64,000 nt of DNA from Sedimentibacter hydroxybenzoicus DSM 7310 (GTDB lineage Bacteria; Bacillota; Clostridia; Tissierellales; Sedimentibacteraceae): the NCBI RefSeq assembly GCF_013403245.1, contig NZ_JACBNQ010000002.1, positions 372,001 to 436,000 of the forward strand, written 5' to 3'. Shown here piece by piece: positions 1 to 64,000 of the stretch; the first letter of the stretch is position 1; every line of letters begins with the position of its first letter. The notes under the pieces are model-generated. The model saw only the letters and a program-made list of their open reading frames with translations. It did not search any database and had not been told where the DNA came from. Position numbers and translations under genes: made by a program.

Positions 1-1
1 A

Positions 2-2497
2 TTCAAGAGAAAAGATGCAGATGAATATTTTATAGCATGGACAACAACTCCGTGGACTTTATTGTCCAATGTTACCTTAGCGGTACATCCGGAGGTTGAT
101 TATGTAAAGGTAAAAACAAAAGATAAAGAAGATGTAAAAGGCGAGGTATACATCCTTGCAAAGGCATTGGCAGATAAGGTTGTAAATGAAGAATATGAAG
201 TGTTGGAGGAAATGAAGGGTAAAGCGTTAGAGTTCATCGAATATGAACAGCTCATGCCTTTCGTTGAAGTACCTGCAAATAAAAAAGCATTCTATGTAAC
301 GTGTGCCGATTATGTAACAACTGAAGATGGTACGGGTATAGTTCATACTGCTCCTGCATTTGGTGAGGATGACTACAACACGGGAGTTAAATACGGACTT
401 CCTGTTTTAAATCCTGTCGACGACTCAGGCAGATTCAGAGGAACACCGTGGTCTGATATGTTTGTAATGGATGCAGATCAGCCGATATTAAAATGGTTAA
501 AGGAAAATAACAAGCTTTATAAAAAGGAACCGGTTCTCCACAACTATCCGCACTGCTGGAGATGTCATACACCTTTATTGTATTATGCGAGACCGAGCTG
601 GTACATTCAGATGACGAAATTAAAGGATATATTGATTGAAAATAACAATTCTGTTGAATGGTATCCTGAATTTGTCGGTGAAAAGCGTTTTGGCAACTGG
701 CTTGAAAACTTAAATGACTGGGCTATTTCAAGAAGCCGTTACTGGGGTACTCCGCTGCCGCTGTGGAGATGTGAATGCGGTCATGTGGAAAGCATCGGCT
801 CAAGAAAAGACTTGGCTGAAAAAGCAGTAGAAAAAATAGATGAAAACACAATAGAGCTTCACAGACCTTATGTTGATGACGTTCATATAGTTTGCCCCGA
901 ATGCGGTAAGCATATGACAAGAGTCAAGGATGTAATCGACTGCTGGTTTGACTCAGGTGCCATGCCTTATGCACAATGGCACTATCCGTTTGAAAATAAA
1001 GAAAGATTTGACGATTTGTTCCCGGCAGATTTCATATGTGAGGGTATCGACCAGACGAGGGGATGGTTCTATTCATTGATAGCAATTTCCACATTTGTTA
1101 TGGGTAAATCTCCATATAAGAGAGTGCTGGTTAACGACCTTATACTTGATAAATACGGCAAGAAAATGTCTAAATCAAGAGGAAATACGGTTGATCCCTT
1201 CGATTTGTTTGACAGATACGGCGCAGATGCATTGAGATGGTATTTATTATACGTTTCACCTGCATGGTCACCTACAAAATTTGATGAGGACGGATTAAAA
1301 GAAGTATTAAGCAAATATTTCGGAACTATAAAAAATGTTTATACATTCTTCTCGCTTTATGCCAATACAGATTCTATAAATCCTAAGGAATTCTTCATTG
1401 AATACAAGGAAAGACCTGAACTGGACAGATGGATTATATCTAAATTCAACAATTTGGTTAAATATGTAAGAGAAAGCATGGGTGTTTATGACCATAACAA
1501 GTCGGTGAGGGCAATTCAGGAATTTGTAAATGAAGATTTGTCAAACTGGTATATCAGACGTTCAAGAAGAAGATTCTGGGCTACAGAGCTTACTGAAGAC
1601 AAAAAGGCAGTTTACAACACTACTTATGAAATACTGGTTGGCGTTGCGCAATTAACAGCTCCCTTTGCACCTTATTTGTCTGAAGAAATATACAGAAACT
1701 TAACAGGCGAAGCATCAGTTCATTTAAGCTATTATCCTGAAGCTTGCGAAGAATTAATAGACGAAAATGTTGAAAAGAGAATGGACCTTGTAAAGGATCT
1801 CGTTAAGCTTGGAAGAAGCTCAAGAGAAAATGCGAAAATAAAAGTAAGACAGCCAATAAGAAAAATTCATATAGACGGAAAATATCAGGCATTGATAGAA
1901 GATTTAGTTCCGTTGATAAAAGAAGAATTGAACGTTAAGGAAGTTGTGTTCGAACATGATTTGAAGGAATTCATGGATTTCTCACTAAAACCGAACTTTA
2001 AGGTTGCAGGACCTTTGCTTGGAAGCAATGTTAAGCTTTTTGCCGCTGAATTAGCGAAAGCTGATTCTTTGGAAATAATCAGCAAGGTTCAGTCAGGAGA
2101 AAAATGTGAGTTAACTGTAAATGGTCAGACAGTAGAGCTTAATGATGAGCTTTTGGATATCCGTATAGCTGCAAAAGAGGGATACGATGTATCAACAGGC
2201 AACAATTTATTTACAATCATAGACACGGAGTTAACCGAAGATTTGATTAATGAAGGCTTTGCCCGTGAGTTTACATCCAAGGTTCAGCAGATGAGAAAGA
2301 ATAACGGATATGAAATGATGGACAGAATAAAAATATTCTATAAAGGTACAGAAGAAATAGACAAAGCTGTTAATGAGTTTGCTGAATTCATCAAAAAAGA
2401 AACATTGGCAGATACAATTGAAAAGGCTGATGATGCTGCAATGGAAGTTCAGAACCTGAATGGAATCGACACAGGAATGAAGTTAGAAAGAATTTAA
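2..2497 (+). CDS. ileS: Isoleucyl-tRNA synthetase, 5' end outside window
   Basis: This class I aminoacyl-tRNA synthetase charges tRNA-Ile in the cytoplasm. The reading frame is already open at base 2, so the N-terminal catalytic part with the HIGH motif lies before the window. Visible parts are the editing-domain motif TTPWTLLSN, the SRSRYWGTPLPLW segment, the GKKMSKSRGN loop near base 1160, and a long C-terminal anticodon-binding region. The insert pattern and long C-terminus resemble the type 2 (eukaryote-like) bacterial enzymes of about 1,030-1,050 residues. It is followed by an intrinsic terminator. The identification is secure; the subtype is an inference. Confidence 0.97.
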   Translation, partial: FKRKDADEYFIAWTTTPWTLLSNVTLAVHPEVDYVKVKTKDKEDVKGEVYILAKALADKVVNEEYEVLEEMKGKALEFIEYEQLMPFVEVPANKKAFYVTCADYVTTEDGTGIVHTAPAFGEDDYNTGVKYGLPVLNPVDDSGRFRGTPWSDMFVMDADQPILKWLKENNKLYKKEPVLHNYPHCWRCHTPLLYYARPSWYIQMTKLKDILIENNNSVEWYPEFVGEKRFGNWLENLNDWAISRSRYWGTPLPLWRCECGHVESIGSRKDLAEKAVEKIDENTIELHRPYVDDVHIVCPECGKHMTRVKDVIDCWFDSGAMPYAQWHYPFENKERFDDLFPADFICEGIDQTRGWFYSLIAISTFVMGKSPYKRVLVNDLILDKYGKKMSKSRGNTVDPFDLFDRYGADALRWYLLYVSPAWSPTKFDEDGLKEVLSKYFGTIKNVYTFFSLYANTDSINPKEFFIEYKERPELDRWIISKFNNLVKYVRESMGVYDHNKSVRAIQEFVNEDLSNWYIRRSRRRFWATELTEDKKAVYNTTYEILVGVAQLTAPFAPYLSEEIYRNLTGEASVHLSYYPEACEELIDENVEKRMDLVKDLVKLGRSSRENAKIKVRQPIRKIHIDGKYQALIEDLVPLIKEELNVKEVVFEHDLKEFMDFSLKPNFKVAGPLLGSNVKLFAAELAKADSLEIISKVQSGEKCELTVNGQTVELNDELLDIRIAAKEGYDVSTGNNLFTIIDTELTEDLINEGFAREFTSKVQQMRKNNGYEMMDRIKIFYKGTEEIDKAVNEFAEFIKKETLADTIEKADDAAMEVQNLNGIDTGMKLERI

Positions 2498-2510
2498 GAG
2501 AAAATCAATA

Positions 2511-2541
2511 AACGGTATAGGAAAAATTCCTATACCGTTTT
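2511..2541 (+). terminator. Intrinsic terminator after ileS
   Basis: A perfect 13-bp stem (AACGGTATAGGAA with its complement) closes on a 3-base loop and is followed by a short T-rich run. It lies 13 bases after the ileS stop codon. Confidence 0.85.
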
Positions 2542-2596
2542 CTGAATGCAGCCCTTGCTTGAAGTAATTAATATTGACTTACAGGCATCGGAGATG

Positions 2597-2612
2597 TTAA
2601 TATATATATTAA
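2597..2612. promoter_or_regulatory. AT-rich palindrome upstream of the GntR gene
   Basis: TTAATATATATATTAA is a perfect 16-bp palindrome about 45 bases before the regulator start, with a possible -35 (TTGACT) just upstream. It could overlap the promoter or be an autoregulatory operator. AT-rich palindromes also arise by chance, so support is modest. Confidence 0.3.
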
Positions 2613-2658
2613 TATATAGAACTTGGGAAGAATAATATAATAAAGTGAGATAATCAAG

Positions 2659-3348
2659 ATGAAAATTGGAATGAATCGTACCCTTCTTTATGAAGAAGTG
2701 GTAGAAGCATTATATAAGCTTATAGATGAACATAAGATTAAACCGGGCGATCAATTTCCATCGGAACGTGAATTAGTTAAGAAATGGGATATAAGCCGGA
2801 ATGTTTTGAGAGAAGCCTTTCATATTCTTGAAAATAGAGGAATAATTATGTCAAGGCAAGGTAAAGGCAGATTCTTGCGTACTCTTCCGGATAAGGAATA
2901 CGATATCAACAATGAAAGTTTATCTAAAAAGCTTGAAAGATATTCGCTTTTGGAAATTTATGAAACGCGTCAGGTTTTAGAAACAAAGGCAGTAGAATTA
3001 GTGGTGAAATATGCTTCTGATGATGATATTCGCGAAATATGTGAGTATTATGACAAGCTTTATAAAGCTTTAAAGGAAAGTGATTCTACGAACGGTGAAT
3101 TTGATATGCACCGTATGTATGCGAAAAAATGCAAGAATAATTTTTTGGAACAAATCATTAATATAGCGTTTAAAACTACATTTGAGATAATGAACAGTAC
3201 ATTCCATGACGTTCTCATAGTACACACAGTGGAAGAAAGTATGAAGGCTCACGGAGAGATTATTGAAGGTATGAAGTGTCGTGATGCTGAACGTGCCGGA
3301 AATGCAATGAAAAACCATATCCAACGCACTATTGATATTTTGCTGTAA
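2659..3348 (+). CDS. FadR-subfamily GntR transcriptional regulator
   Basis: The protein has 229 residues. An N-terminal winged helix (about residues 8-70, including PSERELVKKWDISRNVLREA) is followed by an all-helical FCD ligand-binding domain. The FCD domain keeps the usual histidine positions in DMHRMYAK, KAHGEII and KNHIQRT, which often bind a metal and a carboxylate ligand. It lies directly upstream of and co-oriented with the hydrolase/transporter operon that begins at 3597, so it probably controls that operon in response to a substrate or pathway intermediate. The start at 2659 follows a weak GTGAGAT ribosome site; an alternative ATG lies 12 bases downstream. The ligand cannot be named from sequence. 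Confidence 0.9.
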   Translation: MKIGMNRTLLYEEVVEALYKLIDEHKIKPGDQFPSERELVKKWDISRNVLREAFHILENRGIIMSRQGKGRFLRTLPDKEYDINNESLSKKLERYSLLEIYETRQVLETKAVELVVKYASDDDIREICEYYDKLYKALKESDSTNGEFDMHRMYAKKCKNNFLEQIINIAFKTTFEIMNSTFHDVLIVHTVEESMKAHGEIIEGMKCRDAERAGNAMKNHIQRTIDILL

Positions 3349-3450
3349 ATAATAATATCTGTTTTTTTATTATCAAATTCTAAATCTTTCAATACATTTT
3401 AGAAGTAATAGTTTATGCTATTCATACGATAATAATTAAAAAAAAATCAG

Positions 3451-3479
3451 TTGACAGAATATATTTTACAATATAGAAT
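3451..3479 (+). promoter_or_regulatory. Sigma-A-type promoter of the catabolic operon
   Basis: A consensus -35 box TTGACA (3451-3456) and a near-consensus -10 box TAGAAT (3474-3479) are separated by exactly 17 bases. They are followed by about 110 bases of leader that contains an 8-bp inverted repeat (AATGCTTC/GAAGCATT) and the palindrome at 3555. Confidence 0.8.
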
Positions 3480-3554
3480 AGAATGTGCAAACGTTTAAAA
3501 TGCTTCGCCTGTATAAGAATCAAGGAAGCATTATATTTTTACAACAAGAGGGTG

Positions 3555-3569
3555 ACCAAGTAACTTGGT
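3555..3569. promoter_or_regulatory. Inverted repeat in operon leader, candidate GntR operator
   Basis: ACCAAG-TAA-CTTGGT is a perfect 6-bp inverted repeat with a 3-base centre, placed just before the ribosome site of the first operon gene. Its size fits a dimeric winged-helix operator, and the divergence-free layout points to the neighbouring GntR protein. It could instead form a short RNA stem. Confidence 0.4.
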
Positions 3570-3596
3570 TGATTAATGATTAAAAAGGAGTGCATC

Positions 3597-5342
3597 ATGG
3601 ATAACATTGAAAGAATAATTAATGAAGTAAACAAAGAGAAAGTCAGGGAAACTGTAGAGTGGCTGACACACAATACGCCTTATAGACTTGCAGGAAGCTA
3701 TGATGAAAAATTTGCAGCCGAATATATAACCGATAGAATGAAGCAATACGGGCTGGAAGTTTTTAATCAGGAATTTTACACGTATAACAGCAACCCTGTC
3801 AGCTCCGAGTTAGAAATTATATCACCCATAGCAATAAAGATGGACAGCCTGCCATGTGCCCACATTAAATCTACCTCAGAAGAAGGAGAAGTTTTCGAAG
3901 TAGTATATTTGAAAAGCGGTTCTTACGATGATTATAAGGGAATAGACGTTTCGGGCAAGATGGTTCTTGTTGAAGTATCATATTCGCCTCCTGTACCTGA
4001 AAAGGCCCGGATTGCAAGCAGCATGAAGGCTGCCGGTATAATCTGTATGAACTGGGGAAATGATGAAGAGGTAATCTGCAATAGAGGATTGAAGGCTGTC
4101 TGGGGGAATCCAACCCAAAATACTTTAGAAGACATTCCCGATATAACAGGAATCAGCATAACAAGAAAAGACGGTTTAAAGATGAAGGAGCTGTGTGTTT
4201 CGGGGCAGACGGTAAAAATTAAGGTTAAAGCTGAAGCCAGCAGAGAATGGAGTAAAGTTCATCAGCCCTTAGGTATATTACATGGAAATGGCAAAAGTGA
4301 ACAGTTTATTTTAGTGGCATCACATATTGATGCATGGATGCCCGGAGTAACCTGTAATGCTACCGGAAATGCTACTAACCTTGAAATCTGCCGAATATTG
4401 GCAAAGCATAAAGATGAATTAGATAGAGATATATACTTTGTTTTCTGGAACGGTCATGAAATTGCAGAAGCTTCCGGATCTACATGGTTTGTAGATAACA
4501 ATTGGAATTTGATCAATGATAAATGTATCGGATATATAAATATAGATTCTACAGGAGTACGCGAAACTGAAATATTTGAAATAAAGGCATCGGATGAACT
4601 CATAGAATTTGCCGAGAGAAATGCAAACGACAGTGTTGAAATCGATGCCATCAGGGCTATGGCACTTAAGAAAATAGGAGATCAAAGTTTTATGGGTATA
4701 GGTGTCCCCGCAGTTGCGCAGAGAATGTCTTACACACAGGAAGTAATGGATCGTAATCACGGAGCTACATTGGGATGGTGGAATCATACTTGTGAAGATG
4801 GTCTTGATAAATACGATATAGAAACATTATATAAAGATACGAGAGTAACATTATCACTGATATGGAAATTGGCACAAAGCCATATATTACCTTATAACTT
4901 CAAAAAGAAATTTGAAAGCATGGAAGACAGGGTAATGGCGCTTGCACAGAAATATGGCAGTGATTTTGAGCTTGCATCATTATGCAACGAAGTATCAGAA
5001 GCTGGAAAAGCAGTTGAATTGATTCAAAAACGGGCATTTAAAATTACAGATGCAGCAAGAATAGAAGATTATAATCGCTTTGTAATGATTGTAAGCAGAT
5101 TGACTACAAACGTATTTCAGACCTATTCTGAGAAGTATCAGCAAGATAGCTACGGATATACAAAGCTCTCGGCTATGGTGCCGTTGTTAGCCGATCTAGA
5201 CACTCTTAACAGCTTGGATAAAGATTCCTTTGAATATGGTATGGTAGTGACGCAGCTTGTAAAAAATAAGAACCGCATATCTGATGCAATGAAACAGGTA
5301 AAAGATTTTGCGTACTTGTATGACAAAATATTGAGGATTTAA
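3597..5342 (+). CDS. M28-family-like metallohydrolase
   Basis: The chosen start (ATG at 3597) has AAAAGGAG eight bases upstream; an earlier in-frame ATG at 3576 lies before that site. The 581-residue protein has a PA-like insert around residues 100-210 and an M28 zinc-peptidase fold with the HID motif (about residue 243), the glutamate region NGHEIAEASGS, YINIDS and a C-terminal NHTCEDGLDKYD histidine segment. The usual DNASG motif, whose aspartate bridges the two metals, reads CNATG here, so metal binding may be altered. There is no signal peptide, so it probably acts inside the cell on a small peptide or amide. It is the first gene of the operon. Confidence 0.82.
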   Translation: MDNIERIINEVNKEKVRETVEWLTHNTPYRLAGSYDEKFAAEYITDRMKQYGLEVFNQEFYTYNSNPVSSELEIISPIAIKMDSLPCAHIKSTSEEGEVFEVVYLKSGSYDDYKGIDVSGKMVLVEVSYSPPVPEKARIASSMKAAGIICMNWGNDEEVICNRGLKAVWGNPTQNTLEDIPDITGISITRKDGLKMKELCVSGQTVKIKVKAEASREWSKVHQPLGILHGNGKSEQFILVASHIDAWMPGVTCNATGNATNLEICRILAKHKDELDRDIYFVFWNGHEIAEASGSTWFVDNNWNLINDKCIGYINIDSTGVRETEIFEIKASDELIEFAERNANDSVEIDAIRAMALKKIGDQSFMGIGVPAVAQRMSYTQEVMDRNHGATLGWWNHTCEDGLDKYDIETLYKDTRVTLSLIWKLAQSHILPYNFKKKFESMEDRVMALAQKYGSDFELASLCNEVSEAGKAVELIQKRAFKITDAARIEDYNRFVMIVSRLTTNVFQTYSEKYQQDSYGYTKLSAMVPLLADLDTLNSLDKDSFEYGMVVTQLVKNKNRISDAMKQVKDFAYLYDKILRI

Positions 5343-5379
5343 TTATTAAATAAGTTATATAAAAAAGGGAGGTAATCAA

Positions 5380-6621
5380 ATGGAAGGAAATTCAACAAAA
5401 AAATCTAAAATCAAACGTATTCTTGAAATCAGCGGACCGGGTCTTATAATGGCAGCTGCGAGTATAGGGCCTGCATCAGTAACAACGGCATCGGTTCTCG
5501 GGTCATCCTATGGCTATGCACTGCTATGGATGGTTATATTGACAATAGTTGTAAGAGCAATGTTCGTCAGAGGGGCATACGTTAGTTCACTGGTATTGGG
5601 ACATCCTACTCTTGAAGCCATTCGTAAATATTATGGTCCGGCATTAGGTGTCATCACGGGTATTGCATGTCTGCTTGGAAGTGTTGCGTATCAGGTTGGT
5701 AATTTCAGCGGAACAGGAATGGGTGTAAGCTTGCTCTTTCCGGGTCTGGACTGGAAAATCGGCGGTGTTGTTATGACCTTGGCAAGCGTATACTTTATTT
5801 TAAGCAAAAATGTTTTTGTCAAAATTGAAAAGGTTATGAAAGTCTGTGTTTTCGCAATGATAGCTTGTTTTGGGATTTCTTTGATAGCGACAGGCGGACC
5901 ATCTATAGGCGGGATGGCTTCAGGAATGATACCTAAATTTCCTGATCAAAAATCTATGTTTACTACTTTAGCATTTATCGGGTCTACCTGCTCACTGCCG
6001 GGTATCGTTTATGGTACATATCTTGGAAAAGAGAAAAAATGGGGACTTGAAGATATCAGAAACAATAATATTACATGGGACACAGCTGTTGGAGTAGGCT
6101 CAATCGGACTTATAGTAGTTTTGGTAATGCTTACAAGTGCTGCCGTGCTGCATCCGAGAGGGGTAACCGTAACTTCGGTTCAGGATATGGCAGAACAATT
6201 AACTCCGATAATAGGCGGAGCGGCCAGATATCTTATGGGATTAAGCTTGTTAAGTGCTGCAGTATCATCTATGATAGTAAATGCTCAGATGGGGTCTGTG
6301 CTTATTCTTTCGGGATTAGGCAAGCCATATGGTATGGAAGATAAATTAGTTCGTGTCTGTTCTTTAGTCATATTAATATTTGGATGTGTGCTAGGTGTTT
6401 CTATAGGAAAGGCACCGGTACAGATGCTGATGATTGCTGCTGCCTGTACAATTGTAAGTATGCCGCTTTTGGGTATATTCATAATTATGCTGTTAAACAA
6501 AAAAGAAATGGGAGAGTTTAAGCCGAAGCCAATTTTTAATGCTACTTTGATTATATCATATATTCTTATACTTCTTGTTACATGGAACAATATTTCTAAT
6601 TTTATAACAAGATATCTTTAG
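5380..6621 (+). CDS. Nramp-family-related membrane transporter lacking metal motifs
   Basis: This 413-residue protein is an inner-membrane transporter with about 11 hydrophobic helices in the LeuT-like Nramp arrangement, starting with GPGLIMAAASIGPASVTTA. Canonical Nramp proteins carry DPGN in helix 1 and MPHN in helix 6 to bind Mn2+ or Fe2+. Here these positions read GPAS and LPGI, so the standard metal site is missing. Given its place between an M28-like hydrolase and a flavoprotein, it may import the organic substrate of the operon or a different cation. A strong GGGAGG site precedes the ATG. The family call is firm; the substrate is unknown. Confidence 0.85.
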   Translation: MEGNSTKKSKIKRILEISGPGLIMAAASIGPASVTTASVLGSSYGYALLWMVILTIVVRAMFVRGAYVSSLVLGHPTLEAIRKYYGPALGVITGIACLLGSVAYQVGNFSGTGMGVSLLFPGLDWKIGGVVMTLASVYFILSKNVFVKIEKVMKVCVFAMIACFGISLIATGGPSIGGMASGMIPKFPDQKSMFTTLAFIGSTCSLPGIVYGTYLGKEKKWGLEDIRNNNITWDTAVGVGSIGLIVVLVMLTSAAVLHPRGVTVTSVQDMAEQLTPIIGGAARYLMGLSLLSAAVSSMIVNAQMGSVLILSGLGKPYGMEDKLVRVCSLVILIFGCVLGVSIGKAPVQMLMIAAACTIVSMPLLGIFIIMLLNKKEMGEFKPKPIFNATLIISYILILLVTWNNISNFITRYL

Positions 6622-6640
6622 AATGATATGAAAGTAGAAT

Positions 6641-6685
6641 ATCATATTGTCTATATTAATTGATGAAAAGTATAGACAATATGAT
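6641..6685 (+). promoter_or_regulatory. Long perfect hairpin between transporter and flavoprotein genes
   Basis: ATCATATTGTCTATA and its exact reverse complement form a 15-bp stem with a 15-base loop. No T tract follows, so it is not a typical terminator. It sits about 30 bases before the flavoprotein start and may act in mRNA processing, stability or binding of a regulator. Confidence 0.6.
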
Positions 6686-6714
6686 TATACTTATATACAG
6701 AGGAGGAATGCTAC

Positions 6715-8424
6715 ATGAAGAATTACAATCATTTGATTACGGATGTACTGGTTATTGGCAGCGGAGGTGCAGGTATGCGCGCCGCAATCTCGGCTCACGA
6801 TGATGGGGCGAATGTTATGATACTAAGTAAGGGGCGTCTTGGCGTATCCGGCTCAACTGTTACAGCATGTGCTGACGTAAGTGTAGATAGTAACAGTATT
6901 ACAAAACTTCTTGGCTTTAATGGTGATATTGAAGATTCAAAAGAGCAATTTGCAGCGGATACGATTAAAAGCGGCTGGGGTCTTAATCATAAAGAGCTTG
7001 TAGATGTTTTTGCTGATCAGGCACCCCGGCGTGTTAAAGAATTGATAGATTGGGGAGCAAAGGTTGAAAACTTTGCAATATCTCCGGGACATACCTATCG
7101 TCGGGCAATTATTATCAAAGGAAACAATTTTGCTCATACTCTTGCGCGTCAGATAAGACTCAGACCTACTATACAAGTACTGGAAGGTGTAATAGCACTT
7201 GATATAATAGTCAAAGACAGATGTGCGACAGGTGTATACGCTGTAAATATAATGAATGGAGAATTCACCACAATATCAGCAAAATCAATAATTATAGCTA
7301 CCGGAGGGGCAATGAATGTCTTTCCCGTAACAACGGCTCCCAATGATTTGATGGGAGATGGGATGGCTATGGCATACAGAGCCGGAGCAAAGATGGTCGA
7401 TATGGAATTTCAGACGTTTCTGATGGGATGCTGTTCACCGTCTTCACTCATAGGAAACAATTACCCCTTTGTACTTATGTGCAGAGCAGGAGCTCATTTA
7501 TATAATCGTGAGGGAGAAAGATTTATGGAAAAGTGGGATCCTGAACGGCGCGAAAAAAGCACACGGGATAAAATTGCCGTAGCATCGACGCTTGAGATAT
7601 TGGAAGGTCGCGGAGGTCGAAATGGCGGGGTATGGGTATCCGTACGCCACATACCAAAAAATTTATTTGAATACTACACTGAGTGGTATGAAGGCAAAAA
7701 AACAGGCTTTGATGAAAAGGATTTTTTACCTGATCTGATGCAGGACGGTATAGAATCCATGCCATCGGCCCATTTTTGGAATGGCGGGATAAAAATTGAC
7801 ACAGATTGTTCTACAGGCATAGAAGGTCTTTTTGCTGCAGGTGAATGTGCCGGTGGTATCCATGGGGCAAACAGATTATCCGGAAATGCCATGAGTGAAA
7901 TATTGGTAACAGGAAACATAGCAGGTCACAGTGCTGCTCGCACGGCAGCTTCTGCCCAAGTGACGACTCCGTCTAAAGAAGAAGAGTATGCTTATTATAA
8001 AAAACTAGAAGATATGTTTTGTGGAAATGGCAGTGAGGATCCTGTAGTACTCAAAAAGCAACTGCAAAAAACTGCCTGGGAAACAATAGGACCTGTTCGT
8101 GAACAAAAAGAGCTTGAACGTGCTATACGTATTTGTGACGAGGTGGAAAACAAGATACCGCATTTATGCTGCCATGGGGACAGAGTGTATAACAAAGAAT
8201 GGATTGATGCGATGAGCCTTGCTAATATGTGTGACATAATCAGGATTACTGCGGCTGCTGCGGCTCACCGTAAAGAGAGTCGTTCAAGTCATTACCGCAA
8301 GGATTATAACAAACCAAATGATAGTATGTTTTGTAACATAACAGTGGAGAAGTCAAACGGACAGCTTAAAATGAGTAATTGCTCTGTCTCAACTCAGAAG
8401 GTACAGGGGGTGCAGCAGATATGA
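6715..8424 (+). CDS. FAD-dependent fumarate reductase/succinate dehydrogenase-type flavoprotein
   Basis: This 569-residue protein has a Rossmann FAD-binding motif GSGGAGMRAAI near the N-terminus, a capping domain in the middle, and the FrdA/SdhA-type active-site segment GIHGANRLSGNAMSE near residue 380. HTYRRAI near residue 125 fits the usual histidine/arginine substrate-binding position. Its C-terminal helical domain resembles the adenylylsulfate reductase/aspartate oxidase superfamily. The next gene encodes a 2Fe-2S protein and overlaps it by 4 bases, so the two probably form an electron-transfer dehydrogenase or reductase. No membrane anchor gene is present. The substrate is unknown and need not be succinate. 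Confidence 0.9.
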   Translation: MKNYNHLITDVLVIGSGGAGMRAAISAHDDGANVMILSKGRLGVSGSTVTACADVSVDSNSITKLLGFNGDIEDSKEQFAADTIKSGWGLNHKELVDVFADQAPRRVKELIDWGAKVENFAISPGHTYRRAIIIKGNNFAHTLARQIRLRPTIQVLEGVIALDIIVKDRCATGVYAVNIMNGEFTTISAKSIIIATGGAMNVFPVTTAPNDLMGDGMAMAYRAGAKMVDMEFQTFLMGCCSPSSLIGNNYPFVLMCRAGAHLYNREGERFMEKWDPERREKSTRDKIAVASTLEILEGRGGRNGGVWVSVRHIPKNLFEYYTEWYEGKKTGFDEKDFLPDLMQDGIESMPSAHFWNGGIKIDTDCSTGIEGLFAAGECAGGIHGANRLSGNAMSEILVTGNIAGHSAARTAASAQVTTPSKEEEYAYYKKLEDMFCGNGSEDPVVLKKQLQKTAWETIGPVREQKELERAIRICDEVENKIPHLCCHGDRVYNKEWIDAMSLANMCDIIRITAAAAAHRKESRSSHYRKDYNKPNDSMFCNITVEKSNGQLKMSNCSVSTQKVQGVQQI

Positions 8425-8726
8425 AAAGCAATAATAAAAATGTCAATATAAAATTGAGAAGACATGGACAGACATATGATGAATTTGAAGTACCCTTTGA
8501 AGAAGGAATGAATATTCTGTCAGCCCTGCAATATATATATGAAAATCTTGACAGGACTATAGCCTATCCGGTGTGCCTGTGCAGAATGGGAAAATGCGGA
8601 GCATGTATTATGCAGGTGAACGGGAAGTCTCAGTTAGGATGTGCCGTCAGACTTGCTGCTGATAAGCTCTATGTTATTGAGACTATAGGTAACAAGGAAG
8701 TAATAAAGGATTTAATTACAAAATAA
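8421..8726 (+). CDS. 2Fe-2S ferredoxin-like subunit
   Basis: The chosen start overlaps the flavoprotein stop as ATGA and follows a GGGGG-rich site. The 101-residue product matches the N-terminal domain of FrdB/SdhB. Cysteines in CRMGKCGAC (C-x4-C-x2-C) plus one 11 residues later give the plant-type 2Fe-2S pattern. The second domain of FrdB, which binds two more clusters, is absent, so this is a minimal electron carrier for the adjacent flavoprotein. Confidence 0.88.
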   Translation: MKSNNKNVNIKLRRHGQTYDEFEVPFEEGMNILSALQYIYENLDRTIAYPVCLCRMGKCGACIMQVNGKSQLGCAVRLAADKLYVIETIGNKEVIKDLITK

Positions 8727-8751
8727 ATTAATTTATGGAAGGAAGAAAAAC

Positions 8752-9222
8752 ATGTCAGATAATATAACTCAAAGTGCTGTAAAGCAAATATCAAACCACA
8801 TGGCATTATTATATTATTACCTTACTAAGGAGATGATAGATGACTTTGGGGATGATGCAAAAAAAACTATTGAAAAGGCAATAATAAAATTTGGTCGTGA
8901 GCGCGGCCGCAATATAGCAGAGAAGGTAAAAGCTGCAGGCGAAGAACTAACTATTGAAAATCTGGACAAATATTATGATATACCTATTGCTGCCGGTTGG
9001 AGTCCAAACCGCATATATGAGAAAGACTGCAAATATAATACTACCGAAAGCTGCACGTTTGCGGATGTATGGATGAAAAAAGATTGGGCGGAAGTCGGAC
9101 ACATATACTGCATGGTTGATACCGCTATAAGAGAAGGGTACAGCGAACATGTAATATATACGCCGGGTAAAAATATTTTAAAGGGTGACGATTGTTGTAC
9201 TTCAGTCACTACTTATGAATAA
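8752..9222 (+). CDS. L-2-amino-thiazoline-4-carboxylate hydrolase family protein
   Basis: The 156-residue product resembles the small ATC-hydrolase family: an N-terminal helical part (MALLYYYLTKEM, KFGRERGRNIAEK) and a conserved C-terminal part with CMVDTAIREGY and GDDCCTSV. Named members of this family open the thiazoline ring of L-ATC to N-carbamoyl-L-cysteine, which an M20-type amidohydrolase can convert to cysteine. An M20 gene lies at the end of the same operon, which fits that chemistry, but many family members have untested substrates. A GGAAGGA site precedes the ATG. It is probably cytoplasmic. Confidence 0.78.
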   Translation: MSDNITQSAVKQISNHMALLYYYLTKEMIDDFGDDAKKTIEKAIIKFGRERGRNIAEKVKAAGEELTIENLDKYYDIPIAAGWSPNRIYEKDCKYNTTESCTFADVWMKKDWAEVGHIYCMVDTAIREGYSEHVIYTPGKNILKGDDCCTSVTTYE

Positions 9223-9240
9223 ATATATGGAGCAGAATAA

Positions 9241-10404
9241 ATGAATATAAATCTTAGAAATGAATATGAACAAAGAATTGAAAAGGTCAGGATTGAAGCA
9301 TCAAACAGAGGTGTTGACTGCTTGCTGATATTCGGACTCGCTCCCAGAAGAGTAGGAGATCTGATGTATCTTACGGGCCATCAGCCTATGCTGCCCGGGC
9401 ATCCCCGACGATATGGCTTCAAGGGAAGAGGATATTCAGCTATTATACTTCCCGTAGAAGGAAATCCATGCGTTCTTACAACAACACCTTTTTACGAAAA
9501 AGACCTTTACATCAGTGATGTGCAGTATGGTGACAATCTCTTTGAGGATATTGCCCGGGAGATGAATAAGAGAGGACTGGGGAAGGCTGATATTGGAATA
9601 GTCGGCATGGATATATTGGCTGTTACACTTTACAACGATCTTCAGAAGGAGCTGTATCAGGCACGATTTATCCCATGTGATGATATTGTAATGAATTTAA
9701 GAGCAACCAAAAGTCCGTATGAGCTGGGTATACTTCGTGCAGGTGCACAAATTGCTGATGAAGTGGCACTGTTGCTTCGTGACTATCTCCGTCCGGGACT
9801 CAGTGAATACAACGTATATCAGTTTATTACTTCCGAGTTGACAAAACGAGGAGTTACAGGGGCTTTTGCTACATGTCAGTCAGGTATAAGGTCGGAAACG
9901 GCATATGAATTAGTTTTTGCTTCAGATAAGATAATTGATTCGGGAGATATGGTACATATGGAGATAAACGGAAAATTGGACGGATATATGATAGATATCT
10001 GCCGTTCAACCGTAGTAGGTAAAAGTTCCCCTGAGCAGATAAGAATTCTGGATTTAGTACTTCATATGTTTGACCAAGCCGTTGCGGCAATGAAGCCGGG
10101 AGTTACGGCGCAAAGCCTTGAGCGGATAACCGGTAAAATAGCATTGGACAACGGCTTCAATAAAAATCATACAAACTATTATAATGGTCCGGCTACACTA
10201 TTAGGACATGCCATAGGATTGGGAGTTGATGAGCCTCCGGTGCTGGCAGAGGGTGATAAGACAATTTTAAGACCGGGAATGGTTATTACTGTTGAGCCGG
10301 GATTGTATAATACCGGTGTTGGCGGCTGTCGTATAGAGGACGAAGTTCTTGTTACGGAAAACGGATGTGAAATATTAAATACCAGCGGCAGAAAATGGTG
10401 GTAA
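9241..10404 (+). CDS. M24-family Xaa-Pro peptidase/creatinase-like hydrolase
   Basis: The 387-residue protein has an N-terminal creatinase-type domain (residues 1-150) and a C-terminal pita-bread fold. Visible catalytic-site segments are MIDICRS, LGHAIGLGVDEPP, VITVEPGLY and CRIEDEVLVTE. The first metal-ligand aspartate of aminopeptidases appears as glutamate (HMEING), so activity may be creatinase-like or use a changed metal site. It is 18 bases from the preceding gene and shares the operon. It would hydrolyse a C-N bond of a small peptide or amide in the cytoplasm. Confidence 0.88.
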   Translation: MNINLRNEYEQRIEKVRIEASNRGVDCLLIFGLAPRRVGDLMYLTGHQPMLPGHPRRYGFKGRGYSAIILPVEGNPCVLTTTPFYEKDLYISDVQYGDNLFEDIAREMNKRGLGKADIGIVGMDILAVTLYNDLQKELYQARFIPCDDIVMNLRATKSPYELGILRAGAQIADEVALLLRDYLRPGLSEYNVYQFITSELTKRGVTGAFATCQSGIRSETAYELVFASDKIIDSGDMVHMEINGKLDGYMIDICRSTVVGKSSPEQIRILDLVLHMFDQAVAAMKPGVTAQSLERITGKIALDNGFNKNHTNYYNGPATLLGHAIGLGVDEPPVLAEGDKTILRPGMVITVEPGLYNTGVGGCRIEDEVLVTENGCEILNTSGRKWW

Positions 10405-10417
10405 ATTGGAGATACAA

Positions 10418-11548
10418 ATGTATTATAATGAATATTGCATAAATTTGTTGAGAAGACTGGTTTCCATTCCAAGTGAATCGCAGAATGAAGAGAATATAGC
10501 TGATTTTTTATGTTCGTGGCTGGAAGATATGGGGATGCAAGTGAAATTACAGCATATATCAGGGAAAAGCTATAATGTCATTGCAACAGCAAGAGGAAAA
10601 AGGAAAGGTAAAAAATTGCTGTTAGGAGGTCATATAGATACTGTTACGCCTAATGATCGCTGGAAATCAGACCCGTATTGTTTGAAAGAAGAGGGTAACT
10701 TTTTATATGGATTAGGTGCCTGTGATATGAAAGGCGGAATAGCTGCTCAGATTACCGTATTGAAAAAACTATTTGACAGTAATTTGGATTTTTCAGGAGA
10801 AATTGAATTTATAGGTTTGGCAGATGAAGAAAGACATTCAATTGGAGCGCATGCTTATGTTAACGGAAAGAAGGCTGAAGATTCAGCGGATTTTGCAATT
10901 TTGGCAGAACCGCATTATGATAATATAGTTATCGGTTCCACAGGTAAGGCATTACTTAAACTGGAAATAAAGGGCGTAACGGGACATGCAGCTACACCCG
11001 AATCCGGAATAAATGCAATAGACTGTATGGCTTCGCTTATAAATGCTCTGAACAATGAATACATGCCTCTTTATAAAAACAACAAAATAGGTTCGTTGTG
11101 TATTCTGAGAGTTTTTAGCAAGTATGAAGGATACAGCCTCAGCATTCCTGAAGAATGTACGTCATATTTAAATAAACAGTTAAATTCTGATGAAAATATA
11201 GATGAGTTTATTAAAAATATACATTATTTATATGAAAAATACGTTGGAAAAGGAGAATTGACAATTACTAAAGAGATTCCTTTTTACCCATCATATAAAA
11301 TAAATACAGATACGGTCTATTTGAACAATCTATTAAATATTATACACAAAACCAATAATATTGTGCCGGAATTTAAAATAAACCGGAGTGTAAGTGACGG
11401 AAATTTACTTTTCAATGAATTATCAATACCAACGATACTTTATGGACCTCAAGGTGTAAATTACCATAAGGAAAATGAATATGTATTGAAAGATACAATG
11501 TTATCATATGTTGGGATATTAGAACAGTATATAAGATCAAATGATTGA
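10418..11548 (+). CDS. M20-family amidohydrolase/peptidase (ArgE/DapE type)
   Basis: ATG at 10418 is favoured because GGAG lies six bases upstream; a TTG at 10406 would place the ribosome site inside the gene. The 376-residue protein keeps the di-zinc motifs GGHIDTV, GLGACDMKGG, ADEERHS, LAEPHYD and a C-terminal GVNYHKENEY histidine, with a dimerisation domain in the middle. It should remove an acyl or carbamoyl group from an amino-acid derivative. It closes the operon and is followed by a terminator. N-carbamoyl-L-cysteine amidohydrolases belong to this family, which matches the ATC-hydrolase neighbour. Confidence 0.9.
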   Translation: MYYNEYCINLLRRLVSIPSESQNEENIADFLCSWLEDMGMQVKLQHISGKSYNVIATARGKRKGKKLLLGGHIDTVTPNDRWKSDPYCLKEEGNFLYGLGACDMKGGIAAQITVLKKLFDSNLDFSGEIEFIGLADEERHSIGAHAYVNGKKAEDSADFAILAEPHYDNIVIGSTGKALLKLEIKGVTGHAATPESGINAIDCMASLINALNNEYMPLYKNNKIGSLCILRVFSKYEGYSLSIPEECTSYLNKQLNSDENIDEFIKNIHYLYEKYVGKGELTITKEIPFYPSYKINTDTVYLNNLLNIIHKTNNIVPEFKINRSVSDGNLLFNELSIPTILYGPQGVNYHKENEYVLKDTMLSYVGILEQYIRSND

Positions 11549-11574
11549 ATGATACAATAGTTTAAATAAAAATT

Positions 11575-11608
11575 AAAGGATGCATCATCATAGTTGCATC
11601 CTTTATAA
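11575..11608. terminator. Bidirectional terminator between catabolic operon and aroD
   Basis: AAAGGATGCA and its complement form a 10-bp stem with a 10-base loop. A- and T-rich flanks lie on both sides, so it can serve the operon on the plus strand and aroD on the minus strand. Confidence 0.8.
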
Positions 11609-11643
11609 ATCAGTAATAAACTCTTGGCTGTCGAAGGTTATGG

Positions 11644-12399
11644 TTAATTATTATGTAATATCCTCATAATCTCCCTTGTATCATCAACACTCAGCTGCCC
11701 CGGTGCGGAATTATTATTCAATGACGCATAGGTAATACAAGAACCAAGAAATTCGGAAGACACCCTTGTTATGGTGCCTAAAGAACCCATGGACAAGGCA
11801 ATAAACGGTCTGTCTGCTTTCAGAATTTTCATTTCCAAGCTGACAGACAATAAAGTCAAAACATCATTTTCCGACTTAGGCATTACTGCTATCTTTGAAA
11901 TATCCGCCCCAAGAAGCTGCATCTTTAGCATCCGATTTAATATTTCCTCTTTACCCGGAGTTTTATAAAAATCATGGTTAGACAGTATAACCTTTGTGTT
12001 ATTTTTGCGAGCTGCTTTTATAAATTCCGTTATTTTATTTTCTGATTTAAGAAGTTCAATGTCAATTAAATCCACTAATTCAGATTCTGCCACATAATTG
12101 TTTATTTTAAAATACTCATCCTCATCTATGAAATTCATACCGCCTTCGTCTTTTGTCCTGAAGGTAAAGATAATCGGCTTAAAATATATTTTACGTATTT
12201 CCTTCAGAAGCTCTATGATTGAATTTATATCAGAGTAATACTCAAAGAAATCAATTCTTAATTCAATTAAATCGTGCTCAGTTTTATTCAGTTGTTCAAT
12301 TTCATTTAATATTTTGTTTTTTTCTGTGCTAACGATGGGTACACATATTTTAGGTATACCGGTACCTAACACTAAATCTCTGACCCGAACAGCTTTCAT
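11644..12399 (-). CDS. aroD: 3-dehydroquinate dehydratase, type I
   Basis: This enzyme dehydrates 3-dehydroquinate in the shikimate pathway. The 251-residue product has the class I TIM-barrel motifs: ELRIDFFEYY, an EGG-type segment (DEGGMNFIDEDEY), KVILSNHDFYKTP with the catalytic histidine, a Schiff-base lysine in DISKIAVMP, and the C-terminal SAPGQLSVDD lid. The start at 12399 has AAAGGAG five bases away; an upstream extension would run through a repeat. No other aro gene is adjacent. Confidence 0.95.
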   Translation of the reverse strand: MKAVRVRDLVLGTGIPKICVPIVSTEKNKILNEIEQLNKTEHDLIELRIDFFEYYSDINSIIELLKEIRKIYFKPIIFTFRTKDEGGMNFIDEDEYFKINNYVAESELVDLIDIELLKSENKITEFIKAARKNNTKVILSNHDFYKTPGKEEILNRMLKMQLLGADISKIAVMPKSENDVLTLLSVSLEMKILKADRPFIALSMGSLGTITRVSSEFLGSCITYASLNNNSAPGQLSVDDTREIMRILHNN

Positions 12400-12448
12400 A
12401 TGAACTCCTTTACTGTTTATCCTCATTGCCCCTGTAGTTTTCAACGCC

Positions 12449-12540
12449 ATTTTGTCATTCCCAATGCCATTTCTGTCATTCTGAGAGTATCGAAGAATTT
12501 CCCCTTGGTTTTTGTCATTTCGAACGCAGTGAGAAATCTT
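12449..12540. repeat. Cluster of dispersed palindromic repeat units
   Basis: Units starting with TGTCATT recur at about 12451, 12474 and 12513. Two read as short palindromes of the type TGTCATT..GA..GAGAAATC. A related unit lies at 15671. This is a small non-coding repeat family of the kind often scattered between Firmicute genes. Confidence 0.6.
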
Positions 12541-12643
12541 ATTTTTTTATTATTTATATTATATACCATAGCCTCAACGATTGAAATACAAATGTTAAAT
12601 GAAAACATTACCATAAATAAATGTTGAAATTGCAATATTTTCG

Positions 12644-12694
12644 TTGACAATAGACTGTAATTAATACTATAATATTGTAGTGCAATTAATTGCA
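12644..12694 (+). promoter_or_regulatory. Promoter and start-site palindrome of ptsI
   Basis: TTGACA (12644-12649) and TATAAT (12668-12673) are consensus boxes with an 18-base spacer. The perfect 14-bp palindrome TGCAATTAATTGCA (12681-12694) covers the expected transcription start, where a bound repressor would block initiation. Confidence 0.7.
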
Positions 12695-12748
12695 TCCTAC
12701 ATTTATTGCGGTGCAAAAGATGATTTTAAGCAGAAAGGTAGTGAGAGT

Positions 12749-14497
12749 ATGAAAGGATTAGGAGTTTCACAGGGTATCGGGATCGGCAAAGCTTTTATAA
12801 TTGAAAAAAAGCCGATGGATATAAATAAAGTTTATGTTGATGATATCCAAAATGAAATAAATCGTCTGAGAAATGCAATGGAAGACGGTAAGAATCAATT
12901 GAATGAATTGTACTTAAAAACTCTTAATGATATAGGCGAAAAAGAAGCTCAAATCTTCAAATCTCATGAAATGATGCTTGAAGATGATACTTTTATATCG
13001 GAAGTGGAAAATAAAATAAAGAGCGAAGCGGTAAATGCCGAGTATGCCTTTAACGAAGTATCAAACTATTATATTCGATTATTTGAAAACATAGAAGATG
13101 ATTATTTAAGAGAAAGATCTGAAGATATAAAGGACGTAATGTCAAGAGTACTGAAATCGTTGCTTGGCATTAAGGATACGGATTATTCAAAGATACATAA
13201 CAACGCTATAATTGTGGCAAAGGATTTGACACCGTCAGATACGGCTCAATTTGAAAAAGGGAAAATTGAAGCAATGATAACCGAAATCGGAGGTAAAACC
13301 TCACACGCAGCCATAATAGCAAGAATTATGGGTATTCCCACGGTAATCGGTATAGATAATATAATTGATAAAATTAAGGACGATGACATTGTTATTTGTG
13401 ACGGTAAGACAGGAAAGGTAATAGTCAACCCTAACGAAAAACAATTATTCTATTACCAACAGAAAAAAGATAAATTAGAAAAACTAAACATCGAACTGAA
13501 AAAACAAATTGGTCTGCCTTCAATTACAAAAGATAACTTTGAGGTATCTCTGGCAGCTAATATAGGTACACCTCATGACGTTGACTCTGTTTTAGAAAAT
13601 GATGCCGAAGGTATCGGCTTGTTCAGAAGTGAATTTATTTTTATGAACAGAAGCTGTCAGCCTACAGAAGACGAACAATTTGAAGAATATAAAGAAGTAT
13701 TGCAGAAAATGGGAGATAAGCCCGTTATTATAAGGACACTTGATATAGGCGGAGATAAAAATGTTCCTTATTTTGATATCCCGAAGGAAATGAATCCCTT
13801 TTTAGGGTACAGAGCCATAAGATTGTGTCTTGGAAATGTTGAAGTGTTCAGAACACAGTTAAGAGCAATTTTAAGAGCAAGCGTTTATGGAAACGTAAAG
13901 ATTATGTTTCCTATGATTTCTACAATGAAGGAACTGAGAGACGCAAAGAAAATTTTTGAAAAATCTAAAGAAGATCTCAGGAATGAAGGAATTTCTTTCA
14001 AAGATGATATTGAAATAGGAATAATGATAGAAATACCTTCGGCAGCAATTATTTCCGACTTGTTGGCTAAGGAAGTTGATTTTTTCAGCATAGGAACCAA
14101 TGATTTAATTCAGTATACATTGGCAGTGGACAGAATGAACTCAAAGCTGTCTCATTTGTACAGCCAATATCATCCTGCACTTTTAAGATTAATAAAGGGC
14201 ATAATAGATAATGCACACAATGCAGGTATATGGGTTGGAATGTGCGGAGAAGCAGCAGGTGATCCAAAGCTTATCCCTATATTTTTAGGTATGGGTCTTG
14301 ATGAATTCAGCATGAACTCACCGTCGATATTAAGTTCAAGATATATAATCAGGAATTTATATAAAAATGAAATGGAGCAAATAGCTAATAAGACGTTAAA
14401 TATGGAAACCGCAGTAGAGGTTGAGGATTATTTAAGCTGTTTGTTTGCAGAAGACAATGACTATTTGAAAAGGTGCAACGTAAGGAGTAAAAATTAA
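12749..14497 (+). CDS. ptsI: Phosphoenolpyruvate-protein phosphotransferase, PTS Enzyme I
   Basis: Enzyme I takes phosphate from phosphoenolpyruvate and passes it to HPr, energising sugar uptake. The 582-residue length is normal for the family. The phosphorylated histidine is in GGKTSHAAIIARIMGIP (about residue 190), and PEP-binding motifs include LFRSEFIFMNR, GYRAIR, SIGTNDLIQYTLAVDR and GMCGEAAGD. The chosen ATG follows AGGTAGTGAGA; an upstream in-frame ATG at 12680 has no ribosome site and lies on the promoter. HPr is not adjacent. The stop overlaps the next start as TAATG. Confidence 0.97.
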   Translation: MKGLGVSQGIGIGKAFIIEKKPMDINKVYVDDIQNEINRLRNAMEDGKNQLNELYLKTLNDIGEKEAQIFKSHEMMLEDDTFISEVENKIKSEAVNAEYAFNEVSNYYIRLFENIEDDYLRERSEDIKDVMSRVLKSLLGIKDTDYSKIHNNAIIVAKDLTPSDTAQFEKGKIEAMITEIGGKTSHAAIIARIMGIPTVIGIDNIIDKIKDDDIVICDGKTGKVIVNPNEKQLFYYQQKKDKLEKLNIELKKQIGLPSITKDNFEVSLAANIGTPHDVDSVLENDAEGIGLFRSEFIFMNRSCQPTEDEQFEEYKEVLQKMGDKPVIIRTLDIGGDKNVPYFDIPKEMNPFLGYRAIRLCLGNVEVFRTQLRAILRASVYGNVKIMFPMISTMKELRDAKKIFEKSKEDLRNEGISFKDDIEIGIMIEIPSAAIISDLLAKEVDFFSIGTNDLIQYTLAVDRMNSKLSHLYSQYHPALLRLIKGIIDNAHNAGIWVGMCGEAAGDPKLIPIFLGMGLDEFSMNSPSILSSRYIIRNLYKNEMEQIANKTLNMETAVEVEDYLSCLFAEDNDYLKRCNVRSKN

Positions 14498-15078
14498 TGA
14501 ACAAAAAAGTTTCAATCGTCTTTCACAGCGTATGTGGAAACAGCTACATAATGGCAAAGGAATTCTTCGATGAATTTACGAAACATAACGCAGAAGTACA
14601 AATATTAAGAGTAAATGACCCGAATTACAGTGAGCTTGCAAGGCAGTTTAATATTGCAGGTCAATATAAAGATAAAATATTAAAAATCGAAGAAGCGTCA
14701 GCAGAAAAGCTTTTGGGCAGCGACATTATTATATTCGGCTCTCCAACGTATTACGGCAATGTATCGGGAGCAATGAAAAGCTTTATGGATTCGTTTTCAC
14801 CTTATTGGACCGATGCAAAGTTCTGGGGCAAAAAAACTTTTGCCTATACCACGGCGGGCAATGCCGAAGGAGGAGGAGATATGTGCTTAAACGCAATAAA
14901 CATTTTTGCTCAGCACATGGGAATGATTCCCGTGCCTGCTCCGGCAGACTTATTGATAGGACAAAATTTTCCGGCCTACGGACTCATACATTATGTAGGT
15001 GATTATTCAAACTTAAGACCCAGCAGGGAAGTAGTTTTAGCAATTAAAGAAATGACCGAACGATTATTACAACTGTAA
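14497..15078 (+). CDS. Flavodoxin-family NAD(P)H-dependent oxidoreductase
   Basis: The 193-residue protein has a flavodoxin-like FMN fold: VSIVFHSVCGNSY for phosphate binding, FGSPTYYGNVSGAMKSFMDS and a TTAGNAEGGGD loop for the isoalloxazine ring. Such proteins reduce quinones, nitro compounds or iron centres. It is translationally coupled to ptsI (TAATG), which is an unusual pairing, and a terminator follows. Confidence 0.88.
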   Translation: MNKKVSIVFHSVCGNSYIMAKEFFDEFTKHNAEVQILRVNDPNYSELARQFNIAGQYKDKILKIEEASAEKLLGSDIIIFGSPTYYGNVSGAMKSFMDSFSPYWTDAKFWGKKTFAYTTAGNAEGGGDMCLNAINIFAQHMGMIPVPAPADLLIGQNFPAYGLIHYVGDYSNLRPSREVVLAIKEMTERLLQL

Positions 15079-15084
15079 AAACAT

Positions 15085-15114
15085 GACGACTACAACCTAT
15101 GGTCGTCTTTTTTT
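15085..15114 (+). terminator. Terminator of the ptsI operon
   Basis: GACGAC and GTCGTC form a stem across an 11-base loop, followed directly by seven Ts. Confidence 0.75.
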
Positions 15115-15138
15115 GATAAATAACAAAGGGGGTAAAAT

Positions 15139-15642
15139 ATGAAATACAAAGTAAAAAACAAACAAAAAATAAGCAAGTACTGCTTCGTTTGCGGAACGGA
15201 CAACAAAGAATCTTTACATACTAAGTTTTATGAATTGGAAAACGGTGAGCTGATGTCTGTTTCAACACCAACACCCACCCATCAAAGCTATCCCGACAGA
15301 GTTCACGGAGGTGTTATTTCCTCGGTTTTAGACGAGATTATAGGAAGAGCAATCATGATAGAAGAGCCGGATGCATGGGGTGTAACAGTCGAGCTTAACA
15401 TCAAGTATAAAAAGCCGGTTCCCATAGATAAACCGATTAAATGCATTGCAAGGACAACCCGAAATACCCGCCTTTTATTCGAAGGAACAGGTGAAATAAT
15501 ATTAGAGGACGGAAGCATTGCAGCAACCGGACACGCGAAATATTATAAAATGAGCTTGGAGAAATTAGCAAAGGAAACCGGTGCAGATGATACATTAATG
15601 ATGGATGATCTATCACAAGCACCAGAGGAAGTAGAGTATTAA
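15139..15642 (+). CDS. PaaI-type hotdog-fold thioesterase
   Basis: The 167-residue protein has the hotdog pattern with the PaaI segment VHGGVISSVLDEIIGRA, where the aspartate/glutamate is catalytic, and the strands VELNIKYKKPVP and RTTRNTRLLFEGTGEI. It probably hydrolyses an acyl-CoA or aryl-CoA. An N-terminal CFVCG pair of cysteines, seen in some clostridial members, may bind metal. A GGGGG ribosome site precedes the ATG. The thioester substrate is unknown. Confidence 0.88.
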   Translation: MKYKVKNKQKISKYCFVCGTDNKESLHTKFYELENGELMSVSTPTPTHQSYPDRVHGGVISSVLDEIIGRAIMIEEPDAWGVTVELNIKYKKPVPIDKPIKCIARTTRNTRLLFEGTGEIILEDGSIAATGHAKYYKMSLEKLAKETGADDTLMMDDLSQAPEEVEY

Positions 15643-15670
15643 AACGACAGGTGAACAATAGCGAACGTCG

Positions 15671-15705
15671 TCTCGTCATCCCGAGTGCAACGAGGGATCT
15701 CATCT
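15671..15705. repeat. Dispersed palindromic repeat
   Basis: CGTCATCCCGAGTG...CGAGGGATCTC is an imperfect palindrome related to the units at 12449-12540. It lies in the gap before rlmD. Confidence 0.5.
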
Positions 15706-15742
15706 TTTGATATTATGCATCAACCAATACTAAGGAGAAATA

Positions 15743-17104
15743 ATGAAAAAGAACGACATTATAGAAGTAACAATTGAAGATATGAATTTTCCTAACATAG
15801 GCAAAACAACCTATGAAGGAAAAAGAATAAAAATCAAAAATGCAATTACAGGGCAAAAGGTCAGGGCAAGGATAAGCAGATCCAGAAAGGACAGCGCAGA
15901 AGCCAAGGTTGTTGAGGTTATAGAACCGGCACCATACGAAATAAAGCCGGGATGCGACCATTTTTCATTTTGCGGCGGCTGCTCATATCAGAACATCCCC
16001 TACGAAAAGCAGCTTACCATGAAAGAAAACCAGGTCAAGGGTATATTAAACGGCATCCTGTCAGAACCCTATGAATTTCTGCCGATTGTACCAAGCCCCA
16101 AAAAAACAGAATACAGAAATAAAATGGAGTTCTCATTCGGCGATGAAGTAAAAGAAGGACCCCTTACATTAGGTATGCATAAAAGAAACAGCTTTCACAG
16201 CATCGTCAATGTTAGTGGTTGTTCAATCGTAGATGAAGACTTTCGACAAATATTATGTAAGATTTTGGGCTATTTCCAAGGAAATAGTCAACCCTACTAC
16301 CACAAAAGAACAAACATTGGATTTTTAAGATACCTTTTGGTAAGAAAGGCAGAAAAAACAGGACAGATATTGATTAACCTGATTACTACAAGCCAGAGCA
16401 CCTTAAATGAAAAGGAGTTTGTTGACCTCATACTAAACATAGAACTCAAAGGAACAGTCAAATGTATCGCCCATTCCATCTTCGACGGTGTCGCTGACGT
16501 AGCAAGAGCAGATACAATGAAAATTCTCTACGGAGAAGATAAAATAGAAGAAGAGCTCTTAGGCTTAAAATTCAATATATCTTCCTTCTCATTTTTCCAA
16601 ACAAACTCCCTCGGAGCAGAAAAACTCTACTCCATAGTCAGAGATTTCATCGGAACAACAAAGGATAAAACCATATTTGACCTATACTCCGGAACAGGAA
16701 CCATCGGACAGATATTAGCCCCAACAGCCAAAAAGATTATAGGCATAGAATTAGTGGAAGAAGCAGTTGAAAAAGCCAACGAAAATGCCAAACTGAACAA
16801 CCTGACAAACTGCACCTTCATAGCAGGAGACGTTCTGAAAAAGATAGACGAACTCAACGACAAACCGGATATAATAGTTTTAGATCCACCGCGAGAGGGC
16901 ATTCACCCGAAGGCTATAGATAAAATAATTAATTATAAGCCGGAGACTTTTATTTACATTTCCTGCAAACCGACATCTTTGGAGAAGGACTTGCCGGTGT
17001 TTTTGAATAATGGGTATAGGGTGGAGAAGGTGCAGTGTGTGGATATGTTTCCTATGACTCCGCATACAGAAGTTGTAGTCCTGTTGCAACATCAAAATTA
17101 CTAA
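15743..17104 (+). CDS. rlmD: 23S rRNA (uracil-5-)-methyltransferase RlmD/RumA family
   Basis: The 453-residue enzyme methylates a uracil in 23S rRNA using S-adenosylmethionine. It has an N-terminal TRAM RNA-binding domain, the 4Fe-4S cysteines in CDHFSFCGGCSYQ with a later partner in VSGCSI, the SAM motif FDLYSGTGTIGQ, LDPPREGIH, and the nucleophilic cysteine in YISCKPTSLEKDL. The last residues (HTEVVVLLQHQNY) are probably supplied by the mobile element inserted at the 3' end, which keeps the gene functional. A terminator and a recombinase gene follow at once. Confidence 0.93.
   Translation: MKKNDIIEVTIEDMNFPNIGKTTYEGKRIKIKNAITGQKVRARISRSRKDSAEAKVVEVIEPAPYEIKPGCDHFSFCGGCSYQNIPYEKQLTMKENQVKGILNGILSEPYEFLPIVPSPKKTEYRNKMEFSFGDEVKEGPLTLGMHKRNSFHSIVNVSGCSIVDEDFRQILCKILGYFQGNSQPYYHKRTNIGFLRYLLVRKAEKTGQILINLITTSQSTLNEKEFVDLILNIELKGTVKCIAHSIFDGVADVARADTMKILYGEDKIEEELLGLKFNISSFSFFQTNSLGAEKLYSIVRDFIGTTKDKTIFDLYSGTGTIGQILAPTAKKIIGIELVEEAVEKANENAKLNNLTNCTFIAGDVLKKIDELNDKPDIIVLDPPREGIHPKAIDKIINYKPETFIYISCKPTSLEKDLPVFLNNGYRVEKVQCVDMFPMTPHTEVVVLLQHQNY
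17075..17090. repeat. Left attachment-site repeat of element 1 in rlmD 3' end
   Basis: GTAGTCCTGTTGCAAC matches 15 of 16 bases at 44738-44753. Both copies are read in the same codon frame (V-V/I-L-L-Q). A recombinase gene starts about 100 bases downstream of each. This is the expected pattern for serine-recombinase insertion into the end of rlmD. Confidence 0.6.
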
Positions 17105-17127
17105 TAATTAAAAATTAGTAAACCTTG

Positions 17128-17160
17128 AGCGTAAAAGCAATTTTGCTTTTGCGTTCTTTT
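17128..17160 (+). terminator. Terminator after rlmD, upstream of recombinase 1
   Basis: AGCGTAAAAGCAA and TTGCTTTTGCGTT pair in a 13-bp stem with two G-U pairs, followed by a CTTTTTCTTTT tract. A similar hairpin with the same tract lies before recombinase 2, suggesting it belongs to the element's left end. Confidence 0.85.
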
Positions 17161-17191
17161 TCTTTTAAAAAATAACAAGGAGGATATTTTT

Positions 17192-18445
17192 ATGAAGAAA
17201 ATTATATTTATTCCAGCCAAGAACTTTTTGAGAAGTGGAGGAAAATTAAAGGTTGCTGCATATTGCAGGGTTAGTACAGAGAGAGAAACTCAGAAAAGTA
17301 GCATTGATACTCAAATTAAATATTATACTGAGTTAATTCAAACGAATCCAGAATGGGATTTTGCAGGTGTATTTTATGATTACGAAAGCGGTCTTAGAAA
17401 AGAGAAACGAAATGGCTTGGATTCTATGCTTAAGAAGGCATATCGTGGTGAAATTGATTATATCATTACCAAGTCTATCAGCAGATTGTCCAGGAATGTG
17501 TTAGATACACTAAATATTATCCGAAGTTTAAAAGCAAGAGGTATAAATATCTATTTTGAAAAGGAAAATTTAAATTCACTTGAAACAGAAAAAGAAATAG
17601 ATATTGCGTTTAATGGGGTTTTAGCACAGGAGGAGAGCAGGAATTTAAGCGAAAACGTGCAATGGGGATACAAACGTAAATTTGAAAGAGGCGATGATTT
17701 TGTCGGTAAAATGCCTATGGGGTATAAGCATATTAATGATGAATGGATAATCATTTCAGAAGAAGCTGAAATTATAAGAAAAATCTATCAATTATATTTG
17801 GAAGGAAGCACGCTGCAACAAATAAAAGAGTATCTAGAAGAACATAAGATTAAAACCGCCACAGGGCAAGAAACATGGGCAACAGCAGTTATTCAAAAGA
17901 TACTGAAGAACGAGAAATATAAGGGTGATTCTCTACTGCAAAAGACGTATACGGAAGATTTTATAACAGGTAAAAAAGGTAAGAATGATGGTCAAAGAGA
18001 GCGTTACTATATAACTAATAGCCATCCGGCTATTATTACGGCTGAAACATTTGATAAGGTTCAGGAAGAAATGGCAAAACGTGCAAGGCTGATTTGTAAA
18101 GAAGATGGCACAGTGGAATCCAGCACCAGCAAATATAATGGTAAATATCTTTTGGGAAATCTTCTTGTGTGTGGAGACTGCGGTGCTTCATACAGAAGAA
18201 GAACAGAAAGAGGTAAAGTTGTTTGGAGATGTGCAACGAGAATAGAAAAGGGTAAAGAAAGCTGTTCTGATTCCCCCACTATAGATGAAAAATGGATTCA
18301 AGATGTCTTAGGTGAAAAGATTTGTGAGAACGACGTTTATGTTGAAGAGTTCGTCAGAAATAAAGTTAATCGGATTTTCGTGTTTAGTAAAAATTTAGAA
18401 ATCCATTGCAAAGATGAAAGCATGTTTAGCGTTAATCTCTTATAG
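17192..18445 (+). CDS. Serine site-specific recombinase (integrase/excisionase) of element 1
   Basis: The 417-residue protein has a resolvase catalytic domain with serine 28 in YCRVST and arginines in SISRLSR. A recombinase domain follows, then a zinc-ribbon segment (CGDCG and WRC...C) with RRRTERGKVVW. It is shorter than typical large serine integrases, which exceed 450-500 residues, because the C-terminal coiled coil is brief. It is a clear paralogue of the protein at 44906, about 60% identical by eye. Placed just inside the left end, it should integrate and excise element 1. A perfect AAGGAGG site precedes the start. Confidence 0.93.
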   Translation: MKKIIFIPAKNFLRSGGKLKVAAYCRVSTERETQKSSIDTQIKYYTELIQTNPEWDFAGVFYDYESGLRKEKRNGLDSMLKKAYRGEIDYIITKSISRLSRNVLDTLNIIRSLKARGINIYFEKENLNSLETEKEIDIAFNGVLAQEESRNLSENVQWGYKRKFERGDDFVGKMPMGYKHINDEWIIISEEAEIIRKIYQLYLEGSTLQQIKEYLEEHKIKTATGQETWATAVIQKILKNEKYKGDSLLQKTYTEDFITGKKGKNDGQRERYYITNSHPAIITAETFDKVQEEMAKRARLICKEDGTVESSTSKYNGKYLLGNLLVCGDCGASYRRRTERGKVVWRCATRIEKGKESCSDSPTIDEKWIQDVLGEKICENDVYVEEFVRNKVNRIFVFSKNLEIHCKDESMFSVNLL

Positions 18446-18750
18446 AACAAAATATAAGATAGTAAGATGTTTGAATATCCTGTAAATTATTATCTAAAAA
18501 CATAAGTATATGTTGAAAAATATTAGGAAAGGATATACAATTATGGTTATAACATCGTTAATATTGATATTGTTTTTTTGTGGTTACAAAATGCCAAATG
18601 TTAAAGGATGACTTCAAGATTGCAGGTATTTGGCAAGTTGCTTTCTTCTTGAGTAAGACCTCAATATATTCTAACAGTATATTTTTAACCGTTCAAGGCA
18701 TTAAATTTATAGGATAATGTGATATAATTTTTTAGGAGAGGGATATACAG
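18446..18750. other. Intergenic region upstream of the OLD nuclease gene
   Basis: No gene is supported here. An 8-bp inverted repeat (TGCCAAAT at 18592, ATTTGGCA at 18628) may be a regulatory site or short RNA stem. A promoter for the nuclease/helicase pair is expected in the AT-rich part near 18700. Confidence 0.4.
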
Positions 18751-20391
18751 GTGATAGAAAAGATAAAAATTGAGAATTTCAAATGTATAGAGGGAAGTTT
18801 TGAGTTGAGTTTAAAACAGGGAATAAATATTCTTGTTGGAAATAATGAAGCAGGAAAATCTACTATTTTAGAAGCTATTCATATGGCTTTAAGTGGTATT
18901 TTTAGAGGGAGAACAGTAAAAGGAAATTTGACACAATATCTATTTAATTATAATGTTGTCAATAAGTATTTAGATGAAGTTAATAAAGGAAGTGCACCAG
19001 AAGCACCATATATTCTTATTGAATTATATATGAATGGTAGCATTCCAATGTTGGAGGGTGACAAATTTACTGATAAAAGCAGAACTGCAAGAACAAGCGG
19101 AATTGCTTTAAAAATCGCATTAGATGAAAAATATAGTGAGGAATACGAGTCGTTAATAAAAGCTGGTGAACTGGCAAGTTTACCGATAGAATACTATGAT
19201 GTTGAGTGGTATGCCTTTTCTCGGAGAGATTTGACTTCTAGAAGTATTCCATTCAAATCATCATTTATTGATGTTGGATTCAGTAAGTTTCAAAATGGTT
19301 CGGATATATACATTTCAAGGATCATTCAAAATATATTGGAAACTGAAGAGAAAATAAAGGTAGCACAAGCCTACAGAAAAATAAAAGAAACTTTTTCTAA
19401 TGACACTGCAATATCGAATATTAACTCAAAGATAACGGGGATATCAAAGTTAAGCAGTAAAGAAATTGAATTAACTGTAGATTTAGGGGCACGCTCTACT
19501 TGGGATGGTAGTCTTATAACGCAACTTGATAATATTCCTTTTGATTTTATTGGAAAGGGAGAACAATCTGTGGTGAAAATTGATTTAGCCTTATCAAATA
19601 AAAAGTCCGAATCTTCTTCAGTTATTCTTATTGAAGAACCGGAATGTCATATAAGCCATTCTAGACTAAATCAATTGCTAAAAAGTATCAAATCAAATTA
19701 TGATGATAAGCAAATAATTATATCTACACATAGTAGTTTTGTTTCTAATAAATTAGGATTAGATAATTTGATACTTCTCAGTCAGCAAAAGACAATTCAC
19801 TTCAATGAATTAAAATCCAAAGAATTTTTTGAGAAAATATCTGGATATGATACCTTACGGCTTATACTTTGCAAAAAGGCAATATTAGTTGAGGGCGATT
19901 CTGATGAATTGATAGTTCAACGTGCATACATGGATGCTCATAACGGGAGACTTCCCATTGAAGACAATGTTGAAGTAATATCTGTAGGAACATCTTTCTT
20001 ACGATTTTTAGAAATTGCTGAACATTTAAATATTCCTGTAAGAGTCGTAACTGACAATGATGGAAGTATATCATCATTAGAAAAAAAATATAAAAACTAT
20101 ATAGGTGTAAATAAAAAAATAAATATAGACATATGTTATGACAACGTAGAACATACAGGAATACTGAAACTAGGAAAAGATGAAAAGCCATTCAACTATA
20201 ATACTTTAGAACCTCTATTGTTAAAAGAAAACAGCTTAGTGTTTTTTAATTCAATATTTGGTATGGAATATCCTGATGAAAATGATTTGCATAAGTATAT
20301 GAAAAACCATAAAACGGAGTGTGCGTTGAAGATTTTTTCGTCAAAGGAAAGTATTAAATATCCGGAATACATCAAGAAGGCAATACGATGA
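18751..20391 (+). CDS. gajA: OLD-family ATP-dependent nuclease, GajA of a Gabija-type system
   Basis: The 546-residue protein has an N-terminal ABC-type ATPase with Walker A GNNEAGKST (residues 30-38), a Walker B-like ILIEEPECH (about 293) and the histidine switch IISTHSS. A TOPRIM nuclease domain follows, with VEGDSDELI (about 378) and VTDNDG (about 432) as metal-binding sites. A class 2 OLD protein next to a UvrD-like helicase is the defining layout of Gabija, in which GajA cuts DNA when invading phage depletes nucleotides. The GTG start follows AGGAGAGGG. It overlaps the helicase gene by 4 bases. That partner is broken by a prophage, so the system is probably off in lysogens. Confidence 0.85.
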   Translation: MIEKIKIENFKCIEGSFELSLKQGINILVGNNEAGKSTILEAIHMALSGIFRGRTVKGNLTQYLFNYNVVNKYLDEVNKGSAPEAPYILIELYMNGSIPMLEGDKFTDKSRTARTSGIALKIALDEKYSEEYESLIKAGELASLPIEYYDVEWYAFSRRDLTSRSIPFKSSFIDVGFSKFQNGSDIYISRIIQNILETEEKIKVAQAYRKIKETFSNDTAISNINSKITGISKLSSKEIELTVDLGARSTWDGSLITQLDNIPFDFIGKGEQSVVKIDLALSNKKSESSSVILIEEPECHISHSRLNQLLKSIKSNYDDKQIIISTHSSFVSNKLGLDNLILLSQQKTIHFNELKSKEFFEKISGYDTLRLILCKKAILVEGDSDELIVQRAYMDAHNGRLPIEDNVEVISVGTSFLRFLEIAEHLNIPVRVVTDNDGSISSLEKKYKNYIGVNKKINIDICYDNVEHTGILKLGKDEKPFNYNTLEPLLLKENSLVFFNSIFGMEYPDENDLHKYMKNHKTECALKIFSSKESIKYPEYIKKAIR

Positions 20392-20553
20392 ATAATAAAT
20401 TATTAATTGCTTCTGCTGGTGCAGGAAAAACGACTTTGCTTGTGAAAAAAGCTCTTACTTGTTCAAATTCTGTTCTGATTACTACATTTACAGAAGAGAA
20501 TGAAAGAGAGATACGAAAAAAATTTGCAAAACTAAATAATGGTGTAATTCCAC

Positions 20554-20568
20554 ATAATGTTACCATAC
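20554..20568. repeat. Prophage attL core
   Basis: ATAATGTTACCATAC is identical to 40343-40357. It encodes the helicase residues N-V-T-I. The sequence diverges immediately on both sides of the two copies. Confidence 0.9.
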
Positions 20569-20583
20569 CTATATTAAAAACAA

Positions 20584-20613
20584 ACCCCTTGCAATTACTA
20601 TGTTACAAGGGGT
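20584..20613 (-). terminator. Terminator at the left prophage end
   Basis: ACCCCTTG and CAAGGGGT form an 8-bp stem with a 14-base loop. On the minus strand a TTTGTTTTT tract follows, which would stop phage transcription before it enters gajB. A T-rich run also follows on the plus strand. Confidence 0.7.
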
Positions 20614-20625
20614 ATTGTTGTTTTA

Positions 20626-20648
20626 AGACAACATTTTGACAACAATTC
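20626..20648. repeat. Left arm-type integrase site candidates
   Basis: Two near-identical units (AGACAACATTTT and TGACAACAATT) lie about 60-80 bases inside attL. The same TGACAACATTTT unit is tandem at 40219-40242 near attR. This symmetry suggests arm binding sites for the integrase or its cofactor. Confidence 0.55.
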
Positions 20649-20669
20649 ATATATGCTTTTTAATATCTT

Positions 20670-20780
20670 TTATTCTTCAGTTTGATTGTATCCGGCAATA
20701 AAAGCTTCTACCAAACAAATGAGTTCAATATCTTTTGAGTTCATTAATACGTCAAATATTTTTTTAACTCTTTCTTTCAT
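20670..20780 (-). CDS. Small prophage protein, 36 residues, unknown
   Basis: The gene is shorter than usual annotation cut-offs but its ATG overlaps the stop of the preceding gene as ATGA. The charged, helical product contains KERVKKIFDVLMNSKDIEL. It is the last gene of the left accessory operon. No family is recognised. Confidence 0.55.
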   Translation of the reverse strand: MKERVKKIFDVLMNSKDIELICLVEAFIAGYNQTEE

Positions 20781-21202
20781 GCTTGCACCTCTGAATCTAA
20801 TTTTTTAATTATATTCCAGAAAACAGATAGGATTGTTTTTAAGGCTCTTACATTACTTTCATCAAATCCATTTGATTCATCTAAAGCTGTTTCCGCAAGC
20901 AAGATGAATGCATTTTTTACAACTTCTACGTTATCTTTATTAGCCAAGCTTTCTGTAAGGTCTCTAATTTTATCTAAAGAATCAATATCATCAATCTGTG
21001 AAATCTTATCCATGATATTAAGCCTAACTATTTGATTGCTCATAAATTCCTGTTCTTGTCCTGTATAAACTTCTTCATATGCATCAATCGCCATTTCAGA
21101 ATTCACTTTTATAATCTGTTTTCTAATTTTTTTAAGACCTTCATTTGTAAAATCCTTGACTTCATATCGTTTTATATCATATCCTGCCTTTTCTGCAATC
21201 AT
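20777..21202 (-). CDS. Prophage accessory protein, 141 residues, unknown
   Basis: The protein is predicted to be mostly helical, without membrane segments or a recognised motif. It begins in a 4-base ATGA overlap with the 46-residue gene before it and ends in a 4-base overlap with the 36-residue gene after it. Translational coupling suggests that the small proteins act together. Position beside attL, beyond the late operon, points to lysogenic conversion or accessory functions. Confidence 0.6.
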   Translation of the reverse strand: MIAEKAGYDIKRYEVKDFTNEGLKKIRKQIIKVNSEMAIDAYEEVYTGQEQEFMSNQIVRLNIMDKISQIDDIDSLDKIRDLTESLANKDNVEVVKNAFILLAETALDESNGFDESNVRALKTILSVFWNIIKKLDSEVQA

Positions 21203-21339
21203 TTGTTTTCCTCCTTTGGTTGTAAATTCAGTATGTAAATCAATACTAATTTTAATTGCCTTGAATTTAATTTTTCTATCCTCTGTATAATCTCATTTTT
21301 TAAATCAGTTTCTACTGTAGTATTATTCTCAACTTGCAT
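21199..21339 (-). CDS. Small prophage protein, 46 residues, unknown
   Basis: The frame is open with an ATG at 21339 just inside the 3' end of the upstream gene, and its stop overlaps the next ATG (ATGA). The product is helical and charged (KNEIIQRIEKLNSRQLKLVL). It contains the AAAGGAGG ribosome site for the next gene in its last codons. Confidence 0.5.
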   Translation of the reverse strand: MQVENNTTVETDLKNEIIQRIEKLNSRQLKLVLIYILNLQPKEENK

Positions 21340-21628
21340 TTTTACTTTTCTCCTTCCTCATCTTACTTTTAAATAAATACGAGTTAGCAAAAGCATTTAT
21401 ACATTTTAATAATTTCATGTCATTTGTACCCAAAATAGAATGTATTATATAGTACCTCTCACGTTCCGATTCGCTCGTTGTTGCAAATTCTTCATTTGTT
21501 CCATATATACGTCTAAATAAATTTGCTATATTATATATAACCCGCAATGCAACTACATCCTTACAGCTATTTACTTCGTCAATAATAGCCTGTCTTAGTT
21601 CTTTTTTATACTTTGGTAACTGAATCAT
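21329..21628 (-). CDS. Prophage accessory protein, 99 residues, unknown
   Basis: The product is helical and basic, with no recognised domain. It starts with AGGAGA upstream of the ATG and is the first gene of the overlapping four-gene set that ends at 20670. It lies downstream of the small excisionase-like gene on the same strand. Confidence 0.6.
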   Translation of the reverse strand: MIQLPKYKKELRQAIIDEVNSCKDVVALRVIYNIANLFRRIYGTNEEFATTSESERERYYIIHSILGTNDMKLLKCINAFANSYLFKSKMRKEKSKNAS

Positions 21629-21747
21629 AATATTTTCTCCTATCTTTTTTCTTGATAATTTGTTTTAGATAGGTTATAGTATTTTTAATATAACCTATCT
21701 CTTTCGGTAGGTATGCAGCTTTTACTTTGGTCGGTGGAGCTGCATTT

Positions 21748-21924
21748 TTATTTTTCCTTTAGCCATTCAATTACGCTTTCTTTCTCGATCCTAACATTTT
21801 TCCCTGCTTTAAAAGATTTAAGACTCCCATCATTAATGGCTCTTCTTATTGTCGATTCGCTAACCTTTATAAATTCGCACAGTTCTTTAATTGTTAAAAT
21901 GTCAGGCATGTTTTCCAAGCCCAT
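21748..21924 (-). CDS. Excisionase-family helix-turn-helix protein
   Basis: The start at 21924 has GGGAGGTG seven bases upstream. The 58-residue protein is a single MerR/Xis-like winged helix: LTIKELCEFIKVSESTIRRAI followed by KAGKNVRIEKESVIEWL. Proteins of this type bind attachment-site arms and turn integrase toward excision. It is near attL while the integrase is near attR. It could instead regulate the four small genes downstream. Confidence 0.75.
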   Translation of the reverse strand: MGLENMPDILTIKELCEFIKVSESTIRRAINDGSLKSFKAGKNVRIEKESVIEWLKEK

Positions 21925-22330
21925 TTCATTCACCTCCCTTGTTTTTCTCTTGTATTCATATACTATCATATACATTCATTAGTTGTCAATATTTTTTTGC
22001 ATCATTTGTAAAAAATAACATAACATACAAAATTTTAATGATATAATTAAATAATTTGACTCCGCAAAATTGCCGAGCCAAAAATAAATACATATGTATC
22101 GCCTCATTAACAAGGGGAACATTTTAAATGTTACCCCTCAACTTTGAGGAATAAAATACTTTCTCTCGCATGTGTAAACGATAATAGATCTCACTAAATA
22201 TACTCATAGAGTTTTATATTAGAAAGTGGATTATATTCTCTAAAAACCATTTAATGAGCCGACAATATAAAACAAACTTGCTAACTCAAATCGTATATAA
22301 TAAAAACAATATATACTTTGGAGGATTACC
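21925..22330. other. Divergent intergenic region with hairpin
   Basis: The region separates the minus-strand excisionase-like gene from a small plus-strand gene, so it should hold two promoters. An imperfect hairpin (AGGGGAACATTT pairing with AAATGTTACCCCT, one bulged A) spans 22113-22138. No further gene is supported. Confidence 0.45.
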
Positions 22331-22501
22331 ATGCAAAAATACAAACAAAAAGAAAGAAATATAATAATCACGTATTCGGACAAGCCCGCCCCGGTCGATA
22401 TGCCTATACATTTTGTGAATTTTTTCAAGGACTTACGTCGGGTGGTAGAAGCGAGAGAAGAAAGAGAAAGGAGGGAGCAGGAAGCGCAGAAGCAACTATA
22501 G
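22331..22501 (+). CDS. Small prophage protein, 56 residues, unknown
   Basis: ATG at 22331 follows GGAGGATTACC, a strong ribosome site. The product has a conserved-looking centre (ITYSDKPAPVDMPIHFVNFF) and a highly charged Arg/Glu-rich helical tail. It is transcribed against its neighbours. I do not recognise the family. Confidence 0.55.
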   Translation: MQKYKQKERNIIITYSDKPAPVDMPIHFVNFFKDLRRVVEAREERERREQEAQKQL

Positions 22502-22524
22502 ATAAGTGCAAAATTGCACTTATC
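22501..22524 (+). other. Perfect hairpin after the 56-residue gene
   Basis: GATAAGTGCAA and TTGCACTTATC are exact complements two bases apart. No T tract follows, so it is either a weak terminator or a protein-binding palindrome. Confidence 0.5.
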
Positions 22525-22568
22525 GAAATAAGAGACAAATCAACAATACATCTCAAAAAATAAAAATC

Positions 22569-22591
22569 GGGAACGAGTTACACCCATTCCC
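22569..22591 (-). terminator. Terminator of the Abi-family gene
   Basis: On the minus strand GGGAATGGG pairs with CTCGTTCCC across a 5-base loop, followed by GATTTTTATTTTTT. It ends the abortive-infection gene's transcript. Confidence 0.75.
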
Positions 22592-22612
22592 TACAAAAAA
22601 GTTTTACTTTTT

Positions 22613-23551
22613 CTAATTGATATTATCATTATATGCGATAGAGTATAAATTGTCAATGACTTCTTTGCAGAAATTATAAGCGGTCTTTATTGCCTCATTA
22701 TCTTTGAAATATTCGCTATTTCTCATCATCCTTACATTAAATAGCTCTCTTAGCTCTGTATATCTCGCAAGCTTTATCTTCTCACTATTTACAACATTGT
22801 CAAAAACATACAATGTCGTAATGAAGTCATTTATAATTCTGTTACTCAATTTTGAATCTATCATAGTATTTCCAAATTTGGTGTTATTTTTGGCAAACTT
22901 TCTTATTTTCTCATAAGGTTTAATCCCTGATTTATCCTTATATAATTGATTAATTAAACAATTGCTATGAGCTGCAGCATTCCTTAAATTTTTAACTCTA
23001 AACAGTAAAGGGCATATTCTAAAACTGCCATACGTGTCATCGTATAATTTATATAAAAATACTAAGTTTCCAAAGGAGATAAGTTCTATTAACACCCATA
23101 TTGGAATATCTTTCTTCGAATAAGCATCTATTAAATCCCCACAGTATGAATTTGATTTATGTTTTATTATATCTGGTAATATATTATCATATTTATCTAA
23201 AAATATTTTAGTTATATTGTATCCATCTTCATCAGGATTATCTTCAATATTTCTCACAAGATTTACTTTTAATGAATGTTCAATATCTAAGCACATTTTT
23301 ATAACTAAATATCTTAGATACATATCTATAGTTGAAAGTTCTTGTAAATACGCAAATTCTAACGAAATATATTTATTGTTTCCGTCAGGATAAATCCTTT
23401 TTTCATAATTCTTTCTGTAAGCTGATAATTTAAAATAGTAATTATGCTCAGCTAAAAAATGTTTAGCATTTTCTTCATCAACTATATTGAATTTTATACC
23501 ATTCTTTTTCATTATAGTAATTAATTCATCTGGAGTTTTTAGCTCTTTCAA
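22613..23551 (-). CDS. Abi_2 (AbiD/AbiF)-family abortive infection protein
   Basis: The 312-residue protein has the family's N-terminal pattern (TPDELITIMKKNGI, FLAEHNYYFKLSAYRK). It also has a HEPN-type motif RNAAAHSN (R-x4-H) near residue 194, the signature of metal-independent RNases. A TTG start follows AGGAG. It has its own terminator, and the late operon ends just upstream, so it is a separately expressed cargo gene. Its likely role is to protect the lysogen from other phages by RNA cleavage and growth arrest. This role is inferred from the family. Confidence 0.85.
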   Translation of the reverse strand: MKELKTPDELITIMKKNGIKFNIVDEENAKHFLAEHNYYFKLSAYRKNYEKRIYPDGNNKYISLEFAYLQELSTIDMYLRYLVIKMCLDIEHSLKVNLVRNIEDNPDEDGYNITKIFLDKYDNILPDIIKHKSNSYCGDLIDAYSKKDIPIWVLIELISFGNLVFLYKLYDDTYGSFRICPLLFRVKNLRNAAAHSNCLINQLYKDKSGIKPYEKIRKFAKNNTKFGNTMIDSKLSNRIINDFITTLYVFDNVVNSEKIKLARYTELRELFNVRMMRNSEYFKDNEAIKTAYNFCKEVIDNLYSIAYNDNIN

Positions 23552-23680
23552 TTTATCAGCTCCTGCATGTAATATTTATACTATATTACAACAAAATAAG
23601 ACTAAAAGCAACATCACTTTAGCGAAATCAAAGAATACAAATTGGTTAATCCGGAAATTAATTATAAAGATATAGAACTA

Positions 23681-23722
23681 AAATAGGTGTATAACAAAAC
23701 GCTATACACCTATTTTTATTTT
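23681..23722. terminator. Bidirectional terminator at the end of the late operon
   Basis: AATAGGTGTATA and TATACACCTATT form a perfect 12-bp stem with a 9-base loop. T-rich runs lie on both sides. It separates the tail genes from the Abi cargo gene. Confidence 0.85.
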
Positions 23723-24081
23723 TCCATACACTCAAAAGTTACATTTCTCCAAACACCATTATATAAAACTCTTGTGAAAAAATCTTGAATGCTTTCAGGA
23801 GTTCTGCAATTTATAGTGTTGACGCCTAAAATTGGATCTTCATAAGTCAAAGTATATTCCTTACCCTGTACCAAGCTAAGCATAAACGATATTTCTTCCT
23901 GTGTCATCATGTCATACCTTATGTTCACTGTTCTAATTTCTTTTCTTATCCATTGAATGTGTGTTATTCCATCGTCTGTCCTAAATTCATTTTTTATGCT
24001 CCCAATTTCGACATGTGTACCACTATCAGGGTCATAAATAGGTTGACCGTTTATTTCCCATATACTTGATAATTCCCTCAT
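23716..24081 (-). CDS. Phage tail protein (DUF6711-like), last late gene
   Basis: The 121-residue protein follows the tape-measure gene and has a beta-rich composition (WEINGQPIYDPDSGTHVEIGSI). Such proteins are found at the tail tip of small siphophages. In complete phages this position is followed by distal-tail, fibre and lysis genes, but here a strong terminator follows directly. The family assignment is from general resemblance only. Confidence 0.6.
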   Translation of the reverse strand: MRELSSIWEINGQPIYDPDSGTHVEIGSIKNEFRTDDGITHIQWIRKEIRTVNIRYDMMTQEEISFMLSLVQGKEYTLTYEDPILGVNTINCRTPESIQDFFTRVLYNGVWRNVTFECMEK

Positions 24082-24100
24082 ATTATAATATCTCCTATAT

Positions 24101-25627
24101 CTAAATCGGACTTTCTCCGTATATTATAGTTCTATCTCTTACACCATCAATTACTGTATCTGTTAAATCATCTTTATCAATAACAGCCGTCATATTTTTA
24201 TCTATTAATGTTCTTTCTAAACTCTGTATCGCTTCAATAATTGAGATAAATCCCTTCTCGTTAGCCCCGGGATAAGCTCTATTTTCATCTGCTGTCAATA
24301 CTCTTTCGCCTTGGTGTAGCTGTGCGATGTACCCGTCAAATGGTACATAACTTAAGCCGTTCGCGTGGCTGCCGTCATAATCCCTGCCGCTCTTCCACGT
24401 TGTTTTTTTGTCTTTAGCTTCTGTATTATTCCAACTCTTTAGCCATTCAATGGCTGCTTGGATTGCACTTACAATACCCCAGAATATATCCGTCAATGTT
24501 TTAACTGCGGTTCCTATTGCTCCAAATGTTTTTTCAACAACTCCTTGAGCACTCGGAAAGTTATCGCCGATATATTTAACTATTTTACTTAATATCGATA
24601 GAATTGCATCTAAAACAGGTGATAAAACCTTGTCCCATATGAATTTGATTGCATCAAATACTGTACTAAATATAATTGATATTGTGGGCCAGTTTTCTTG
24701 TACAAAACCAAAAACCCCCGTAAGCATATCAAATAGTATAGATAAAACAGGGCTTAATACATTTTCCCATACCCACTTAATTCCTTCAAATATTTCCGTT
24801 ACGGTAGTTTCAATTACAGGCATATTGCTTTCAATCCAACTTGTTACATTTTGAACTACACCTAAAAATATCTCAAGCACCGGCTCCCCAATAGTAGCAT
24901 AAAACCTTTCAAATGTTGCTCTTAGGTTACCCATAACATTTTCATATGCACCCGCTTCCCTTGAAGCTTGTCCCATTGCTCCATTCATTTCGTAGGTTTT
25001 TTCAACTGTATCAAGTAATAACCATTGCCGCTCACTTTCGGTTAAATCCGCCCAACTCTTGCCATACATTTCATTGGCTTTAACATCCATTTGTTTTGCG
25101 TTAGTAAATACGCCTATTGCATCACCGGCAGCAAAATTTCCTTTCATGAAGCTTGCTAATGATGCAGTTGAATCCTCTAAAGACCTATCATAAAAGGCGG
25201 CGCTATCTGCTGCCAATCTCGTTGCTTTATCAACTGCATCAAGTGCCTGCTCACCTTCCATACCAGCACCTTTGATTTGTCCACCAAATTTATTCCAGCT
25301 ATCCGTCAGTCTGTCAGCATTGATTCCTAAATCCTCTACTTGTGCATTAATCCTTTCTACAGCATTAATATTTTCGTCACCTTTAAATACTTGGTCAAAC
25401 TGTGCTTCCATTGCTTGTAAATTTGCACTTGCTTCTACTGCCTTTTTGCCAAAATTAACAATAGCGTTGACACTAAAAGCAGCTACTACACCCTTAGCTA
25501 TATTTGACATTGTTTTATTAATTTTGCTTTCCTGTTGCTGGACAGTATCTCCGAATGATGTAAGTTCCTTTTTGGCATCATTAGCACCGGTATCTATCGT
25601 TATCTTTAAAGTACCTAAATCTATCAT
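24101..25627 (-). CDS. Short tail tape-measure protein
   Basis: The 508-residue protein follows the tail chaperone genes, as tape measures do. It has an N-terminal coiled region (DTGANDAKKELTSFGDTVQQ), a TMP-type core (NINAVERINAQVEDLGINADRL) and repeated hydrophobic Trp-rich segments such as WENVLSPVLSILFDMLTGV. The repeats would span the tail lumen. At 508 residues it predicts a short tail of roughly 70-80 nm. Its ATG follows immediately after the TAA of the frameshifted chaperone. Confidence 0.85.
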   Translation of the reverse strand: MIDLGTLKITIDTGANDAKKELTSFGDTVQQQESKINKTMSNIAKGVVAAFSVNAIVNFGKKAVEASANLQAMEAQFDQVFKGDENINAVERINAQVEDLGINADRLTDSWNKFGGQIKGAGMEGEQALDAVDKATRLAADSAAFYDRSLEDSTASLASFMKGNFAAGDAIGVFTNAKQMDVKANEMYGKSWADLTESERQWLLLDTVEKTYEMNGAMGQASREAGAYENVMGNLRATFERFYATIGEPVLEIFLGVVQNVTSWIESNMPVIETTVTEIFEGIKWVWENVLSPVLSILFDMLTGVFGFVQENWPTISIIFSTVFDAIKFIWDKVLSPVLDAILSILSKIVKYIGDNFPSAQGVVEKTFGAIGTAVKTLTDIFWGIVSAIQAAIEWLKSWNNTEAKDKKTTWKSGRDYDGSHANGLSYVPFDGYIAQLHQGERVLTADENRAYPGANEKGFISIIEAIQSLERTLIDKNMTAVIDKDDLTDTVIDGVRDRTIIYGESPI

Positions 25628-25918
25628 TTAGTCACTTCCTTTTAAAAAATGTTCTCTCAGCTTCTCTCTATCTGGTTCTGTCTGCTCCAATATCCATGCA
25701 TTATTTAGATACTCTTGCCCTGTTTCTGTCTGACTAAGTTTGTAAATATAGGCATCATGCAAATACAGTTTATATACTGCAACTTCTAAATTATCAATTT
25801 CATTAAAGTTGAGCCCCGTATATTCACTTATGAGTTTGTATTCAAATGTATAAACATCGTATTTATGCCCCTGTTTTTTATTATCTTGAGGATAATAGGG
25901 GCAGTTTAGTTTTTTAAA
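25628..25918 (-). CDS. Frameshift extension of the tail chaperone (gpT part)
   Basis: This frame has no good start of its own but stays open from a TAG just before the slippery site to the TAA next to the tape-measure start. It encodes about 95 residues ending in REKLREHFLKGSD. A -1 slip on TTTAAAA in the upstream gene joins it to give a gpG-gpT-type fusion of about 200 residues. This is how most long-tailed phages make the chaperone that holds the tape measure during tail assembly. Confidence 0.8.
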   Translation of the reverse strand, partial: FKKLNCPYYPQDNKKQGHKYDVYTFEYKLISEYTGLNFNEIDNLEVAVYKLYLHDAYIYKLSQTETGQEYLNNAWILEQTEPDREKLREHFLKGSD

Positions 25919-26226
25919 CTATTTAATGAATTGGTTGTCCACTTTTGGAATTCTATAACCAAATGCATTGCAACATTAACACTAATCATACCCTCAAGCT
26001 CTTCTTTTGTAAGTGTTATATCGTTTATATTTCTGTTAAATGCCCTTACTAAAAAGTTATATATTATATTAAATGCGGTATCTTCTTCACCGTTAGCCTT
26101 TGCCAATTTTGCTGTTTCTAATAATTTGTCGTATAGTTCTTTTGTAGGCTGCTTTACATTTAAAATTCTTCCATCTGGTAAAGTTAAATCAAATGTAATT
26201 GCGCTAATTGTTCTTAAATCTATCAT
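25906..26226 (-). CDS. Tail assembly chaperone (gpG part)
   Basis: The 106-residue protein (IDLRTISAITFDLTLPDG...) lies between the major tail protein and the tape measure, the usual chaperone position. It ends three codons after the heptamer T TTA AAA, so unslipped ribosomes make gpG and slipped ones make the longer product. AAGGAGA precedes the ATG. Confidence 0.85.
   Translation of the reverse strand: MIDLRTISAITFDLTLPDGRILNVKQPTKELYDKLLETAKLAKANGEEDTAFNIIYNFLVRAFNRNINDITLTKEELEGMISVNVAMHLVIEFQKWTTNSLNSLKN
25912..25918 (-). promoter_or_regulatory. -1 ribosomal frameshift slippery heptamer
   Basis: The minus strand reads AGT TTA AAA AAC TAA in the gpG frame. T TTA AAA is a canonical X XXY YYZ site, and slipping by -1 enters the open gpT frame directly. 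Confidence 0.8.
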
Positions 26227-26254
26227 TTGTTTATTCTCCTTCTTAGACGAGTAA

Positions 26255-26806
26255 TTAATCTTCTATATTTGGTATATCTTCTTCATAAATTATTAAAGTT
26301 CCTGTTGTATCGTGCGGTACTGCAGCAAATTCAGCGTTTATTACCGTCTCGCCCTCTTTTGCGAATGCAAGAGTAAATCCTGTGTTGTTACTTCCGATTA
26401 TCGTAACCCTTATATTTCCGTCTTGTTCATCTTCATGCAAAAACCTAATAACATATTTCTTATCATTATAATTAGCCATACCACCGATTTTTAGAGTTCT
26501 TTTACCTGAACCCTCTGTTATCTTTCCTGTTGCAATTAACTTGTTTAGTGTTTTTCCGTTCCATGTCATAATTCCGCTCGTCAAAGTAGATGTTTCGTTT
26601 GTTAATATTTTCTTGGATCTTAATCCTAAATCGTCTTTGGCTTCATAAAACGTTGGAGTATATGCTAAACTTGCACCACCTTTAATAAGCCCTAACAAGT
26701 TTGTTTCTATCTCTAAATCTGTATCTGCTGGGATATTTTCACCATCCCACTCTGACATATATAATTTCCCACTACCTAATACTATTTTTTCTTTATCAGT
26801 TGCCAT
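26255..26806 (-). CDS. Major tail tube protein
   Basis: The 183-residue protein has the order and beta-rich character of siphophage tail tube subunits (KIVLGSGKLYMSEWDGENIP, KKILTNETSTLTSGIMTWNGK). It would polymerise into the tail tube. It lies between the tail terminator and chaperone genes, with AAAGGA before the ATG. Confidence 0.85.
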   Translation of the reverse strand: MATDKEKIVLGSGKLYMSEWDGENIPADTDLEIETNLLGLIKGGASLAYTPTFYEAKDDLGLRSKKILTNETSTLTSGIMTWNGKTLNKLIATGKITEGSGKRTLKIGGMANYNDKKYVIRFLHEDEQDGNIRVTIIGSNNTGFTLAFAKEGETVINAEFAAVPHDTTGTLIIYEEDIPNIED

Positions 26807-26807
26807 A

Positions 26808-27179
26808 TTATCTAATCCTTTCTTTGTAAGTTATTATAAAAATTCCTGTTTCGTGATATGTTTGCGTTTCGTTGTTTTTCATACTTACGCCGCCATTTCT
26901 AACTACTGATAAAATATCACCGGTTAGTTTATTATCGCCTATTGTCAATAATGTTTTTTCGGTTTCAGTAATTGCGTTAATTGAGTTTTGATAGCTATCA
27001 CATATTGCTGTCATTTCTAACCTGATTTGAGCTTTTACGCCATCACTTGTCAGTTTAGTCGCTTTATAATACATATTATTAACATCAAATACACCAAATG
27101 CAGATATCTTTTGCACCAGAGCCTTTAAAGCCGTGTTTGCGTTAAGTTTATTCAATATTTGAATCAATACATCATACAT
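26808..27179 (-). CDS. Tail terminator/tail completion protein
   Basis: The 123-residue protein precedes the tail tube gene and starts MYDVLIQILNKL, with a C-terminal TGIFIITYKERIR strand. Such proteins cap the growing tail and join it to the head. The call rests mainly on gene order and size. Confidence 0.7.
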   Translation of the reverse strand: MYDVLIQILNKLNANTALKALVQKISAFGVFDVNNMYYKATKLTSDGVKAQIRLEMTAICDSYQNSINAITETEKTLLTIGDNKLTGDILSVVRNGGVSMKNNETQTYHETGIFIITYKERIR

Positions 27180-27181
27180 AG

Positions 27182-27697
27182 CTATTTTATTCTCCTTGGC
27201 TTTTTATTCGGCTTAAGATTGTTTCTCCGTCTCCATCCTCTAATACCATCAGCTGTTAATCCTTCAACCTCTGCGATTTCTTTATCTGCAAATCCTTGAT
27301 TATATAGAATCATCCTTTGGCTATACAAAGCTATCATTTCGGAATTAATTTTTTCATTAAATTTAAGATTATTATTATTCCTCCATGAGCATATTATTGA
27401 ACATTTAACTCCTTGTATCTTTGCGATTTCTCGGTCAGTAAGTCCTTGATTGTACAATGCCATTCTTTCGGCAGCCTCTTCTTTGCCCAATTTTTTATAT
27501 GGTTTTCTTTCAGGCTTTTTTTTAGGTCCTAAAATTTCTTTTATAAGTTTATTCATACCTTCAGGAGTTTTATGCTCTTCTGGTAGGTCTTCATCAAGTT
27601 CTAACCATTCCTTTAACTCATTTTCTTCGACTTCGCCATCTTCGGCAATAATATTTCTGTATTGATTTATGATATCTCGAAATTTTGCATTCGTCAT
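27182..27697 (-). CDS. DNA-binding protein with two helix-turn-helix repeats
   Basis: The 171-residue protein has an acidic N-terminal half and two repeats of a Hin-type helix-turn-helix: RMALYNQGLTDREIAKIQG and RMILYNQGFADKEIAEVEG, each followed by a W-R-basic NNLK segment. It has no structural-protein features although it sits inside the head-tail joining genes. It may be an inserted regulatory gene or be related to terminase small subunits. The tail is rich in lysine and arginine, which suits DNA or RNA binding. Confidence 0.7.
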   Translation of the reverse strand: MTNAKFRDIINQYRNIIAEDGEVEENELKEWLELDEDLPEEHKTPEGMNKLIKEILGPKKKPERKPYKKLGKEEAAERMALYNQGLTDREIAKIQGVKCSIICSWRNNNNLKFNEKINSEMIALYSQRMILYNQGFADKEIAEVEGLTADGIRGWRRRNNLKPNKKPRRIK

Positions 27698-27700
27698 AAA

Positions 27701-28123
27701 TTAATCACCCTTATTCTGACGGTTTAATAAATTTTCAAACGGTTTTGTAAGCTTATCCATGTTTTTATCAATTGCATCCCGTAAAAATGGTTGTGGCTTT
27801 TGACCCTTTGTTGTATGCCATTCCCCTTTTGCATCCTGATATCTCCATGGAACTTCTTTTCTTCCATCACCTTCAGCAGCATATAATCCTGTTCCTTGAT
27901 GTATATATGGCGCATATTCCAGGTTAGAGCCTATCGAAACCTTGTCTAGTTCATCTGATACTTGATGCGTTATACTTGCTCTAAGCTGACCATCATCATG
28001 AGGGCAATTTGCTTTCGCTTCATTTTCTATTAGTTGTCCCACCGCTTCAAGACCTTGTTGTAATGCTTCAGGTAACAATTTATCAACTACTTCTTTTATG
28101 TTTAGATATACTTCACCTGCCAT
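27701..28123 (-). CDS. HK97 gp10-like head-tail joining protein
   Basis: The 140-residue protein contains the family signature LRASITHQV, an EYAPYIHQGTGLYA segment and a C-terminal KPQPFLRDAIDKN. These proteins form part of the connector or neck. The gene overlaps its neighbour by one base. Confidence 0.85.
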   Translation of the reverse strand: MAGEVYLNIKEVVDKLLPEALQQGLEAVGQLIENEAKANCPHDDGQLRASITHQVSDELDKVSIGSNLEYAPYIHQGTGLYAAEGDGRKEVPWRYQDAKGEWHTTKGQKPQPFLRDAIDKNMDKLTKPFENLLNRQNKGD

Positions 28124-28434
28124 TATAAATACACCTCTTTTAAGCTTAATATGGTCCGTCTGCCTCCCTGATTAATACCTTCAATGCTGAATACGTGACC
28201 GTTACCGTCTAAACGATATTGTTCTGTCATGTCAAATTCTTTATACATTGTAATGCCAGCCGGGACGGTTATTTTATAAAAAATACCATCTTCGATTTTT
28301 GTGGATGTGGCATAATTTACACTTATATCTATTGTTTTTATAGGAATATATTCATCTATAGGCGTTCCCAAATCATCATATATTTTAGATTGCCTTTTTA
28401 ATAAATAAGGTTTCATATTACTGTTAATGCTCAC
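28123..28434 (-). CDS. Head closure/head-tail connector protein
   Basis: The 103-residue protein lies between the gp6-type adaptor and gp10-type genes, and its beta-rich content (SINSNMKPYLLKRQSKIYDD) suits a head closure protein of SPP1 gp16 type. It starts with GTG next to the previous stop. The function is from gene order. Confidence 0.65.
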   Translation of the reverse strand: MSINSNMKPYLLKRQSKIYDDLGTPIDEYIPIKTIDISVNYATSTKIEDGIFYKITVPAGITMYKEFDMTEQYRLDGNGHVFSIEGINQGGRRTILSLKEVYL

Positions 28435-28727
28435 TATCTCATCACAACCCTCTTGGTGTATTTATTTAATCGACTTGTTATACTGTGAGGATATTCATTT
28501 AAATAATTTTCACTTGCGCCACCCATATTTACACTTGATAGTCCTTCGTTACCCGCTTTATTCAGCTTCACAATTACCATTTCAACTAAAACATTATCAA
28601 GTTCTTCCGAATATTCATTAAGCTTACATATATCTTTTATTTCATCTTTTACCATATCAATATAAACACTTATCTTTGCATCATCCTTATACTCTGATAT
28701 AGCTTTTATTTTTTCTAAAGGCGTCAT
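28434..28727 (-). CDS. Head-tail adaptor protein (gp6-like)
   Basis: ATG at 28727 has GGGAGG eight bases upstream. The 97-residue helical protein (MTPLEKIKAISEY, NVLVEMVIVKLNKAGNEGLSS) matches the phage gp6-like connector family that binds the portal. A conserved helical segment ends in the SVNMGGASENY loop typical of these adaptors. Confidence 0.8.
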   Translation of the reverse strand: MTPLEKIKAISEYKDDAKISVYIDMVKDEIKDICKLNEYSEELDNVLVEMVIVKLNKAGNEGLSSVNMGGASENYLNEYPHSITSRLNKYTKRVVMR

Positions 28728-28773
28728 TTCAAAACCTCCCATTCAATACGTTTAAGGGGCATTTCTGCCCCAA

Positions 28774-29562
28774 TTATGCTGCCTTAGTTAATTTAACAAC
28801 TTTCGTTTCATCAGTTAGAGCTACAACATTGCATCTTCTGTTAAATATTACATTTTTTCTAAGGTTTGCATCTCTTTCCTGCTCTGTCTCAATTTCCTTT
28901 TTAGTAAACACTGTAACAGCTTCTTTGGTTGCCATAAATGCAGTATCCACAGGAACAGCTTTTGAAGTGTAAACAGGAACATTATTAATACTTCCTATGT
29001 ATCCGGTTCTTACAAAGCCCTCAATATATTTTAAATCATCTTTCAAATTTTTCCTGAGTTGTGCCTTTTGTGCCGGGTTGATTAAAAGGAATAGCCCTTC
29101 TTCATTTTCTCCAAACATTGCCGTTGCATCAACTACTGTATCAAAGCTAATTCCTAATGCAGGGTATTCCATTTCCTGAGTTGTTTCTTCTAATTCCGCA
29201 TAAAATTTTGATGTTAGGTCATTAACCATATTTGCAGACATTTTTTCAAGTCCTACGTTTACTAAGTTGGGGTCTTTCATTTCTTCCTCATCAAAGTATG
29301 GGAATCTGCCTTGACAATATTTAACTGTGTAATCAACTGGTGTAAAACTTACTCCTACATCATCTGCAGATTGGTTTCCTTCACCTTGTGCAACATCTCT
29401 TACTGCTCCCGTTGCAGTATATTTATGAACTGTTTTAGTCATTCCTGCTTCTTGTGTTAAGCTTGTGTCATGTGTATAAAACGGTGATAGTTCTAACATT
29501 GTATCCATAAAATTTGCTACTTTATTTTCAATTACTGCGTTATCATAAATTGTATGTGCCAT
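28774..29562 (-). CDS. Major capsid protein, HK97 fold
   Basis: The 262-residue protein has the pattern of small HK97-fold capsid proteins: an N-terminal arm, a beta-rich E-loop (TVHKYTATGAVRDVAQGEG) and a C-terminal A-domain (GYIGSINNVPVYTSKAVP). It follows the scaffold gene and has a strong AAGGAAAGG site. It would form an icosahedral shell. Confidence 0.88.
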   Translation of the reverse strand: MAHTIYDNAVIENKVANFMDTMLELSPFYTHDTSLTQEAGMTKTVHKYTATGAVRDVAQGEGNQSADDVGVSFTPVDYTVKYCQGRFPYFDEEEMKDPNLVNVGLEKMSANMVNDLTSKFYAELEETTQEMEYPALGISFDTVVDATAMFGENEEGLFLLINPAQKAQLRKNLKDDLKYIEGFVRTGYIGSINNVPVYTSKAVPVDTAFMATKEAVTVFTKKEIETEQERDANLRKNVIFNRRCNVVALTDETKVVKLTKAA

Positions 29563-29585
29563 TTATTTTTACCTTTCCTTTTCTA

Positions 29586-30221
29586 TTATTTTATTAATTG
29601 CATATATAGTTCTTTGTTGGTGTTGTATAACTCCTGTTGTTGATTTAATGTCATTTTTTTAAATACTTCTTTTGTGATTTCACCGCTGGGTAATGTAACA
29701 TCTTTCTTAGGAGTTGTACTTTTTAATCTACGGTTTACTTCTTCTTCAACCGATTTTTTAAATGCTTTTTCTATTTTGTCAATATTTGCTTTCATTGTTT
29801 CAGCATCTTCAGCTACTACAAAATCGGCAAGTGTAACATCAATATTTCTTTCAGCTAAAATCTTCATACATTCAGACTTATTCTGCTGCATTGTAAAGTT
29901 TCTCTGCATATCTTCAAGTTGTTTCTGTTGCTGTTCCAACTGATATTTTGCTTTTTCCTCTGCGTTCATATTAGCAAGTTTAACCGCTTCTTCCTGTTTC
30001 TTAGTAAACTTAGCTTCAAACTGTTCATACATCTTACTGATCATTCTATCCATGTCAGCTTGGGTAAATGTCGTTTGCTGTTGTTCTTGCTCTTTTGTTT
30101 CTTTTTTTATTTCTTGCTCGCCATCAGCACCGCCATTATTTTTATTTTCTTCTGCGCCACCGTCAGCAAAATGTTGTAAATTTAATGGTAACATAAATCT
30201 TTTATTAATTTCCTTTGTCAT
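29586..30221 (-). CDS. Capsid scaffolding protein
   Basis: The 211-residue protein is rich in Gln, Glu and Lys, with a long predicted coiled coil (residues 45-120), as expected for phage scaffolds. It sits just upstream of the capsid gene and has AGGAGA before the ATG. No protease motif is seen. Confidence 0.85.
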   Translation of the reverse strand: MTKEINKRFMLPLNLQHFADGGAEENKNNGGADGEQEIKKETKEQEQQQTTFTQADMDRMISKMYEQFEAKFTKKQEEAVKLANMNAEEKAKYQLEQQQKQLEDMQRNFTMQQNKSECMKILAERNIDVTLADFVVAEDAETMKANIDKIEKAFKKSVEEEVNRRLKSTTPKKDVTLPSGEITKEVFKKMTLNQQQELYNTNKELYMQLIK

Positions 30222-30317
30222 TTTTATCTCCTTTCACGCACCCATTGATGAGCGCCCGAATTATTTTTAAATTTAATAGCACGGTTCTTTATTGTCTACC
30301 CCACTTGAAAGACATAT

Positions 30318-31100
30318 TTATTTAAATAAACTTTCATCAAGTACAGGGATAAACGTACACCTGCATCTCGGGTGAGCTACTCCTGGAGCCTCGTTAATAT
30401 CAAATAACTTTCCATCCATTGCAGAGCATTCATCGCATAATCTGTCATCATCCCCAGTAAGCCATCTGACTTGCGTATATCCTCTGTCTTTATAAGCTTG
30501 TCTTTGTCCATCATTTAAGGCTCTTTGAACCTCAGTTCTAACTATTCTATCAGCATCATTAAAGCCTGCTCCCATACATCTCCTTATATCTTTCACTGCT
30601 TCATCTTTGCTATTTCCTACGATTACACTGTCAATAACACTTTTTTCTAACTGTGCTCTTAACTTACTTTTGTTATCCCATATTCTATTTGAAAAGTTAG
30701 CACCTTTAAAATTTGCATAAACAATTTGTTTTGCTGTGTGTTCATCTAACAGAGACCAAATAACATCAGCTCCAAAATGCTCCATGGTTTCTTTATGTAC
30801 TTGCTTATATGTTGATAATAAATTATTGGCAATTTCCTTTTCCTCAATCTTACCTAATTTAATTATTTGCTTATTAATTAAATCTTGTAATTTCTTATAG
30901 CGATTTTGTTGGTATAGCATATTAGGTATCACTTTTTCACCTGACGCCAATATATCTAAATACAAGTCTGTTAATTGTGAATTGATGTCTTGTTCAGCTT
31001 GTCTATAAACTTTCGTCAAACGACGTTTCAAGGCTTGTACGTGTTCGTTATAAATCTTATCTTGGATTCTTACTTGCCAATAGTTTTTATTGTTGCTCAT
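30318..31100 (-). CDS. Minor head protein, SPP1 gp7/Mu gpF-like
   Basis: The 260-residue protein ends with the family motif RTEVQRALNDGQRQAY ... CDECSAMDGKLF ... HPRCRC, where cysteines and histidine could bind zinc. Related proteins enter the head and help DNA ejection or assembly. It overlaps the portal gene by 14 bases. Confidence 0.88.
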   Translation of the reverse strand: MSNNKNYWQVRIQDKIYNEHVQALKRRLTKVYRQAEQDINSQLTDLYLDILASGEKVIPNMLYQQNRYKKLQDLINKQIIKLGKIEEKEIANNLLSTYKQVHKETMEHFGADVIWSLLDEHTAKQIVYANFKGANFSNRIWDNKSKLRAQLEKSVIDSVIVGNSKDEAVKDIRRCMGAGFNDADRIVRTEVQRALNDGQRQAYKDRGYTQVRWLTGDDDRLCDECSAMDGKLFDINEAPGVAHPRCRCTFIPVLDESLFK

Positions 31101-32403
31101 CTTCAGTCACTTCCAAATGTTCAAATAGACCCGCATAGCTATTTAATGATTGCTCGTCTTTTAACTTCTGTACTTCTTCGTTCGCATTTTTTACAAATGG
31201 TAATTGACTAATTAATGTTTCACTGCTCAACAATCCCCTTAAGCTGTTTACCATATCAGCAATTTCCTTTTCATTTTGAGGTATGTTTCTTTTGAAGATT
31301 ATTCCTATATCTTGTAATGCTGTTCCAACTTTCAAATTTAAGATATTACTTATAAGCCATAATCTATTTTGCAGCCCTCTTTTAAACTTTCGTTCTTTAA
31401 TAGCGCATACACTTTCAAGTCCTAATAATTTATATCTCATAGCCACACCAGAAACATTATTCGCAAAATTTTCATCACTCATATTGGGTACTCTGCTAAA
31501 CTTATGAACATCATCAACAATTCTGTTTTTAGCATTTTCTAATTCTGTATCCATGGCGTTTTTAGTCAAGAACGAAACTATTCCACCTTCCGGAATTTCT
31601 AACAATCTTTCTTCTTTCATTGTCTGTATGTCTTCCGGTAGTGTAGCCCCTGTAAATACCATGTAGCAATCGTTGTAATAATCAAATGCATTTGCCATAT
31701 CAGATTCTAATGTGTCATAAAAATCTATTAAATCAATGACTAATTCAAAATCTCCCAGCATATCATCATTATTCTTAAAAATGGATATCGGTACTAATTC
31801 AAAACTATGTTGTGTTTCATTAATGAACTCAAGTGCGCAACTGTCCATCTTCTTATAACTCTTAATACTTAAATCACTATATAAGTCAATAGTCATGGTC
31901 GTTTTATTGTCTAATATATTTGTTGTTTCATTAAAACGAATTACATGTAACAAATTGCTATTAACGGAATCATCGTAAATACAGATGGTATTTAAAGGAC
32001 TTAACTTTGTAAAACGCAAGTCTGCATTTTCATCTAAGTATGCTAACTCATAAGCTACACCGTAAATGCTGCAGTCTCTTGCAAGTTGACTATTGAGGTC
32101 TTGTTCATCGTTATCGTCAAAGATTTCTTGTAACAATTTTAAATCTTTATCATTCCCTGAATAACTTACCGGAACACCTATAAAAAAGGCAGTCATAGAA
32201 TCGGTTATATAATTGCCCCAGGAGTGAGCAATTTTATTGTTAGGCTTTGTGGCATCTTTAAACGTTCTTTGCTTGATGTTATTTTCGTTCTTATAGTATT
32301 GTTCTAACTTTTTCAGTCGTGGCAGATAAGACGTTTTAAAGACCTCTATAAATTTAATTATGTGTTCAGTTGTCAATTCTGTATTTTTATCTATGTAAAA
32401 CAC
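31087..32403 (-). CDS. Portal protein, SPP1 gp6-like
   Basis: The 438-residue protein matches the SPP1-type portal family: AHSWGNYITDSMTAFFIGVP near the N-terminus, FELVIDLIDFYDTLESDMAN in the middle and a C-terminal SGVAMRYKLLGLES helix. It forms the dodecameric DNA channel. GTG is the probable start, with AGGGTGATG upstream. Confidence 0.92.
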   Translation of the reverse strand: MFYIDKNTELTTEHIIKFIEVFKTSYLPRLKKLEQYYKNENNIKQRTFKDATKPNNKIAHSWGNYITDSMTAFFIGVPVSYSGNDKDLKLLQEIFDDNDEQDLNSQLARDCSIYGVAYELAYLDENADLRFTKLSPLNTICIYDDSVNSNLLHVIRFNETTNILDNKTTMTIDLYSDLSIKSYKKMDSCALEFINETQHSFELVPISIFKNNDDMLGDFELVIDLIDFYDTLESDMANAFDYYNDCYMVFTGATLPEDIQTMKEERLLEIPEGGIVSFLTKNAMDTELENAKNRIVDDVHKFSRVPNMSDENFANNVSGVAMRYKLLGLESVCAIKERKFKRGLQNRLWLISNILNLKVGTALQDIGIIFKRNIPQNEKEIADMVNSLRGLLSSETLISQLPFVKNANEEVQKLKDEQSLNSYAGLFEHLEVTEDEQQ

Positions 32404-32413
32404 TTCATCACCC

Positions 32414-33661
32414 TTACATTAATGTATTTTTTCGTATTGTAACTTGTTTATATGTCATATCATTTTCCATGGCATACCTTAGAGCATCTAACAAGTGGTT
32501 ATTCTTATCTATTGGAATTGGTAGCACATTTCCGTTTTTATCTTCTTTGTATTGGTATGTTGATATCTCATTCTTAAAATTTTGACAACGTGGATGTATT
32601 GTTATTTCTAAACCTTGTAAAAACTTAATTCCAAACTCGATACTTCCCGGACCTTTCTTTGCACCTTTAGCATTAACCCTTAATGCTTTATACTCAGATA
32701 CGCTCTTAGGCTCGGCACTATCACAAATAACTAAATCAGTTCCTGCCTTTTCCTTTACCATTGGAGCAGATTCATTATTAAGAAGCCCTGCAGCATATAT
32801 TTCACCACATATATAAAGTCTTTTTCTTGTTTTGTCATAATGTGCTTTTATATACGCGAATGGATCAGTTGCAAATCCCCAGTCAATACCATGTCTATAA
32901 TTATCAAATGTGCTTTCGTCAAAGTCTTCGACACTCCAATTCTTAAATATAACACTACCCAATACACCCCAGTTTCCAAGGGTATAAACATTGTAATAAT
33001 ATTCATCTGTTTCATTTTCTAATGCCGCAATATCATCATCAGTCAGGAATTTATTATCCTTATAGGTTGTCTTTAATATTGAAAGGTTGCCGTGCTCAAC
33101 ATATTGCTCGCTATCGTCCCAAATATCAAAGTACATTGAATATATCCAATGTGTTTGTAGTATAGGATTAAAGCTCATTGTAAGGCGTTTAACCACCTTT
33201 GAACGCCCTCTTAAACGCTTATCAAGCTGTTTAATATCTTTGTAGCTGCATTCCGTTGCTTCTTCAACCCATATATCAGTTATAACTCCGTCTATAGGTG
33301 TAATACTCTTTACCTTTTCAACATCATCAAGCCCACAAAACAATATTTGTTTCTTGTTAATATTGCAGGTAATAATCATATCTGTTTTATTAACATCGAA
33401 GTATTCCGATAAATTAAAGCTTGATATAGCCTTTGTAATTTCATTAAAGACTGACCGTTTAATTGTATTCTGAACATTTCTAACAACTAAGTAATTCCTA
33501 TCACCGTTAAACACGTCTAAAACTGTTCTTTGTGCTAACGAATAACTTTTACCGCTTGAGCTGCCGCCAAAATATATTTGATATCGATTTTTATTTTTAA
33601 GCTGATATTTTAAATAAATTGGATTAAACACTTCTGGATCAATATGTAATTTAATCGTCAA
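32414..33661 (-). CDS. Terminase large subunit, PBSX type
   Basis: The 415-residue packaging motor has Walker A GGSSSGKSYSLAQ (about residue 31), a Walker B region TDIWVEEATE and a C-terminal RNase H-type nuclease with GIDWGFATDP and DALRYAM. It cuts and pumps DNA into the prohead. A TTG start overlapping the small subunit gene is favoured. Confidence 0.95.
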   Translation of the reverse strand: MTIKLHIDPEVFNPIYLKYQLKNKNRYQIYFGGSSSGKSYSLAQRTVLDVFNGDRNYLVVRNVQNTIKRSVFNEITKAISSFNLSEYFDVNKTDMIITCNINKKQILFCGLDDVEKVKSITPIDGVITDIWVEEATECSYKDIKQLDKRLRGRSKVVKRLTMSFNPILQTHWIYSMYFDIWDDSEQYVEHGNLSILKTTYKDNKFLTDDDIAALENETDEYYYNVYTLGNWGVLGSVIFKNWSVEDFDESTFDNYRHGIDWGFATDPFAYIKAHYDKTRKRLYICGEIYAAGLLNNESAPMVKEKAGTDLVICDSAEPKSVSEYKALRVNAKGAKKGPGSIEFGIKFLQGLEITIHPRCQNFKNEISTYQYKEDKNGNVLPIPIDKNNHLLDALRYAMENDMTYKQVTIRKNTLM

Positions 33662-34097
33662 AAGCTTCAGCCCCTATATTTATTTCAATATCATTGTTTA
33701 TTGTTCCACTATGCTCTAACTGCTGCTTGTCTCGCCATTCTGAAGGCTTTCTATTCTTTAACCAAAATATCTGAGCTGTTACATCAGGAGCCACTTCTTT
33801 TATGGTTTGAGTGGTTTTAACGTTTCCGTCTAAATCTTTTTCTGTTTTCGTCTCTAAATACGAATACCCTACTGCTCTTTTGTAAAGTGCATTTTCAACT
33901 TGTATATCAACAACTTCTTTACCTCTTTTTAAAGCATTACAAATATTACTGTATTTGTTTTTCCAATCATAAAGAGTTTTTACATTTATACCTATATTAC
34001 TTGCTATCTGTTCATCGGTTAACCCATCTCTCGCCCATGCTTCAAGCCTTAGTAAGTTATCCGGCTCAAGCCATTCTTTGTACTTGCCTTTTGCCAT
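33651..34097 (-). CDS. Terminase small subunit-like DNA-binding protein
   Basis: The 148-residue protein has an N-terminal helix-turn-helix (ARDGLTDEQIASNIGINVKTLYDW) and the conserved tail DVTAQIFWLKNRKPSEWRDK. It recognises the packaging site and recruits the large subunit. Its stop overlaps the large-subunit start, and AGGTGG precedes the ATG. Confidence 0.88.
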   Translation of the reverse strand: MAKGKYKEWLEPDNLLRLEAWARDGLTDEQIASNIGINVKTLYDWKNKYSNICNALKRGKEVVDIQVENALYKRAVGYSYLETKTEKDLDGNVKTTQTIKEVAPDVTAQIFWLKNRKPSEWRDKQQLEHSGTINNDIEINIGAEAFDD

Positions 34098-34294
34098 AAA
34101 CTCACCACCTATAAATAATTTTTCTTATGTCCAAATATTTAGTTTTAAGGACACCCCCAATTTTTCATCAAAGATGTCCTCTTAACTAAATATAGGAGAA
34201 TTACATTATGGCAGATGTAATTAAAGCTTAATATTACCGTACCACACTTCATATAATTACTCCATAGCGCTAAATTTGCGCGTTTTTTGCGTGA

Positions 34295-34693
34295 TTATTG
34301 CATTATTTCCTTAATTACATCATCAGAAAATAAGCATATTTTTAATTTTTCAATTAATCGATTATTATTTCTTGAAATAGTGGAAGGCTCTACATAAAAA
34401 TGTTCAGCCATATTCTCAATTGTTTTTCCTTCAAAATACCTCAGGCGTATAATATCAAAGTACATATCATCTTTTAACGTCTCAACGGCAGCATCAATGG
34501 CTCCAATAAGATTTTTGGTTTTACATATACTTTTTTCTATATCCCTTATCTCTTTTTCGCCTTTATCTGAGCTAATCTCTTTAATAGCTTTAATTTGAAA
34601 TTCTTTGATTTCAATTGATTTCACAAAACTATTATAATTGTAAAGTAATAATTCTGTTTTCTTGTATGATTCTGGTTTTTTACTTTCTGGCAT
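34295..34693 (-). CDS. ArpU/RinA-like late transcriptional regulator
   Basis: The 132-residue protein has a coiled N-terminal part and a sigma-70 region 4-like helix-turn-helix (IIRLRYFEGKTIENMAEHFYVEPSTISR). Such proteins switch on the late genes of Firmicute phages. It lies just before the terminase genes, and the 200-base gap after it would hold the late promoter, including a hairpin with AGGACA/TGTCCT arms near 34150. Confidence 0.8.
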   Translation of the reverse strand: MPESKKPESYKKTELLLYNYNSFVKSIEIKEFQIKAIKEISSDKGEKEIRDIEKSICKTKNLIGAIDAAVETLKDDMYFDIIRLRYFEGKTIENMAEHFYVEPSTISRNNNRLIEKLKICLFSDDVIKEIMQ

Positions 34694-34698
34694 TTTAT

Positions 34699-36570
34699 TT
34701 ACTCCCCCTTTGCCATAATAAATGGATATCCAGACCCTTTAATTCCGTATTTCCGCTTAAGGTCTTTATTTGCTCTTATACGAACCAAATTATAATCATT
34801 CAATATTTGTTGCATGGATCTTTTAATTTGGATTTCAACTTGCTTTTTATTGCAACCTTTGAACCGTTTAATATAAATATCAGAAATTTTGTTTTCGAGA
34901 ATATATCCCTTCTTCTCAATATCACCGCAAATTATTTTAACTAAGTTATCTGTTGCTGCATTAGACTTGCGGCTTGCCCCTTTCTTGTTTTCAGCTTTAA
35001 ATTGAGGGTAAACCCTGTTAGCTTCTTCCTCTCCAAATGTTCGCAATACACATTCCCGGCTCAACCCCATCATAGTAATGTGGCTATCTTTCAATATCCT
35101 TGCTTTGCCCTCGCCTGCTTCAAGTGTACATACTCCTAAACTTGGGATTGTATAAAATCCCGTAAGCTTAGTGAATCCATATTTTTCAGATATAGCTCTG
35201 GCACGGTTTAATTCTTCTTCTGGTATACTTTCAAGGTCTGCCTTTTCCAACATACCAAGTAGCGCAAACAAAACTAAAATCTTGGAAAATGCTGTTCTAT
35301 CTTTTACATTGCAAACTTTCATTAAATCCTTATAGCTGGAATAAAACATTAAGCTGCCATCCTTCTCCATATCATTGCTGATAAATTGTGACATATGAGT
35401 TAAAATCGCCTGATATTCGGTTTTTCTGTTACGGATAGCAGATGATAATGAGGGGAATTGAGTTTTAAATTCATCTGTATCAAGGTAGTTCACCATATCA
35501 AGAATTAACAGTTTCTGTTCCTTAACCCATGCGCTGTCCTCGTACTCAATACCGTAAACTTTTTTTATAAATTCAACTGCTTGTCTTCTGCTGCAACCGC
35601 TTAATTTTTCAGTAATGCCGATTATGGTATAAGCTCGGTCACAACCAAAACATTTATATACAGGCATTTTACTATCTGTTAAATATATATGGGCAGATGG
35701 GTTTGTATCGTTATGTTCTGGAATAATACAATTGAAAAATGATCCGTCGCTTGGTACATTTAGATACAAACTTAAATTTAAGCTGTTTATAACAGTGTAC
35801 AAGTCGTTGGTACTACTTGCTTTGAGTGCTGTTGGAGTTTTCTCAATACTTATATAAAGATTATATATATCTTCCTTATTAGTATTGGAAAAACTCATGT
35901 GTTGTTTGCGTTGAGATATCAGTGCTTGTAGGGTTTCAATATCAAGATTTTTAATAGCTTGTACATTATCATTTATTATTTTTTTATTATGTAATGGCTG
36001 CGTTCTTATATTTTCAGAACGTGATAGCATGGATTTTTCCGTTTTATTTTCAAAAATTGAGTTAACGCTTAAAATATTATCGTAATATTTATATACAATG
36101 TCTTTCCCCCCAAAATATAGCCGTGTTAAATTGCAACAACTTTTATCGCATCTATTAAATAATTGCATCAATGTACTTTGTAGCTTTACGGCCGTATTAT
36201 AATCTCTCACAACATCACATAGTACAAATACAAATCTGAATTTGTTCTGCGTCTCTGAATGGCTGAATGTTGTATATACGAATGTAGGAAATAAATTTAG
36301 TTCGTAGCATCTGCTTATTTCATCTTCTATGGTTGAACCATCAAAATCTAATACGAATATTTGTTGTTCCTTCCAATGTTCCTGATTAATTTTACCTGTA
36401 ATAATTGCAGGTCTAAAAGTTCTACCTTGTATTATTTTTTCCGCTAATTCTTCAATTGATATATTCACTATGGGCATGTTATACACAATTTCTTTTTCTG
36501 TTTGATCCGAAGTAGGCTTCACCTTGTATTTAGTTTTATGCAACATGCACTTAATTATTTTATTTTGCAT
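34699..36570 (-). CDS. Phage primase with AEP-like and CHC2 zinc-finger domains
   Basis: The 623-residue protein starts with a primase-polymerase-like domain (FVLDFDGS for metal binding, FRFVFVLCD, RLYFGGKD). A CHC2-type zinc finger follows near residue 280 (FNCIIPEHNDTNPSAHI ... YKCFGC), then a helical region and a winged-helix-like C-terminus. No replicative helicase or polymerase gene is present, so it would start phage replication with host enzymes. AEP-like and CHC2 parts usually belong to different primase types, so the combination is noteworthy. Confidence 0.8.
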   Translation of the reverse strand: MQNKIIKCMLHKTKYKVKPTSDQTEKEIVYNMPIVNISIEELAEKIIQGRTFRPAIITGKINQEHWKEQQIFVLDFDGSTIEDEISRCYELNLFPTFVYTTFSHSETQNKFRFVFVLCDVVRDYNTAVKLQSTLMQLFNRCDKSCCNLTRLYFGGKDIVYKYYDNILSVNSIFENKTEKSMLSRSENIRTQPLHNKKIINDNVQAIKNLDIETLQALISQRKQHMSFSNTNKEDIYNLYISIEKTPTALKASSTNDLYTVINSLNLSLYLNVPSDGSFFNCIIPEHNDTNPSAHIYLTDSKMPVYKCFGCDRAYTIIGITEKLSGCSRRQAVEFIKKVYGIEYEDSAWVKEQKLLILDMVNYLDTDEFKTQFPSLSSAIRNRKTEYQAILTHMSQFISNDMEKDGSLMFYSSYKDLMKVCNVKDRTAFSKILVLFALLGMLEKADLESIPEEELNRARAISEKYGFTKLTGFYTIPSLGVCTLEAGEGKARILKDSHITMMGLSRECVLRTFGEEEANRVYPQFKAENKKGASRKSNAATDNLVKIICGDIEKKGYILENKISDIYIKRFKGCNKKQVEIQIKRSMQQILNDYNLVRIRANKDLKRKYGIKGSGYPFIMAKGE

Positions 36571-36602
36571 TTCTTCCTCCTCCCCTGCACATCTACCATA
36601 TT

Positions 36603-36645
36603 TTTAAATAAAAAAAGCCAATGGCTAAGTTAATAACCACTGGCT
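36603..36645 (-). terminator. Terminator between early genes and primase
   Basis: On the minus strand AGCCAGTGG pairs with CCATTGGCT (one mismatch) across a 12-base loop, followed by seven Ts. It would limit readthrough from the early regulators into the primase gene and could be an antitermination control point. Confidence 0.7.
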
Positions 36646-36732
36646 CAAGGCTCAAAGTTTTCTAAATAATATATTTAAATTTTGGGTAAAGGCTCGTCCA
36701 AGAACTAACCTTAAAAAATCTGCTTAATCATG

Positions 36733-37122
36733 TTATGGAATATAGCAATCAAGCTCTGTAAACAGAACTTTAAATGCCTTTAATATTGGACTTCGAGGTT
36801 CGATTTCAAGAATTGATTTGCCATCAATACATAAGTTAATATTTTCATTTGGTGGAAAAACAATAAGTGAAATATTGTCCGTCAGGTTTACACCAATTGC
36901 TTCAACTTTACCACTATCAGCATTATGTATTTGGATATCTGCACAATCAAGTATAAAACTTGTTACTGCAACAAATGTACTTTCAGCCATTTCTTCTTCA
37001 ATCGGTATTATTATATCCTCTTCAATACATTCGGCTAAAACATCATTTACTCTTTCCAACCATTTAACCGGGGCGCTCTCCAAAGTTTTGTTAATTTCCC
37101 TAAGTAATTCACTTTTTCCCAT
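36733..37122 (-). CDS. Prophage protein of unknown function, 129 residues
   Basis: The product is acidic and helical in its N-terminal half (LLREINKTLESAPVKWLERVNDVLAEC) and beta-rich later. AGGAGAG precedes the ATG. It lies in the early region between a zinc-ribbon gene and the primase. I do not recognise a family. Confidence 0.7.
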   Translation of the reverse strand: MGKSELLREINKTLESAPVKWLERVNDVLAECIEEDIIIPIEEEMAESTFVAVTSFILDCADIQIHNADSGKVEAIGVNLTDNISLIVFPPNENINLCIDGKSILEIEPRSPILKAFKVLFTELDCYIP

Positions 37123-37160
37123 CTATTCTAACTCTCCTATAATTTTATTTTTTTACTCCA

Positions 37161-37310
37161 CTAAAACGATATTAATTTCTGTGTACCGCAGTATTTACAC
37201 CACATCAATACTTCTTTTGCGTGGCTTTCACTGTGCAACGTCTTACACAACAACGTCCCACAGTCAGGACATCTTATTTCATTGTTAATTGGTTTAATAT
37301 GTCGTTTCAT
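37161..37310 (-). CDS. Small zinc-ribbon protein (Com-like)
   Basis: The 49-residue product has two C-x2-C pairs, CPDCG and CKYCG, spaced 27 residues apart as in Mu Com-type zinc fingers. A GGGAGG site lies 11 bases upstream. Com-type proteins bind phage mRNA or DNA. Confidence 0.6.
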   Translation of the reverse strand: MKRHIKPINNEIRCPDCGTLLCKTLHSESHAKEVLMWCKYCGTQKLISF

Positions 37311-37345
37311 CAATGTATTATCCTCCCTCTTGCCATCTGCTCAAA

Positions 37346-37531
37346 TTATAAAGACTTAAAATATTTATCGGTTCTTGATAAATCAACGCGATAAGCTCTT
37401 TTGGTGACCCGCTGACTGGGGAATCCCTTCGCGTGGATAATTCGGTATGCTGTCGCACTTGATAGGTCGTAGTGTTCCATAAATTTAGGAACTGTAACCC
37501 ATTCCTCTTCTCTTGAATTGCTCTTAGCCAT
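37346..37531 (-). CDS. Helix-turn-helix DNA-binding protein
   Basis: ATG at 37531 is preceded by AAAGGAGAG. The 61-residue protein is a single winged helix (VTVPKFMEHYDLSSATAYRIIHAKGFPSQ ... AYRVDL) of excisionase/MerR type. It sits in the early operon and may direct excision or gene regulation. Confidence 0.75.
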   Translation of the reverse strand: MAKSNSREEEWVTVPKFMEHYDLSSATAYRIIHAKGFPSQRVTKRAYRVDLSRTDKYFKSL

Positions 37532-37607
37532 TTTATCTCTCTCCTTTCTCATTGTTGCTTTATTTTATCAAAACGGGTTAACATACATAATTATTTTCCT
37601 TTCTTTT

Positions 37608-38249
37608 TTAACAAGGAGGATTAGCAAAAACTATATCATTTAATTTATACTTTTCGTAAATCTTATCACTGACTGAAATACCTAAATTAAATATTGAATT
37701 CATTGCCATCAAGTTTACCGTCTCATCAAGTATGCTTTGTCTTTTAACCAACATATCCGGCTGCATTTCAGCTTTTTTAATCATCCGGGTATATCCATAT
37801 AAATTAGATACTACCTTATTCGCTATTGTATTAGCCTTAATATAATCAACCTTTGAGGCTTTAACTAAAGAAGAATCTAATTTTTTCATCATTGCTCTTT
37901 GTTGTTCCTTATCAAGCATCTTAAATACTTCAAATCCCTCTAATCCTGCTGATTGTCTAAGTTTTTTAATTACATCAAATATCCAATCTTGAAAAGCTTC
38001 TGCTTCTTTCTTCTTGCTTTTAAATGACAACCTATATATTGCTTTTTCATTTATTATATTTGCTTCTTGCTCTCTACCTAATCGGTCGATGACCTTACTT
38101 GTAGTAACCCCATCTTTTATTTTTTCTAATGCTCTTGTTGTTTGTTTTAGATTTAAAGCATTCGTAACATCTGCCGCCACTGCCCACCAAGCGCCGTTAT
38201 GTTCAACAAATCTTATGTCATGACCATTCCACTTTTCGATTTTTATCAT
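37608..38249 (-). CDS. Phage antirepressor, BRO-N domain
   Basis: The 213-residue protein begins with a BRO N-terminal DNA-binding domain (VEHNGAWWAVAADVTNALNLKQTTRAL) and the conserved IYRLSFKSKKKEAEAFQDWIF end. The C-terminal half is helical. Such proteins lift repression and promote induction. An exact 19-bp operator copy lies just upstream at 38269, so it is likely controlled by the phage repressor. Confidence 0.88.
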   Translation of the reverse strand: MIKIEKWNGHDIRFVEHNGAWWAVAADVTNALNLKQTTRALEKIKDGVTTSKVIDRLGREQEANIINEKAIYRLSFKSKKKEAEAFQDWIFDVIKKLRQSAGLEGFEVFKMLDKEQQRAMMKKLDSSLVKASKVDYIKANTIANKVVSNLYGYTRMIKKAEMQPDMLVKRQSILDETVNLMAMNSIFNLGISVSDKIYEKYKLNDIVFANPPC

Positions 38250-38268
38250 TGATTAACTCCTTTTATTT

Positions 38269-38287
38269 TGTAGATTTTTATTCTACA
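38269..38287. promoter_or_regulatory. Phage operator, copy upstream of antirepressor
   Basis: TGTAGATTTTTATTCTACA is an inverted repeat (TGTAGA/TCTACA, 7-base centre) and is identical to 38516-38534. It overlaps the end of the small Cro-like gene. Confidence 0.75.
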
Positions 38288-38496
38288 TGAGTTGCAAAAA
38301 AAATTTTCTCTTTTAGGTTTGAATCTTTAATATTTAACATATTACACATAATTGATATTTCACTAGCCTTAAATTCATTGATATTATTTATTTTTTTCTG
38401 TAGAGCATAGTATGTAATACCTAATTTTTCAGCAATCACTTTATATTTTAACCCAGATATCTTTATAATCCTTTTTAACTCAACAGTGTTTGTCAC
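38278..38496 (-). CDS. Cro-like helix-turn-helix regulator
   Basis: The 72-residue product has a XRE-type fold (IIKISGLKYKVIAEKLGITYYALQKKINN). It is divergent from the repressor at 38648, as Cro is from CI, and begins the leftward early operon. GTG is the likely start, with AAGGGG upstream. Confidence 0.78.
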   Translation of the reverse strand: MTNTVELKRIIKISGLKYKVIAEKLGITYYALQKKINNINEFKASEISIMCNMLNIKDSNLKEKIFFATHVE

Positions 38497-38515
38497 TTTA
38501 TCAACCCCTTTCTTT

Positions 38516-38570
38516 TGTAGATTTTTATTCTACAAGCCAATAATAACATCTTGTAGATTTATTGTCAACA
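38516..38570. promoter_or_regulatory. Phage operator region between cro-like and repressor genes
   Basis: One exact copy of the 19-bp operator occupies 38516-38534. A degenerate copy with one good half (TGTAGA) covers 38552-38570. The spacing of 36 bases puts them on similar helix faces within the leftward promoter area. Confidence 0.7.
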
Positions 38571-38610
38571 ATTATTTATAAAATCATGTATTTTAGTTGA
38601 ATTATATTAT

Positions 38611-38627
38611 ACAATATGATATATTGT
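38611..38627. promoter_or_regulatory. Palindrome at the repressor promoter
   Basis: ACAATAT-GAT-ATATTGT is a perfect 7-bp inverted repeat 20 bases before the repressor start. It may be an operator distinct from the TGTAGA type or overlap the repressor's own -10 region. Confidence 0.4.
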
Positions 38628-38647
38628 CTTCATAGGAGGACATATAT

Positions 38648-39151
38648 ATGAGCGAATTATCTAAAAGAATAAAGCAAAGAAGAGAAGAGTTAAATCTTTC
38701 TCAAGATGAATTAGCAAGGAAGTTAGGTTATAAGTCACGTTCTTCAATTAACAAAATAGAATCTGGTGACAATGATGTACCCCAATCCAAAATTGAGGCT
38801 TTTGCGAAAGCCTTAGAGATGTCACCTTCTGAATTAATGGGTTGGAGTGAGGAGCGTATGCAATATTTGAGAGAAAATAGAAATACTGTAATTATACAAA
38901 GACTACTTGGTTTTATGGGTTGTAAAATTGAAATGAAATGGTCTGAATTAGAAGGTAATTTTATTGAGCCTGCTGGTTATACAGTTGAGTATAACAAGGC
39001 TTCATTTGATATAACAACAGAAGAATTCACAGAACTTATTAATAGTATTAAATCATATATCAGTTTTAAGATTCATGAACTTTCAGAAACAAAACTATCA
39101 AAACAGGAAAGTGATAACTTAAACAATGACAAGACTAATGAGGAGGTTTGA
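38648..39151 (+). CDS. CI-like phage repressor
   Basis: The 167-residue protein has an N-terminal XRE helix-turn-helix (KQRREELNLSQDELARKLGYKSRSSINKIESGD). Its C-terminal domain lacks an LexA-type Ser-Lys protease, so induction probably depends on the antirepressor rather than RecA self-cleavage. AGGAGG precedes the ATG. It is co-transcribed with the integrase, whose ribosome site lies in its last codons. Confidence 0.88.
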   Translation: MSELSKRIKQRREELNLSQDELARKLGYKSRSSINKIESGDNDVPQSKIEAFAKALEMSPSELMGWSEERMQYLRENRNTVIIQRLLGFMGCKIEMKWSELEGNFIEPAGYTVEYNKASFDITTEEFTELINSIKSYISFKIHELSETKLSKQESDNLNNDKTNEEV

Positions 39152-39153
39152 AA

Positions 39154-40221
39154 ATGGCAAAGCTAAAGAAAAGGTCTGACGGACGTTACTGTAAGAATGT
39201 AACCGTCGGAAGGAATGAAGATGGAAGTTTAAGGCGTAAGATGATTTATGCTAATACTCAAAAAGAATTGGATTTAAAGGTTGCTGAATTAACCTTACAG
39301 GTTGACAAAGGTATTATTATTGACGATAAGGGCATGACAGTAGGTGAATGGGCTAAAAAGTGGTATGAGTCTTATGTTGAGAAAACCACCAAGGCACATA
39401 ATACTAAAATCAAATACGAAAATATTGTATTCAATCATATCATTCCATGCATAGGATATATTAAAATAAAGGATTTAAAACAATACCAGGTCCAAAATAT
39501 GTTTAATGAAAAGGAGCAGGATGGTTTTACTAAAACAATAGAATTAATGAAACTTACTCTTAACCAAATTCTTGAGCAAGCTGTTGAAAATGATTATATT
39601 TATAAAAATGTTGCTAAAGGTGTAAGGATAAAAAGTTACAAGGCACCGGAAAAACAACCTCTGACGGACGAGCAAATAAATAAAATTAAAAATACTAATC
39701 ATTCAATGCATAATGTGATTCTATTCTTAATCTATACCGGCATGAGGATCGGAGAAGCTGTTGCCTTAACATGGGCAGATGTTGATTTCAAGAATAAAAT
39801 TATACACGTTACTAAAACCGCTGATTTTTACAATGATGAAGCAAATACAAAAACACCTAAAACAACCGCAAGTATTAGAGATATTCCAATAGTTGAACCT
39901 CTATATAAAATACTTGAATGTATGTTCAAAGAAACTGAAAGCATCTATGTTTTTTCTTATAATGGCAATATGTTTAAGCATGGCACACTTGATAAACGCA
40001 AACTATATTATTGCAAGAAATTAGGATTTGATTTTACATTTCATCAATGCCGACATACTTGTGCAACAATGCTATATAATGCAGGTGTAGGTATAAAAGA
40101 AGCCCAAAACTGGTTGGGGCATGCAAACATAAAAACGACTATGGACGTATATACGCATCTTGATAAGAAGAACAAAGAAAGTGCGTTGTCAAAAATGAAT
40201 GAAATGCTTTTAGCCAAATGA
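39154..40221 (+). CDS. int: Tyrosine integrase of the prophage
   Basis: The 355-residue enzyme has an N-terminal arm-binding domain (KRSDGRYCKNVTVGRNEDGS), a SAM-like core-binding domain and a catalytic domain. Catalytic residues appear in GMRIGEA (Arg, about 198), HQCRHT (His/Arg, about 299), WLGH (His) and DVYTHL (Tyr, about 332). ATG at 39154 follows AGGAGG. It is adjacent to attR and should catalyse the recombination that opens and closes gajB. Confidence 0.95.
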   Translation: MAKLKKRSDGRYCKNVTVGRNEDGSLRRKMIYANTQKELDLKVAELTLQVDKGIIIDDKGMTVGEWAKKWYESYVEKTTKAHNTKIKYENIVFNHIIPCIGYIKIKDLKQYQVQNMFNEKEQDGFTKTIELMKLTLNQILEQAVENDYIYKNVAKGVRIKSYKAPEKQPLTDEQINKIKNTNHSMHNVILFLIYTGMRIGEAVALTWADVDFKNKIIHVTKTADFYNDEANTKTPKTTASIRDIPIVEPLYKILECMFKETESIYVFSYNGNMFKHGTLDKRKLYYCKKLGFDFTFHQCRHTCATMLYNAGVGIKEAQNWLGHANIKTTMDVYTHLDKKNKESALSKMNEMLLAK

Positions 40222-40242
40222 CAACATTTTTGACAACATTTT
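40219..40242. repeat. Right arm-type integrase site candidates
   Basis: TGACAACATTTT occurs twice in perfect tandem, overlapping the integrase stop codon. Matching units lie near attL at 20626-20648. Confidence 0.6.
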
Positions 40243-40342
40243 AGTGATAAATGTTGAATATTATGAGAATATAGATAATATGATATTTATTGATTTATCA
40301 ACGTTTTATTTATTTTTCAACATCAGGAGTCACGATATATAT

Positions 40343-40357
40343 ATAATGTTACCATAC
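40343..40357. repeat. Prophage attR core
   Basis: ATAATGTTACCATAC is identical to the attL core at 20554-20568. It reads N-V-T-I in the helicase frame and continues into QTWFSFL. Confidence 0.9.
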
Positions 40358-41286
40358 AAACATGGTTTTCATTTTTAATTGAGCATGGTGCTAAACCATA
40401 TCAAGGAAAACTTACAAATAAAAGAATAAACGGCCTACTGCTTGTAAATGAAAAATCGGGATTAAAATACAAGAGCAAATTTCCGGTGTATTTTTCAGAG
40501 GATGAAATTGATAAACACTATTTTACAAGTGATTACCAAATATATTCTGATAAACTTTCTAAATTTGCTGTTAAGTGTAATGAGAAAAGTAAAGGGTATG
40601 TAGTCGAACGAATTTCAGCGTTGTTTCAGAATATTTTTATTGACGAAGTACAAGATATGGCAGGATATGATTTGGAATTTATAAGACTATTAATGGAAAC
40701 TGATTCTGTAATCAGAATGGCTGGTGATCCTAGACAAGTAACCTATCATACACATTTTTCTAGTAAATATAAAAAATATTCTGAGGGAAAAATTCAAGAA
40801 TTTATGTTAAAGGAATGTCTCAACACGGAGTGTATTATTGATACATACAGCCTTAAAGGCAGCTGGCGTAATAATCTAGCTATTTGCGAATTTGCAAATA
40901 AATTGTTTCCAGAATATCCACAATGTGAATCATTACAGGAGGAAACTACTGAACATGATGGTGTATTCTTCGTAGAAGAAAAGGATATAGAGAACTACCT
41001 AAAAAAATACTCACCATTGCAATTAAGATATGATAGGAAAACTAAAAAAGTTAATCCTAACTACGACGTAAAAAATTTTGGTGAATCAAAAGGGGCAACA
41101 TATAATAGGGTTTTAATCTATCCAACAAAGAAGATGTTAGACTGGATAATAAAAGGTGAAAAAATAGATAGTTTTGAAATAAAATGTAAACTTTATGTAG
41201 CTGTAACCAGAGCAAAGTTTAGTGTTGCAATAGTGTGTAAAAACAACACTAAATCAGATGTACTACCGATATATAAATGTGATTAA
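40357..41286 (+). pseudogene. gajB: GajB-like UvrD helicase, C-terminal fragment after prophage
   Basis: The frame continues the helicase from the core with QTWFSFLIEHGAKPYQG. It contains motif II (IFIDEVQD), motif III (MAGDPRQVT), motif IV (LKGSWRNN), motif V (GESKGATYNRVLI) and motif VI (LYVAVTRAK). Joined to the first 60 codons it would make 369 residues, shorter than the 494-residue GajB first described, so it is a compact version. An internal ATG at 40486 could start a partial product lacking motif I, which would be inactive. Excision of the prophage would restore the gene. Confidence 0.9.
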
Positions 41287-41657
41287 AATTTGCAGTTAAA
41301 GGAATAAGGAGTCCATAGTTAACTTTAAAAACGGTAAAACTTAATAAAATCAATTATTTAGAGATACTGATGGTTGGATAATATTCAATAATTTTTCTTT
41401 TTGTTGAAATTGTTGAAACATATTAACTTGATTTTCTAATTACAGCAAATTCAAATGATTTATACGAATAGAACATTAGGGACAAATAGGAGTAACAAAG
41501 TCTGAAAGAAGGGATATGCTTACGGAACTAATAAATATGCAGTAGGTATAGTAGGAAATTTATAGATATATTATAAAATCAAATGATGATAGTATGTAGG
41601 AGAAACTTATAAAAAGTGAAATAATATAAAAAGTTTATTAGGGGAGAACGATAAGAC
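41287..41657. other. Intergenic region, no gene seen
   Basis: The AT-rich stretch between the helicase and the ATPase holds no supported gene. A GGGGAGA ribosome site lies at its end. A promoter for the ATPase gene is expected here. Confidence 0.4.
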
Positions 41658-43352
41658 ATGGAGATTACAGACAAGGTTTTTTCTGAATTATTGAATGAGA
41701 TAGAAAAAGTACGAAGAAGAAAAATTGTTGATTACAGAACAGAGGAAGATATAGGTTATATAGATGTTTCTAATAATTTGGAGAAAGTACAAATTTCTAA
41801 TAATCATTTAATTTTTGGACGACGGGGAAGTGGTAAAACTACACTAATATTAGCTGCATTAAAAAGAAATACTAAGAATGTTGTTTCTGCAATTGATATA
41901 CAACCTATAAAAAGTGATGCAATTGATAACGTTATTCTAAAAATATTAACTCAAACTTTATCGGAGTTATTAAAGGCACATCATGAACTATTTTATAAGA
42001 TTGAAAAAGACTATAATGAACAATATAGAGGATTTTCAGGAATACAAAATTTTATTCTGAAAAGAAGAAGTAAAGAAGTAAAAGAAAGTTATGTGGGAGG
42101 GGTTGAATTTCGCAAGTTAATTGAAACAGAAAAAAAGTTGCTTGATACTATAAAAGATATACCCGATGAAATAACTTATAATATTTCGCAAGAAAATACA
42201 ACAATAAGCAAAAAACAACAAATGGAGTGTAATGAGACCTTTCAGAAAGGTTCTTTAGATATAGAAACACAAATAAATGGTCGATATAAAATCATTCAAG
42301 GGAAAATAGATGCAACTCTTTCTGCAGTGGTTTCAAAAAACTATAAAGATACGGTTGAATCAAATAGTAATCAATCTTCTGAGATTATAGCGTCTTATAT
42401 GAAAACATTAAAAAAATCAGATATAATTCAGGAGCAGCGGGAGAGAATAGCTTTCATTTTTAATGAAATCAAAAGAATATATAATGTCGGTGTATATGTA
42501 TATCTAGATGATTTCTATCAAATACCTATTGAAAAACAACCTGTAATAATACAATATTTTCATGACATATATAAGTATTGCGCTAATTATTCTTTCTGTT
42601 TCAAATTGGCTGCATTGCCGTACAGATTACGTATGAACAAAACTGGCAATGTTGATATGTCATATAAAGATGATTTTTCTCCGATTAAATTAGATAGTGA
42701 TTTATCTGAATTGGAGTCTACAAAAGATTATTTATTGAGTATTCTAGTAAATTTAGATTCAACATTAGATATTAAAAAGCAAGACATTGTAAACTTGTTT
42801 AATAATGATGAAGTTTTGCTGTATTCTATTATTGCGACAGGAGGAGTACCAAGGGATTTTTTATTAATTTTTGCAGAATTGATTAAAGCAGTTCGAAATG
42901 ATAATAAAAGCAGTATCCAGAAAGAACATGTATATACTGTTATAAAAAGTTTACGCGAAGACAAAGATAATAATATTGAATATGATACAGACATATCACC
43001 GCAAATAATACGGAAAGCAGTAGAAATTATTAATGAAGAAGTTGTTGGTGGATTAAATACCAATGTTATTTTGTATCCTAAATTATTAGCAGAAAAACAC
43101 GAAGTATTGCTTAAAAACTTGGTGAATCTAAGATATTTTCACATAATAAAAGATTCTGTGACTTCGGAAAACCGAAAAAAAGAAGAGTTTGTAGCATATC
43201 TAGTTGATATGAGTTTTTATGCCGTTAATAAGAGATTGCGTCCCAATTTTGACTTTAGAAGGTTTTGGGAAACTGATAGTGCAGCAAGATTAACCCAATT
43301 GAGGCAATCAAAAATTTGGAGTTTTCCGGAGAATATTTTAGGTGACGTGTGA
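41658..43352 (+). CDS. Uncharacterised P-loop ATPase in defence island
   Basis: The 564-residue protein has Walker A GRRGSGKTT (residues 54-62) and a Walker B-like VYVYLDDF (about 278-285), followed by a helical region with an AAA+-type sensor (IIATGGVPRDFLL) and a C-terminal winged-helix-like part. A charged insertion lies at residues 130-250. It resembles ORC/Cdc6- or STAND-like ATPases but no named family is recognised. It is flanked by Gabija and Shedu genes, which suggests a defence role by association only. A 230-base gap separates it from Shedu, so they are probably independent. Confidence 0.7.
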   Translation: MEITDKVFSELLNEIEKVRRRKIVDYRTEEDIGYIDVSNNLEKVQISNNHLIFGRRGSGKTTLILAALKRNTKNVVSAIDIQPIKSDAIDNVILKILTQTLSELLKAHHELFYKIEKDYNEQYRGFSGIQNFILKRRSKEVKESYVGGVEFRKLIETEKKLLDTIKDIPDEITYNISQENTTISKKQQMECNETFQKGSLDIETQINGRYKIIQGKIDATLSAVVSKNYKDTVESNSNQSSEIIASYMKTLKKSDIIQEQRERIAFIFNEIKRIYNVGVYVYLDDFYQIPIEKQPVIIQYFHDIYKYCANYSFCFKLAALPYRLRMNKTGNVDMSYKDDFSPIKLDSDLSELESTKDYLLSILVNLDSTLDIKKQDIVNLFNNDEVLLYSIIATGGVPRDFLLIFAELIKAVRNDNKSSIQKEHVYTVIKSLREDKDNNIEYDTDISPQIIRKAVEIINEEVVGGLNTNVILYPKLLAEKHEVLLKNLVNLRYFHIIKDSVTSENRKKEEFVAYLVDMSFYAVNKRLRPNFDFRRFWETDSAARLTQLRQSKIWSFPENILGDV

Positions 43353-43585
43353 TAATTAAAAGAGATTCATTCAATTTCAAATTCAAATAATTAAAAATTG
43401 GACAAAACCAAAGGATGGATTTTTTACATGATACTAATGTTGAGGAACTTCTAATAGAGATTAAGAAATTCTATTAAAAGTATTTGTAATCTACCTATTG
43501 ATTTAATTCTAGTTTAAAAGATTTAATCAACTTAAGAAAAGTTTGTAGGATAATATTATACCGAAGTTGAATTAGGAGAAAAGTT

Positions 43586-44662
43586 ATGAAAATAAGTGAT
43601 TTTATATTCGAATTTCCTACTCATTCAAGATATCCAGGTTTGTGTAGAGTACGGATTTTTGTTAGTTCTGAAGGAAATATAGTTTCAGTTCTGACTGATA
43701 TTGGAGATAAAAATCCATCTTCATCTGTAACAAATTCAATTGAAAGTATCTGTCAATCTTTGATTCAGAAAGGTCTAGTTACTGATAGCACATTATTTAT
43801 TGAGCACTACGAAGATGATGTTTTTGATTTAAGTCATACATTTGATATTATTGAATTTAACTCTGGATGCCCACAGTGGCACTCTGTTGGTTTTAAAAAG
43901 GTAAAAATCTTGCTTTCTTGTGATGATGAAGAATTTTTATGTTTAACGAAAGATAATGTTCGATTACAAAAAGAAATTGATTTGAAAAGACATGCTATAG
44001 ATCCTTATATGGACTTCCCATATGAAGAGGACCCTATCATTATTAAACGGAGAATTGAAATTGAAGATGGGAAAATATCTAAAGAGTCATTAAAACAATT
44101 AGTTGATTCTAAAGCTAATGAGCATGAACTTCAAGAGAAATTAAAAACTGATTTATCTGTAATAGGAGAAACATATGCTTATTTTCAAAATGAGTATATT
44201 TGTTTTTCTGAATTTCCTATTGGTGAAAGGAAAGTGGATTTTGTAGTATTTACTGGTCGATCAAGAATGGAAGTGGTTTTAATTGAAGTAAAAGGTGCAG
44301 ATTTTAGTCTTGTTAATCAAAATAATTACGCAAACTTTTCTAGTAAACTTGAGGAGGCGGCAAGTCAATTACGCTCTCATTGGAATTACATACATCGTAA
44401 CTATGAATATTTTCGAAGGTATGTTCATGAATTAAGATTAACTATCGAAAGAGGAGGTTTAAAATATAATGCCTTTTTGGGAGCATCCCCAAGGTTAAGC
44501 GTAGACAGTAATAAAGATATCATAATTAGAAATGTTATTATATGTGGTCGTTCTGTTGATGATTTAGAAGAAAGTAAAAAAAGACATGAATACGAAAGCA
44601 ATTCCCAAATGTCACTAAAACTTGAAACATGGGATTCTTTGCTATTCAAAATTAGAAGATGA
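43586..44662 (+). CDS. sduA: Shedu-type nuclease SduA (DUF4263)
   Basis: The 358-residue protein has a variable N-terminal half and a C-terminal DUF4263 nuclease domain with the PD-(D/E)xK core: FPIGERKVDFVVF (Asp about 216) and VVLIEVKGAD (Glu-x-Lys about 233). Shedu is a single-gene anti-phage nuclease that senses linear DNA ends in studied examples. GGAGAAAAG precedes the ATG. The N-terminal sensor domain is not recognised. It is the last gene of element 1. Confidence 0.85.
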   Translation: MKISDFIFEFPTHSRYPGLCRVRIFVSSEGNIVSVLTDIGDKNPSSSVTNSIESICQSLIQKGLVTDSTLFIEHYEDDVFDLSHTFDIIEFNSGCPQWHSVGFKKVKILLSCDDEEFLCLTKDNVRLQKEIDLKRHAIDPYMDFPYEEDPIIIKRRIEIEDGKISKESLKQLVDSKANEHELQEKLKTDLSVIGETYAYFQNEYICFSEFPIGERKVDFVVFTGRSRMEVVLIEVKGADFSLVNQNNYANFSSKLEEAASQLRSHWNYIHRNYEYFRRYVHELRLTIERGGLKYNAFLGASPRLSVDSNKDIIIRNVIICGRSVDDLEESKKRHEYESNSQMSLKLETWDSLLFKIRR

Positions 44663-44675
44663 TCATGATATTTAT

Positions 44676-44735
44676 CCACCAAGGGAATGCTGGGTTCAAG
44701 TGTCATCATTATTGCACACTCAAGGCACGTGGAGA
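44676..44735. repeat. 60-bp right-end sequence of element 1
   Basis: This segment matches 57225-57284 at about 49 of 60 bases, with an exact 17-bp stretch CTCAAGGCACGTGGAGA at its end. Divergence begins right after this stretch in both places. It is the probable right arm of the attachment site shared by the two related recombinases. Confidence 0.7.
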
Positions 44736-44737
44736 CC

Positions 44738-44753
44738 GTAATCCTGTTGCAAC
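44738..44753. repeat. Junction between elements 1 and 2; rlmD-like 3' end
   Basis: GTAATCCTGTTGCAAC repeats the sequence at 17075 with one change. In frame with the preceding CACGTGGAG it reads HVETVILLQRLKA and then a stop, closely like an RlmD C-terminus. It is therefore probably the replacement rlmD end carried by element 2. Confidence 0.6.
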
Positions 44754-44809
44754 GCTTGAAAGCCTGATAAATAGTGGGGTTGAAAGACTATAAATAGAAA
44801 TATATTTTG

Positions 44810-44848
44810 ACGCGAAAGAATGATATGATACTTTCGCGTTTTTTCTTT
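44810..44848 (+). terminator. Terminator upstream of recombinase 2
   Basis: ACGCGAAAG and CTTTCGCGT form a 9-bp stem with a 12-base loop, followed by TTTTTCTTTTTTT. Its position and tract match those of the terminator before recombinase 1. Confidence 0.85.
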
Positions 44849-44905
44849 TTTTGATAAAATATTAATGTACAATGATATTTTATATAGATTAAAGAAGGAA
44901 TACAA

Positions 44906-46153
44906 ATGAAAAAAGTATGGATTATACCCCCTGCGCCTAAAGAAAATAAAAAGATTAGGGTTGCTGCTTATTGTCGTGTCAGTACATTCGGACCTGCTCA
45001 ATTACATAGTCTGGATACTCAGATAGAAGCTTACACAAGAATGATAAAAAATAATAAAGATTGGAGATTTGCCGGTGTGTTTTATGATGTCGAAAGCGGA
45101 CTGCGTCGGAAAGGAAGAACTGAACTGGATAAAATGCTTAAGAAAGCTGAAAAAGGTAAAATAGATTATATTATTACAAAGTCAATCAGCAGAATATCCA
45201 GAGACACTTTAGAAGTTTTTAAAATTATAAGAAATTTAAGGGAGAGAGGGATTAATATGCATTTTGAAAATGAAAACTTAGATTCAATCAATATAAACAA
45301 TGAATATGAAATTACATTAAGAGGTATGTTGGCACAGGATGAAAGCAGAAATAAAAGTGAGGATATTCAGTGGGGACTACAACGCAAATTTGAAAAAGGG
45401 GATATCTTTACAAAATATAAGAGTTTCATGGGATATACTTGTGCAGATGATACGCTTGCCATTGTTCCGGAGCAGGCAGAGGTTGTCAGAAAGATATTTG
45501 AATTATATTTGCAAGGTCTTTCATTAGGGCAAATAAAGTCATATTTGGAATCTCAAGGCATTAAAACTGCAATGGGAAAAGAAACTTGGGATACAAAAAC
45601 AATTCATAAAATGCTGAAAAACGAAAAATACAAAGGCGATACAATGCTGCAAAAGACTGTTACAGAGGATTTTATGACTGGAAAGAAAATTAAAAATACA
45701 GACCAGCGAAACATATATTATATAAAAGATAGTCATCCAGCCATTGTTTCTGCCGAAGTGTTTGATAAAGTTCAGCAAAAAATGGCAAAACGTGCGAGGT
45801 ATGTGAGTAATGAGGAGGGTACATTAGAAACAAGTGGGAGCAAATATAATAGCAAATATCTGCTTGGTAATTTACTTGTGTGTGGCGATTGTGGTATGCC
45901 ATATCGTAGAAGGACGGAAAGAGGTAAGGTAGTGTGGAGATGTTCAACAAGAATTGAAAAAGGAAGGCAGACTTGTTCTAATTCTCCTACTTTGGACGAA
46001 GGCTGGATAAAGGATACCTTGAATGAAGTTGTTTGCCAGAATGGAATTTATGATGAAAGCATAGTAAGGGATGAAGTTGGTAAAATCCAGATTTTTGATA
46101 CTTTTATTTTTTATATAAAATATAATGGTTCTCAGGAGAAAAGAACATTTTAG
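44906..46153 (+). CDS. Serine site-specific recombinase of element 2
   Basis: The 415-residue paralogue of the protein at 17192 shares the catalytic YCRVST (Ser 26), KSISRISR, the KNEKYKGD segment and the zinc-ribbon CGDCG/WRC with RRRTERGKVVWR. The regions between differ most in residues 25-45 and 150-190. It should act on the attachment sites of element 2, and the likeness suggests that both recombinases use similar sites. AGAAGGA precedes the ATG. Confidence 0.93.
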   Translation: MKKVWIIPPAPKENKKIRVAAYCRVSTFGPAQLHSLDTQIEAYTRMIKNNKDWRFAGVFYDVESGLRRKGRTELDKMLKKAEKGKIDYIITKSISRISRDTLEVFKIIRNLRERGINMHFENENLDSININNEYEITLRGMLAQDESRNKSEDIQWGLQRKFEKGDIFTKYKSFMGYTCADDTLAIVPEQAEVVRKIFELYLQGLSLGQIKSYLESQGIKTAMGKETWDTKTIHKMLKNEKYKGDTMLQKTVTEDFMTGKKIKNTDQRNIYYIKDSHPAIVSAEVFDKVQQKMAKRARYVSNEEGTLETSGSKYNSKYLLGNLLVCGDCGMPYRRRTERGKVVWRCSTRIEKGRQTCSNSPTLDEGWIKDTLNEVVCQNGIYDESIVRDEVGKIQIFDTFIFYIKYNGSQEKRTF

Positions 46154-46519
46154 AGTGGTTTAAAATTTATAGAGTTTTTGTGAAATTACTTTTATATAAT
46201 GGATGTGAGTAATAAAAGGTTTTATTCTTATAGGTTTTACTATTGAATAAAGTGTTTTAAAAATGCATCAAATGTTTGTGCTCATTTTTTAAGGGATTAT
46301 TATGATATATTGATGTTTTAGTAAGAATTATAACCTTAAAGTATAATTAGTAAAAAGTTGAGATTAAGGACAACGACAAATATATTTTATATTTTCCTAT
46401 CTTTTATGCTGTATTTATGGTAAAATAATGTCAAAAATTGTATATTGCAATGAAGATTGGATGGCGAATTCATGAATAGAATAGTATAATCGTATTCTGA
46501 TAAAGGAGGATTTTGAACT
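46154..46519. other. Intergenic region before the ABC-3C-like operon
   Basis: No gene is supported. The last 60 bases contain a short inverted repeat (GAATAGAATAGTATAATCGTATTC, imperfect) and TATAAT-like boxes before the AAAGGAGG ribosome site, so this is the likely operon promoter. Confidence 0.4.
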
Positions 46520-46747
46520 ATGTTGGAACGTCTTCTTATGGCAGGAGAAAAGTATTATTTTATGCACAAAGAAGTAACAATCATAAAGGTTTGGGATTGC
46601 TTTCATCTTGCGGAAATAAAGGAGTTAATCAGTCAGCGGTCCCTTTTGGTCGACATTTGTACATTGACTATTAATCCGAATTATACTAATTCTATATCTT
46701 TGCGACTTTTTTTGGAGGAAGAAAATGAGTGCTCTGAATTTTATTGA
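46520..46747 (+). CDS. Small conserved-looking protein before the effector, 75 residues
   Basis: A perfect AAAGGAGG site precedes the ATG, and the gene overlaps the effector gene by 23 bases, so it belongs to the operon. The product (ERLLMAGEKYYFMHKEVTIIKVWDCFHLAEIKEL...) has no recognised domain. Its place at the head of an ABC-3C-like operon suggests a regulator, specificity factor or antitoxin-like role, which is untested. Confidence 0.65.
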   Translation: MLERLLMAGEKYYFMHKEVTIIKVWDCFHLAEIKELISQRSLLVDICTLTINPNYTNSISLRLFLEEENECSEFY

Positions 46748-47702
46748 AGGTTATATGAATGGTAATGCATGGGAACAACTATGTGTTATGTGTTACCGTA
46801 TGCGATATCAAAATGAGCATTATACTCCTATTTCTGCTGCTCAAGGTGGAGATGGTGGAATTGAGGGATTCACTCAGTGCGGTATTGTTCATCAATGTTA
46901 TTGTCCTGAAAAAGATTATTCAGATGAAGAAAATTATGAACATTTGCGTGACAAGATGACAAGAGACATTGGAAAACTCCATAAACCGGCTTATATTAAG
47001 AAACTTTGTGAATAGGGTGTACCACAAATAATAGAGTGGCATTTTGTGATTCCGGAGCAAAATGATTCACGTATTGTAAGGCATGCTGAAACTAAAAGGA
47101 AAGAAGTGCTAGATGCTAAGAAATCAAATCCAACAATATATACACATATTAGTGATGATTTTAAGGTAATAATAAAATGTGCAGATGATTTCTTGTTGGA
47201 AATAAGCAGAATAGTTCTCTCTCCCCACAAGGACTATCTACTGAATTTGGAAATAAGGGATACGATTACTCTTGATTATACACAATGTGGATCTGAAAAA
47301 GTAAAAAACATACAAAGAAAGATTAAAGCGATTAAGAATACAGATGATGATTCTGATGAGGATGTTGTCTTTTTAGTTAATCATTTTGTAGAATCATACC
47401 TTAGTGGATTAGCAGTACTAAGCAAGCTAAGGTTGAGTTTTCCAGAAATTCATAAGTCATTAATCGAATTGGAACAAAGTTGCAAAAAAGATGTATCAGT
47501 AAAAACACGAACGATATCAGATCGTTCAGAAAACTCAAATTTGTTCAATAAACTGCTAGATGATTTTGAAGGTAGACTTAAAGAGCAATTTTCTACAACT
47601 ATTGATTTGGCATCAATTGGAGAACTTAAGCAAGACTTAGTTGCAAGTTGGTTGGCAGATTGCTCAATGGAATTCAGGAAAGCAGGTGACAATATTGGAT
47701 AG
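46725..47702 (+). pseudogene. Nuclease-like effector of ABC-3C-like system, interrupted by an amber codon
   Basis: One frame runs 326 codons from an ATG with TTGGAGGA upstream but contains a single TAG at 47013-47015. The N-terminal part has an Mrr-like restriction-endonuclease pattern (AAQGGDGGIEGF, IVHQCYCPEKDYSD). The part after the stop is a helical domain that fits the C-terminal domain by which ABC-3C effectors join their ATPase partner. The flanking codons are well conserved in character, so the mutation is recent, suppressed, or a sequencing error. Two half-proteins remain possible. Confidence 0.7.
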
Positions 47703-48186
47703 ACAAAATCTAATTGAGAATAACGGCATTGTTTTTAATGCCAAACCAGATGCTGTCCCTTATAATTATCGAGTTAGCTATAAGGTTTCACAAATTTGTC
47801 TTATTCTTGCAAAATCTTGTTGGGGAAGATCTGGATGCTTGCCAGTAAAATTACATATGATATCATTTGCACTTTGCTCCAAGTCTACAATGGACAAACT
47901 CGTAAATTTTGCTCTGAATGAATTTGCGGACACTCCTATAATTCGTTTTGATCCAGCAGTTAACAGAGCAGTAACTTTCGCAATAGCGGACAATTTGATT
48001 ATTCATAGTAAAAATGGTAAATACACTCTAACAGACAAAGGAAAGAAATTCGTTGAAGAAATTGATAAAGATCCAACCGTACTTGCTGCCGAAAAATTGG
48101 ATCTTTCAGAATTATCAAAAAAGCTTACTGATGAAAAGATAAAACAGCTATCATATATCTGGAGGAATACTTATGCTGAGGATTAA
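47695..48186 (+). CDS. ABC-three-component middle component-like protein
   Basis: The preferred TTG start at 47695 has AGGTGA upstream and overlaps the effector stop by 8 bases. The 163-residue product is a helical protein with a winged-helix-like end (NRAVTFAIADNLIIHSKNGKYTLTDKGKKFVEEI). This fits the adaptor or middle component that couples effector and ATPase in ABC-3C systems. It overlaps the ATPase gene by 14 bases. The assignment rests on position and fold pattern. Confidence 0.7.
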   Translation: MDRQNLIENNGIVFNAKPDAVPYNYRVSYKVSQICLILAKSCWGRSGCLPVKLHMISFALCSKSTMDKLVNFALNEFADTPIIRFDPAVNRAVTFAIADNLIIHSKNGKYTLTDKGKKFVEEIDKDPTVLAAEKLDLSELSKKLTDEKIKQLSYIWRNTYAED

Positions 48187-50671
48187 TCGTCTTCGTATTG
48201 AAATTAAAGCTGCAAATGAATCTTATGGTGGAATTTATGGATTTGATGAGAGATTTTCTTATGGGTTGAATTTTATTGCAAGTCATAGCAATACATCAGG
48301 TAAAAGTTCTGTAATTGAAGCTATTTTTTATTGTCTCGGATTTGAACAAATTATTGGTGGCAAAAACGATAAGGTTCTAACCGCAGTTTATAAGTCGATA
48401 ATAAAAGATAATGACAAAGACTGGAGTGTTTTAGAATCAGGTATGTACCTTGAAATTTCAAATGGCAATGAAACTATAACGATATATAGAACAGCCACTA
48501 TGGAGGGTAGAGATTCAAGGCTCGTAACAGTTTATTATGGTGATTATGACTCCATTGGAGATAAAAATACTTTAATAGAGGATATGTATCTGCATGATGG
48601 AGGAGCCTCAACTAATGAAAAAGGATTTCATGCTTTTTTAGAATCCTTCTTATATCTTCAATTGCCGCAGGTACAAACAAGTGGTAATGATCAGAAACTA
48701 TATTTGCAAGTAGTTTTTTCTTGCATGTTTATTGAGCAAAAACATGGCTGGAGTGATATCTTCTCAGGAATGCCTTATTTTGGCATCAGGGATGCGAAAA
48801 AGCGTGTTGTTGAGTTTTTACTTGGATTAGACACTTTCAAAAATGAAAAAGAGAAAGATAGACTTAAGGCAATAAGAGATGCAATAACAATTGAGTGGAA
48901 AGCAATATGTGATGATATTAATAGAAATGCAAATCGGGAGGCTTGCTTTATAAGTGGGTTGCCAAGTAACCCGAAAATAATGAGTGAGCGGGACTATAAG
49001 ATTATATTCGCTACAACAGTAGACGAAAAGTCACTTAATGATGCAATATCTGAACTACAAGAAGAGCATGATTCAATAAAGCAGCTCAAGCCAAGAAATA
49101 TTGACAATTTTGAAATCTTGAATGACGAATTACAAACGGTAGAAGAAACTATAGCTTTATTTGAACAGAAAGCTGTTGAATGTGAGAGCCAAATTATTTT
49201 GTCGCGTAGCGCTATTATTCAAGCTGAACAAAGTCTCGAAGTGGTTTTGCGTGATTTAAGGAACAATAAGGATGCTGCAAAGCTACAAAATATGGGTTCT
49301 ATAATAGGCTGTCAGGTCTCAACTAATGTTTGCCCAACTTGTAATCAACAAATACAAGATTCACTTTTACATGTAGGTGATGGGATATCTGTTATGAGTG
49401 TTGAAGAAAACATCAGACATCTTGAAGGTCAGAAAAGTGTTCTTGAATTCACACGTAATAGCCACAGAGAAAATTTAGATGAATCAATACTTATAAAGAA
49501 TGACTTACAATCAAGATTGCTAACACTCAGGCGTCTTGCTCAGACAATCCGATCAGATATTTACTCTACTGAAACAGAGTGGTCTGAATCTGTTGTTCAA
49601 AAACTTGTTGATATAGAAACAAGAATCAGGCGCTATGAGGAACTTCAAGTATTTATAGATCAGCAATTATATGAAATTAATGAACTCTCCAATCGCTGGA
49701 TGAAATATAAAGAAGACTATGCGAAACTTCCTAAAAAGACAGTATCTGATTTAGATGTTGAAATTATCTCAATTCTTAAATCAAACTTTATTGCTAATCT
49801 TCGAAAATATAAATACAAAAGTGCACCGAACATTGATGCAATTGATATTCCTATTGAAACGTGTCTTCCGACAATTGATGGGTTTGACATGAAATTTGAT
49901 TCATCTGCTAGTGATAATATTAGAATAATTTGGTCGTTTACAATGGCTTTGCTTCAAACCTCTATCGCAAAAGCCGGAAATCATCCTGGCTTAATAATCT
50001 TTGATGAACCTGCACAGCACAGTATAGTAACTTCTGATATGGAAAGTTTAATTCAAAGTGTACTTGATTTGAAAGGATCAAGTCAAGTTATTGTAGGAAT
50101 AACCCTTAATAACGAAGAACTAAAGACATCCATTGAAAATCTGCCTAAACTTGATGCTACAATAATAGATGTGGGTGATCAAGCATTTCAGCTGCTTGAT
50201 AAATTAATAATTCGGCAAGCTCGGCTATCTGAGTTTCCGCTATTAAAAGACTTTCTTTATGAAGCTATTTTTGTGCCGTATGGAAACACACCGCCGAGTA
50301 AGCAGATTTTACTAGAGTCTGGCATATCTGCTTACATTGATAACTTTGGAGAGAAAGAGAGTGACATCTGTTATGTTGCAAAGAAAGATGGTGACATTAT
50401 TGGTATGGCGTGGGTTCGGATATGTGGTAGTTATGGATATGTAGATGATCAGACCCCAGAACTTGCTATATCTATTCGTCCAGAACACAGGAGTAAGGGT
50501 ATTGGAACTAAATTGTTGTCAAATTTATTGTCTTATCTTAAAGACAAGGGATACAAGCAAACATCACTTTCAGTTCAAAAATCTAACCCTGCAGTTAGGC
50601 TATATAAAAGGCTGGGTTACAAAATTGTAAAGGAAAGTGAAAAAGACTTTCTAATGATAAAATATTTGTAA
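48173..50671 (+). CDS. DUF3732 ABC-type ATPase fused to GNAT acetyltransferase
   Basis: The 832-residue protein has an SMC/Rad50-like ATPase of the DUF3732 type: a Walker A region SNTSGKSSVIEA (about residue 40), long coiled coils, a zinc-hook-like VCPTC (about 387) and a Walker B LIIFDEPAQHS (about 607). DUF3732 normally ends near DATIIDVGDQAFQLL (about 675). Here the frame continues without a stop into a complete GNAT domain (about 680-832). That domain contains IRQARLSEFPLLKDFLYEAIF, ELAISIRPEHRSKGIGTKLL for acetyl-CoA binding and SVQKSNPAVRLYKRLGYKIV. The fusion suggests that an acetylation step is tied to the ATPase. GGAGGA precedes the start. Confidence 0.85.
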   Translation: MLRINRLRIEIKAANESYGGIYGFDERFSYGLNFIASHSNTSGKSSVIEAIFYCLGFEQIIGGKNDKVLTAVYKSIIKDNDKDWSVLESGMYLEISNGNETITIYRTATMEGRDSRLVTVYYGDYDSIGDKNTLIEDMYLHDGGASTNEKGFHAFLESFLYLQLPQVQTSGNDQKLYLQVVFSCMFIEQKHGWSDIFSGMPYFGIRDAKKRVVEFLLGLDTFKNEKEKDRLKAIRDAITIEWKAICDDINRNANREACFISGLPSNPKIMSERDYKIIFATTVDEKSLNDAISELQEEHDSIKQLKPRNIDNFEILNDELQTVEETIALFEQKAVECESQIILSRSAIIQAEQSLEVVLRDLRNNKDAAKLQNMGSIIGCQVSTNVCPTCNQQIQDSLLHVGDGISVMSVEENIRHLEGQKSVLEFTRNSHRENLDESILIKNDLQSRLLTLRRLAQTIRSDIYSTETEWSESVVQKLVDIETRIRRYEELQVFIDQQLYEINELSNRWMKYKEDYAKLPKKTVSDLDVEIISILKSNFIANLRKYKYKSAPNIDAIDIPIETCLPTIDGFDMKFDSSASDNIRIIWSFTMALLQTSIAKAGNHPGLIIFDEPAQHSIVTSDMESLIQSVLDLKGSSQVIVGITLNNEELKTSIENLPKLDATIIDVGDQAFQLLDKLIIRQARLSEFPLLKDFLYEAIFVPYGNTPPSKQILLESGISAYIDNFGEKESDICYVAKKDGDIIGMAWVRICGSYGYVDDQTPELAISIRPEHRSKGIGTKLLSNLLSYLKDKGYKQTSLSVQKSNPAVRLYKRLGYKIVKESEKDFLMIKYL

Positions 50672-50828
50672 TGATATTAGTGTAATCCTAAATATGGAAA
50701 CTTAAAAGTAAAGTTAATAAATTATTTGAAATACTATAACAGTGATGAACAATTAGCCGAACAAGAAAACACAATGAATATGTTATGTAGGCAGGAAAAA
50801 CATAAAACCATAATATAAAGAGGTTAAT

Positions 50829-53711
50829 ATGAGTGAATATAAAAGAGGATCTGAATGGAGAAAATGGGACTTGCATATACATTCCAATGCTTCTGATGGG
50901 AACGGAACACCGATTGAAATAGTTGATGAAGCAATAAGGAAAGGCATTTCCGTAATTGCGCTAACTGACCATCATACTGTAAAAAATATTGATGAAATAA
51001 AAGAATATTCTAAGGATAAGTGTATTCATGTAATTTCTGGAATTGAATTTAGAACTGAATATGGAGAAAAATCAGTCCATATTATAGGCTTGTTTCCTGA
51101 TGTTTTTAATGAAATAGAATTAAACTCAAAAGCATTAAATGACTTAATACTATCACCATTAGATTTGTCTGAAACTAGAATAATTGCTAAAGGTCGTGAA
51201 AGTGATCCTTCTTTGACTGAAGATAAAGCTTTTAAGAAAGGTATGTTTCAAGTACAAGTAGATTTTAAAAAGGCTTCTGAACTTATAAGAAAATATGGCG
51301 GATTAGTGACAGTACATTCTGGGGATAAACATGGTTCAATAGAAGAAATGAAGCATCAAGGAAAAAGTCCTAGAAATGTTAGTAATATTGCCGATTCTTT
51401 GGGGCCTGTAAAAGAAGAAATTCTTAAAGAATATGTGGATTTATGTGAAATGTCATCATGGGATGAAAAAAATACAAAGTTTTATTTGAAAAAATTTAAC
51501 AGAAACACGATTGTTGCTTCTGATGCTCATGATTTTAAGAAAATAGGTGAAGAATATAGCTGGATTAAGGCAGATCCAAATATAAATGGATTACAGCATG
51601 CGTCTATTGAACCTGATAGAATTTTTATTGGTGAAATTCCACCTGCACTTGATAGACTTCAGAAAAACAAAACTAAAACTTTAGAAAGGTTAACAGTATC
51701 TTGGGAAGACTCTTATACTGGATTAAGTGGAGAATGGTTTAAAGATGTCGATATTTTAATTAATCCTGAAATGACTGCTGTAATTGGAAATAAAGGTAGT
51801 GGCAAAACGGCTATTGCAGAAATAATTGCTCTTCTTAGTGAGTGTAAAAATAGTAATGATTTTGTTTTCCTAAATAAAACAAAATTTAAAAACAAAAAGT
51901 TAGCAACTAACTTTAAGGCTAGGTTAAATTGGTATAATAATGTTTTAGAAAAAACAAAAAATTTGGATGAAGAGACAGACTTTACAGCTGAAGAATTGAT
52001 ACATTTTGTACCTCAGCGAAGCTTTGAATCTTTCTGTAATGATAGTGACGAAAAGTTTGAGGAAGAAATTAATAAGGTAGTATTTTCACGTATGCCTATA
52101 GAAGAGACATTAGGCTTTTCGACTTTTAAAGGTTTACTTGAAAAGAAGAAAAATGTGATTGTTGAAAGAAGGGACGAATTGTCGTTAAAAATCAAATCTC
52201 TTAATGAATCAATCAAGAGGCTAGAAGAATCAAAAGATAATAAAAATGTACAAGCCTTACAATCAGCAATTTTGCAAAACAACTTAGAGTTAGAAGAGCA
52301 TAATAAAATTAAGCCTACAGAAGTAAAACCACCAAAAGATTTGGATACCAAAGAGTATCAAGAATTGATAGAAGAGCATAAAAAAGTCCAAGAGCAAATT
52401 TCTAATGAACAAAAATTATTGAATCAATTATTTCAAAAACAGTCAGATTTAGAAATAATTATTGAAAGTATAACGAACTTAAGTGAAAGAACAAAAGCTT
52501 CTATTGGTGAAATATCTAAGAAATTACAGACATATAAAGTTGATATCGAAAAAGTATTTAGTTTTAATGTTAATTCTAGTGATGTTACAGCTATCCTCTC
52601 AACTGTTAAAGAAGAAATCAAGGCAGCAAAACTTAAAATATCAGATGATCCAGGGAGCTTAGGGATATTAATAATTTCAGAAAATGAAATGAGGAAAAAA
52701 ATAGATGCTTTTAATCAAGAAAACGAAGGTAAGCTATCTAAGTATCAAAAGTTTATAGATGACAACAAAGAATGGCATGAAAAACTTGAAAAGATTATTA
52801 AACATAAGGAAGAACTAAATGATAAGATTGAATATTTGGGGGACTTAGTAGATTCACCTATTGTAGCAGACATTAACAAGTTGAAGTTAGAACGGCTTGA
52901 AAAAGTCAAACAAATTTTTGACTGTTACAATGATGAGGTTAAGATTTACAATCAGTTTAAAATACCAATAACCAATTTTATACAAGCTTATAAAGAACAA
53001 TTAGACAGTTACGATGTTAAGATAGATGTGGGACTATACCCAAAAGATGATTTTGTTAACTCTTTTGTTGAAACGTATATTGATAGTGGTGTTACAAGTG
53101 AATTTAGAGGACAGGATGGTCAAAAGCTATTTAAGACTATTGTTAATGAATCTGATTTTACTACTTATGAAAGAGTAGAATTATTTATAAATAAGATACA
53201 GTCTGTTTTTGAAAAAGACAGTAAAAAGTGTTACCACCATATATTCAAAAAAGGAAAATATGATGCATTTGTAGATTGTTTTTATAATTTAGAATTTTTA
53301 AAAGCTAGATATTCTTTACAATTATACGGGAAGCCTTTACAAGAATTATCTCCTGGTGAAAGAGGTAGTTTATTACTTGTGTTTTATTTGCTATTAGACG
53401 CAAGGGATATTCCATTAGTGCTAGATCAACCTGAAGATAATCTTGATAATGAAAGTGTGGCAAAGATATTAGTTCCATTTATTAGGGAAGCAAAAAAAAG
53501 AAGACAAATAATAATTATAACACATAATTCCAACCTTGCTGTAGTATCAGATGCTGAACAAATTATTCGTGTGAGACTTGACAAAACGAGCGATAAGTTT
53601 TCATTTGAAAGCGGTTCACTCGAAAGTAATATTATCAACGATGTAGTAGATGTATTAGAAGGTACTAAAAGCTCATTTAGGATTAGACAAACCAAGTATG
53701 ATATTTCTTAA
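50829..53711 (+). CDS. TrlF-family PHP phosphoesterase/SMC-like ATPase
   Basis: The 960-residue protein starts with a PHP metal-dependent phosphoesterase domain (DLHIHSNASDG, IALTDHHTV, VASDAHDF; residues 12-240). Next comes an ABC-type ATPase with Walker A GNKGSGKTAIAE (about 321), a long coiled-coil arm (residues 430-700), the signature LSPGERGSLL (about 840), Walker B LVLDQPEDNLDN and the histidine switch IIITHNSN. Proteins of this layout are scattered in defence islands and are presumed DNA- or RNA-damaging sensors. AAAGAGG precedes the ATG. It appears to be a single-gene unit. Confidence 0.85.
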   Translation: MSEYKRGSEWRKWDLHIHSNASDGNGTPIEIVDEAIRKGISVIALTDHHTVKNIDEIKEYSKDKCIHVISGIEFRTEYGEKSVHIIGLFPDVFNEIELNSKALNDLILSPLDLSETRIIAKGRESDPSLTEDKAFKKGMFQVQVDFKKASELIRKYGGLVTVHSGDKHGSIEEMKHQGKSPRNVSNIADSLGPVKEEILKEYVDLCEMSSWDEKNTKFYLKKFNRNTIVASDAHDFKKIGEEYSWIKADPNINGLQHASIEPDRIFIGEIPPALDRLQKNKTKTLERLTVSWEDSYTGLSGEWFKDVDILINPEMTAVIGNKGSGKTAIAEIIALLSECKNSNDFVFLNKTKFKNKKLATNFKARLNWYNNVLEKTKNLDEETDFTAEELIHFVPQRSFESFCNDSDEKFEEEINKVVFSRMPIEETLGFSTFKGLLEKKKNVIVERRDELSLKIKSLNESIKRLEESKDNKNVQALQSAILQNNLELEEHNKIKPTEVKPPKDLDTKEYQELIEEHKKVQEQISNEQKLLNQLFQKQSDLEIIIESITNLSERTKASIGEISKKLQTYKVDIEKVFSFNVNSSDVTAILSTVKEEIKAAKLKISDDPGSLGILIISENEMRKKIDAFNQENEGKLSKYQKFIDDNKEWHEKLEKIIKHKEELNDKIEYLGDLVDSPIVADINKLKLERLEKVKQIFDCYNDEVKIYNQFKIPITNFIQAYKEQLDSYDVKIDVGLYPKDDFVNSFVETYIDSGVTSEFRGQDGQKLFKTIVNESDFTTYERVELFINKIQSVFEKDSKKCYHHIFKKGKYDAFVDCFYNLEFLKARYSLQLYGKPLQELSPGERGSLLLVFYLLLDARDIPLVLDQPEDNLDNESVAKILVPFIREAKKRRQIIIITHNSNLAVVSDAEQIIRVRLDKTSDKFSFESGSLESNIINDVVDVLEGTKSSFRIRQTKYDIS

Positions 53712-54147
53712 ATTAAGAATTGCCTTAAGCATTATTCAACAGTGGAGATGCTTACGATAAATCTGTTCCATTAGCATAAGCTGTCATGTAAAATCTGCAA
53801 CGATAGTGTGGATTGAAGAAAAGGCAACTTCGCGGTTTGATAGTGCCTTTAATTCCTAAGCGTAATTATAGTATAAATTAAAGATGCTTATATGGGATTG
53901 ACTACAAAGGTTACTATAACAGTTTAAATTTTGAAGATATGGTCATGTCATACTAATATATTTATTAAAAAACAAAGGTTGATAGTAGAGATTATAAAAT
54001 CATATCATGACGTCAAGGGGGTACCGGGCTCGATGGTCATCAGAATTACAGCAACAGGGCACATTGAGACGGTCTGCAAACATATATTCGGAAAAGTAAT
54101 CTATAAAGAAGAAATTTGTTACATTCAATTTTATGGGAGGGAAAAGT
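53712..54147. other. Intergenic region with weak open frame
   Basis: A frame from 53931 to 54167 reads through without a ribosome site and overlaps the next gene out of frame. It contains VIRITATGHIETVCKHIF, which looks like decayed coding sequence. No intact gene is supported. TATGGGAGGG at the end is the ribosome site of the next gene. Confidence 0.4.
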
Positions 54148-54966
54148 ATGTTAGCAGACTTTTATAAAAAGTTAGATTTACCAGAACAAATTGGGAAAGA
54201 AATTGTGATTCCTGACTCTTCACATGAAGCAATTTATCTTTCTGAACATGGGGAGCTATTTTGTTATTCTGGTATTCACAGCAAAGATACTGGTAAAGTT
54301 TTCTTTGAAGGTTGGCCTTATTATTTAATTGGAAAACACACTAAAGATTGCAAAGAAGATATAAAGGGGTTTTTTAGGATAAAGGATGGATGCATATTGT
54401 TAACTGGATTTGTAGACCATAAATTTTATAATAAGAAAATGTATAAGTCGCTTAATAATTATATTGTTCGTCTACCCGTAGCTAATAGCTGCTATTTTGG
54501 CATTCAAGAAAGAATAGAAACGAGTAATTCGTTGTATTTTGAGGAAAACAAGGAATTGTCTCAAGCTTGTTTTGGATTAACATATAATGAACTCGAATAT
54601 TTTATAAAAATTTATGCTGAAAGATTAGGAATAGATAATAGGTATACACAATTTCCTAAAATAACACGATCTATGAACAAGGATAATTTCTGTGATATTA
54701 CTGGAATTTGGATTCCACCTAAGTTCCCGTATATTGCCTTTAATAATAGTGGATATGCTTTTTCTCATGTGTCACTATATGGATTTTATCGCCACATAGG
54801 AGCAATGATCTCAATAGGTGAGAATACTGCTGCCACACAAATATTTAAAAATAAGACTTTTGCTGGAGAAATTATTAATGGAGTTGAACAGATAAATGAT
54901 TATTTTCCATTTGAGGTGAAAGTTACTCGGGAAATAATCTTTTCTCAAGCATATGATTTATATTAG
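54148..54966 (+). CDS. Hypothetical protein, 272 residues
   Basis: ATG at 54148 has GGGAGGGAAAAG upstream. The soluble protein has mixed alpha/beta content with aromatic-rich segments (GELFCYSGIHSKDTGKVFFEGWPYYLIG, DITGIWIPPKFPYIAFN). No domain is recognised. It lies between two defence-associated genes in element 2, so a defence role is possible by location only. Confidence 0.65.
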   Translation: MLADFYKKLDLPEQIGKEIVIPDSSHEAIYLSEHGELFCYSGIHSKDTGKVFFEGWPYYLIGKHTKDCKEDIKGFFRIKDGCILLTGFVDHKFYNKKMYKSLNNYIVRLPVANSCYFGIQERIETSNSLYFEENKELSQACFGLTYNELEYFIKIYAERLGIDNRYTQFPKITRSMNKDNFCDITGIWIPPKFPYIAFNNSGYAFSHVSLYGFYRHIGAMISIGENTAATQIFKNKTFAGEIINGVEQINDYFPFEVKVTREIIFSQAYDLY

Positions 54967-55217
54967 AAGTGATTAAGCTATTGGTATGGTACTTTTTACA
55001 ACAAATATACTCTCTAAATAATAAAATATTATCAAGCAACAAAATCAATATTGTCAGCTTAAGTAATATTAAATCCTAATATTGAGTACAAAGAACGCTG
55101 GGCTATGTTAAAGATGTTGATGTAGGTTTTGTGTCAAGATTCCTAAGGTAATGAAGTGTGAAAGGATATTTGAGAGTATCAATTATTATATTATTGAGAA
55201 AAGAGTGTACTGTTATA

Positions 55218-55772
55218 ATGAATGATAAAATTAAATTGAAACAGTGGAAAGAAATTAGTGAAGCAAAGCTTAAAGATCTATATTATGAACAAAATCTATC
55301 TGATTATACTATTGCAGAGATTTATGGTGTTACCAAAAATCAAGTCAGATATAAACGCAATAAATTTGGCATATCAATAAAAAATAAAATTTTCAATGAA
55401 TTTATTTCACAGAGCAGTGAAGTTTACAAAGGTTTGAATAATGACTCCAAAGCCAGACTTTTAAAACAAGAAAATATAGATGGTATTGCTAAAGCATTAA
55501 CTCATTATGCATTTAGAAATGGACCAGTTGAGGATATGCATGCTAATGGTAAATTAACACAAGAAGACATGAAAATACTAAACAAATATATGGTTAATCG
55601 ATTAGCTGGAATTATGTATACAATTTATGAAGAAAAGTGGTTACAATTAGAATTGATATATGAACACCTAAAGAACTATGGTACTCATTGGGAGCAAGCT
55701 GAACCTGACACCGAGGACTTGGAATTAATATGGAATGAAAATCTAAAATTGATAAAAAACAATTTTAGATAG
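55218..55772 (+). CDS. Hypothetical protein with helix-turn-helix, 184 residues
   Basis: The N-terminal part has a homeodomain-like helix-turn-helix (LKDLYYEQNLSDYTIAEIYGVTKNQVRYKRNKFG), so it may bind DNA. The rest is helical with no recognised motif. The ATG at 55218 was preferred over 55158 because the extension looks non-coding, although no strong ribosome site is seen. Confidence 0.6.
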   Translation: MNDKIKLKQWKEISEAKLKDLYYEQNLSDYTIAEIYGVTKNQVRYKRNKFGISIKNKIFNEFISQSSEVYKGLNNDSKARLLKQENIDGIAKALTHYAFRNGPVEDMHANGKLTQEDMKILNKYMVNRLAGIMYTIYEEKWLQLELIYEHLKNYGTHWEQAEPDTEDLELIWNENLKLIKNNFR

Positions 55773-56097
55773 AAATAAAAATAGTCTTAATATATGACAT
55801 AAGTGCAGCATCATGCTTTTATATCATTTTGATATTTGATTTTATCCACATAACTACATAATTAATAGAAAAAGCAAACTTTAAATACACTTTAATTTTC
55901 TGGATTCGAAGGGATTAAAGTTTATTTGAAGGAAAATTGCTAAGAGAACATCGGCGTAATTTTCGGAGAATATATGGGAGTGTGTCTGGATGATTGTCAT
56001 ACAAGTTATAAACATGTATGACATATTACAATTGAATTATAGATAAATTAAATCGGGACTAGTTGTGAAATTCAATAAATTGGGAAGGAGATTCTAT
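55773..56097. promoter_or_regulatory. Regulatory gap before the DUF1016 gene with a perfect inverted repeat
   Basis: TGTCATACA (55995-56003) and TGTATGACA (56015-56023) are exact complements separated by 11 bases, about 75 bases before the DUF1016 start. No T tract follows, so this is more likely a protein-binding site than a terminator. No gene is seen in the remainder. Confidence 0.5.
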
Positions 56098-57114
56098 ATG
56101 GCAAATGATATTATGAATCCTATAGTTGGTGAAATTAGAGACATTTTGGATAATGCACGTCAGAATATTGCGAGAGAAGTCAATAATGAATTAATCTTAT
56201 CTTATTGGAAAATTGGTGAAATTATTGTTCGCTATGAGCAAAATGATAGTATTAGAGCAGAGTATGGTGAACAGACATTGAAACAGCTAGCAAAATCACT
56301 GACAGCAGAGTTTGGTAAAGGCTTTTCGCGTGCAAATCTTTATAACATGAGATTGTTTTATCAGACATATCAAAAAATCCAGACGGTGTCTGGAAAATTG
56401 AGTTGGTCTCATTATTGTGAATTACTTAGTATATCTGATAAGGATAAACGCAATTTTTATGAAAAGGAAACTGTAAATGCAAAGTGGTCTGTGCGAGAGT
56501 TGAAACGGCAGATAAGTACTTCGTTATATGAGCGATTATTGCTTTCGAAAGGTGAAGTTAATAAAAAGGAAGTTTCAAAGTTAGCGATGAACGGAATTGA
56601 AATTAATGAACCAAAGGATATTATAAAAGATCCTTATGTTTTTGAATTTCTTGGTATACCAGAGGACAAGCCAATGATGGAAAGCGATCTTGAAAAGGCT
56701 TTAATTAAACAAATTGAAAAGTTTTTGTTGGAACTTGGCAGAGGCTTTATGTTTGTAGGTACTCAGCAGAGAATTACTATAAATAATACACATTATTATG
56801 CAGATATGGTTTTTTATAACAAACCTTTGAAGTCATATGTGATTATTGAACTTAAGACAACGAAGCTTATGCCAGAAGCAACAGGGCAGTTAAATATGTA
56901 TTTGAATTATTACGAAAATGAAGTTAATGATGAAGGTGATAATAAGCCAATTGGCATTATATTGTGCACAGATAAAGATGCATTGACAGCAGAGTATGCC
57001 TTAGGTGGCTTATCCAATAATATTTTTGCTTCGAAGTATACGTATTATATTCCAGATAAGAAAGAACTGATAGAGCAGGTGGAAAAGGTAATTAACAGAT
57101 TACAGGAAAAATAA
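56098..57114 (+). CDS. DUF1016/YhcG-family PDDEXK nuclease
   Basis: ATG at 56098 has AAGGAG upstream. The 338-residue protein has the N-terminal YhcG DUF1016 domain (ARQNIAREVNNELILSYWKIGEIIV, GFSRANLYNMRLFY, LSWSHYCELL). Its C-terminal PD-(D/E)xK nuclease has YADMVFYN (Asp about 237) and VIIELKTTK (Glu-x-Lys about 252). The family often accompanies restriction-modification or other defence genes. Here it stands alone as the last gene of element 2. Its target is not known. Confidence 0.9.
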   Translation: MANDIMNPIVGEIRDILDNARQNIAREVNNELILSYWKIGEIIVRYEQNDSIRAEYGEQTLKQLAKSLTAEFGKGFSRANLYNMRLFYQTYQKIQTVSGKLSWSHYCELLSISDKDKRNFYEKETVNAKWSVRELKRQISTSLYERLLLSKGEVNKKEVSKLAMNGIEINEPKDIIKDPYVFEFLGIPEDKPMMESDLEKALIKQIEKFLLELGRGFMFVGTQQRITINNTHYYADMVFYNKPLKSYVIIELKTTKLMPEATGQLNMYLNYYENEVNDEGDNKPIGIILCTDKDALTAEYALGGLSNNIFASKYTYYIPDKKELIEQVEKVINRLQEK

Positions 57115-57224
57115 TTCATTGAGTATAGGACATTGAGCCTGCTCTAATGTCTCGGGGAATATCGACTTATAATTGAGGAGCAAGCTACTGATAAACGGGT
57201 AATCATTTTTAGAAGTATACCTTC

Positions 57225-57284
57225 CCACCAAGGGGATACTAGATACTTATGACATCATTATTGTACTCTCAAGGCACGTGGAGA
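57225..57284. repeat. 60-bp right-end sequence of element 2
   Basis: This is the second copy of the sequence at 44676-44735, identical over the final 17 bases. Downstream sequence differs, consistent with a join to the ancestral chromosome or an older element. Confidence 0.7.
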
Positions 57285-57931
57285 TTTGCGTTGAAATATG
57301 TCATGTAAAATAACAGATGATAATGTACGTTATATCCTCTATATGGTAAAATAAAAGAAAAGGTAGCTACTAAAAATTAATTTTGAAGTAATTGTTATTA
57401 TTTTAAAATAGTGGATTGAATTTCTGCCGATGCCGATAAAGATTTATATATTAAAACAGATGTTATCAAACCAAGTGCATAGGATATATTGAAGAAGTAT
57501 TTAACTCCCGGAATTTTTGTAGAACATTCGGAGGTCTGTTTTTGTATTAAAGGTAGAGATAAGAAAGTACGATTGTACTTTGTCGGAGGATGTTTGATAT
57601 AAGCCTGAGAAAGCAGGCAGTTTTGAAGGACTGATGGTGTTAAATATTGAGAATTGGAAGGATTCGTTCAGACCTCGCATTTTAGAACATGGTTGAATTA
57701 TTATGAAATGGGAGCAGTTGAGAATATTATAGAAGACTGAGGCAGGCTTTTGTGCTACTGCAGTGGAGGTTTAATGGAGTTTTATAGATAGAGTAAGATT
57801 TATGAAAATATGCATCTTTATGATAACTGCCCATATGGACTTTAAAGAAAAACTTTACAGTTGCCAATTATAAAGAAAACTTAATAACTGAAATAGAATA
57901 AAAATCTTAAATTAAAGGGAGGCTTGAGACT
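57285..57931. other. Decayed DNA after element 2, no intact gene
   Basis: Several short frames with protein-like character are broken by stops, for example around 57490-57640 (LTPGIFVEHSEVCF). I cannot identify the ancestor. The region looks like an old gene remnant. Confidence 0.45.
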
Positions 57932-58255
57932 TTGCAAGAGCAGAGATTTGCAAAGGGGGACTGGACGCTTTTCAAAAATAAAATTGCTGATTGGCAGGAA
58001 GCCTACATGAATAAGCTCAAGAAGGAATATATAGAATTACTAAGTGAAGACGCTAACCCATCAGAAAAGTTTTGGAGGCTGGACAAGAGAATAAAGGCAG
58101 ATATGAAGAAAACTGGTGTTCAATTAGAAATGAGCCGGTCGAACCTTATTTATAACATTGTTTCACTTATAAATGATGGTGCAATTAGCTTTGAAGATCT
58201 CGAAGAGTTCAGTGATGAGCTGAAGGAAACGGTAAGTGCCTTTGTTAAGAGGTAG
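57932..58255 (+). CDS. Small conserved hypothetical protein, 107 residues
   Basis: A TTG start follows GGGAGG. The product is helical and charged (FAKGDWTLFKNKIADWQEAYMNKL ... LEEFSDELKETVSAF) and resembles a family of roughly 105-residue proteins widespread in Clostridia, with no known function. Similar proteins are sometimes labelled transporters, but there is no membrane segment here. Confidence 0.7.
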   Translation: MQEQRFAKGDWTLFKNKIADWQEAYMNKLKKEYIELLSEDANPSEKFWRLDKRIKADMKKTGVQLEMSRSNLIYNIVSLINDGAISFEDLEEFSDELKETVSAFVKR

Positions 58256-58277
58256 TTCAGAGTATATGGAGTTTTGA

Positions 58278-58373
58278 ATGATTGATCCATATGAAATGCT
58301 CTATTGGAACAATAAATGGTATACGGTTTGGAGTTTGTCATCTTCAAAGAAAAATCAGAAGTTTTTGGATTGA
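58278..58373 (+). pseudogene. Possible WYL-domain regulator fragment
   Basis: MIDPYEMLYWNNKWYTVWSL resembles the part of WYL-domain regulators that usually reads DPYG..YW..KWYLV. Only 31 codons remain before a stop. It lies directly before the 593-residue gene, so it may be a leftover of its regulator. Confidence 0.35.
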
Positions 58374-58465
58374 ACAGATTTTGTGGATACAGCGATCGTA
58401 AATGATAGAAATTCGTAGGTTTTTAAAGATAAATTCAAAAGAGTTGAAATGATGGAAGGAAAAAA

Positions 58466-60247
58466 ATGAATAATGAGCGCATGAAGTTGCCTAAATTTCT
58501 CAAAGAAGTGGATGCACTGTCAAAGAATTTAAGCCATGAAAATATGGAAATGCTGATCCATGAGATAGCAAGAACGTGGCCTGAAAATAGAAGAAATAAT
58601 TTGCTGCAATTGATGAGATCTTATGAAAATATATCAGGGAGCAAATCCTGCAAAAAGTGCATTGATGATGGAATATCTCAAATAGTAACTGACATAGAAA
58701 GCATAAAAGAGAGATTAATTCAAATCAACTCTGCAGATCGTCTTTTAGAAAGTGAATATAATGAAGAGTGGGATGACTGGTACAATAGTGATGTAGATGA
58801 GGTTCTCTTCTCTGACCCAAAGGGAATTTTAAAGGATATTAATGAAGCAATGGAATTAATTCATACCTGCGTTGACATGGAGTTATATATAGAGGGATAT
58901 GAGCTTTCAGAAATTCTATCTGTATTAGAGGTTTCTTCGGAAGGTGATTATTGCGATTATAATGGTTCCCCTTTATATATGCATGAGTTAGAACAATATA
59001 ATTTATTAGGGCATGAGTATATTCCGTTTGTAAAGGAATGTTTATATCTTGCCTATATGGGAAACCCACTTGAAGAAAGAGCAGACGAAATATATTGCAT
59101 GATGGGAAATTTTAGGTGTAATGATGTGAAGCTTGAGGATATCATGCAATCTGGAAATGATGAACTACCACAGTTTGATGCTTTTCTTACGATGTGGATA
59201 GGATACCTTGGTGCACAAAAAAGTAAATCAGCGGACAAATTATTAAGAGAATCTCAATCCATGATTCAGGATGAAAGCTGTCTATTGGAAAATGCAAGAA
59301 AATATGTGGCGGAGCATCCTTCCTTGTATCAGCAGTTTTTAGAGATAAAACTGAATTCTGATGAAAGTGATAGTATGTTTCAAATTGGGATAGAAGCAAT
59401 GGAGAAAATTCCATCTTCTTATCTAATCAGGAGCGAAATAGCACTTCTTACAGCAGAGTATGCAGTGAAATTGAATGATCATGAGAAGATGGAAAAATGC
59501 TGGATTGAAGCATTTCGTTCTGAAACTACAGTGGTTAACTATATGCGAATAAGAATCTGCTCTAATAATTGGAAACAATGGGAACAGGAACTTAAATTTA
59601 TTATAGAACAGACTTATCAGAAAACGAAAAATCGAGAAAAAAGTCTTTCTTACGACATGAATGCCGAGAGGGAAAATTATCTTTATCAAGAGAGTTATTG
59701 TACTATGCTGTTTTTTGAAGAACAGTTTGAAAGGATGTATTCTGTGGGTATGCATGAAAAGAATGCCCTTGGTTGGTCATCAACGTTTATGAAGCAGGGA
59801 CTGGCATTTATGTTTTTGCTTCTGTTTCAAGGAGAAAAATTTCCGGAAGGTATGAAGACAATGCAAAGCAGGGCAAAGTCTGTCTGCAAAATATCCGCTG
59901 ATAAGTTTTATCGGGGAACGGAAATTAATTCTAAACTATCGGATAATGAATTGTTTTCACAGCTTTTCAATTCATGGAAGAATGAAGTACAACTAACAAT
60001 AGAAGAATCAAAGAAATGGTTAGGGAAAATTGAAAAATGGATTGCCGGCAGAGTGACTGGGATTATGGAAGGAAATCATAGAAACTATTATGGGGAGTGT
60101 GCTTCCTTTATCGCTGCATTTGGAGAAGTACAGGAGTCTCTTGGTATTCCTGATGCTAAGGCACATATTATGGAGAAATACAGAAATGAGTATTCCAGAC
60201 GAAGTGCGTTCCGCAAGGAATTGGTGATATATGGAATGAAAAAATAG
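58466..60247 (+). CDS. Uncharacterised helical-repeat protein, 593 residues
   Basis: The ATG follows GGAAGG. The acidic protein is predicted almost entirely helical, with repeated units reminiscent of TPR-type superhelices in the C-terminal half (SSYLIRSEIALLTAEYAVKLNDHEKMEKCW). Two cysteines in KSCKKC are the only metal-like motif. It is followed after 75 bases by the pRiA4b ORF-3-like gene on the same strand, so the two probably form a unit. I do not recognise the family. Confidence 0.75.
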   Translation: MNNERMKLPKFLKEVDALSKNLSHENMEMLIHEIARTWPENRRNNLLQLMRSYENISGSKSCKKCIDDGISQIVTDIESIKERLIQINSADRLLESEYNEEWDDWYNSDVDEVLFSDPKGILKDINEAMELIHTCVDMELYIEGYELSEILSVLEVSSEGDYCDYNGSPLYMHELEQYNLLGHEYIPFVKECLYLAYMGNPLEERADEIYCMMGNFRCNDVKLEDIMQSGNDELPQFDAFLTMWIGYLGAQKSKSADKLLRESQSMIQDESCLLENARKYVAEHPSLYQQFLEIKLNSDESDSMFQIGIEAMEKIPSSYLIRSEIALLTAEYAVKLNDHEKMEKCWIEAFRSETTVVNYMRIRICSNNWKQWEQELKFIIEQTYQKTKNREKSLSYDMNAERENYLYQESYCTMLFFEEQFERMYSVGMHEKNALGWSSTFMKQGLAFMFLLLFQGEKFPEGMKTMQSRAKSVCKISADKFYRGTEINSKLSDNELFSQLFNSWKNEVQLTIEESKKWLGKIEKWIAGRVTGIMEGNHRNYYGECASFIAAFGEVQESLGIPDAKAHIMEKYRNEYSRRSAFRKELVIYGMKK

Positions 60248-60322
60248 ATGAATCAATGATATTAAAAAACAGCGGATAGGATATGGGAGTAAACATACTC
60301 CATCGATACAAAAGGAGATTAT

Positions 60323-61492
60323 ATGAAACTATTTCAAAAGGCAGCAGAAAAATTAGAAAAGGAATATCAACTCTTCTTGGATTATCTTGAGCTAAATGAA
60401 GTACAACTGTCAAAGCGTACAGGTCATATTGGGAAAAAGGATTGCTTTGCATTGAATGGTTTGTTTGATATAGTTCAGGAGAAATACCTGACATATGGAA
60501 GAACACAGGATTATTATACAGTAATTGATTTCTTTTATTTTTTTTCGATACGTGCCGGTATTCTTAAGATTGTGAGCAAGAAAGGGAAAGGTATGACCGT
60601 TCAAAAGGGTCAAAGATATTCAATATTTTTTCATATGTCGGCTATGGAACGGTATATTCTTATGATGACGATATGGCTTGTGGAGTATCAGCAGGCATTG
60701 GGGGATTTACGTTCGCCATTTATGAGAGACGGAATATTTGAGGTGATTAGAGGAGCAAGGGAAGAGGAAGCACTACAAGGTCCGTTCAGAGGAAAGATAG
60801 CGTCACCCTGGAGAAGCTATTATATTCCGGAGATTCGCCTTTTTGCATTATTCCAATTGCTTCGTATTCAATGGCTGGAGGATAAAGAAGAGAATAAAGA
60901 TAATAAGTTTCGAATTAAGACACTTTATCTGACAGAGGAAGGGTATGCCTGGAAAGATCTGTTGGAAAAACAGGATAGGATATTTTGGTATAACCTAGAT
61001 GTCAGTACGGTGTTACCAATCATTAGGAATGTCGTAGAAGAAGATACTGTTAACATGGAAGAGAAGCTGATGGGGTTTTGGGCATATCCGGTGGAAGCAG
61101 GACTTCACACAATTGAATTTAAAATAACGATTGGTTCCTGTATCAGGAAAATAACAATAGGTGATCAGTTTACTCTGGAGGAATTGCATTATTTGATTCA
61201 AAAAAGTGTTGGCTTTGATATGGATCATCTGTATTATTTTCAAATTGGCTCAGGAACCTCCCAAAGAAGGTACTATGCACCGGAGTGTGAGGATGAAATA
61301 TGGCAGGCTGATACAGTTTTATTGGCAGAGCTTTTGCCTTATGAAGGAATGCAATTCGGATATTTATTTGATTTTGGGGATAAGTGGAATTTTCAGATTA
61401 CAGTAGAACGTATATTGAATGAACATACACAGGAATGCGAGATAAGTGAGGTAAAAGGTGAAGCACCGAAGCAGTATGGTTGCGATTGGTAG
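60323..61492 (+). CDS. pRiA4b ORF-3-like domain protein
   Basis: The 389-residue protein has an unassigned N-terminal two-thirds with helical segments and a C-terminal pRiA4b ORF-3 domain. The domain includes HTIEFKITIGSCIRKITIGD, LHYLIQKSVGFDMDHLYYF, the FLFDFGDKW-type strand (GYLFDFGDKWNF) and a final GEAPKQYGCDW. This fold is found in mobile-element and plasmid proteins of unknown biochemical role. AAAGGAG precedes the ATG. Confidence 0.85.
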   Translation: MKLFQKAAEKLEKEYQLFLDYLELNEVQLSKRTGHIGKKDCFALNGLFDIVQEKYLTYGRTQDYYTVIDFFYFFSIRAGILKIVSKKGKGMTVQKGQRYSIFFHMSAMERYILMMTIWLVEYQQALGDLRSPFMRDGIFEVIRGAREEEALQGPFRGKIASPWRSYYIPEIRLFALFQLLRIQWLEDKEENKDNKFRIKTLYLTEEGYAWKDLLEKQDRIFWYNLDVSTVLPIIRNVVEEDTVNMEEKLMGFWAYPVEAGLHTIEFKITIGSCIRKITIGDQFTLEELHYLIQKSVGFDMDHLYYFQIGSGTSQRRYYAPECEDEIWQADTVLLAELLPYEGMQFGYLFDFGDKWNFQITVERILNEHTQECEISEVKGEAPKQYGCDW

Positions 61493-61626
61493 TAAAATGG
61501 GAATTGAGTGGTACATATATGAATAATATTGAACTGAAACATTCTAATAGTATATAAGAAAAGTGACAGTTATGCTTGCTAAATTCATGGAAAAGCGTAA
61601 ATGTAAAGGATCGGAGACAATTGATT

Positions 61627-62204
61627 ATGAAATCTGATGATAGAGAAAGCAAAGTCAAAAAACTAGAAAACCAAAGAAATAAAGCGATTAAAAGCTTGAC
61701 GGACTATAAGGAAAGTAATCTGACGGTTTCTGCAGCGGCAGAATATTTAACATTTGTTTCCGGAAGCGGTGAAAGCTCCGTTGAAGTTCGTTACCAAGAT
61801 GAAAATATATGGCTGACACAAAAAATGATTTCATAACTGTACTGTGTTGATCGTTCTGTGATTACAAAACACTTAAAAAGGTATTTTTGGACGATGTATT
61901 AGAAGAAGATTCAGTATGTGCAATTTTTGCACAAACTGCTAGTGATGATCTCTTACTTTCAATGTATCTCGATTATGCAGAAATACAAGCAGAGAACAGC
62001 ATTCCGATGACAATGGAAGATTGGGCAAATCGCTTGGATAGTTTTATAGAGTTCAACGGAAGAGATTTATTGATGAATGCAGGGAAAATATCAGCAGAAA
62101 AGGCAAAACTCCATGCTGAAACACAATTTGAAAAATATCGCATTGTGCAAGACCAATTATTTAAGAGAGATTTTGATCTGTTTTTAGAGAGCACCGATGA
62201 GTAA
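61627..62204 (+). pseudogene. RhuM-family protein remnant with frameshifts and deletion
   Basis: The first part (NLTVSAAAEYLTF ... VEVRYQDENIWLTQKMIS) is the usual RhuM start and stops at 61836. A second frame continues YCVDRSVITKHLK, and a third gives KVFLDDVLEEDSVCAIFAQTA, after which a large internal part is missing. The end (AEIQAENSIPMTMEDWANRLD ... EKYRIVQDQLFKRDFD) is the family's C-terminus. It is not functional. Confidence 0.7.
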
Positions 62205-62389
62205 TTCTGATTAGAAAGTACACGCTTTGCTTGTCTGGGATTTACATTGACAGCGCCTCTGTATATTTGGCAGATCCTTGGGATGCAAGTGGAAACAGAT
62301 TGACTTCCAATGAATAAAGTGATATTATAATGGTAATAATATAATTAAAATATCTAATCATAATATCACTTTGTTGGGAGGTGAAACTC

Positions 62390-63058
62390 ATGGAACAGAT
62401 TGGATATGGAGAGCATATTGCAGATACGGTTAAAAATATGCCCTACGAGGCAGCAATCCAGACAGAGGATATTGCCCGGCAATTGGCGGGAGCCTTTGCT
62501 CTGCCATATGAGAAAGCAAAAACCTTAACCAATGTGAAACTGAAACGGATGGCAGACAAAGGGGAAATCCAGCGACTTCAAAAAGGTGTCTATTGTCAGG
62601 TAAAGCAGACTGTTTTTGGAAAAGCAACACCAAGCACTGATCAGGTGATGAAAAAAGCATTGACGGAACAAAACGGAGAAAAAATAGGATATGAATCCGG
62701 TGCCTTTTTGCTGAATAAGCTGGGACTGACAACCTTGATACCCCGTGACATGGAAATCACCACAAACCGCCACACTGCAAAACTCCCTGACGAATATCAT
62801 ATCAAACTGAAAAAGCCGGTTGTGACCGTAACAAATGACAACTGGAAATATCTCCAGTTTATTGATTTAGCAATAGAGCTTAAAGGCTCCCATATTGATG
62901 CGGAAAGACCGAAGCTGTTGTTGGCAAGACACGCAAAGAGACAGGAGCTGGATATTCTTACGTTGATATTTACCGCCCGCAGGAATTACCCGACGAAAGT
63001 TATACTGCCCCTTATTGATTTACTCATGGAGGTGAATGATGAACTTACATCAGGATAA
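62390..63058 (+). CDS. AbiEi-family antitoxin (DUF6088-like)
   Basis: ATG at 62390 follows GGGAGGT by seven bases. The 222-residue protein has an N-terminal winged helix (AAIQTEDIARQLAGAF ... NVKLKRMADKGEIQRLQKGVYC) that would repress its own promoter, and a C-terminal domain typical of AbiEi. It overlaps the toxin gene by about 20 bases, the usual coupling in type IV toxin-antitoxin pairs. Base composition is richer in GC than the surrounding genes, a sign of separate transfer. Confidence 0.85.
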   Translation: MEQIGYGEHIADTVKNMPYEAAIQTEDIARQLAGAFALPYEKAKTLTNVKLKRMADKGEIQRLQKGVYCQVKQTVFGKATPSTDQVMKKALTEQNGEKIGYESGAFLLNKLGLTTLIPRDMEITTNRHTAKLPDEYHIKLKKPVVTVTNDNWKYLQFIDLAIELKGSHIDAERPKLLLARHAKRQELDILTLIFTARRNYPTKVILPLIDLLMEVNDELTSG

Positions 63059-64000
63059 AGACGCATTTGAGGCCCTGCTCTCCGATATTAGCCGCAGAAC
63101 AGGCATCCGAAGTGACATAATAGAAAAGGACTACTATCTGACCTTGCTGCTGCAGGAGCTGTCCCAAAAGCAGGAGTCCCTTCCTGCATATTTTAAAGGC
63201 GGAACTGCCCTATACAAATCAATTGGTCGTATGAAACGCTTTTCTGAAGATATCGACCTTACAGTTGCAATCCATGACTGCTCTAAAAGTCAAGGGAAAA
63301 AGCGGCTGGAAACATCGGCAAATAGCTATCAAACCCTTTCCAGAACAAGGGATAAAGCCAGAGAAAGTAATCAGAGGGGCAGCATCACCAGCGTATATGA
63401 ATACATTCCAGAAACCGATGTAGATGCTGCCGATGCTCTGCAACGGTTTGTGCTATGTCAAGGTAGAGGCAACCTCTTTTACCATCAGTGAGCCGGTGGA
63501 GCCTCTTGAAATCTCACCCTTGCTTTATTCGGAGGCAACCCATGAGCAGCAAATAATTCTCGAATCAACTTACAGGATTAAGCCCTTTTTCATTCAGACC
63601 ATCAAGCTGGAACGAATCTTTGCCGACAAAATATTGGCTGCAGAGTTTTACTATCAACGGCGTATGCTGTTCGATACAGCTAAGCATTTATATGATCTGA
63701 CCATTATGATGGAACAGGAAAAAATACGTTTCTTGCTTTTATCACCCAATGAGCTCACCGCAATGCTGGCATATAAACGAACAGAGGAAAGGGAACGCAT
63801 CGGAAGCGATTTGTCGGAAAAGCCCTTTTCTGAATTTACTCTGTTTGATGCCATAGGAGTGGATTCCGAGCTGACAGCAGCTTTTTTAAAAATGCAGGAG
63901 ATCTATGTGTTTTCCCAAAGAGATGTCCTTTCAACGGCACAGCTATCGGAAAGCATAACAGCATTGAATCAAACCTTGCTCCAATTAGATGAGGGGCTTG
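63039..64000 (+). pseudogene. AbiEii/AbiGii-family nucleotidyltransferase toxin, frameshifted, 3' end outside window
   Basis: The ATG (63039; another at 63036) follows GGAGGT. The frame carries the nucleotidyltransferase core: FKGGTALYKS and FSEDIDLTV, which hold the catalytic acidic residues, and then stops at 63491. The family's continuation (YVKVEATSFTISEPVEPLEI ... KLERIFADKILAAEF) resumes in the +1 frame from about 63450 and is open to the window end. One extra base, or two lost, near 63430-63450 explains this. The full toxin is therefore not made unless this is a sequencing error. Its likely action is nucleotidylation of tRNA or another target. Confidence 0.82.

Follow-up and report, generated by a model that had tools for sequence, protein, structure and literature searches.

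The interrupted gajAB locus

The window, a 64,000-nucleotide stretch of the Sedimentibacter hydroxybenzoicus DSM 7310 genome (NZ_JACBNQ010000002.1, positions 372,001 to 436,000), carries a class 2 OLD-type nuclease gene, gajA, followed by a UvrD-like helicase gene, gajB, whose two pieces lie on either side of a prophage (Table 1). Two exact copies of the 15-bp sequence ATAATGTTACCATAC bracket the prophage, with identity between them stopping at the core ends on both sides; such a repeat is expected 0.01 times by chance in the window, and the 3.81-Mb assembly holds no further exact copy. Joining of 20388-20568 to 40358-41286 gave an in-frame gene of 1110 bp (369 codons and a stop) that directly follows gajA with an overlap of 4 bases, in which the core forms codons 56-60 and the break point falls between motif Ia (ITTFTEENE) and QTWFSFL. 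The joined product matched the PADLOC GajB model PDLC00148 from end to end (446.6 bits, residues 1-367, profile positions 1-366 of 369).

Table 1. Features of the gajAB locus, its prophage and the surrounding element (positions in the window)
Feature	Position	Strand	Evidence
Large serine recombinase of the outer element	17192..18445	+	Pfam Resolvase/Recombinase
gajA, class 2 OLD-type nuclease, 546 aa, intact	18751..20391	+	PADLOC, Pfam, A. bakii comparison
gajB 5′ fragment, codons 1-60, Walker A and motif Ia	20388..20568	+	Joined translation, GajB model, homologue alignment
attL core ATAATGTTACCATAC	20554..20568	+	Exact repeat
Prophage between the cores	20569..40342	.	Gene content
Arm-type repeat pair GACAACA-N4-GACAACA, attL side, putative integrase arm site	20627..20645	+	Pair shared by phage G621
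Candidate excisionase/HTH protein, 75 aa	21748..21975	-	phrog_66 (excisionase and transcriptional regulator) 1.2e-10; best match phrog_10045 HTH
Abi_2/AbiD-family abortive infection gene, prophage-borne	22613..23551	-	Pfam Abi_2 5.9e-23, PADLOC AbiD 4.9e-26, phrog_2158
Late genes: terminase, portal, MuF, scaffold, capsid, connectors, tail tube, tape measure, one phrog_1194 ORF	23716..34097	-	
Primase-like replication protein, 623 aa	34699..36570	-	phrog_25531 (unknown function) 8e-83; weak DNA primase match
Antirepressor	37608..38249	-	phrog_9976 1.1e-55
CI-like repressor	38648..39151	+	phrog_2967, phrog_8
Tyrosine integrase	39148..40221	+	Pfam Phage_integrase, alignment of relatives
Arm-type repeat pair GACAACA-N5-GACAACA, attR side	40220..40239	+	
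attR core ATAATGTTACCATAC	40343..40357	+	Exact repeat
gajB 3′ fragment, codons 61-369, Walker B and motifs III-VI	40358..41286	+	Joined translation, GajB model, homologue alignment
ORC/CDC6-like ATPase, between gajB and sduA	41658..43352	+	Pfam ORC-CDC6-like 31.5 bits, cut-off 27
Shedu nuclease sduA	43586..44662	+	PADLOC SduA PDLC00403 467 bits; Pfam SduA_C

The initial annotation had placed a 19.8-kb prophage at this point of the helicase gene, predicted that excision with one core copy would restore the frame, and called for a search for intact relatives. The cores, the in-frame join and the phage gene content all agree with the disruption of gajB, the element measures 19,789 bp from core to core (one core counted), and the 369-codon gene answers to the predicted product of excision. 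Intact relatives were also found: gajB is uninterrupted at 29 homologous loci, including that of Acetobacterium bakii (85% identical), which indicates that the insertion is real. Across the junction, where the homologues are continuous, A. bakii reads NGVIPPNVTIQTWFSFL and the joined gene NGVIPHNVTIQTWFSFL. That the prophage was merely misjoined into gajB during assembly is conceivable for a draft of 71 contigs, but we regard this as exceedingly improbable since both att junctions lie within one long contig, the core is exactly duplicated, the flanks rejoin to a conserved gene and the arm sites stand at the expected spacing.

GajA matched PADLOC PDLC00102 over its full length (664.5 bits), contains the Pfam domains AAA_15 and OLD-like TOPRIM, and shares 85% amino acid identity with GajA of A. 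bakii at a dN/dS of 0.07; its profile reached the solved GajA chains 8sm3, 8jq9 and 8u7i at about 1e-9. Residues E381 and D435-x-D437 of GajA are invariant among homologues, as are, by alignment, the Walker A and DEVQD boxes of GajB. The order of a class 2 OLD nuclease and then a UvrD-like helicase is that of the Gabija systems of Bacillus cereus VD045 and Pseudomonas aeruginosa PA14, with which gajAB has the Walker A, DEVQD and TOPRIM motifs in common. It differs from them in that its function is predicted from sequence and in its short, 369-aa helicase, for which a profile of 14 homologues matched PcrA, UvrD and Rep and no GajB-named chain at E up to 1. The name Gabija is upheld by the family models and the gene order.

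With gajB split, this strain does not have the two intact genes of a Gabija system, both of which PA14 needs for defence (PMC12407980). Since the left piece keeps, of the Walker motifs, Walker A only and the right piece is without Walker A, with GajA remaining whole, Gabija has most likely lost its activity in the lysogen. Complementation between the two pieces is conceivable in principle, yet no known motif is duplicated between them. Values of dN/dS are low in gajA and in both pieces of gajB, with no decay, and to judge from the sequence the insertion looks recent.

The gajAB pair in turn belongs to a larger element that has entered rumA/rlmD at its 3′ end, next to which lies the serine recombinase gene. 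The host gene diverges from its relatives after codon 449, a displaced native-like rumA tail lies at about 44726-44770, at the far end of the element, and the short repeat TCCTGTTGCAAC occurs at 17079 and 44742. The elements are therefore nested, as the Gabija-Shedu cassette carrying the prophage itself sits in the rumA/rlmD element.

Gene content of the prophage

The insert encodes an integrase, a repressor, an antirepressor, terminase, portal, capsid, tail-tube and tape-measure proteins. The integrase residues R200, H299, R302, H325 and Y335 are intact in an alignment of relatives. Two GACAACA pairs occur in the window, one on each att side, and in the rejoined attP of an excised circle they would be spaced 196 bp apart, against 197 bp in the complete phage G621 (IMG/VR IMGVR_UViG_3300042934_000148). 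Promoter-like sites near attR were no commoner than in shuffled sequences. Small ORFs of unknown role at 20777-21628 could conceal late functions.

G621 is collinear with the prophage in its head and tail-tube genes (41-84% identity), encodes a 50%-identical integrase and has the same arm repeats and spacing. It differs in its attP core and in being a complete circle of 23.5 kb, on which Dit-like, 670-aa tail, holin-like and amidase genes are present. Neither the distal-tail genes seen in G621 and G018 nor the holin and amidase genes of G621 have a counterpart in the prophage, where searches by ORF and PHROG returned no distal-tail or lysis gene. Of the features of a temperate siphophage, the integration, regulation, head and tail-tube genes are thus present and the distal tail and lysis genes absent. 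Because these genes of its relative G621 are missing, the prophage is probably defective; they may have been lost or never present, and plaque formation is probably impossible.

Capsid-forming satellites have their own capsid genes, lack tail genes and depend on a helper. A satellite relying on a helper phage for tails and lysis would agree with the small size of the element, with its own terminase, portal and capsid genes and with its lack of distal-tail and lysis genes. We nevertheless consider this improbable, because tail-tube and tape-measure genes remain and are collinear with those of the complete phage G621, so that a remnant formed by deletion from such a phage fits better.

Specificity of the integration site

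The annotation had further suggested that the phage targets a defence gene and that other integrases might be found at the same place. Neither suggestion was supported. Among about 1,000 genomes (249 of the order, 398 of the phylum and 391 of the class), 21 named loci and 73 plasmid records, no second prophage-split gajB was found, leaving one split copy rather than a recurrent, dedicated site; an apparent split in G005 proved to be a run of Ns. The closest integrases share about 50% identity and either go with a different attP core or are located elsewhere. The order sample yielded just one relative (53%, in G002) and the class sample none at the cut-off used; the left boundary of the G002 element was not located, since neither a repeat of at least 13 bp nor a further arm pair turned up within 40 kb. 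No other phage sharing the attP came to light when viral_contigs was scanned with a 23-mer.

Genome-wide core matching by pattern search returned gajB as the sole 15/15 match, every other site having at least two mismatches. The best secondary site reaches 15-bp identity in 20.7% of simulated genomes, so a core of this length is unremarkable, and the exact core was dropped as proof of a primary attB. The unique match is what speaks for a phage lineage that evolved integration into gajB to remove Gabija. Such dedicated counter-defence is very unlikely in view of the simulations, the lack of further split copies and the differing cores or sites of related integrases. Inactivation after integration would also bring no benefit at entry, since in PA14 it is injected ends, not an induced prophage, that Gabija acts on (PMC12407980). 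Nothing shows a gajB-targeting phage lineage, and an opportunistic or phage-specific site seems likelier than one that evolved as a defence target.

Reversibility and relation to known systems

The explanation that we favor, with considerable confidence, is insertional inactivation of Gabija that is reversible in principle. A small temperate phage would have used its tyrosine integrase to recombine its attP with the 15-bp sequence in gajB codons 56-60, the target being a Gabija-like pair on a serine-recombinase element in rumA. The helicase would thereby be cut between motif Ia and QTWFSFL and Gabija turned off with GajA left whole; the phage, whose distal-tail and lysis genes were lost or never present, would probably form no plaques. 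As the integrase, the candidate Xis and complete att sites are kept, precise excision could rejoin gajB. We infer both the loss of Gabija activity and the ability to excise. The insertion looks mechanically reversible, given the undecayed gajA and gajB, the integrase catalytic residues and the attP arm repeats.

A stronger proposal, already made in the annotation, is that immunity is switchable: excision without lysis, in some cells or conditions, would restore Gabija, with reintegration possible, as at comK and hlb. Such active lysogeny would accord with the precise in-frame restoration of gajB, the intact integrase and arms together with the candidate Xis, the undecayed gajB pieces and the lack of lysis genes, by which excision need not kill. 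We consider it unlikely, as this is a single instance, the assembly holds the integrated form only, with no attB or attP junction, a recent insertion explains the low decay equally well, and nothing points to a regulatory connection with infection. The missing distal-tail and lysis genes fit excision without lysis and, equally, a dying remnant; a switch is thus not supported. Similarly doubtful is the idea of a lysis-deficient prophage as a DNA-level Gabija switch that usually sits in gajB and spares the cell the expense of Gabija, excises without killing, and supplies Abi_2 in the meantime.

If excision occurs, prophage gene switches such as those at comK and hlb would extend to antiviral immunity, and the locus would offer a natural system for asking when carrying Gabija pays. 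Even without a switch, a mobile defence cassette appears to have been silenced by a second mobile element with a defence gene of its own, and a survey that relies on gajA alone or is content with a split helicase would count the strain as Gabija-positive, probably wrongly.

We found no report of a prophage in a Gabija gene in the open-licence literature. In Listeria, comK is likewise a host gene split by a prophage and restored in frame by precise excision, and excision without virion production was shown (Rabinovich et al. 2012, via PMC4701971); the comK prophage uses a serine recombinase, whereas that in gajB has a tyrosine integrase and a defence gene as target. The Sa3int prophages of Staphylococcus aureus likewise inactivate a host gene, hlb, reversibly in principle, but they occupy a recurrent, dedicated site with demonstrated excision (PMC6597384, PMC9694928, PMC13123087), whereas the gajB insertion is a single instance. 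Helper-embedded PICIs also use an integrase to insert within a gene, and expression of that gene has to await their excision; unlike the gajB prophage, they target late genes of a helper prophage, at 14 recurrent sites and with measured excision (PMC10111431). A close precedent is provided by the Streptococcus ICEs in hsdM, mobile elements that likewise split a defence gene, here of restriction-modification. They are not prophages and their target is not Gabija; they are conjugative, with serine-integrase triplets, 2-8 bp repeats and a recurrent site, and excision of the comK type at times when the gene is of use has been proposed for them (PMC4701971).

The Gabija helicase gene and its split by a prophage

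The initial annotation placed a prophage inside the helicase gene of a Gabija-type pair, gajA and gajB, with one core copy restoring the frame, and this was borne out. Two exact copies of the core ATAATGTTACCATAC (attL and attR), the only ones in the 3.81-Mb assembly, bound the prophage, and sequence identity around both ends abruptly on the left and right. Removal of 19,789 bp including one core copy gave a 1110-bp open frame, whose 369-aa product matched PADLOC GajB PDLC00148 over the entire length (446.6 bits). The upstream gajA ORF overlaps the joined gajB by four bases, and its product is a full-length match to GajA PDLC00102 (664.5 bits). Gabija membership is predicted from models and gene order; the GajA profile matched solved GajA chains, and the short-helicase profile matched PcrA, UvrD and Rep, with no chain named GajB.

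Coordinates of the features in the window
Feature	Position	Remark
rumA/rlmD	15743-17104	diverges from relatives past ~codon 449
outer serine-recombinase element	17079-44770	
gajA	18751-20391	
gajB, left piece	20388-20568	joined with right piece
attL core	20554-20568	
GACAACA pair	20627	
Abi_2/AbiD gene	22613-23551	belongs to prophage
171-aa ORF	27182-27697	HTH/terminase-small-like matches
GACAACA pair	40220	
attR core	40343-40357	
gajB, right piece	40358-41286	
displaced rumA tail	about 44726-44770	CACGTGGAGACCGTAATCCTGTTGCAAC, native-like
second serine recombinase	44906-46153	60% identical to first
LmuB-like (Lamassu) SMC-type ATPase	48173-50671	832 aa, C-terminal GNAT acetyltransferase domain
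PHP domain-SMC-like ATPase fusion	50829-53711	960 aa; weak-to-moderate PADLOC matches to Ppl, mad3
candidate YhcG/DUF1016-type nuclease	56065-57114	PADLOC PDC-S02, 459 bits

As the annotation had suggested, intact relatives were sought. The joined protein was searched against the order (249 genomes), against phylum and class samples of 398 and 391 genomes, and against named genome contigs (21 loci) as well as plasmids (73 records); 29 loci aligned without interruption across the junction. The closest homologue, from Acetobacterium bakii DSM 8239 (85% aa), carries NGVIPPNVTIQTWFSFL at the junction, compared with NGVIPHNVTIQTWFSFL in the joined gene. Since dN/dS against A. bakii is low (gajA 0.07, gajB 0.11) and nearly equal for the two gajB pieces, there is no sign of decay after insertion.

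Prophage gene content and recombination apparatus

A CI-like repressor and a tyrosine integrase adjoin attR and read rightward; Cro-like, antirepressor, primase-like, terminase, portal, MuF, scaffold, capsid, connector, tail-tube and tape-measure genes read leftward. After the tape measure lie a 121-aa phrog_1194 ORF, Abi_2, an excisionase-like HTH protein and small ORFs of unknown kind. The Abi_2/AbiD protein may replace the defence that the insertion breaks.

The nearest whole relative, phage IMGVR_UViG_3300042934_000148 (G621; 23,643 bp), is probably circular and complete because it has 127-bp terminal repeats. Its head and tail-tube genes are collinear with those of the prophage (41-84% identity), and its integrase is 50% identical. 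The 171-aa ORF is extra between two tail genes adjacent in G621, and is a candidate late-inserted cargo gene. Past the tape measure G621 encodes, by names read from the sequences, a 278-aa Dit-like protein, two small ORFs, a 670-aa tail protein, a holin-like protein and an amidase; a genome of the source genus (G018) likewise has a Dit-like gene followed by a ~650-aa tail protein. ORF and PHROG searches of the prophage found no Dit-like, large tail, holin-like or amidase gene, so plaque formation and host lysis are probably beyond it, in which case excision would not need to be lethal to the cell. It may equally be an element on its way out.

The catalytic residues R200, H299, R302, H325 and Y335 of the integrase are kept. 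The window contains exactly two repeat pairs of the GACAACA form, and G621 has pairs at the two matching places (spacing 196 bp in the rejoined circle, 197 bp in G621); we interpret them as arm-type integrase sites. The core regions of prophage and G621 differ, and their attB sites should therefore differ. A 53% identical integrase in another genome of the genus lies beside a GGDEF gene.

The target site and the fate of Gabija defence

The annotation's further idea, a phage aimed at a defence gene, fared less well. Genome-wide, the core pattern matched 15/15 only in gajB, a length set by the match itself, and the next-best sites had two mismatches (24, against 29 with a reversed control pattern). 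In simulated genomes of the same size and composition, a best site of at least 15 bp around a fixed 7-bp overlap arose in 20.7% of trials. The real genomes, contigs and plasmids searched above held no second prophage-split gajB. The site is well conserved in the closest relatives only (12/15 in A. bakii and Enterococcus malodoratus, 4-11/15 elsewhere). The case for gajB as a dedicated target is thus weak.

The insertion parts codons 1-60, with Walker A, from Walker B and the other motifs, and would leave GajA alone. Since gajB is split and PA14 Gabija requires both genes for defence (PMC12407980), the lysogen is probably Gabija-negative. PA14 Gabija is also reported to act on linear DNA as it is injected and to leave an induced prophage unrestricted (PMC12407980). 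If this applies here, the infecting phage would gain nothing at entry from a gajB cut after integration, and would not be harmed when excision restores the gene, for which reasons we prefer opportunistic or phage-specific integration over an evolved counter-defence. Regulated switching of Gabija by prophage excision, as initially proposed, appears quite improbable.

Nested mobile elements and known gene-splitting systems

The rumA end and the displaced tail share the repeat TCCTGTTGCAAC and flank a serine recombinase, gajAB with its inserted prophage, the ORC-like ATPase gene and Shedu sduA (PADLOC, 467 bits). Gabija and Shedu are therefore carried by an element with a serine recombinase that has entered rumA/rlmD at its 3′ end; streptococcal ICEs provide known cases of such elements in rumA (PMC4701971). 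The defence cassette (~7.9 kb without the prophage) is thus probably itself mobile. The second serine recombinase, 3′ of the displaced tail, leads into further defence genes that perhaps form a second element in tandem. The LmuB-GNAT fusion is unusual and may be a Lamassu variant.

The annotation knew of no comparable Gabija case, and our search of open-licence literature likewise found no report of a prophage inside a Gabija gene. Host genes are similarly split by prophages at Listeria comK and S. aureus hlb, for which excision is shown (PMC4701971 and PMC6597384, respectively), and by ICEs in the restriction-modification gene hsdM, for which a comK-like excision model was suggested in 2016 (PMC4701971).
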